This document shows positions 1 to 37,463 of a stretch of DNA of 37,463 nt, in pieces (the first letter of the stretch is position 1; every line of letters starts with the position of its first letter). The notes under the pieces are model-generated. The model had not been told where the DNA came from, did no database searches, and worked only from the letters and a program-made list of their open reading frames with translations. Both the position numbers and the translations under genes were made by a program. The DNA is from Spirogloea muscicola (Eukaryota; Streptophyta; Zygnematophyceae; Spirogloeales; Spirogloeaceae), in contig WELB01000016.1 in assembly GCA_009602725.1 (NCBI GenBank), positions 157,526 through 194,988 of the forward strand, read 5' to 3'.

Positions 1-32
1 GGCCCAGGCGGCGGATGCCGCGAAGCGCGGCA

Positions 33-66
<34 letters not shown>

Positions 67-1338
67 ACACGGCGAGTTCGCCACGCGCCGAGTGGGCTGC
101 AGCAAGCTGCTGCCGTCGCTGTACGCAGGGAAGCCAAAAGAAGAAGTGGCTCTCCCAATGGGGGCAAGGGCTGTGAGAAGGCAGCCCGAAAAGAGTTGAC
201 AAGGTTCGAAGGGGCCAAAGTACGAGCTAAAAGAGAGAGAAGCGGCTGCTGATATTAAAAGAGCGGCTGCTGAGCTAAGCAGCGACTGCGGGGCCTGAAG
301 AGGCTGTGGCAGAACGGGGGAGGATGGACCACTCAGTAGTTACGAGAAGCCAAAAGACCCCAAGAAGCCAAAACCCCCCCGTTTCCCTTCCAAGGGGACG
401 TGGATTTGGAGTCTTTTCCTGTATCTCCGCCTGTGGCTCCGCTACCCTAGTCGTGAACACCGACTGCATGGACCAGGCTGGCTTCTTCAGCCGCTCTCGA
501 ATATCAGCAGCCACATTCTTTCCCCGAAAGGAGTAGCCAAAAGGGGGCCGAGGGCGGTGAAAAGCCAGCCCAGAGAACTGGACACGGAAGAAAGACTCTT
601 CACCCGGAGAGGGCGATGGCGAATGGACAATGGCCCAGACTCCCTTTCGGAAGGCGTTCTTCTTCGTAGGCATCTCCTTGGCTCTCTGGATTTCATCCAT
701 TTCTTTTCGGGCTGGCCTCTGCCAGCCCTTCTTCTCTATGGGCGCGCACTTTCTTCCTCTTCATTGCCAGCCCCTCTTCTCTAAGGGCGAGCCATTCTCT
801 CTTTGCCCATGCCTCACGTTGCTGTCCTGTTGTTGGTCTTACACACAGGGTACTGACTTGCTTGGCTAGCCTTCATTTCATGCGCACACTGCGCCTTCCT
901 AAACCCCTTCTCTGACGTCCTGAAGCCCACAGTGATGACGGACATGGTGGCTCCCTCCTCCCACCGGACAATGGAGGCTGTCCAGTGGGCGGGCCCTGTG
1001 GGCATCGCCAACTGCTGAAGACCACACCACGTATGCCCCACTTGCGCAACTGCTACTTCCCCCTGACCGTCTACAGAAATTTGTGTATTCGTGAAAGTTC
1101 GTGCAATTGCGCACTGTTGCCATGAGCCATCGACGCCTCTGCAGGGAGGCCAAGTCCTTATTTGAGTCGAATCTGGCCACGGCATGTTGTCTCATCGCAG
1201 CATCAGCCTGCCCTCTCCTACTTCAAGAGACGCAGACCATTCATACACGAAGGCAGCTGCAGTAAGGGCGCATGTTGCAAAGCCCGTCCCTGCAGCCAGC
1301 CAATAACAATATCACAACGTACTGCGACCACACATCGA
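1..1338. other. Left-edge intergenic stretch with repeat copies; possible partial exon at 2-120
   Basis: No complete gene is supported here. Bases 33-67 are a GGC trinucleotide run. A plus-strand frame through it encodes a poly-Gly run followed by HGEFATRRVGCSKLLPSL and then a possible GT donor near 121. This could be the end of an exon of a gene lying outside the window, but nothing confirms it. Bases 127-230 are a hairpin-repeat copy whose reverse complement recurs at 6795-6895. Further copies lie at about 535-600 and 700-790, and a GCGC-rich motif copy at 865-898. The region ends at the 3' side of the CRY-DASH gene. Confidence 0.5.
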
Positions 1339-4300
1339 TCAAAATCGAACGGATCCACCAGAGCGTGCATAGCTGCGGTTGGCACGCCCACCATGGTGGC
1401 CGCCGCGACCACCCCTTCCTCTGCCACGGCTTCCAGAAGCGCCCCCCGAGCCTGGCGTAGACTTGAACTTCAGTGGCACGATGGGCAGCGGATAACCACC
1501 GGCGCCAATGTTGTGTTGCTCCTGCTCCACCGGCAACAGCTTGTGTGGGTTGTTTCGTAGTGCTGGCGGAACCCCCTTGAGCTCCGGTATCCAGTGAGCA
1601 ACATACTCCCCCTTAGGATCGTAGTTATGCGCCTATTGTCACCATGACAACCCACCACCACCAAGTTTGTGAGAGTATGCAACCAAGCAAGCACCGTGCT
1701 TGAAAGCAGTAACTTCAAGAGGTGGCTTGAAGAGGAGCGTCATCTTGCAGCAACTATGGCAGCCAAGTCGTTGGCAATGCCAGCTAAACGGCACCATGAC
1801 ACTTCCTTGTTGCAAGACAAGGTACCTGCTTGGGTATGCTGAAGTACCGGTCTTCTCTTGGATCATTCCCCACACCTGCAAGTGGTTAAAGAAATGAGAC
1901 TTGCGGCAGGAAGCAACGGTCATGCAATGAGCCAGTAAATTCAGTCAGGAAGAAGCCTGCAGCAGACAAAGGCAGCCTGAAATACGACTTCACAGACGTG
2001 CTCCAACCTCTTGACTGCAATTCAACAATTGCAGCAGATGTGGCAAAGTCATGAATCATACCTGCTCCATATGTCCAATTGCCATAATTTGAGCAAGGAT
2101 CATAGTCCAAGAGGCATGTTTCGAACCACTCAGCACCCATCCGCCAATCCATGCCCATGTCCCTCACGAAGAATGAGCAGACAATCTGCACATTGCCAAT
2201 CCTGTAAGTATCACATAAGGTCTCCTTCTAAGCACTCTGACATCAGCCATTGGCCACATTGTTGTGCCAGAAGCTGGTGAAGCTCTAACACAACGTACCA
2301 GAGAGCCAGAGAACTAACAAGCAGACCACCAAGTGGCAGACAAACAAGCTTGCCCTCAGATAGGCAGACGCAGCTGGCATGTTTTCTGGCCAACTGACCT
2401 GGCGGCCTCTGTTTGACATGTACCCTGTGGCGGAAAGCTCGCGCATGTTTGCATCCACCAGTGGATACCTGAGCACAGGAAGACATCCCCCAGAATTGCT
2501 TGAAGGCAGATGATATGTTACTCGACAGAAGTGTGCAGAAACAAGAAGTTGAAAATAACTAGTGGTATGAGCTCCTTATTGCCAGTCAAGCTATTACAAC
2601 AAGAGGTAGGTCTGCTATGACTGCTTAAATTTCATGAAGATTAAGTAATTCATATAGAATGTGAATCTTTGGACTGGAGCAATCTCTTGACTCCAATTGC
2701 TAAAGAAAGAAGAGGGCCTAGGCCCATACCCAGTGCGACCTTCCTTCCATGCCTCAAAGAGGGCAGGGTCACGGCTCCAACTTAACCCCTTCACTGACCT
2801 TGGGCCAGCTGTCACAGAGGGCAGCCATATAGGTGAATTAAGGGATTTATTACGAATGCTGCCAGACAATCTTGCTGCATCAGCCGATAACATGGATCCT
2901 CAATCTGGATATATGGCGAGCAATGCGCAGAGATTCCAGTAAATCACATTCTCTGTGCTTGCAAGCAGCATGCAAGCAGACAACTTCACTAAACAAGGAC
3001 ACATGTAACTGCAAACACGTACTTAAAAGCGCGTGCTACCTGCCTCTTTGCTAAGCACAAGTATAACGATTACAATCAGGAATACCTAAATGGAAGAGCG
3101 AGTTGCCGTACTTCAGAGCAACAAACCGAAAGTAGTCTCGCCAGATTAGCTCAAACAGAACCCTGGTTTCAGCAAGCACAAGAATGAGAGCAATATGCAA
3201 GCAAATTGAGAAGGTGCTGCTTATTTACCAAGCCTTCAAATAATACGGTCTTGACTTGAAGAAGGGCACCTGACGCAGGACATTGACATGCTGGCAAAAT
3301 GCTGCAGGACCAAGCAAGAACATTGGAATGCTGGTATTCACCAGTTCCAGATCCACTACAAAAAGCCTGGATGGTGCTTTTACCAGTAAGTGGAATCATT
3401 CGCAACTCTTTGGGATTCGTACCGCTTGACCTGCCAGACCATATTACCAGACATCATTGAACTTTCATATTGAGCAAATACTGATTCTTTGGCCTTCAGT
3501 CTATCCCCCAACCCCCACCCCACATCCGCCCCTCTCCCCCCAAAGTAAGCCAATACATGGACTTGCTAGTAAATAATGACATGCAATGCATCACAGTCAG
3601 CTGTGAGTAGCATGAACCAATGATGGAAAAGGAGTGGTCTAAGTGAGCCCACAAGGAACTCTACGTCATATCTGAGTTGCAGCAACACATGTGAATTGGA
3701 CAAAGGCAGAACAAGTCATACCTCTTCGTATATGAAGCGAGGGGACAAGCAACCAGCCGCAAGCCACGGCGAAAACTTGGTCGAATAATCAGCCCCAAGC
3801 ATCCCATTGCGTGTATGCTTGTATTCTCTGATGCAATCCTACAAGCACCAATTGCACAGACCACTTCAACAAGGCACGTCAACTCAGCCCTATGGCTGCT
3901 CAGCATCTAAACAGGAACCATCAACCAGAAGTACGATATGCTGAGATCTAGACAGTTTATCATCATGCCTGGAAGATGCTGTGTATTGCTTAGGTGCAGC
4001 ATGCAGTAAGGTCCCTCACAGTATCCCAAAAGTAATGCTTGAGGCGCTCAAGTGCGACTGTCTCCCCACCCACTATGTGCATGACACCTCTCTCGTCCTG
4101 ACACATGTTGACTCGTGTCAGCTTCTGGGAAGTCTGTAAGTGCCACAGGAAGATATCATGCTTAGCTCGCAAGGATGTGTAGTGGAGCTTACATACTTGC
4201 TTACGAGGCTGAAGTCCCAATTCTTCCAACTTGGGCAGCTCACCCTTGCCTCCAATAGATTTCAAAATGTCGCCATCAGGCATAGGTGCAAGCTTCCCTG

Positions 4301-5589
4301 GCATAGCTATGGACTTCCGAACTTCACTCGATGACTCCACGGCCTTCAGGAATGAACGATAGCTTGGTGAACTTTGTAAGACGACCACAACCTGCCTGTA
4401 AGGCTGAGGTGCTGCTCAATTCATTATATTCTGCTTATCCTCTCTACTAACTCCTACTTCAAGGGTACGCTTTTCTGTCAACACTCAGCCACTGAGTCTT
4501 TTCCAAAGAGCAGTCGTCATCCCTCAGCGCTGAAAGCCAATGTATCTGCAAGCATGCCAAAGTAAGAGCGTGCGGCAACTAACAAGAGGAGCACAGCACC
4601 AAAAGACGGTCTCACCTTCCTGAACTGTGTGTACACATCAGGGGTCTGATTAACGGGAAATGGAAGGTCGTCCAGGTGGTACATTGTGTGCCCCCATACA
4701 TATTCCAGCCTGACCCTGTGCTTCCTGCTCCCGTCAGCTGGAATGGTGGCAGCCTCATCCAGCCTCTCAATCTCACGAGCCACGCCCTTCTCCACCCTGA
4801 TCTCCTCGTCGCAAGTCTCTCTCTGCACAAACACCTGGGGCCACATAACAAGCACCAAGTGACAGTAAGTGGAGGACAGGATCTGCATCTCTCCTGGACT
4901 CCCAGAGGACAGTCTCATATGCAAACCTTCGCATTTCTAATACCCAAAGTGTGCAACACGACATCAACATCAAAACTAATAATGCTTTGATAACCGCAGG
5001 GAGCCCCTTCTCTGCCTCAATCAGAAGGGTCAAAAAGCACAGTGCCCTACCGTGTGTGCTTTCAACGCGTGTGCAATTTTAGGAACAACTTCCTCCGGCT
5101 TCCCGAACCTGACAATCAAGTCCGAGCCTCTGGCCTGTAAGCTCGCTCTAAGGTCGGCCACACTGTCCAGCATAAATTGCGCCCTGAGTTCTGCGTCACA
5201 ACAATTACAGACTGCTGCGTTAGTGCAGCTAGCTAGTAGATGGGTGGCGTGCGTGGTATTTTGCTTGGAAGAAATTTACATACTGAGTGCAACAGCGGTT
5301 TTCCAAAAAAACCCCTCGTCAGGAAAGCACGCAACTTTTTTACATAGCACAAACAAAACCCACCTCCAGTCTTTGGTAAGCCATAGGTGTACGTCTGGCC
5401 AAAAAACCGTGGGTCCAGGCAGTAGAGCGGCACAAGGACCTCCGTGCTCCTGTGAGCTCGTATGAGTGCCTCGTTGTCGTGCACGCGTAGGTCGTTACGG
5501 AACCACACCACCGCGATCCCAGCACCCGCCCCGCCGCCATTGCTTGCCACTGGCAAGCCGGCGCGCACGGGCCTGACAGGCTGCTGCAT
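1339..5589 (-). CDS. CRY-DASH: DASH-type cryptochrome / photolyase (CRY-DASH), 13 exons, 564 aa
   Basis: Flavin blue-light protein of the photolyase/cryptochrome family. DASH members repair pyrimidine dimers mainly in single-stranded DNA and may also signal; they carry FAD and usually a folate antenna. Exons (high to low): 5589-5364, 5190-5051, 4834-4616, 4343-4197, 4124-4020, 3838-3722, 3430-3384, 3162-3086, 2808-2730, 2468-2399, 2185-2062, 1875-1826, 1632-1339. All have GT-AG borders, phases agree, and the total is 1695 nt. Motifs: [16 protein letters not shown] (27-42, antenna domain start), [45 protein letters not shown] (FAD pocket), [50 protein letters not shown], and [13 protein letters not shown] near the end. 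It follows plant CRY3 (about 569 aa) throughout. The C-terminus is RG-rich ([19 protein letters not shown]), as in several DASH proteins. The start ATG gives only 24 residues before the domain and no clear transit peptide, so an upstream exon is possible. Confidence 0.95.
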
Positions 5590-6165
5590 TGCAGCAGGCG
5601 CTGCGGGCGGCCACCCACATTTTGCCGCAGGAGACCGAAGTCAGCTCGTCGCGAGGGGTAGTCACCAAAGCACTCGTAGCACGTCGTGAGCACGTGATTG
5701 AGTACCAGAACGAGCTCGCCAAAGGCACAAGATTCAGCTGCTGTGACATGCCAATTGCACACATGAGGGCTGAAGGTGCGGCGACGATCGGTGGGGGTCC
5801 AGACCGACGTCAATGACCATCTCCTCACCGGCGATGGCCCGACGGCCCCACAGAAAGCCAGTCGGCGGCGCTGCCACTGGCCGCCGGAGGCGCGCGCCCC
5901 TGACGAGGAAGCTGCTCCAACCGGCGCCGCACGCCAGCGAATTCAGCTCCCTGCTCCGGCGGGCGACGGGGCGGCCTCAACTCAAGCGGCGGATCAGCAA
6001 GGCGGGCTGACGGCGATCGAGCGCCAGCGCCGCGGCGGCGCTTTGCAGCCACGTCTCGGGCGCGCTCAGCCCCAGCGGCACTGTAGTTGGCGGGCTTTAT
6101 GCGAGCTCGCGCAGCAAGAGCTGAGCATCGTCACCTGCGAAAGGCGGAGGGGCTTTGGGGCGAGC

Positions 6166-6202
<37 letters not shown>

Positions 6203-6430
6203 TGCGGCGGCGGCGGCGATGGCGGGCATGCGGGGCCGACGTGGTCGTGTGGCTGGCTAGCGCGCGGAGGACAGGCGTGAATTGGAGCTCCGGGAGGGCC
6301 AGAGCGGCCAAGTACGGAGGCCAGCAGGTCCCCAGTTCTGAAACATCGGCGCGCTTCCCGACTCCTTGCATTCTTTATTTACTTCGATGTTTCTTTTTTG
6401 GGCTGGCCATCGCTCACAATAAAAGACAGC
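5590..6430. other. GC-rich stretch upstream of CRY-DASH, no firm gene
   Basis: This is the 5' side of the minus-strand CRY-DASH gene and should hold its promoter. I see no convincing TATA box. A minus-strand frame starting near 6230 encodes MPAI, a poly-Ala run and GGSPQSPSAFR before a possible GT donor. It could be an organelle-targeting first exon, but no acceptor can be joined to it with confidence. The long plus-strand open frame across 5776-6456 is Arg/Ala low complexity and is not treated as a gene. Confidence 0.4.
6167..6219. repeat. CGG/GGC trinucleotide microsatellite
   Basis: About 50 bases of CGG repeats with one interruption (gctgcgg). They read as poly-Arg, poly-Gly or poly-Ala depending on frame. 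Similar runs occur at 33-67 and 37350-37383, a sign of general GGC/CGG expansion in this genome. Confidence 0.9.
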
Positions 6431-6432
6431 GC

Positions 6433-6552
6433 TTCCAGATTTACTGGTGGCTGTGAGAGGCCCGCCCAAAAGAATGGACAAGGAAGGTCTGGAGGGGCCG
6501 GATGGCGCAAAAAGCAAGAAGCAAGATATTAAGTGCTAAGACGGCAGCAAGG
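6433..6552 (+). repeat. Interspersed repeat subtype E, copy 1
   Basis: About 115 bases: a GGTGGCTGTGAGAGGCCCGCCC core, then AATGGACAAG, GGAGGGGCCGGATGGCG, AAAAAGCAAGA and GGCAGCAAGG blocks. The same blocks in the same order occur at 10209-10325, with small indels and substitutions. The order and spacing show a single ancestral unit rather than a chance core match. Confidence 0.75.
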
Positions 6553-6960
6553 AAATTGCTCGCCCCTAGAAACAGAGGGGCTAGCAAAGCCAGCCCAGAA
6601 AAGAATGGACAATATTCAAGGGCCATAGAAAGGTGCCGAAAAGAAAAAAAGAAGAGCAAGGGGGGGCGCTCAGTAACCTCGAGTCAGCAAGTGCAAGTCA
6701 GAGTAAACAGCAGAAATCCACTATTGGAAACTCTTTCGCTCTTTGGACGTTGCTCATTCTTCTGTGGGCTCTTGCGCTCTGTTTCTTCTGCTTAGCTCGT
6801 AGTTTGGCCCCTTCGAACTTTGTCAATTCTTTTCGGGCTGGCTTCTCACAGCCCTTGCCCCCATTGGGAGAGCCACTTCTTCTTCTTCGTTCTTCTTGCG
6901 CCTCCTACTCTTCCCAACCTTGTCCATGCCTTCTGGGCTGGCCTCTCCCACGGCGGGGAA

Positions 6961-7017
6961 GCAAGCGCGGCCAGATTAATTGGTGGCTGGGAGAGGCCAG
7001 CCCAAAGGAATGGACAA
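6961..7017 (+). repeat. Interspersed repeat subtype F, copy 1 (57 bases)
   Basis: Begins GCAAGCGCGGCCAGATTAA, includes the GGCTGGGAGAGGCCAGCCC hairpin and ends GAATGGACAA. It differs at one position, by eye, from 26006-26062, about 19 kb away in the same orientation. Such identity suggests recent copying of a short unit. Confidence 0.85.
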
Positions 7018-7382
7018 GGGGAGCGGACAGCGACCCACGACCGCCTTCGGGATGCGATGCATGGCATCCTTTTGGAGTCTGGCTTTTCGGTGCCCAGTCT
7101 CTCTGACCTCAGGCTGCTTAGCAGGGGTTACTGAGTGCTTCGTAGCTGCTTGATTTCCTTTTAGTGCTTGTTATTCTTCGTACTTCCCCTGGCCCCTTCT
7201 CGTCCTTTGTTCATTCTTTACTGAGTGGTCCATCCTCCCCCGTTCTGTCATAGCCTCTTCAGGCTATGGGAATGGCTATTGGCTATTCTTTTCGGGCTGG
7301 CTTCTCACAGCCCTTGGCCCCATTGGGAGAGCCACTTCTTTTCTTAGCGGTTCCCCTGGCCCCTTCTCGTCCTTTGTTTATT

Positions 7383-7580
7383 CATTTTTGGGGCTGGCCT
7401 TTTCCAGCCCCTACCCTCAATGGGCGAGCCCTTCTTCTCGCAGCCAATCGATTCCTCAAAATCATCGCCATACTTTTTAAGAGCTGTTTCGTCGTCTCAA
7501 GCCCTCGCTCCCTTCTCTTTTTCTTTGAAGAAAGTGCTCGCCCATTGAGGATAGGGGCTGGAAAAGCCAGCCCAAAAAAA
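7383..7580. repeat. Foldback (inverted-repeat) element built from two opposed hairpin repeats
   Basis: The left arm, about 7385-7434 (GGGGCTGGCCTTTTCCAGCC, then CCTCAATGGGCGAGC and CTTCTTC), is matched by its reverse complement at about 7527-7577 (GAAGAA, GCTCGCCCATTGAGG, GGGGCTGGAAAAGCCAGCCC). The arms are about 50 bases and the loop about 95 bases. This is the layout of a foldback or MITE-like structure. I cannot identify target-site duplications. Confidence 0.7.
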
Positions 7581-7640
7581 GGAGGAACAAACTGCTGCTT
7601 GCCCTTCACCAAGATATCGTTACGTGGCCCCGCTTACTAA

Positions 7641-10150
7641 CCCCGTGGCTCGCGCGGCACAGTTGGCTCAGTCATGACTGAGCTCAACTCGCGTCATCGT
7701 CAAAGTCGCCGTCACTACGTCAGCACCTCCTGCCAGCGGGCTAGCGGTCCGCTCGGCCGACCCCGTCCTTGCTGGTCAACGGCCCCGGGTCGCTGATTCC
7801 CGGCTTTGGACGCCAGAGCCAGAGTCAGCCCCGCTGACCTGCAAAGTGGGTTTCCGTCGCAAGGGGCCACGTGGGCCTCATCGAGCTCCGCTGCTCCGAA
7901 GCTGGGCGAGCGCTCAATGGTGAGGGGGATCGCATGTGTCTGCCGTCTGGTATTGGGGCCTAGTCAACCTATGAGCAGTTACCGGATGTGCAGTAAGCGG
8001 GTAGGTAATGCAACATGCGAACCTTCTTCACACGTGTCCGGCGTCATGCCCGTTACCAACAAATACGGCAAGCCTTACCTGCGGCGTCCAGACCTCTCTG
8101 CCGACCCCCAGAGCGATGGGCCTCTCCTCCTCCTCGACATTGTACGCTTTTAAAGCGGGAGCACCCATGTCGCTGTGCCTGGCTGGGCAACAACCCGCTC
8201 CAAGCACAAAAAGGAGGGGCATTACGAGGCCCACCACGAGGGGACCACTTCTATGCGTGACGCTATGGACGTGTACTACGGCTATGGTAAGAGATGGTCC
8301 TTTGACCTTCAGCATGTGGCCCAGCTGGTTAACACGCCTTGTCGCAGTCGGGGGGGGGGCAGCTTGAGGCACACCAGCAAACCGCAGAGGCATCGGATGC
8401 ACCTTACAAAATGCATCGCTCTCTGCAACGCTTACAAGATTTGGCTATTCATTGCATGCCGGAAGCACTCTAAGTCAGGCCACTGGCTTCCGTGGCGGTG
8501 CTCCAGCTCCCAAAGTGTCTGTCCCATATTCTGTGTGCTCACTCAGGGGTACTGATGTCTTCCTTCAGCCGGCTTTTGCACTGATACCTCAGCTCTTTTG
8601 TTAACATAGAGCTTTGCTCTTTGTAGCCCCATTCTTAGCACTTGCCCTTGTATCAAAAAAGTAATGGTTTGAACAGCTCGCTGCTGACTGCAAGCTCGCC
8701 CGCTTTGACAGTGCAAGCCGACTCAAGTCTTCCGGCCAGGTGCATACGACTGCAAGGTGCTGCAGCAGGCCATTCTCGCTAGTGCTGGCCCTTCTTATTG
8801 TACAAGTTTGTACCAATTTGTTTGTGGTGTTTGTCTTTTTACGGTTCCCTGCAGGTGCTTATAGGCTTGGGCTTTTCGAAAGTCTACAGTTTGAGGTTCT
8901 TTGGACATCCAGTTTCTGCTATACTGTTCCAGACTAGCCAATAAGCTCCCTGCATCCATACTAGTGCCGATAGCCAACCCCACGCATGTCCAGCAAGATC
9001 AAGTAATGAAGGAAAATCATAGGACGGTCTGACGAATTCCACAAATAGTCAGCGACGCGCAATCAGTAGTACGATGCCATTGAGAAAGGAAGCCAGCACC
9101 CGGACAATAGCAACTGAAATGGAAGTTTCAAAGGGCGGCAGAACAGCTCACTTAAGTCAAAGCGACTTGATGACTAGCTCCAGCTCGAAATACAACCTAC
9201 AAATGTAGATACTGTACACAATCCCGTCGACTAACAGCAACATGCTTCAAATGATTTCAATGAGCATTTGCTGTAGACCTGCTGTAGACGGCAGCCCATC
9301 CTTTCCCCATGTATGGACGGATGGTATTACTGCTGCAATTTCAATAGAGAGAGAGAAGGCGCGCTCTGCGCTTTAATTAGAGGGAGGCCAAGCAAGCCAG
9401 TAAACTGCACAGAGGAACAAAGAGAACTTAACATGGCCTAAGGCAACAAAACGAAAAAACACAAGTGTTGGGGGACTTTAGTACCCACGAGTGAGCATGG
9501 ATGTATCGTTCCATCGTTTGTGAGCGCCAACCAGCGCTGTTGATGTAACATGATTGGAAAGTTGCGAGCGAGTTCCAACATGCTTACCCGTACTATGAGG
9601 CCGTCAGGCTCATACGCTCATACGCACGGACATTTATGTGCCGTTCCGCACTCGTCCCATTCTCGTCCTTGGTCGACATGGTCTTGCCAGGTGACCCTCA
9701 GTGGGTCCAGCACATTGGCAGGTGGCTCTCGGTGAGTCCACACACGGCCCAGGTGGTCCTTCAAGTGCCTTCACCTGGTCCTTAGGTGGTCCTCAGGCCC
9801 TCAGGGCCCTGACGGCACCTTTGGCGGCAGTAGCTCTGTCGCTAGCCGCTTGGCAGCAAACGCGTGTCGTGTTACTCTCGTGCGGCCCATCACTCGCGGG
9901 GTGGGCCTTTGGGCAACCCCCACACCCTGGAGGGAGGGGGCACGGAGAAGCACTACAAGGATCGGCCGAGAGACCCGGCTGAGGGAGCTCGGAATGGTAA
10001 AGCCCAAAGAGGCGCAGTACTGCTGCTGCCTGCTTCGCAGCCCGTCGCCGCAGCTCGCTTTCGGCTTGCTACGAAGCGTCCGTGGCTGGCCCTTGATGGG
10101 CTAGTTGCTGACTAGTGCCCAGGAGGTGGGCCTGCTGCCTGACGGCTGCA
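7641..10150. other. Intergenic region with old dispersed duplications
   Basis: No gene is assigned. It contains 7900-8555, related to sequence at 23.4-24.56 kb, and 9830-9990, which looks like a third, more diverged copy of part of it. Bases 8560-9800 show no recognisable gene or repeat beyond a GCGC motif copy near 9355. A short degenerate repetition of CAGGTGGTCCTY-type segments lies around 9745-9805. Confidence 0.45.
8010..8555 (+). repeat. Dispersed duplication, copy A
   Basis: It shares order and spacing of matching blocks with 23500-24030: TGTGCCTGGCTGGGCAACRAC, then TACGGCTATGG next to TGGTCCTTT, CCAGCTGG, ACTGGCTYCGTGG and TGTGCTCACTC. Translated in matching frames, both copies give PGWATT, a charged stretch with HY, and Y-GYG with WSF nearby. 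That hints at a former protein-coding exon, but both copies lack a coherent long frame. I do not recognise the protein. Confidence 0.55.
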
Positions 10151-12480
10151 CCACAGGGCGCAGTCTTTGATTGCGCTAAAGCGCTAGTGCTTCATTGTTT
10201 AGGAGAACAGCACTTCCAAATTGACTGGTGGCTGTGAGAGGCCCGCCCAAAGAAATGGACAAGTTCTGGAGGGGCCGGATGGCGTAAAAAGCAAGACACT
10301 AATGGCTAAGCCGGCAGCAAGGGGGCTAGGAGGTTTGCTCCTAAACCCCCTATGTCGGAATTGGACCAGGACCAGGATTTTTTGATTCTGTGTACAGAAG
10401 CAGGTCACTATACGCGGTCTCGCTGGTCATCATCAGCGAGAGGTTGAATGTCAGCACGAGAAGACCCCATCCCCCGCCAATGGATAGGCCAGTGGCAATA
10501 ATACTGCATCATTGCCTGCCGACTGATGCTGACGCGCCACATCAGCTCGCGACCGTAGATGTTGTGACAGGCAGCATGCACACACACACAGCTTCTGCTA
10601 TTGTGCCCTCAGCGAGGAGTTTCGAGGCAAATGATTGAGGCATTGGTGCATCGAGATGGATACGATGTACAATATGGCGGGAGCTTGGGTAATAAAGACG
10701 ACAGATCCGAGCATGGCGACCCTACCCGCCGCTTAGTGCCTGTCGCTTCGCTTTCGCTCAACTTGCCAAGCCACAACGAAGGTGGAGACAAGCACCTGGT
10801 CAGGCCAGGTGGCCGTTGCGTTAGGCAACACTTCGACCCGCCAGCTTCTCGTGGCCCGCTTGCAGAGGAGCACATGACATTCAGAGGCGGCTGTGCAAGC
10901 CAGCCGAGCAGACACACAGAGTATCGGGAGAGCATCAACACTCCGCCACAAAAAGCTGGCACGGACGGGAGCGGCGACCATCGCCCGACTCTTGCAATCC
11001 GCATGTACTGGGTGGATGGACAGGCCGCTCGCCGAGTCTGCTGGCCCATCAGCCGGGCGTGGTGGGCGCACAAGCCCCGATGCGACGAACTCCCGGCGCC
11101 TCCCCGCTGGCGGTGCCGCCCAAGGCGGGGCGTGTCAAGGGGCCCCCGCTGAGTGGGCTCCTTCCTGCTCGAGAAGCTAGAGGATCTGAGCTAGAGAAAT
11201 CAAGTTCCGCTGTCATATCCTTCTCCCCACTGAATACACGGCCGGGCAACGAGGGAGGTGGCTTCGGGGGCCGCTGCAGGCCCAGCGGGGGGGAGTGGCC
11301 CGCGACTGGCGCCGGGTCCTCCGGAGATTCCGCATGCGGCCCCGTCGTCGCCCCGCGGGGCATCAGCCCCGCCCTGCTCGGGGCATCCACTCCCTCCCCT
11401 CCTCACGGATCATCAGATGTGCTTGCCTATGTACTTGGCCATTCTAGCCTTCGCTTATTCCAGATACACGAGACTCTCACAGCCATTGCCCCAGGGTATG
11501 CACTGCCATTTGCCTTTACAGTGCAGTGGCTTGATGGCCACTCTCTCACTTCAAGCGCACTGCGCGCCTTCTCTCTTCACGCCAGAATGATGCATTGGCT
11601 CGAAACGGCCTCGCCATTACATTCGCACCGCGCGCGCCCTCACTTGCTGGGGGCTCTTCCCTCCTGCCCGCTCGCCTGCCGGCGCAGACCGCCCCGCCCT
11701 CCGCCGCGCCTCTCGGGCTCCTCCAGGCCGCCCCCCTGCCGGCGCCAGCCAGCCCCGCCCTGCCCCCGCGCGCTCCCAGAACCTCCATGATCAGCCAGCT
11801 CCTCATCAGCACCGAGCAGATTGACAATGATTAGTAGCTTGCTAAGGTTCACAACATTGACTTGTGCAACAATCCCTATGAGGACCTTAATGTCAGCAAT
11901 GTCGCTCGGCTCAAATTTCGAGTCCACGTCCTTTCCCCCAGGACTAGACTCTCACAAGCATTTTGTTGATATTCTGGGGTCTTTTGAAACAGAGACTTTG
12001 ACGAGCTGTCCCACTATAAGCGCCACCAATGAGGGAATTCAGAGGTAAAAACAAACCTCAAAGCCCAATGTCAATGATGTACTCTTGAGTGACGACTCCA
12101 GCTTGGGGCCTGCTGCTGTCGTAGTTTGGTGATTCACGATTGAAATGTACTTGTTTTGGAGGTCTCCGGAGCATTGAGCTACGAGATCTATGAAAGTCGC
12201 GAGATCGGCATACGGCTGCTCAAGAAGTCGTGGCTTGCCGCCTCGGCACACCCGCGTTGGAGGGCAAGCAGCTTGTACTGGCACGTGAAGCAGGCGCTGA
12301 AGGCGACAAGGCTGGGGAGTGAGAGCCGACGAGGCCCGGGCGCGAAGGCATCTATGAAATCGTCTCGAGGTGATCGATGAACGCCGCCAGGCGAGGTGAG
12401 CCGCGCCGGATAAGGCTTCCTTGAAACCGGTGGATGGGACGGAGGCCAGTGGTGTGGGTTCCGCGATGGCCCCGTTCAGG
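10151..12480. other. Intergenic, repeat copies and unassigned open frames
   Basis: It contains repeat E copy 2 (10209-10325) and a motif block near 11431-11590 (GTACTTGGCCATT with a Y-rich tract, then CGCACTGCGCGCCTTCTC) also seen at 24640-24690 and 28730. Several frames give plausible-looking peptides on both strands at 11640-12380, for example PPKQVHFNRESPNYD on the minus strand near 12100-12170. None joins into a recognisable gene, so I leave them unassigned. They may be exons of an unknown minus-strand gene. Confidence 0.35.
10209..10325 (+). repeat. Interspersed repeat subtype E, copy 2
   Basis: Direct copy of the unit at 6433-6552, with the same succession of blocks. It shares the CCCGCCC variant of the hairpin arm, which separates this subtype from the CCAGCCC copies elsewhere in the window. 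Confidence 0.75.
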
Positions 12481-13247
12481 CGACCATGGGGAGAAACAAA
12501 GTGGCTCTTCAAGGGGGGCGAGGGCTGTGAACAGCCCCTCTTCTCTATGGGCGCGCGCACTTGCTTCTTGTGAACAGCCGGAAAACTTGGTGGAGCTCGC
12601 CTTCTCCGACGGTGCTGGCCTTGGCGAGGGACCTCCGCGTGGCGGTCGCGGCCGTGGCGTCGCGGCGGCAGCCGGCCTCAGCGCTGACCCTGACGCTGAC
12701 GTTGGCGATGACGTGGCGGCGACGGCATCATTGGATGCGGACGGGCCGAGACCGGGGTGGGGCTGCCCCGCGACGGCGCCCGCTCGTCGGGAGCCCGACG
12801 ACGGCGGCGCCGGGGCTGCTCGGCTCGGCGCGCCGGGGTCGCCAACCAGGGATCTCCGGTGTCACGTGTCAGGCGATGGGGCGCCCAGAGCGGGCTTCGC
12901 GCGCACGAGCGTCTGGGAGAGGCATCTTCCGGGCGGAATCCTTACCCCGGCGGGCAGCGCCGGAGCGGCGGAGCTCGCTGCTCGGCGCGGAGCCGCCACG
13001 CGGCAGCCGGTGGTTGGGGACAAGGTTTGGCCCATCCCCGCGTCTTCCGGAGCGCCGCCCCGCGCCAAAACCCCGACTGAACCCCAGGTTAGTGCCCCCC
13101 CCCCCTCCTCCCCCCCCCCCCCCCCCCCCCCCTCCCCCCTCCCCCCCCCCCNCCCGGGGGTTGCACTTGGCCGCCCTTCTGTCCCCTTCACCCCTGCAGC
13201 TGCGCCTCCCTCCGGACCCCTCCCCGCGGCCGAGCGGCGGCGCGGCC
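12481..13247. other. GC-rich region upstream of the matrix glycoprotein gene, with poly-C tract and an ambiguous base
   Basis: A hairpin-repeat copy lies at about 12495-12550. From 12560 to 13090 the sequence is very GC-rich and open in several frames, including one of 300 codons that runs through the poly-C tract. Because the frames stay open on both strands, this reflects composition. Bases 13096-13155 are a C/T-poor homopolymer-like tract containing the undetermined base at 13152, a probable sequencing problem spot. The region should hold the promoter and 5' UTR of the gene starting at 13248; no TATA box is evident. Confidence 0.5.
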
Positions 13248-16200
13248 ATGGCGCCCGCGATGGTGCTGGCGGCAGCGGCGTTGGCTTCGCTGCTCGCCGT
13301 GGCTCTGCAGCCCGACGGGGCCGCCGCCGCTGGTGAGCCCGCCGCTCGTCCCGGCACCCGGCTCAAAGCAGCTTCGGACAATGCAGCTCTGGGGGAGTCG
13401 CTGGTTGCCTGCGCCGACGCCACAGGCGCCTAGTTGTGACCCCCGTGGCTCCTCCCTGTCTCGCTGGCTCTCCAGGCATGCACCCTCCGGGCGTGGGAAA
13501 CCACCCGCCGGGCCCAAAAGAAGCCAAGCACCCTGGCCATGCCGGCAACCACCCACCTGGTGTCGGTCATCACCACTACAAGAACCCGTATCCTCGCCAC
13601 CCGCCTGGCGTCGGCCACCACCCGCCGGGCGTCGGAGGCCACGCCGTTACCAACCAGCCTCCTTCGCCTCCCCACGTCCGTCCCAAATTTCGTACGTGCA
13701 CCAGTCTATCTTTCTCAGGACGGCCTGTTGACTGTAGCTGAGACCTATGCATGCGGTCCTGCGACAGACTTCTCAGCAGCAAGGACGTCCATAAGAGGAT
13801 CGGACAGCCTGCTGTAACCGTAGCTGTTCTGGGGTTTATAGTAAGAGGTTGGCCCCTCGTGAATGACGCTGGCATTGGCAAGCTGAGAGCTTGGCACCTT
13901 CACGAGTGGCCGCCCTTTTCTCGGATGACATTGCCAGTGCCTTTGACACTGGCATCGAGGTATGAGGGCTTGCTTGTGGTCAGCTGGGAGCTGAGGGCTC
14001 TTGGGCCGTGGCTGACGTGCGAGACTCGCGTCGTCTCCCCGTTGCTTGCAGCACCCAGCTCACCACCTCCGCCGCCCGTCCCTCCTTCCCCTCCGCTCCC
14101 ACCACCTGCTCCGCCTACACCCCCCGGCAAGGTCGGCCCTCCGCCACCCCCAGTGGTCATCAAGGTCGGGCCGCCTCCGCCTCCGGTGAAGGCCGGGCCG
14201 CCGCCGCCTCCCTTGAAGGCTGGCCCACCGCCACCCCCCATCAAGGCCGGCCCTCCGCCGCCCCCAGTGACCTCCTTCAAGGCACCCCCTCCCCCACCTC
14301 CCGCAAAGGCTGGCCCCCCACCCCCCCCCTCCCCCCCGGGAACTGTGGTGTCACCTCCGCCAGTGGCAACTCTGACTCCTCCCACGCCCGTGGTGCCTGG
14401 GACGCCGGTGACCCCTGGCACGCCTGTGGGCACGCCCGTCACTCCTGGTGTACCGACGCCTGTGGCGAGCCCCCCACCGGGCACTCCACTCAGCTCACCA
14501 CCTCCGGTCGCAGTGGCCTCCCCTCCGCCTGTCATAGCGGCCAGCCCACCCCCTCCAGTACCCATTGCTCCTCCTCTCCCTTCTCCGCCTCCTGGGACTC
14601 CACTCAGCTCCTCGCCGCCTCCTCTCGCCTCCCCACCTCCGCCATCACCTCCACCACCTTCCCCGCCGCCCCCGCCTCCTCCGCCGGCTCCCGACTCGCC
14701 ACCTCCACCACCAAGCCCCAACCCACCTCCCAATCCGCCTCCCAATCCACCTGGCTTCAGTGAGTCAACCACCAGCTTCAACCCCAGAATGTGCTGGTCA
14801 AATTGTTTCTTGACTACAGAGATTCCTCTCCACTCAAATGCACTGTGCCATCTTTGATCTCTGAAGTGCCATGTTGAAGTGCTGCACACAAGCCGTCTCC
14901 TGCATTTAAGATAACTGCTGCTGACATTGCACCTGGTTTGCTCGTCATATCTGCAGCGTGCATGGGAAATCCATGTGCACAAGGGACAGTCGCTGACCCC
15001 AATTCAGTGTGCACTCCTATCCCGGGTGCCGGACCTGGCGAACCTGGATTCACATGCGCCTGCTCCCCAGGATTCGTTTCAGTCACGGGGGAAGGCAATG
15101 CTTGCGGTAAGTGCAGTTTGCGTATCTGTAGTATGTTATTGGTTAGAACGAGATTCCATCATTGTGCACTATCAATATCTGAAGGCTGTCGATCGTGAAT
15201 GCAGACAAACCATGTGCTACCAACCCCTGCAACACACAGGACAAGAATGCCAAGTGCACGAACGATCCCAACCAGCCCAACGGTTACAACTGCACATCTT
15301 CTACAGGCTACATTGCTAATGCAGATCTATCACAATGTGGTGAGCCACTGTGCTTGTCCATTGAAACGATGTGAGCTGATTGAGCTGCCTCTTCTTGCAG
15401 CCATACTCTTGTTCAATGTTGGCAGGGTTGTTGTTTCCTGACTGCTTCTTGACTGCCTTGCTTGTGTCTGCCAGCTGTCAACCAGCCATGCAACGACCCG
15501 AACCTTTGCGTACCTGGCTCCAACAACCTAGGCTGCTGCCAGAAGTATGGCGACACTGCAGCTACTTGTTCAGCCAAGGGCTCTAGCGATTACACCTGCA
15601 CGTGCTCCGCCGGTTACACCTTCGGTCAAACAACGCCGGGTGATGGGTGTGTCGGTAAGTGCTATGTAGTGAGTCGTACTTGTATTTAGAGAATGTATTA
15701 TTATGCCGTTGGTGTACTTAGCCTTCAACCTCAAGACTTCACAGCTGCCTCTATTACAAGGGCTGACTCACAATGCGCGTCCTGCATTTGACCCCCCATA
15801 GTCTTACCTCTGGTGTCTGTGCCCCTGGGGCTTGCAGACGCGTCGACGCCAACACTTACTATTATGCCATCGACTATCAGCATCTGGGACTCTCTCAACT
15901 CCCTCAACTTTGGCCAAATTGACTTCTGCACCAACAACCCCTGTGCTCCATACAGCACAACCATCACTGCGGCCACGGATGCTCATAACAATGACTATCT
16001 TCACAACTGCAATCCGGCCTTCTATGCCATCCCAACAACAGCTTGCATTGATAACAGCACGGCGGATGGTTTTACAAGTACTGCAATCATCAATGGTGCG
16101 ACCATCACTGGCCTTGTACAGTGGGGTCTTAAAACCACTACGCCAGCCAAGGTGACCGACTTGTCATTGCAGCCAAACCAGGCCTTGTTGACAACGTCTG

Positions 16201-17169
16201 TGACAGGTATTCCTCGCCGCCTGCCCCTCTCTCTGTGCCAGTGTGCACATTGAAGATGCCGCCAAATGCCAAGTATTATTTAGTTGTCCTATTTATTATT
16301 GTAGCATATTCAGCTATGGTGTGCCTGCTTATTTAGGAGTAAGACGAGCATGGTACTGCTCAAAGGTTGCTTGGCCCATGGTTCGCAAAATGATGGAAAG
16401 AATCTGCTCCTGCTGTTGAGATGACCGGCGAGATGAAGCTCCATTCTCTGTCCAGATTGCTTTTGCATGCTTCTTGCCTGAAGAGGACCTCTTGCTCATG
16501 CCAGTCCAGAGCTCATGCAGGTTATGCTGACTACGGCACGACGGGTGTGGGTGTGTCGGCACAATTTTACCTGGCGACTTCTCCTGCTACTGATGCCACT
16601 CGGCCAGGGTCAAAAGCGATCAATGCAATCTTCAACAACAACAACCAATCAGCAGATGCTAGCAAGTGCGCGCTGTCAATCACTGGGAGTTCACCAGTGT
16701 GGCGCTTCTACCAGGGCACCCCTGTAGTCCCAGCGCCCATCTATGCGGTTGGCGTCCTGACTTCCACAACTGCCAACCTTGGTACATACCAGATATATGT
16801 TGGCACCAACAAAAACCAGCCGGACGGGGCTGGCAATGCTCTGTGTGGCGGTGCTTCGCCATCGCCCGACTTGCCTGGCCAATTTGGGGAGCTTGTGCGA
16901 CTTTGCACACCAGCGCCAGCCTCCACAACTGTTCAGCCAACATACCTTCCTGGACCATACGTCCATGTTGTTGCTCCTGGTGCCGGACGCACTTTGGAGC
17001 TATGCAAAGTATCAATCTTTGTTGAGTGTAAGCGGACATCCTCAGAGTCTCTGCTCTCTTAACTGCAAAATTGCTAGTCGATGATGCTGATGCTTGACAG
17101 CGTGAGAACTGCTACTTGTTCTTAACTTGGTTCCTTCTTGTTGCAGACCCACCGCCACCATCTGCCTAG
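13248..17169 (+). CDS. Secreted proline-rich matrix glycoprotein with EGF-like modules and a fucolectin-like domain, 9 exons, 790 aa
   Basis: Probable cell-wall or matrix adhesion protein. Exons: 13248-13332, 13476-13691, 14052-14759, 14957-15106, 15205-15339, 15475-15654, 15838-16206, 16521-17027, 17147-17169. Total 2373 nt, all introns GT-AG and phase 1. Residues 1-28 are a signal peptide (MAPAMVLAAAALASLLAVAL). Residues 29-100 are His/Pro/Gly repeats (HPPGVGNHPPG, HPPGVGHHPPGVG). Residues 101-336 are extensin-like (KAGPPPPP repeats, SPPPPSPPPP, TPGTPVGTPVTPG), probably hydroxylated and O-glycosylated. Residues 337-491 are three Cys-rich EGF-like modules, one per exon; the second has five cysteines instead of six. 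Residues 492-783 end in a fucolectin-like (F5/8 type C) domain with GSKAINAI, LGTYQIYVGTN and GPYVHVVAPGAGRTLELCKV, close to the family ending. The tail is YPPPPSA. F5/8C/fucolectin-type domains commonly bind sugars; binding here is inferred. Confidence 0.88.
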
Positions 17170-18779
17170 CGGACATGGTCTGGACACACAACTGTGGTAT
17201 GGTGCGTTTGAAGTAACCCAGTGACTTGGCTGGCCTGAGGGGTCACCAGACTTGCATGCAGCTGTGGATTGCAATCGCAGGTCGTCTGGCTGCCTACTAT
17301 GAGCACACATTTTGGCTCTCCTCTTCATGGCCAATGGTTAGGGCCTTCTGAGAAGCTGAAAAGTTCAATTGTAGCACCTTCAGCATGTAGGGCTTAGTGG
17401 AGCCTCGAAATCTTGTAAGTCAGATATGCAAGTTGTAAACACATCCAGTAAGTTGGTTGTGCCTAGACAGCTTGTTGCAATGGGTTGAATGCCAAGTTGA
17501 GGAGTGCAATGACTGTCCCACCAATCTACTCCTTGTGCTTGACAAGGAGGATGAGTTATCGGTAGTGGGGGTCTTTTTAGCCAAATTCCTGCACGAAGGA
17601 GCAGTTGCGCTCGCAGTGCGGGGGGCCTGGTCCAATGTGAGTCAGGTCTTGTATGTGGCACCGTACTGAAGCAGCATAGGAGCATTTATATCCTTGGCGG
17701 CTGTTGGAGCAGGCGCTGTGACAGGCCTCGGTGGCACGGGGCTTTTCCAAGAGCCTTCAAACTTTAGGTGCAGGTGTGGCAGGAGAATGAGATTCATGGA
17801 AGTATCTGAAATGTGAGGGGACCATGCCTGCATCCGAGCGATGCTGGAGGATGGCTGACACCTATCTTGAGTGCGGGCTTAGCCTTTGCTAGTCTGATGT
17901 CTGGCCTGTGCCAGTCTAGTCTGTCTGCAGACGTGATGGGGGGGGTTTTGCTTTATCTAAGGGAATAGGGGAAACGTTCAAATAAGAGGACATACAGGTA
18001 TTCAAATAAGAGGACACAGGTGGAAGCGACAAAGCGAAGCTTATCAAACACAGTCGAGTAGTGCAGTCTCAAGAGTCGACAGACTGGAGGCAGGTCCGAG
18101 GCAATCGTAATTCTAGTGGAGTTCGCTCCCACTCACCAGCCACATTACTTACTTCGACCAGCCTCCTCCGGAATTGGCGAGGTGGGGCGCACGAGCCGCG
18201 CTGCGATGCTTCAGGCGATGCGGGCGTTGTCAGCACTGGCGCCTCTGCACCAAAGAAGTGGGGAGCCTCACCACAGTGAATAATATAAGCCATCAGATGT
18301 TCTTGCCTGGAAGAATGTAGCTCTCTCAAAGAAGGTAGGAGCTGGGAAAGGCCAGCCCATAAGAAGTAAACAAGGTCTGGAGAGTTGACAGGCGCCTAGA
18401 CCACACAGCTATGCACGAGACTACCGCAGATGGGAGCTTTACAAACACGAGTTAGCAGAAGCAAGTCAGAGTAACTCGCAGCTGGGAAAGAGGCACCCCG
18501 ACGAGACCCAGAAGCAGCAGACATAGCGCAGCCTGCCCGCAAGTGGACTGCTCTAGCCAGGGAGCGGTGGAAGGGGACAGACAGCCGCATGCGGTAGACC
18601 TGGGCAAGCGACCCGGGAGCGCTGAAGCCGGGCAGCTCCCCTTGCTGACCAGGCCGACGATCGATAGCCTGCCCGGGCAAGCCGCTTGCCGTTGTACTTG
18701 GCCACTTTGGCTTTCCGTTATGGCCTGCAGTTGTGTCAACACCCGCAGGGTTTCCTCCCCGGATCACGAGCCCCCCCCG
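17170..18779. other. 3' flank of the matrix glycoprotein gene, then intergenic repeats
   Basis: The first few hundred bases should be the 3' UTR. TGTAA, the usual green-algal polyadenylation signal, occurs near 17414 and 17435, but the site in use is unknown. Frames on both strands at 17420-17830 look partly coding (for example AAKDINAPMLLQYGATYKT on the minus strand) but cannot be assigned. Bases 17977-18020 hold two near-identical copies of a 22-base unit, TTCAAATAAGAGGACA plus a short linker. A hairpin-repeat copy lies at 18336-18375, and 18418-18620 is related to 21090-21250 in short patches. Confidence 0.4.
17977..18021 (+). repeat. Short tandem duplication, 2 x about 22 bases
   Basis: The unit TTCAAATAAGAGGACA(TA)CAGGT occurs twice in a row. 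It is probably a replication-slippage product with no evident function. Confidence 0.8.
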
Positions 18780-19171
18780 CCGGCGGCGACTAAAGAGATA
18801 GCACCACGGCCGCGGGTCGACTGCTCAGGCCTACGCCGAGGATTTCTTTACCGTAAGCCTCCCCCGTACTCCCTCGTAGGCCGGCGGCGGCCACTTCGGC
18901 TGGGCAGCCCTCGCCCTTGTGTGCCTGGCAGCTGCAAGAGTGGCGGGCTGGTGCAGAAGCTGCCTCACAAGCTCAAGCATGCGTTTCCTCTCACACCCCC
19001 ATCTCTTGTGCATTTTCTCTGTGCACGCAGGCTGTGCTCAGGAACGCTTGGCACAGTGTGTTCAACGCGGCCGGGCCCGAGCATGAGCGGCGGCGAGGGC
19101 TTCTGCTCCTCCAACTCCGATTCACCTGCACGCTCAGCGCGCCACACTACCAATCAGCCACCTTCAAGTAG
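18780..19171 (+). pseudogene. Decayed, intron-containing copy of TIM13
   Basis: It aligns with the intact TIM13 gene at 34266-34852. The end of exon 1 (CAGGCCTACGCCGAGGA, then TTCTTTACC) and a GT donor occur at 18831-18853. The intron end is preserved, with GTGCAGAAGCTGC and the CACGCAG acceptor at 19030. The exon 2 segment TGAGCGGCGGCGAGGGCT and the terminal CCTTCAAGTAG follow. The upstream coding part is unrecognisable, small indels shift the frame in exon 2, and both CX3C pairs needed for the zinc-free disulfide fold of small Tim proteins are lost. Because the intron is retained (178 versus 311 bases), this is a DNA-level duplicate, not a processed copy. Confidence 0.82.
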
Positions 19172-20154
19172 GCGAGGCTTGCGGGGCCGCCTTTGCTGCC
19201 CGCCGCCACCAACCTCGCGGTGCTTTCGGTGAGCTGGCAGTGGGGGAGTTACCTGTGCTGGAGTGAAGGAGCCCGGCAGGCGAACTCAATTGCGTGGAGG
19301 GAGGGCGCCCTTGTCCTCCTCGCCCTTGTCCTTCAACCGCATGGCGCACATGCTATCGCACCACCATAAATACCGTCGGCGGCCTTGGCTGCCAACGAGT
19401 CATCATTGAATATCTCTCTGTTCTGCCAGTGGTCAGCTGCAATAGTCTCCTGTAAGAGGTCCGAAGTAAAGCGCAGCAGCAACGCCTGCTGGACGATCTC
19501 AGAAGATATTGGGCACCAAAGACGGTGGCGCTTCCTTGCAGCTGACCGCGGCAGCTCCTCCGATGGAGTCTCCCTGCCACCTGTCAACAGCACCTCGTCC
19601 TCCGCCACGCCTTTGTTGTGAGGCATTAGCAAGCCTCGAGAGATCGTGAGCAATTATGGGCCGATACCACTAAAAGGCCGAGGGTCAAGATCAGGTCAGG
19701 GCTTTGCTTCGAATAATGGAGCAGAGTCAGTGCAAGTATTGGCGCTGTGCTCAGCAACTGAAGCCATCAGATTGAAAGCTGGGGGCGTTGAAGGAGTTGC
19801 TGTGCCTTCAGCTCCACTGACGTATGTCACAGTAAGAGGGCAGATGCGTCGACACCTGCACTGGCTGGAGAACTGGCTCAGCTGGAGAACGTGGAGACAA
19901 CGATGAGGCCGCCCATGCGCCTGGTCGCCACGAGGAGCGCCACTCATTGCGGCTGTCATAGAGTCAGGGTGAGCGCCTGCAGTATTATTAGATTAAATGG
20001 CTGGGATGCTGCCCTAGGACTTCACCTTTAACAGGCTGCCAAGCTTGCAGTCGATTGCCAGAAGCCTTGCTCATCTCAGTCTTTTAGATTGGATCTCATG
20101 CCTTTGGCCAGGGCTCAACACTCAGTATTAGAAGATCTGGGTCAAACAATCAAG

Positions 20155-20282
20155 ATTTGAGCGCCAACTGCAAAAGAGGCTGCAGGCCATCGCAGACAAT
20201 GTGCAAAAGCACGGCGAAATGCTCATAGTGGACAATATTATCAATTGCTGGTGCTGTCAAAGTAGGTGCAATCTGGAGCAGG
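20155..20282 (+). other. Exon-like segment, product unknown
   Basis: A frame reading RFERQLQKRLQAIADNVQ, then KHGEMLIVDNIINCWCC and RCNLEQ, ends at a GTAAGT donor at 20282. Amino-acid composition and the donor look like a real exon with a charged helical start. I cannot find the neighbouring exons or name a family. It may also be a relic of a dead gene. Confidence 0.25.
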
Positions 20283-20997
20283 TAAGTTTTGAAAGCCTGC
20301 GCGCTTCCACTGACGAATCAGGGTTGAGCAGATTCTCAGAAGGCGAACTGGTCAAAACGAGAGACTTGGCTCAACAGACTGGCTCATGCCTACCCCTTCA
20401 GGCTTGGTCAGGTGAAGAGGTACATATTGTTGGAGGTTGGGGCTGCCTGGCCCGTTTGGTCCCCTCAGCCACAGTAGCCAGGGTGGCCTGAGACCGTCAC
20501 TCTTTCCACAACCTACCACTACCTCGCGGGTACCCCGTCACTGTCGTTGTGGCACATGTCGGGTCGCCATATGATAGCCCATTTGCAGCAGCACATCCCC
20601 TCAGTGATGCGTGCCCCTCGGGCTCCCTTGACTGTTGCTTGTGCTCGCTTGAGCTGCACAGGTGGCAGGAGTCGTTCAAGCACTGATGCCAATGTGGGAG
20701 CAAATGGGACATACCTGACCTTCGTTGGGTCGGAGGTGTTGAATGTAATCATCTGGTGGTTTAGCGGGTCGGATTTGGTGACCATCTAACTCGGCCTTTT
20801 GGGCCGTGGGAGCCTCCCTGTGGAAGGGAGGCCCCGGCACATTGGTCTTACCTGGAGCGGTCGCGCTGCTCTGTGCGCCCTAGCTATGGCTGCCACCCAC
20901 CAAGGGTGCGGCTCTGTGTACGGCCAGGCGGAGCCTGTGCTGCCGTGACATTGTGGCTGCTTTCAGTGTGAGGTCTGAATCTGTGTGAAAATAAGAG

Positions 20998-21085
20998 AGT
21001 GCGGCTACTAATATGAAAAGAGCGATGTGAAAGCCAGCCAGATGCATGCAGAGTGTTCATGACGGAGCCACAGGCTAGGCAGACA
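20998..21085 (+). repeat. Intergenic copy of the repeat found in the TIM13 intron
   Basis: It shares blocks in the same order with 34509-34610: GCGGCTACTAATATGAAAAG (matching GCAGCTGCTGATATTGAAAG), AAAGCCAGCCAG, a TGCAT segment and GGAGCCACAGGCTAG-CAGACA. Pieces of the same unit, GCTGCTGATATT(G/A)AAAGAGC, occur at 243-268 and 27590-27612. Confidence 0.75.
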
Positions 21086-22104
21086 GGGCTCTCTTAGTAC
21101 CCCCGTGTCAGCAGTAAGAAGGCAGATGAGCTGAGGGGAGGAAGAGCAACCCCGCTGCGCAAGCCTGCTGCAAGGGCGCGACCGGCGCGGCGGTGCAAAG
21201 CAAGCGCTTGGGAGCGCTGAAGGCGCATAGATAAGCGCATGCGGTAGCAGGACACAAGACTCAAAAGGCACCGAGCCTCCAGGAAGTGCTGCACCCTGTT
21301 CCCGGCGCCGCTCGTCAGCTTGAGATGCCAGCAGCGAAAGTAACGAGGACCACCGACCCCCGTACCACACGTGGATGTCCATGGCCAGGGGAAAGCGGAG
21401 CCTCAGCTGTCTGTGTGAAAGTGTGACTGATCTCTGTGTGAGGTCGGATGTGTGCCGTCATGAGGGGATCTGCGTCTGAAACGCCGAGATTAGGGCGGTC
21501 TGCTGGTCCTTTGGAGCAAATGAAGTGTCCAGTGGAGGATCTGAGTGGAGGAGACAAGCAGCGGAGGCTGCTGAATGTGACCGACAGGAGCAACATCAAG
21601 AGCAGCCAGAGCAGGAAGATTCTCAAGTGGTACCTTGCTCGCTGAGCCCCTCGACACTGAACTGGTGTATGACGCGCCTCACATGATATATGTGCAGCCA
21701 CCTCAGCAACCCTGTAAGATGGGAACAGCCGAGCCTACGGCAAGGTGTTGGGACGCCTCTTGTGACTCCAGTGTCAGAGATTGTGCTCCCTTGCTGCTTG
21801 GGGGCTGCCTCATGCATGGGGCTAATGTATGTTTATCACAGCCTTCTTGTTCACGGGAAATGCAATCACGAAGGGTAGGAGGTGAGTGACATCTCCTACA
21901 AATGTCAGTGCTGGGGCCCCAATAGATAGTCAATCTTTGAGCAATGATGAATGACCATCGATCATCTTTGGCACAGCACAACTGCATCATCCGTTCGGGC
22001 GGACTCACAACCATGCATGCGTGAGGGCTGTCCCATGCACACGCACCAAGGCAACTCGTTCCGGCAGCCTGGAGGGCTAGCCGGCATAGCCTGCAGGTTT
22101 TCAG

Positions 22105-22371
22105 GTGGGGTACAGCCCAAGCCAAGTTGGCCTAGCTATGGCTCTGTGCCTGGGGGGTCGAGGACTTCTTCACGAACTAAGCATTATGACGCCTCAGCAT
22201 GTGTGGTTCCTACTTTGGAATGCCTCGCGCCATCGGGGTGTTGGTGGACGGTGCACCCTCACCCTGGTCTGTGCCTTTGCACATTTCCAAGTACTGGAAG
22301 TCCTATAGTGCTTGGCACTATGATGAGATGGAATATGTGGCTATCTACCACCCTCACTGACCTAAAGGCCT
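22105..22371 (+). other. Two exon-like segments, product unknown
   Basis: After an AG at 22104 a frame reads VGYSPSQVGLAMALCLGGRG. After a second AG near 22196 another frame reads MCGSYFGMPRAIGVLVDGAP, followed by HISKYWKSYSAWHYDEMEYV to a TGA at about 22371. The aromatic-rich, non-repetitive composition suggests true or former coding sequence. I recognise no family and the splice phases are not resolved. Confidence 0.25.
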
Positions 22372-23479
22372 GTGTGGCCCTGGTCAATAGCACTTTGATG
22401 TCATCTCCTTCTATTGGCTTTTCGCAGCTGTTGAAGTTGTTATCACAGCTTCGGGCTGAGTGGCCTTGCTTAGACAGATTCGGCAGATGCTGTCAGATTT
22501 ACTTAGTGCTTGGGTTGCTTTTGTAGGTGTGGAATCAACCTTCTTTCCTATGCGCTTCTTAGGACTTGCTGATATGACACATTGTAATCCTAATTGTCCA
22601 GATGCATGTGCTGGACGGAGTGCCCTTCGTAGTTTTGGTTCTTATGTATCTGTACTAGGCATCTTAGTACTCGTTTGAATGATATACCTAACTGTAGTCG
22701 ATGATGACAGATGTGTTGTTATTTTCACTTCGAGGTGCTCAGCTTTGTTTTGACCAATGCACCTGCCACGTGTCAGACCACTGTGTGACTCTGTTCTGGT
22801 CTTACTTAAATAGACATGTTGGTGTTGAGTACATTAGCCTACTGCATCTGCATAGTGCTGCATATGCAATGCAAGCATCATTAGTATGCCAAGTGGGTGG
22901 GTAACGCAGTAGGATAACTTATATTCAGTGCATGTTATGGCGAAGACGGGGTTTGCGTCAATCCAGAAGTAGTAGTAAATTAGTGCTAAGATAAAGGGAC
23001 TGGCTACTGCAGAATGTCTCACAGCTGCACCTCTTTTGAGATTCTCACAGTATGTCAGTCACGTCCTGCAATATGTTGGAAGTATGCTTCTTCTCTTACG
23101 AAGTTCATTCTTATAAACGTAACTTGGGGGTAGAACATCCAACGAGGAAAATAATCGCCAGTTTGGCTTTGCCTCGAGAAGGCGTATTGTATTGACGCCT
23201 CTTTGATCGGCATACGAGCCATTCTCTAGCAAGAGGGCTGCCCCATGGCATGCCAGGGCCGCCTGCTCAGTCTTGCAGAGCAAATGTATGCTACAGGGGG
23301 GCAAGGAGCTCCTTGTTGTTGTGCACGCCCTACGCTCGACTTAATGCTCCTTCGAGGCTAAATGTACGGTTCTAACACAAAATTGCTTGATGACATTACT
23401 TTCTTTCACACATAGAAGCAGGAAACCAGGCGTCAAGCTTGGCGGCTTGAATGCATGGCAATTATCCACCTCAGTAGGT

Positions 23480-24030
23480 GTATCGCCCTGGAAAAACCAT
23501 CTCTGCGGATCTGGTGAGCTGCAACTGTGTATGGGCTGCTATGGCGGCTGCCTTGCTGCCCCTCGGAGCCGCGGGCCTTGCCTCTTCACTGATGTCGTAC
23601 TCCAGACGTTTTCGAGGGGGGGCACCAACGTCAACTGTGCCTGGCTGGGCAACGACCCACGGAGCACAAAGAGAGAAGGCGCACAAAGAGGAGAGACACT
23701 ACAAGGACCACCAATTAGACCACTTCTATCCGCATGCTGTGGGTATCTACAGTGGCTATGGTAGTATGTGGTCCTTTCTCCTCCAGTTCTCGCCCACCAG
23801 CTGGTCGACATGCGCCGTTGTCTGGTGCGCAGCTTTGGGCAGACTAGCAGGCTTTTCTGTCGAGTTACACTAATGCGGCTCTCGCTCTTATGCAGCGCTC
23901 CCAAGCTTTGATGATCCGCTGGGGACTACTGGGGGCGCGCACTTAGCCAGCCCACTGGCTCTGTGGTGGTGCGCTGGCTTCCCAAGTTAGGCTGTCGGAT
24001 TAATATGTGCTCACTCGTGGTTACAAAAGC
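23480..24030 (+). repeat. Dispersed duplication, copy B
   Basis: Partner of 8010-8555 in the same orientation, about 15.5 kb away. This copy keeps a longer frame, with VPGWATTHGAQREKAHKEER, HYKDHQLDHFYPHAVG and IYSGYGSMWSF preceded by an Ala/Leu-rich stretch. It resembles a small organelle-targeted or membrane-associated protein, but no family is recognised, and flanking stops make it unlikely to be an intact gene. Confidence 0.5.
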
Positions 24031-24435
24031 CCCCTTCAGTTGTATTCACGCTCTCCTAGCCCCTCTTAGTGGGATAATTGTTGTGGTAGCCCCATTTTCT
24101 GCACTACTGCTTCGCCTAAGAAGTGTACTGGCTCGATTGGGTCTCCTTTTTTTCTTTTTTATTCATGTGCACTATGTGCCTCCTCTCTCGGGCCACTCTT
24201 CCACTCTTGCCGAGTGTGCCTTTGCCGCATCGTCGACGGGCGTCCTCGCTCCTACTGCGGCACGCCAAGGAAGCGCAAGCACAGAGGGCAGCAGCGCAGC
24301 TATAGGGAACCATACCTCGAGAGGTCCAGCAACCGGTCGCGCCAAAGCCGATCACACGAGGTAAGCCAGGCAACACAGTGATCGGCACTCGGAGAATATG
24401 ATTGTCGTGTTCAAGCCATTTCCCTTTATCTTACT

Positions 24436-24506
24436 TTCTTGCGCCGTCGAGCGACGGCCTGTTTGCAGCGTGCTCAGGCTAATGCTTTGCACCAGAAAGC
24501 TGGGCG
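24436..24506 (+). repeat. 71-base duplicated segment, copy 1
   Basis: Matches 25060-25130 over its full length without gaps, at roughly 80 percent by eye, ending in the shared block ATGCTTTGCACCAGAAAGCT. The following bases (GCTGGGCGAGC and CCGTCTGGTATT) also match 7905-7960, so this belongs to the same dispersed material as the 8 kb region. Confidence 0.7.
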
Positions 24507-25059
24507 AGCTCTATTTGGTGGCAGAAGGGTGTGGATGTGCCGTCTGGTATTCAGGCATCAATCAGCGACCTTCATGTGTTGACCCGTTACTGAGCGGGTC
24601 ATTTGGGAGTCGGTGATGTACATCATCAAAGTGTGCTTGCGTTTGTACTTGACCATTTGGGCCTTCGATTATTTCAGATGCAAGAAACTTTCCTTCAAGC
24701 TACTTAGGTAGCTAGGCCTTGCCCCATCCGAGCCACGTAGATAGTTGGGCCTTGCCCGCACAGTAACATAATTCTTTGGCATCCGCCCTTGCTTACTGGT
24801 CATTGGGCCTTGCCTTCAGTCAAGCTATCATAAATTGGTTCGTGAGACTCTTCAATAAGGACCTTGCGGACATTCATGCTCGTGCCAGGTTCCGTTGCAT
24901 TGATGCTGTGCATCTTTTTGCTGCCTCACCTTTCATTGGTGTGGCTGACTCACCTGGGCTTGGCGATCGGCTCGCTCTCCTCAAAAACAAAGTGGGAGTT
25001 GCACAACGTGAGACCCTGCTTCTGGCTGGGATGTGCACTTGCTGGCGGCATATTTGTCG

Positions 25060-25130
25060 TTCTTGCGCTGTCGTGTGTCAGCCTGTCTGCAGCTGGCTTA
25101 GGTTCATGCTTTGCACCAGAAAGCTGGACG
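25060..25130 (+). repeat. 71-base duplicated segment, copy 2
   Basis: Second copy of 24436-24506. It lies inside a 133-codon open frame at 24867-25265 whose hydrophobic N-terminal half might look like a membrane protein. The repeat content argues against that frame being a gene. Confidence 0.7.
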
Positions 25131-26005
25131 GGGGAAAGACAAGCATGGATGCAGATTGATTTATCCTGTCTGAGTTGGCGCGCCCAGATGGAGGCCAGAA
25201 TAGACAAATTGTTGTTTAAGGATTTAGGACATGTGCGTGACGCAGTTAGTTGCTTTGTCGCTTAGGGAATTTTGATTCAATGGTCCACAGTCATATAATT
25301 GTATCATATAATTAAGTCTGAGGTATTATGGAAGACACTATACATCAGACCTTGTCTGACATTTCTGATTCTCCCGTGTATATGTTCAATAACTTGCTGC
25401 TTCAGTAAGTTGCTGCACTTATCAACAGTATTCTTACCCTTTCAAGATAGTAAGTTGAGGTTATTGATATTCGTGTTGCAAATGTCTCAGTAGAACAAGT
25501 ACTAAACTATACTTCAAGTATCATGAACAGGTCATTTCCAAGGAGTAGCTTGTTTGACGTAAGGCAGTGGCTGTGGAAGGCCAGCCCAAAGGATTGAACG
25601 TCGAGAAGGGCCGGAAGGTGCAACTACTTTTCGCCACTTCTAACAGTGAAAGCTCCGTTTCAAATATCAAGTGCAGATTGGAATGCCCAAGATGGCGAAA
25701 ACTTTTCGTCCTGTCAGGCCAAGGCGGAATCCGGAAGCAGCAGCCAAGGTGAGGTCTAACTGTGAGTGCACGGCAAAAGCCCTGAACAGCTGTTGGAAGA
25801 TAAAGAGTATATCTTGTACACACGAGTAAGCGGCCTGACGGTATTGAAGTCGGAAAATTATTGGAAGTAAAGTGTCACATTTGCACATTTCATGCAAGAA
25901 TAATTCTTTTGCAAGTGTGGAAGTCAACTGATAGTCGATGTTTACACATCAGATTTGAAGACTGCAGAAGGTTGCTTCTCGTGACTTAAATCTTTTGCTA
26001 CAGCA

Positions 26006-26062
26006 GCAAGCGCGGCCAGATTAACTGGTGGCTGGGAGAGGCCAGCCCAAAGGAATGGACAA
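26006..26062 (+). repeat. Interspersed repeat subtype F, copy 2
   Basis: Near-identical to 6961-7017 (one mismatch seen). It sits in AT-rich sequence just downstream of the minus-strand secreted-protein gene, and the match stops abruptly at AATGGACAA, giving clear right-hand borders for the repeat unit. Confidence 0.85.
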
Positions 26063-26202
26063 TACAATACAATTTGCTACAATAATTGCAGTTGAAAGGT
26101 CCAATTTGTTTGTTTTGAACTTCATACCAAGTCAATACTCATCTGAACGTAACTTGTATTTTTTTGAAAGAAAACTTTTTTGATTTGGTCTTAGAATATT
26201 GA

Positions 26203-27481
26203 TCAAGATTGGCTAGGCGGAGGGGGGCGAGAAGGCTTTTGGCCGGAGGTGGAAATAATGAATCTGAGAAAAGCCTTGGTGGTGGTTGTAGTGAGAATGC
26301 TGGCTCCGTAGCTATGGCGGGCCCAGATGTACACGAAGGATACCATGGGGCAGACACCGGAGCCGGGTTGGTAGATAATGTTGACATTAGACCAGGTATT
26401 GGTGGCAGCCGGCACTTGCACAGGGACACCACCAGTCACAGAGCAGGAGTCACCCCTGTAGAGCTGACCAAGCTTGTTGTTGGTGGCGGCGATGCGCAAA
26501 TTGCCGTTTACGAAGCTTACAGCAACCGGGGTACCCAGATAGGCGATGGAGCCTGGATGCGAGTAGACATATAAAGCAGCAGTTGTCGAGCTGCTGGCGG
26601 TGACCAGTTGGGCGGAGCCCCAATCGACGGTCTCATCGACCTTGCTTGTATGCCAGGGGCGGAAACCACCGGCAGTGCACAGGTTCAGGTAGGAAGAGAA
26701 CACAAAGGAGGTGCCGGAAGCTCCCGAGCGCACAACACCAACGGTGATGGCACCACCACCAATTGAGTTAGAGAATGCAGAGTGAAAGTCGGCCAAGGTC
26801 TGACAACGTATTGAAAGTGCACTGGCTCCACTGTAGAGCAGTGAGTAGGATTGCAAGCCCTGGGGAAGCGTAAGTTTTTGGAAGCCTAAAAGATTCTTGA
26901 TACGCGCTCATTGGGGCATCTGATGTTGCTAGCTGATAGTTCTTGCTTTTTAAGTTGCCATAGCCGGCACCAGAGCTGCCAGGTCAAGGAGGCGGGAGTT
27001 TTTGAAAGTCAGACGCAGAGTCAGGACTGATGCAGAAGTACGAGATCTTTTGCAGAATGTAGTAAGGACAGACTCACGACTGATGCAGAAGCACGAGATC
27101 CTCTGCAGGTTCTAGTAAGGACAGATCACCAGAGAGCACAGGTATGAGGACAGAGATTGAAAGATACTGAAGCTCCAGGCAGAGTGATGCAGTGACTTGC
27201 GTAAGCTTCAGTGACTGGCGTAAGCTGCAGTGGCGTGTGAGTGGCTCGTGCCATAACTAACTATGCAGGACAGGGTGTGAGCTCAAAGAAGGGAGAGTCA
27301 ATGTTCACCCGACCGAGGTGTAGCAGGCATATGTGCCGTAAGCATCAAGCACCTGGAACTCCAATGCCTGCACCGAAGTCGCGCCGCCGAGGTACGTGGC
27401 GCCAGATGGGGAGCAGGCCGCGAAGGCGGAGGCAGCGAGGGCCAGGAGCAGGGCGGCGATGGAAAGGCTAGCCATGGCCAT
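26203..27481 (-). CDS. Secreted protein of unknown family, 2 exons, 261 aa
   Basis: Exon 1 is 27481-27353, exon 2 is 26859-26203; the 493-base intron is GT-AG in phase 0. The first 22 residues (MAMASLSIAALLLALAASAF then AA) are a clear signal peptide, so the product is probably exported. The mature part begins CSPSGATYLGG and contains ADFHSAFSNSIGGGAITVGV, NLCTAGGFRPWHTSKVDETV, ALYVYSHPGSIAYLGTPVAV and NIIYQPGSGVCPMVSFVYIW. It is rich in Ser/Thr/Gly with five cysteines, has no transmembrane segment, and ends in a short Pro-rich tail. I recognise no domain; the alternation of beta-prone stretches suggests a beta-rich fold, which is inference. The gene model is supported by a diverged relative at 30.67-32.88 kb that conserves exon 1, intron patches and the exon 2 border. 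A second in-frame ATG lies two codons downstream. Confidence 0.75.
27019..27125. repeat. Tandem duplication inside the intron, 2 x about 53 bases
   Basis: Two adjacent units share GACTGATGCAGAAG, ACGAGATC, TGCAG and TAGTAAGGACAGA. They lie within the intron of the secreted-protein gene. A smaller pair, AGTGACT(T/G)GCGTAAGCT, lies at 27191-27232 in the same intron. Confidence 0.8.
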
Positions 27482-27572
27482 GGGCAGCTGGCAGCAAGCG
27501 GCGGACGGGGTGGCGGTGAGGGTTGTGGGGGCCGGGCCGGAGCTGTTGTCCAGGGATGCGTTCTCGCCATAC

Positions 27573-27578
27573 CTTATA
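27573..27578 (-). promoter_or_regulatory. Candidate TATA box for the secreted-protein gene
   Basis: TATAAG on the minus strand, about 92 bases upstream of the ATG at 27481. Position and sequence fit a TATA element, but there is no transcription start evidence. A fragment of the GCTGCTGATATT repeat begins immediately upstream (27590-27612), so the repeat may border the promoter. Confidence 0.3.
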
Positions 27579-27612
27579 CGAAAGACATGCGGCTGCTGAT
27601 ATTGAAAGAGCA

Positions 27613-30600
27613 GCTGGTGAATGCGGAGGGGCGTAGGGCGGAGGGGCGTTTCTTACGCGGAGGGGCGTTCCCAAGCATCGGGGCACCCCGGTCCGCCCAG
27701 GCCGCTCGCCCCGTTGACCGCGGGGGCCGTGAGGCGGCCAGGTGTGCCGCGGCGCCACGGCCCCCACCGCCGCTCCTCCGCGACGTACCGCCACCACGCC
27801 GCTCCTCGCGGCATCTTGCGATCGGCATCTTGCCATCAAATGATCCGCCGCCGCCGCCGCCGCCCACGTCGCTTGAAGCCCTCGGCGCTCGGGCGTCCAG
27901 CTAACGCTCTGTGCGCGGGGGCCCCACCTCCGGTCGCGCCCCGCCCGGCGCGAACGCTTCTCTGCAGCTAGCTCCCCCATGCTCAACCTCCTCCGTGTGG
28001 GTAGCGGCGGCCACTTCCAGGCCTTCCCCCGAGTGGAGACGCTTTGCTGCGGTTGCGATCCCAGCTGTCGCATCCTGCGTGACTCGTTGGTTAGCCCTGC
28101 AGCTCCGCGCACGACTGCCAGGTGCTGCTTGAGGATAAAGCATTGGGCAGGCCGTGCACTTCCCGTGCCCGCCCGAGACAGATGACCTCATCGTGGACAA
28201 GGTCGTGCTGACGATGATTGACGGTGCATCCTTCCTCAGATAGTGACCGTCCATAAAAAAGGTCTTCTGATGGGGCGATGGCTGTGAGGAGAGAGAGAAA
28301 AGACATGTAAGGCAATGGCTGTGAAAGCCCAAAAGCAGAAATGGATGGACAACTGGAGTCCTCAGCGTCCACTTTGCACCGCAGTTGCTGGGAGGGGGCC
28401 CGCGTCTGGGCGTCCCAGCGCTCAAAAGAAGAGCCGAATGCGGGACACACGCATGGCGTTCCTGGAAGCTACCCAGCTCGTTCATTCTTTCCCTAATCAC
28501 ACTGTCACCCGCTACAGGAAAGTCTTTCTTCTTCAGCTTGGCCCCTCAAACATTGTCGTTTCTTCCTGGGCTGGCATTTCTGGCAATTGTCGATTCTTTT
28601 GTGGGCTGGCCTCTCACAGCCATGCCCGATCTAAAAGAGCTATTTCTTTGTGGGCTGGCTTTTCACAGCCCTCGCCCCTCTATTGAAGAGCTGCTTCTTT
28701 GTGGCTGGAAATGGCCCCCCTTCCAATTCATGCGCACTGCGCGCCTTCTCTCTTCTCTCTTTGTGGCTGGCCCTGCACAGCGCTTGGCCTATTTGATATC
28801 ATTGCTTCTTCAACTGCGGCTATCTCTTGTGGAAGAACTCTTTATTTCACTGCCATTCAATTCCCTAGAAGAAAGGAGAGAGAGAAGGCGTGCTGTGCGC
28901 ATGATATCAAACGATGGCCAGTTCAAGCCAACACATTGTTCAGGCTAGAAGAAAGAGCATCTCTTCTAAAAGTACTTATCTAGCTGGGGCGAGAGTGATT
29001 AGGTGCTCGGCGGGCCTGCCTCACTTTCTATGGGCGAGCAATTTCTTGCCAACGGGCTAGACGCCGGCGCTCTGGAGCCTTGGAACGAGCCGCTCGGCGG
29101 GGGGGACCGCCTGCACAAGCCGGCGAAATTGCGCGGCCGCTGCGGAAAGTGGGCGGCGGGACGGTAGCGTGGCGGCCGATCATATGGCAGATGGCGTGCT
29201 GGCCGCCTCCGCCCCCCGCAGACCGCGGGGCAAGCGGCTGACTGACCCTTTCTTGGCACTAGCTTCTGCCTGGACTGTGAAGTGGCTTGATTTTGCCACC
29301 CATTCATGTGCACCGCGCGCCTGCGCTCTTCTTAATCGCGCGCTCTTCCCAATCGCAGCCCTGAGGAAGGACTGCTCCTGTCAGTGGTAACGCCCGGTTT
29401 CTTACCTATGGGCTGGACTTCTACGGCTCATCTACTACCGTTGCATTTGTCTTCCTTTCTCCGGCTGGCCGCTCACAGCCATTGCCTTCAGATGAATGAG
29501 CTGTTCTTTGGAAGAACAGCTCATTCAGTTCCAGTTCGGGCGCGCGCGTGGCGAGGAGGCGCGGCGCCGGCGAGGTTGGGGCAGGAATGGAGCCGCCGTC
29601 GTGGGGCCCGCGCGCACAGCCCGGCGACTTGAGCGCCCGCGCGGCAGGGCCTCTGGTCAGACGACAAATGCCGTGCTGGCACGCGTCCCAATGCATCTGG
29701 CCCCCTCCGAACTCCGCGGTCCGCGGGGCCATGGGCGTTAGGCGGACCAGGGCGCCCCGATGTTCGGATAAGCATCAGCAGCTCTTCCAGCGTAGGGGCA
29801 GCGGCTGTGGAGGCCAGCCCAAAAGAACTGAACTAGTAAGCTCATCCAACGGGGAGGATGGCTGTGAAAAGCCAGCCCGAAGACAGTTGACAAGTCCGAA
29901 GGGGACCGAACAAGGTTTCCCCTTCCAATTCGTCTGACTGCGTGACTTTCTCCTCTTCTCTTTTCCTTTGTTTTCCTTACAGACAGAGTATTGGCTTGAT
30001 CTGGCCTCCCTTTCATAAGCACCCGGGCGCCTTCTCCTCCTCTCTCTCAGGTCTCCGTATTCTGTAGCCTTGTTTAGTTTGCACTAGACTTTGCCTGAAC
30101 AAAGTCTTGGCCTCTCTTCCATTTCATGCGCTCCGCGCGCCTTCTCTCTATAGACCTTGTTCGCTCTTTCGTGGGCTGGCTTCTCACAGCCCTCCCCCCC
30201 CTCTTCTTTTCAGAGTCGGCCAACATTTGTTGCTGACCAGAGGTGCTTTCCAAAAGCACAGCTCTTCCTTGTGTATGTCTTCTGGTGCTGGCCTGTCACA
30301 GGCATCGCCCCTTCTGGAATAGGGCTTCCATATAATCTTCAGAACGGGGCTAGTAGCGTGAAGAGCAAGCCCACAGAAGATTGAACAAAGGTTTGGCAAC
30401 ATGACGAGGGGTAACGAGAGCGCCATCTGACTGAGTGTTGGCTGTAGTTGGCCTCCCTTCAATCCCGGCTCCTTCAGACCTTGTCCATTCCTTTGGGCTG
30501 GCCTCTCACAGCCACCAGTCATTTCGGACGCGCTCTCCTTCAATTCATGTGCACCGCGCGCCTTTCCTTGGAAGGGCTTCCACCCCCACCTTCATCAGCC

Positions 30601-30670
30601 CTCCATCACCCCCCTCCTGCTTCATGCCCTCCATAGCTCCCCCCATTTCGCCAGAGCTCAGCTGGCCAGC
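27613..30670. repeat. Repeat-rich intergenic region with many hairpin-repeat copies
   Basis: Hairpin-core copies lie at about 28310, 28600-28620, 28652-28672, 29463-29482, 29801-29825, 29858-29880, 30173-30195 and 30496-30515, in both orientations. Copies of a second motif, CATGCGCACTGCGCGCCTTC, lie near 28730, 29305, 30122 and 30545, and inverted at 28873. The longest open frame (187 codons at 28385-28948) is made of these repeats. Bases 27613-28290 are GC-rich with no recognisable gene. Confidence 0.65.
29493..29527. repeat. Perfect palindrome, 16-base arms and 3-base loop
   Basis: TGAATGAGCTGTTCTT, then TGG, then the exact reverse complement of the arm. It lies beside a hairpin-repeat copy (29463-29482). 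It could form a strong cruciform or RNA hairpin, but it could also be a small head-to-head repeat junction. It is not followed by a T-run, and no gene ends here. Confidence 0.9.
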
Positions 30671-30674
30671 GGCC

Positions 30675-31560
30675 ATGGCTTGCCCGTTGCCGCCCTGGTC
30701 TTAGCCTGAGCCGCCTCCGCCTTCGCCGCCTGCTCCTCCTCTGGCGCCATCTGCCTCGGCGGCGCCACCTCCGTCCAAGCCCTGGAGATCCGTTGCTGCT
30801 ACGCCTTTATCGGCTGACGCTTGACAACCCTCTCTTTGAGCTTCGACCCTGTTCTGCATAGACATTCTGTTCTTGGCACAAGGACGTGGACGCGCTGTAG
30901 CTAATGCGAATTACTGCATGACTCTGCCTGGAGCTGCTCCCAGTCAGTGGTTATTTTCCGACTCAGTCCTGATACCTGTAACACACTCCAATGCTACGTC
31001 CACACAGTGCTCTGCTGACTAGCGTACTTGATCAACATCCTTCCTGACTTTTCACCAAGTTCTGGCTCCTTCTTGACCTAGCAATTGTGGTGCCAGCTAC
31101 AACAACTTCCGATGCAGCCATGACCATTCCAGGAGTCTACCCGTGGCTTCTAGAAGCTCAACCTCCTCCAGGGCCTACAGTTCAACTCTCTGCTCTATAA
31201 CGGCCAACCTGCACTCACCCTGCCCGAGCCTAGTCCGAGCCTCACCCTGCCAGAGTTTAGCTGACCTTCACTCCGGCTTCTTGGTCTTTATTGTACGCGG
31301 TGTGGTCACAATCGCTGTTGAATGCGCACTCTTCCTTCCTCCAACGTGTTATTTTTCTGCCTAAACCTGTGCACCGCCGATTGACCCGCCGGTGGCCTTC
31401 AAGCAAGGTTGGGAGAGACCGTTGCTTGGGGCTCCACCCACTTGATTGCACCAGCAGCTTTCATGATGCTGCTCTGTATGTGTACTCCCACCAGGCCTTT
31501 GTTGCTTACCTCGGTACTCACGGTGCCGTGGTCTTGCCGTGCAGCCCCACTCCATTCTCT
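30675..31560 (+). pseudogene. First half of a broken copy of the secreted-protein gene (relative of 26203-27481)
   Basis: The exon 1 region 30675-30795 matches the intact gene's signal-peptide exon (GCCTCCGCCTTCGC, GCCTGCTCC, CTGGCGCCA, CTCGGCGGCGC) but has frameshifts and stops. Intron patches are conserved, for example ACTCTGCCTGGAGCT and TTTGAGCT followed by CCCTGT-CTGCATAG. An acceptor-like CAGG followed by GCCTACAG near 31169 begins the exon 2 match. Shifted frames then give SLADLHSGF, GETVAWGSTHLI and AALYVYSHQAFVAYLGT. Similarity stops near 31560, at the point corresponding to the middle of exon 2. Confidence 0.8.
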
Positions 31561-32520
31561 TCTCGACTTACTTGCTTCGGCGAGAGTCTGGGCTTGATGA
31601 TCTGGTCGTATCCTATTCGTCAGTCTTGCAAAATCATCGAGAAGCCTACACACTGACTGGTAGTATGTTGGCATGGCATGTATACCAGAAAGAGTTGATA
31701 ACTTGGAAAGAGGTTGCCTATCGTTCTTTCCTGTGTATGAGGGTTTCAAGGTAAGTAGAGAAAGCATACCATCAGATATGGCGAAGGACTGCATTTACAA
31801 GCCATCATTTCGCATTGGCTCATAATTCCCAACGTATTCATAAGATTCATGCAGTCAGAAATCTTAGATCTTGTGGTCCTGAGACTGTCTCTCTAAAGCA
31901 CACAGAGTGTGGAAATTGTGAAGCTGTTACAGTGTCGACACTGGGAAGTACTGACTGGTGGGCGCGAAGTAACTCAATTACAATTATCTAGAGCAGTGAT
32001 GTGTGTATGCATATAAACTTCGTCTGATGTTAATACAGTCGAGTCTTATTCATCATATGTGCACTCCATAGCTTCTATCACAATGTACAAGACTACGGCT
32101 CTGTATCTACAAAGATATTGAATCACGATGTGAATCATGACAATGTGGAGTTATCAGGTTCTCAATGGGACTCAGCAATTGGAACTCATGCCTTTCAAAA
32201 GTTGGATCAGGATGTGAGCTATGACTATCAATACATAATCAGGTCCTAAATGAGACTTAGCAATTGGAAGTTGTGCCTTACTAGGGTCTATTTCTTCTCG
32301 CAGAGAAATCCCAAACGCAAGCCACAAGTCTGCCTCCAGTTTTACTGGCTTTGGCAGGGGCTCAGCGGATGGAAATTGGGCCTTACTAGAAATATCTCTT
32401 CTCTAAGATCAAAGGGATAGTCCTGCACTTCTGCTACATGTCTGTCTCAATTGGACTGGCTTTTAGCATAGCTTTGATCACTTTGGGCCTAAGGGAGCAC
32501 TTCACTATATTGTAGGTACA
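31561..32520. other. AT-richer spacer between the two pseudogene halves
   Basis: There is no gene here and no frame longer than about 70 codons that looks coding. Degenerate tandem units fill 32155-32465, listed separately. Nothing identifiable as a transposon was found, so the spacer does not explain the inversion by itself. Confidence 0.5.
32155..32465 (+). repeat. Degenerate tandem repeat, about three units
   Basis: Units start near 32155, 32240 and 32354. Each begins CAGG-CT(C/A)A and includes GCAATTGGAA- or GGATGGAAATT-like sequence with GCCTT(ACTAG). The second and third units, about 115 bases each, also share a CTTCTC segment and end in GACTGGCTTT- or ACTGGCTTT-like sequence. Function unknown. 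Confidence 0.5.
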
Positions 32521-32529
32521 AAGGCCTAT

Positions 32530-32875
32530 TTTGGTGAAAGATGCTGCTGGCATTAAGCACCAAGTAGTGGAATGAGAACGTGAAGCCGAGGAAAGCCTTG
32601 GTGGTTGCAGTGAGGGTGTCGGCCGAGTTGACCGGCGGGCCAGATGAACACGGGGAAGACCGATGTGAAGAACTGGTGCCGGGCTGGAGCTTGGGTTGAC
32701 AGCGAACCAGGCATGAGGGGCCGCGGGCACCGACGCAAGGATGGCGGGGGTCACGGAGCAGATTGCCTTTTGCCATTTGCCTCGAACAGCATGATGGTGG
32801 CAGCGATGCTCCAATTGCTCGACAGTTTTAACGACTCCAAACGTACGAAGGGGTCCAAGGGTGGGTGAGAACGTC
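32530..32875 (-). pseudogene. Second half of a broken copy of the secreted-protein gene
   Basis: On the minus strand this matches the C-terminal half of exon 2 of the gene at 26203-27481: TTGGACCCC-type LGTPV region, CATCGCTGCCACCA (the IAAT site), CTCCGTGACC (CSVT), a TGGTC-NVN-type site, CATCTGGCCCGCC (IWARH), and ACCACCAAGGCTTTCCTC (TTKAFL). Frames are shifted relative to each other and stops intervene. The match starts at about the residue where the plus-strand half at 30675-31560 ends, so the two together cover the whole gene once. Confidence 0.8.
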
Positions 32876-32880
32876 ACCAC

Positions 32881-34265
32881 CCTTCCCAGATCCTCTCAGG
32901 GATCCGACTTTCAATACATACCCGCTCTTCCTGGCCCTCAAGGCCTATCACAGAAGGTCTTTTGTCAGCGACCTATCAATGGGTCGTCACAAGCCACCAA
33001 TGTCCTAAAAACACCATCTCTTGTCGGCCGTTTGCCTTCGACGTGCTAACGTCAACGGCCTCAAGTCAACGTCTACGTCCAGATTCGTCAATCAAATGTC
33101 GTCATTCTCCAGCCTCCGGACACCTACCAGCGTCCAGCGCATCATCACGCTGTCTTGCGTTAAAACCCTGTTCTCCGCCCGAGGAGGAAGATGAACTTGC
33201 CCCCATCTGCCTGATGAGGTGTCTGATCTCCAGGCATCTGTCAAGCCGTTCTTCCTACGGCATTGACATCAACCATGTAGACAAGAGTAATTTCGGCAGT
33301 CCAGCAAAGCTATATCACTAAGCGGTCTACTCGCCAGGCTCCAGCCCTCATGCCAGCAGCTTTGTGCTTCAGTCAAGGGCAAGCAGACTCTTAGGCAATA
33401 TGTACTCATATCTGTCTTTTCTGAATTCACCTTCCAATTTGCTGCTCAAACAGTGTAATTTGAAATGAGTCAGCCACTCGTTGCCTCTGTCATCATAGTG
33501 ACACTCGTCCACCTGGTGGAGTCTGTTGAAAGCTTTGGCTTCGGACACGCTCACAAGAGTCCCGCTTCACAGGCCCACGTCCAAGTGGCCCTTGCAGCCA
33601 ACTGCCTTTGCATAACCTCTATCTCTATGCTGATTTTGCCATTGGAGGTACACAACACATTGGGTGATATTACGTTGACGCACTCAACAGATGCTCCCCA
33701 CAAGAGCTGAGGGCAACTTGATTTGGCTGTATGAACATTGGTACCAGCGTCAGCAACGTAACTTTGGCAGCAGTAGCGATCCATGACCTTGGCTCCACAG
33801 TCCAGACTTTACTCATGACCTTATCCGCGCAATGTCCTCTCTTTCAAGTCATCGCACCGCAGATTGAGTGGCAGCAGTGATGGGCTTCGCATTAGAAGAT
33901 GCGCGCTGCGCGCTCTCTCTCGAGAAGTGCTAGACCTGACAGGGCGGAGAAGCAGGAAAGCCAAGACTCTTGCAGTAGAGGGCGATGGCTGTAAACTGGC
34001 CAGCCCAGAGATAAAGAACGAACAAAGAAAGTAGAAGCAGCTCTTCCGTGAAGAAGGCGGCTGCTGATACCCGAAGATATGGAAAAAGGAAAGCTGAAAA
34101 GAAAAGGAGGGGAGGGAGGACGAAATAGCGACCAGAGGTTGGAGACGAGCCGCCCGTCGGCGGGTCCGTGGTTGACGGCGCGAGCTGCGGCAGGCCGCGC
34201 GCTGCGGCGCTCCTGGAGCAAGCGCGGCCCGGCGCCGGAGGCCGCGGCGGCGAGCCCTCGCCTCC
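32881..34265. other. Intergenic stretch upstream of TIM13
   Basis: No gene is assigned. At 33369-33784 frames on both strands look partly coding (for example NRLHQVDECHYDDRGNEWL on the minus strand, SNGKISIEIEVMQRQLAA just above it) but do not join into anything recognisable. Repeat copies occur at 33895-33930 (GCGCGCTGCGCGC motif) and 33980-34010 (hairpin core). The last 150 bases are purine-rich, then GC-rich, and should include the TIM13 promoter and 5' UTR; no TATA box is evident. Confidence 0.4.
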
Positions 34266-34852
34266 ATGGACGCCTTCGGGTCGGCCCCGGCGGTGGGCAA
34301 CGGCGGCGGCGCCGCGCCGCCCAACGACGTGGTGATGGACCAGGTGAAGGCGCAGATCGCGCAGGCCTACGCCGAGGAGTTCTTCACCGTGAGTCCCTCA
34401 CCTTTCGCCCCTCCTGCACCGCCGCCCACCACACCTTCTGGGCGGTCCCCGCCATGACGTCGGCCAGCCGTGGGAAGCTGCGGTGATGCCCGGTGGCTGG
34501 CAAGGTAAGAAGAATGCAGCTGCTGATATTGAAAGAGCGGCTGTAAAAGCCAGCCAGGTGCAAATAGACGGTGTGCATAGCTATATTAGCGGAGCCACAG
34601 GCTAGCAGACATGGCGCAGAAGCTGCTGCTCAAAATCAGGCACGCCCTCTCATCCTCCTCACCCCGCCACCCTCCATCCCTTTTCCTTTGTGCGCGCAGA
34701 CAGTGCGGGAGAAGTGCTTTGCGCGGTGTGTGACGCGGCCCGGGGCGAGCCTGAGCGGCGGCGAGGGCTCCTGCATCTCGCGCTGCGTCGACCGCTACAT
34801 CGAGGCCACGGGCCTCGTCTCCCGCGCCATCCTCACCAGCATGCCCAAGTAG
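34266..34852 (+). CDS. TIM13: Mitochondrial inner membrane import chaperone Tim13, 2 exons, 91 aa
   Basis: Small Tim protein of the mitochondrial intermembrane space. With Tim8 it forms a hexamer that escorts hydrophobic precursors to the TIM22 complex. Exon 1 is 34266-34388, exon 2 is 34700-34852; the 311-base intron is GT-AG, phase 0. The protein has a short Ala/Gly-rich start, the helix VMDQVKAQIAQAYAEEFFT, and the twin CX3C signature: CFARC, then 14 residues including GASLSGGEGS, then CISRC. It ends VSRAILTSMPK. The length and the CX3C-X14-CX3C spacing fit Tim13; Tim8, Tim9 and Tim10 are less good matches. Import is through the Mia40 disulfide relay and needs no presequence, in agreement with the N-terminus. 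The start ATG is the only one before the helix in frame. The intron carries a copy of a local repeat. Confidence 0.93.
34509..34610 (+). repeat. Repeat copy inside the TIM13 intron
   Basis: About 100 bases related to 20998-21085. In the decayed TIM13 copy at 18780-19171 the intron lacks this block, and the flanking intron bases on either side (GGCTGGCAAG-like and GCAGAAGCTGC) are adjacent. That pattern fits insertion into the intact gene after the duplication. Confidence 0.72.
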
Positions 34853-35970
34853 AACAAGGAGAACAGCGGCAGCAGCGGCGGCAACAGCAGCGGCAGCGCC
34901 CCACAATGAAGCCCTGTGTCCCTCAGCCGCCTCTTCAAGTCCGCAGGATCACTTGGCAGCTGCACAGGAGGCTACGGGCGCTGCCCGCCACTGTTTGATC
35001 TCTTGGCAGGGCTCTTGCCACGAGCTGCTGCTGCATCTGGCGCCGGCATGAGGCCGCGCTTGTGGTAGAGACAAGGTTGGTTGCTCCTCACTGTGGCGTG
35101 TGGTGACGTTCACAATCCTGTTGACTGATGCTCAACGCCTTACCGAGGCCCCACTGTAGAAGGCCTCCTGAGGCCTTAGAGCGCTTGCCGGCCCCTTTGG
35201 ACATTGTTCATTCTTTACGGGCTGGCTTCCACAGCCCTCGCTCCCTAGACCCTTAAACCCCTTCGGAAGAGCTAACTCTTGGTAGGCAACGCTGCGGCCA
35301 GGGAGGAAGCCATCGGATGGCAAGCGCATGCTAGTCAATTCTTCCTATTTCTCCACTCTCCTTCATCCCTGAACCTTCCTCGCCCTCTTTAGGCGTCGCT
35401 TCTCTCTCCCTCACCTTGGCCTCCTCTTTCACTTCCAGTGTTGCTCCTGCTCTCTTTGTCTTCTCCTCCATCTCCCACTCCCTAAGCACCTTTCCCCTCA
35501 ACCAAACCCTCTCCCCCATCCCCGCCCCCCCCATTTTCACGCTCTCTGCACGGCCGCAAGTAAGGCGAGGAGGAATTGCAAGTTGTGGCGGACTTGGTTG
35601 AATGTCAAACAGTCGTCTCAGCCAGCGCCGTCCATTTGGCAGCGGTAAGGGATCTGCTGCATAGTAGGACACAGCATCAACCTAGGGAAACCCCTTGCAC
35701 AACTGCACCCAAGCGCCGGCGTTGCATAGGCAATACTACCATTCCCTTGCGTCCCAACTAGAGCACCCGACTCTTTGACGAGTGAGCAGGTCCGCAGCCT
35801 GGCCATGGTGAGCCGCCCGATCGCTGGCGCTCGCAGTGTCATTCTATGCTTCCAACTTTGACTTGCACCGAGATGGCGTAGTCTTTGTTGGCACCAATGA
35901 GGAGCTTCGTGTTCGTGCTCCACGCTGCAGCAACCAAAACCTGAGGCGCTTCAGAAGCCGCCGATGGCTG
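34853..35970. other. 3' flank of TIM13 and intergenic sequence
   Basis: Begins with a CAG/GGC-rich 3' UTR-like stretch (34855-34910). A hairpin-repeat copy lies at 35205-35250. Bases 35340-35540 are a CT-rich tract. A minus-strand segment at about 35850-35940 reads VLVAAAWSTNTKLLIGANKD, somewhat like one WD40 blade, but it is isolated and too short to call. Confidence 0.4.
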
Positions 35971-35975
35971 CTGCA

Positions 35976-36620
35976 TTAGAAAGTGCAAAGAGGCATCTTG
36001 TCTTTCGTTCCTGAAAATGAACCTGGTGGTGATGCCTGCTGGTAGCCCCAGCTGAAGCCGTACTGCAGACAGCAGCCAGGAGAAGTGATTGCAACAATTG
36101 GCGACAGCGTGTGCGCCCGTCTCCTGTGAACGGCCTGGAAGCGTGCCACCAATATTGCCGTGTCAGGCAAAGCCAGCAATGAGGACAGCTTGTTGACCTG
36201 CCCATCGACAGAACAGACATGCCCTCTAGCTGGGCCTTTGCACCAGATTGCCAACAGCATCCATGCGACCAAGAATGATGTGGTACTACCTGAACGAACA
36301 GCTTCTTGGCTGCTGACGCATCGGAGCTGCAGCGCAGGAACACGACTGTAGAGGGAGATACTCTGCAAGGAACGACAGAACCAATGCAAAGACTAATTGC
36401 ACTTGCCGTCTGGAGCGTTGAGGTAAAAGAGATAGACCAGCTGCATGCCAGCATTTCTAGGGTCCGGCACAAGGTGTAGAACATTGGGGGTAGTGCTTGG
36501 CTGAAAGGGGCCAACTTGTGCGACGTTGCCACGCCCCACGACGGCCGGGATGCAGGGCCTGCAGAGTACACGCCCGACAACGAGTGGCTGTCCTCCTTCC
36601 TGTATGCCACATGGCAAGAA
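35976..36620 (-). CDS. Possible MRH-domain (mannose-6-phosphate-receptor-like / ATG27-like) protein, exon model incomplete
   Basis: Proposed exons, high to low: about 36620-36403 (CRPCIPAVVGRGNVAQVG, PFQPSTTPNVLHLVPDPRNA, GMQLVYLFYLNAPDGK), 36362-36290 (VSPSTVVFLRCSSDA, KKLFVQ) and 36062-35976 (YGFSWGYQQAS, ending KDKMPLCTF). Junctions are GT-AG with agreeing phases. Their order fits the MRH lectin fold: a G-QL-Y strand, an ST-V-F-C strand, and a final Y-F-W. MRH proteins bind mannose-type glycans in the secretory pathway or act in autophagy and vesicle trafficking. Cautions: the first intron would be only 40 bases, the arginine usually preceding STVV is absent, one more cysteine-bearing exon seems to be missing before YGFSW, and the upstream part is not resolved. 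It may be a pseudogene. Confidence 0.4.
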
Positions 36621-36874
36621 CGCCCTCAAGCTCCTTCCAGCAGCGCGCGACGAGTCCAGGCGTGCCTGCAGCTATAGGGCTGCCTGACGAGCACTGCAAG
36701 GGTATAGAAGTTTGAGAGTTTAAAGGCTAAAGGGATGATAAGTACAATAAAGGTTGACAATACTTCGACGACAGTGCTGCATCATGAGACCTATTTTCTG
36801 CTGTAATGTGGCTACAAGCTGGCGAAAGGTCTGGCATTCAGGGGAGGAGCCGACAGCTGCCGAGAGCAAGAGCG

Positions 36875-37183
36875 CTAGCAAGCTCGAAGCATCAGTGGTG
36901 GGGCCTGAGTGACCGACCCGAGCGTGGCTTCTGCAGTGACCCGGTGCCGCTCCCGGAGATCGGAGACGGCCGTGATGGTAACGTCGCCACATGGGGTCAG
37001 TGGGCTCGTTGCTCTGCTGCCGCCACTAACGAGCAGGCGCAAGGGCCCCCGCAGCTTGTGGCTGATCCGCAGGCGGGCCTCCTTGAGCCGGGACCGCGTG
37101 CCCTGGACCTTGCCCTCCACCAGGACGCCGCCAGCCAGCTGCCGCCAGGCGTCGACCGGCAGCGCGGCGCCTCCCAAAGGTCA
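36875..37183 (-). CDS. Probable coding segment, product unknown
   Basis: A minus-strand frame reads ALPVDAWRQLAGGVLVEGK, VQGTRSRLKEARLRISHKLRG, PLRLLVSGGSRATSPLTPCG, DVTITAVSDLRERHRVTAEA and ends at 36875. Composition and lack of low complexity favour real coding. It could be the last exon of the gene entering from the right edge, but splice phase from the edge exon does not fit directly, so an intermediate exon may be missing. No family recognised. Confidence 0.35.
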
Positions 37184-37294
37184 GGTCAGGATGGCCATGC
37201 AGCACCATCAGTGGAGGCCTGGCGCCGTCAGCGGTGGTGGCGCCAGCAACCACTGAGCAGTGGTGGGGCAGTGGCAGCCAGAGCGCCGCTGTAC

Positions 37295-37347
37295 CTTGTG
37301 CAGGCCCGACAGCTCGTACTGCAGCCCTCCGCTGTCGGCATCGCCAT

Positions 37348-37385
<38 letters not shown>

Positions 37386-37463
37386 GCACCATCGCGCTCG
37401 CGCTCGAGCGGCCGCGTGGGCCGCGCAGTGCCCTTCGTAAAGAGCCCCCACGCGGCCGCCGCC
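37295..37463 (-). CDS. Partial exon entering from the right edge, contains poly-Gly run
   Basis: The minus-strand frame starts at the window edge with AAAAWGLFTKGTARPTRP, then a poly-Gly run (the 37350-37383 trinucleotide tract), then GDGDADSGGLQYELSGLHK up to a GTACAG donor in phase 0. YELSGLHK resembles the YDLSPLTK start of MRH domains, so this may be the beginning of the MRH-like gene at 35976-36620. That link is an inference. Confidence 0.35.
37350..37383. repeat. CCG/CGG trinucleotide microsatellite
   Basis: About 11 uninterrupted CCG units. On the minus strand in the edge exon's frame they encode poly-Gly. Confidence 0.9.

Follow-up and report, generated by a model that had tools for sequence, protein, structure and literature searches.

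Hairpin repeats of Spirogloea muscicola are probably the broken-off tails of LINEs with an R2-like reverse transcriptase

Most clades of R2-type, or RLE, LINEs (R2, NeSL, HERO, and Utopia) are target specific, HERO being mostly not (PMC4640811), and RLE LINEs carry a KX2KY motif as well as a knuckle of the form CX2-3CX7-8HX4C (PMC5678591). Stringent-type LINEs, such as UnaL2 and the zebrafish elements ZfL2-1 and ZfL2-2, have a stem-loop shortly before the 3' end, with short repeats after it. In the ZfL2 elements the stem-loop is required and is bound by ORF2, this binding depending in ZfL2-2 on the loop and not on the stem, and the zebrafish stringent-type elements have an EN domain ahead of the RT (PMC4176376). 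In green algae, L1, RandI/Dualen, RTEX, and SINEX combine non-A 3' repeats with LINE tails that have short relatives (PMC3747384), and Dualen has an APE domain besides the RLE (PMC4640811).

We analyzed 37,463 nt of S. muscicola DNA (the whole stretch is called the window below) in which a short hairpin recurs. These hairpins likely form the untranslated 3' terminus of single-ORF non-LTR retrotransposons (LINEs) that make up a large group. The ORF has N-terminal C2H2-like zinc fingers, a reverse transcriptase, a CCHC-like knuckle, and a C-terminal endonuclease-like motif, a layout shared with R2-type LINEs down to a KX2KY-like motif. In contrast to these, the elements are dispersed, with many truncated copies, and not strictly site specific; they have target-site duplications of about 7 to 12 bp, a (TTC)n tail, and a knuckle spaced CX1CX12HX3C, unlike the published form. 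As in stringent-type tails, a 3' stem-loop common to the subfamilies is followed by short repeats; unlike in ZfL2, Pfam detects no EN domain, and the conserved part is the stem letters, whereas ZfL2-2 is recognized by its loop. The elements share with the green-algal families the green lineage, non-A 3' repeats, and LINE tails with short relatives. They differ from Dualen/RandI in that a Pfam search of two long ORFs (L071, whose frame is open at the 5' end, and L072) with a cutoff of E=1 detected no APE family, and (TTC)n is absent from the green-algal 3' repeats listed in the accessible part of PMC3747384.

The sequence-only reading had described a very dense repeat in both orientations, with a constant core between variable flanks, and all of this was borne out. 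The 19-nt core occurs at 30 places in the window with up to 4 edits (14 on the plus and 16 on the minus strand), and with up to 3 substitutions it gives 19 matches, whereas none of 30 dinucleotide shuffles gives more than 1. Hairpins with exact arms (GGCTGG..CAGCC) occupy 19 unique sites in the window, or 16 if the first G is required. In the 153-Mb assembly, the exact 20-mer occurs 125 times (control, 0), and the relaxed pattern GGGCTGGN{3,9}CAGCC gives 37,887 strand hits (18,974 + 18,913) against 56 in the control (30 + 26). Palindromic copies score on both strands, so that strand hits exceed the number of sites; scaled by the ratio found in the fetched loci and the window (221 strand hits for 175 unique sites), a rough factor because most of these loci were picked for carrying the repeat, the estimate is roughly 30,000 hairpin sites genome-wide. 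The density is 0.20 hairpins per kb genome-wide versus 0.43 per kb in the window. No name for the repeat was found either: Rfam reported no family at the gathering score in the window, and none of the papers searched contained any of four spellings of the core.

The association with the ORF is seen in L058, where the ORF directly upstream of the hairpin matches RVT_1 (Pfam, E=2.8e-17; the domain was also found in L071 and L072) and is followed, between its stop and GAGCCACTTC, by 142 nt containing the hairpin. Among loci picked by protein alone, 7 of 9 have a sense hairpin 65 to 115 nt past the ORF end; of the other two, L062 has a second ORF fragment shortly past the stop, and in L067 homology stops ahead of the ORF end. 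The long-ORF copies L071 and L072, chosen with an N-terminal query, have it 79 and 77 nt past the stop, respectively. A homology search yielded a larger set of 68 ORF ends; a hairpin lies within about 420 nt of the end in sense orientation in 52 of them and in antisense orientation in 33, a picture blurred by nesting and near-palindromes. At the 12 top-scoring RVT_1 loci, taken with about 1.5 kb on each side of the RT, a single exact-arm hairpin was found in 41,793 bases; these loci are probably other families, or their 3' end lies beyond the stretch examined. A profile of 7 ORFs had R2 proteins as its only significant PDB matches (9nl3, E=2.2e-6; 9dou, E=2.9e-6), while one single ORF reached only E=0.79 at best. 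The C2H2-like motifs were read by eye at the N terminus of L071 and L072, where Pfam zinc-finger matches stay below the cutoff. Aligned copies share the motif RR(V/A)D..DVVT.D..KxxK(Y/H), which is like the KX2KY motif and would suit a C-terminal restriction-like endonuclease of the R2 type; Pfam reported no endonuclease domain, and no PDB match covered the C-terminal part. Several subfamilies retain long open frames. The earlier proposal combined a repeat family whose constant hairpin probably matters, which stands, with a non-autonomous element, which is not supported because an autonomous LINE with long open frames is present in the same genome and the copies look like its 5'-truncated 3' ends.

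The arms of the hairpin are conserved in sequence. The compensating arm variants previously proposed at 709-728 and 7391-7410 did not hold up: these sites match subfamilies D and C, which differ in the loop-proximal pairs. The covariation check, itself suggested in the sequence-only reading, was negative: pairing reaches 76.1% in 54 sequences chosen independently of their arms, versus 76.0% in shuffles, both sides change in only 3 of 423 cells, and the RNAalifold consensus keeps only 3 pairs. Together with the linear blocks conserved across subfamilies on both sides of the hairpin, and with the mixed folding z-scores of whole 3' UTRs (-0.99, -3.45, -2.64, +0.20, and -1.75), this would fit a 3' end that is kept as a binding sequence for a protein or primer, its fold having no role. 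We consider this rather unlikely, since the core pairs (columns 27 to 31) are kept in 48 to 51 of 53 distinct rows despite a loop variable in length and letters, and sliding the partner by 1 to 3 columns lowers pairing from 76% to 32 to 63%. Moreover, some subfamilies lengthen the stem by two further pairs, and the hairpin region folds at a mean of -10.2 kcal/mol versus -6.4 for shuffles (74 flank-selected sequences, nonmembers included).

Type A copies end in ...GAGCCACTTC(TTC)n, and the right ends of aligned copies coincide, giving a common 3' end. Their 5' truncation points are mostly scattered, from -34 to -1393, in 53 matches that were all chosen because they extend to the 3' end, and the longer copies run on into the LINE ORF. 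Subfamilies B and C are also variably truncated, and breaks cluster at certain positions in A (-77 [6/53] and -38 [3/53]), B (-90 [6/38] and -74 [5/38]), and C (-95 [5/34] and -59 [6/34]); these may mark where diverged subfamilies cease aligning to the single reference used. Target-site duplications of at least 7 bp, variable in length and placed after the (TTC)n tail, were found in 17 of 38 copies of A (3.0% with permuted flanks), 8 of 38 of B (1.3%), and 7 of 34 of C (2.0%), leaving 21, 30, and 27 copies, respectively, without one. The link to an RT ORF, the common 3' end with 5' truncation, and the target-site duplications place the family among non-LTR retrotransposons.

Most local copies are shorter than 200 nt, and green-algal SINEs with LINE tails have been published (SINEX in Chlamydomonas; PMC3747384), so that most copies could stem from a short element that is transcribed by pol III, carries a LINE-like tail, and is mobilized in trans. 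The clustering of 5' breaks would agree with such an origin, although outside these positions the 5' ends are dispersed, and longer copies reach into the LINE ORF. ARAGORN found no tRNA in the 9 loci scanned or in the window, Rfam had no match above the gathering score, and a fixed 5' end with a pol III small-RNA head was not found, the pileups leaving some room for one. An antisense GGTTCGAAGGGG resembles a B box, but subfamily B does not have it, and a tRNA-derived SINE was rejected as a candidate, with nothing above threshold in ARAGORN and Rfam. We regard a SINE origin of most copies as very doubtful. The palindromic core and the many copies in both orientations might suggest a DNA transposon with terminal hairpins, such as a MITE, but this has next to no probability and was discarded for want of a fixed pair of ends, one end being common and the other variable. 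The duplications are not of constant length and come after the (TTC)n tail, upstream of the hairpin there is a reverse transcriptase ORF, and terminal inverted repeats with a fixed-length duplication were not found in the copies examined.

Most hairpin repeats of the window are probably broken-off ends of LINE tails. The subfamilies of these elements retain one and the same small hairpin close to the tail. Searching with subfamily 3' UTRs gave 45 segments in the window and 1 in the reversed window. Two LINE fragments, both on the minus strand, are linked to an ORF (about 18310-18647 and 21001-21394). The first comprises a degenerate ORF C terminus ending in ...LLLLTR (18447-18647; 64% identity to residues 970 to 1036 of the 1,038 of the L058 ORF by tblastn) and its subfamily G 3' UTR (18310-18446; 77%, E=2.5e-18 at 18329-18439), with the hairpin at about 18339-18358 and the 3' end ...GAGCTACATTCTTC. 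The second comprises C-terminal ORF fragments ending in LLLTRGY-stop (21097-21394; 60% and 42% identity by tblastn) and a subfamily F 3' UTR (21001-21102; 86%, E=2.9e-29) in which the 3' arm of the hairpin has decayed.

Nearly all the copies in the window are probably dead-on-arrival insertions. In subfamily A, the copy at 6788-6879 (plus strand; 98.9%, E=1e-42) is truncated at -92, has its hairpin at 6835-6854, ends in GAGCCACTTC(TTC)n, and has relatives across the genome (40 of 2,401 candidates were scored); further 3' ends lie at 143-344 (minus; E=2.3e-38), broken between about 231 and 292, and at 7279-7338 (plus; 95%, E=1.3e-22), truncated at -54, and a 3' UTR piece from upstream of the hairpin lies at 7220-7264 (plus; 89%, E=9e-12). 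A-like 3' ends were found at 29840-29904 (minus; 80%, E=3e-11) and 35190-35245 (plus; 84%, E=9e-12), and A-like hairpin regions at 28644-28678 (plus; 89%, E=5.7e-8) and 30173-30200 (plus; 93%, E=6.9e-7). Subfamily B has 3' ends on the minus strand at 6428-6502 (84%, E=2.5e-18), 6960-7019 (97%, E=2.6e-24), 10216-10279 (84%, E=1.3e-15), and 26005-26062 (98%, E=2.6e-24) and on the plus strand at 30465-30534 (89%, E=1.4e-21; hairpin 30495-30513), plus a B-like hairpin region at 28587-28622 (plus strand; 89%, E=1.8e-7). To subfamily C belong the 3' ends at 7338-7434 (plus; 85%, E=1.3e-22), which includes the variant 7391-7410, and 7532-7593 (minus; 90%, E=7e-19), and an upstream part of the 3' UTR without the hairpin at 7120-7219 (plus; 80%, E=6.6e-20). 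The remaining 3' ends are of subfamily D at 6558-6632 (minus; 84%, E=1.2e-16) and 696-751 (plus; 84%, E=3e-11; including the variant 709-728), F at 34516-34562 (minus; 91%, E=1.3e-14), F-like at 450-512 (plus; 77%, E=5e-7), and E-like at 33969-34027 (minus; 83%, E=1.1e-10).

Under the LINE reading, target-primed reverse transcription would begin at the 3' end of the RNA and halt early, and an insertion would retain between some tens and a few hundred nucleotides. The conserved hairpin is probably the handle gripped by the copying enzyme: most likely, the element's reverse transcriptase would bind it to select its own RNA, with recognition including the TTGTYCATTC block 5' of the hairpin and the G/C-rich block and CTTC 3' of it. 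Priming would take place at T/C-rich nicks through a short match to the terminal CTTC, with slippage producing (TTC)n. The subfamily proteins are about 65 to 70% identical and have the hairpin and its short flanking blocks in common; the 3' UTRs are otherwise unlike, and the hairpin letters are the same. It is conceivable, and we propose it tentatively, that the subfamilies accept each other's RNAs through these shared letters and evolve as one cross-mobilizing guild, the opposite of the reported divergence of ZfL2-1 and ZfL2-2 into private tails.

An unexplained dense repeat thereby becomes a readable record of retrotransposition with many subfamilies and roughly 30,000 hairpin sites. An abundant, dispersed green-lineage LINE with an R2-like RT and a hairpin that is near-invariant from one subfamily to another would permit direct tests of RNA choice and early stopping, and annotators may take these hairpins as LINE tails, not as microRNA or MITE loci. 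PF12499 (DUF3707; pherophorin), tried as a lineage marker, matched neither the genome nor the controls and was therefore uninformative. A CRY-DASH-type exon and chlorophyll a-b binding proteins among the sequence matches point to the green lineage.

The hairpin core, with its GGCTGG..CAGCC arms, was found at 30 places in the window, in both orientations, when up to 4 edits were allowed, and 19 unique sites carried exact arms. The repeat density described in the sequence-only reading exceeded that of shuffled sequence, with 19 matches in the window at up to 3 substitutions versus 0 or 1 per shuffle in 30 shuffles. The excess extended to the whole assembly (153 Mb, 471 contigs; window at G000:C16:157526-194988), where the exact 20-mer occurred 125 times (control, 0) and the relaxed pattern GGGCTGGN{3,9}CAGCC had 37,887 matches on two strands (control, 56). 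Converting strand hits with the ratio of 175 unique sites to 221 strand hits, as counted in the window together with the fetched loci, gave ~30,000 hairpin sites genome-wide, a rough figure because most fetched loci were chosen for the repeat. With 16 sites of the relaxed type, the window has about double the density of the genome.

Two copies from the window, used as DNA queries, brought up interspersed relatives; first-look candidates numbered 2,401 and 771, of which 40 were scored in each search. Among the copies scored, right ends coincided and left ends varied, and the longest copies extended into an open frame. In L058, a locus of subfamily A (one of several subfamilies), this frame contains a C2H2-like finger followed by a reverse transcriptase (RVT_1, E = 2.8e-17), as well as a CxC...HxxxC knuckle and a domain bearing RRVD...DVVT.D...KxxK, the final letters being given as in aligned relatives. 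After the stop, 142 nt, hairpin included, lead to GAGCCACTTC; an N run lies upstream of about 6093. For a 227-aa C-terminal query, 150 of 21,739 first-look candidates were scored; an N-terminal 300-aa query had 843 candidates, of which 131 were scored, many of them in frames of 1,100-1,560 aa and in sets sharing the same score. Long open copies are present in L071 (subfamily B, at least 1,410 aa) and L072 (subfamily C, 1,338 aa), neither of which showed an APE domain in Pfam up to E = 1.

To avoid circularity in linking hairpin and ORF, nine loci were picked on protein match alone, and seven had a sense hairpin 65-115 nt past the ORF end. The two exceptions were L062, with another ORF fragment shortly past the stop, and L067, where homology stops short of the ORF end. 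In L071 and L072, retrieved with the N-terminal query, the hairpin lies 79 and 77 nt past the stop, respectively. A looser survey of 68 ORF ends, reaching out to about 420 nt, found the hairpin in sense at 52 and in antisense at 33, part of the latter probably being due to nested insertions and near-palindromic subfamilies. On the minus strand of the window, ORF C-termini lie directly upstream of 3' UTRs of subfamilies G and F. At E < 0.05, nine real 3' UTR copies from eight subfamilies, some with flanking bases, matched 45 segments of the window, versus 1 of the reversed window.

The 53 type A matches, selected for reaching the 3' end, start between -34 and -1393, and (TTC)n follows many of them. 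Duplications of at least 7 bp were found in 17/38 type A, 8/38 type B, and 7/34 type C copies, versus 3.0%, 1.3%, and 2.0% with permuted flanks; the remaining 21, 30, and 27 copies, respectively, had none of this length. Many duplications begin with T- or C-rich letters continuing the CTTC end, a pattern that pairing between the nicked strand and the end of the RNA would produce. The 5' breaks of type A are not wholly scattered, piling up at -77 (6/53), and those of types B and C cluster at -90 (6/38) and -74 (5/38) and at -95 (5/34) and -59 (6/34), respectively. We read these pile-ups as putative points where diverged subfamilies cease aligning to a single reference. The type A copies in L003, L015, and L022 share a start at -38, CTTTTCAC, within the hairpin loop, and others start at -34, -37, and -39. 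Either the hairpin may frequently halt the enzyme, or the shared start may be a favoured microhomology.

Conservation was assessed in 54 sequences chosen on their tail and on the TTGTCCATTC block upstream, arms ignored (59 selected, 5 removed as chimeric or non-element). Conservation across subfamilies covers TTGTYCATTC, GGGCTGGC...CAGCC, and, ahead of CTTC, a G/C-rich block in the tail, and the core pairs (columns 27-31) are intact in 48-51 of 53 distinct rows, with hardly any variation. The compensating arm changes previously proposed were not borne out, pairing being 76.1% versus 76.0% in shuffles, with no excess (32-63% of cells when partners were slid). RNAalifold retained only 3 pairs, and five complete 3' UTRs gave mixed results when folded. 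Hence, the hairpin arms are conserved in sequence, whereas the fold itself may plausibly be needed. In the subfamily A 3' UTR (L058:9397-9541), the predicted fold closes the entire 3' UTR, the start GUGGU, CUCCC pairing with the end GGGAG, GCCAC; among the five 3' UTRs folded, such closure is not always apparent.

A profile built from seven ORFs, of which three are long and four are C-terminal fragments, had R2 proteins as its only significant PDB matches (E = 2.2e-6 and 2.9e-6), covering the reverse transcriptase; a single ORF sequence gave E = 0.79. The C-terminal motif fits the KX2KY description of RLE LINEs (PMC5678591), whereas the knuckle spacing differs, and the motif-bearing domain had no match in any library searched. 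On these grounds, the element is firmly a LINE and likely belongs to the R2/RLE group. Its tail is best read as stringent-type, by analogy with R2 work and with zebrafish LINEs, in which a stem-loop is required and bound (PMC4176376): the reverse transcriptase would recognise the 3' hairpin region of the RNA and, at a nick, begin copying at the CTTC terminus. A review names L1, RandI/Dualen, and RTEX among the LINE clades of green algae (PMC3747384). No description of this family was found in the literature searched, a result that does not prove absence.

Other features were noted in the window and in other loci. A second repeat, around GTGCTCAGGCTAATGCTTTGCACCAGAAAGCTGGGCG, occurs at 24427-24506 and 25051-25130 (80% between copies) and, by eye, in L013 and L019. 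A CRY-DASH-type photolyase exon lies at 5233-5640 on the minus strand (Pfam, 2.4e-13; best PDB matches, cryptochrome DASH). A proline-rich (SPPPP) open frame at 13742-14857 on the plus strand had no Pfam match; such sequence is typical of algal cell-wall proteins. Chlorophyll a-b binding (LHC) genes are found in L068 and L069, the former matching chloroplastic chlorophyll a-b binding proteins in PDB (top, a long LHCI-2 chain, in two stretches). A 57-nt repeat, CTGTGCCTGGCTGGGCAAC..., is present at 8173-8229, close to an open frame at 8028-8444 (minus strand), and at 23635-23691; the stretch after the 3' UTR in L071 resembles it by eye.
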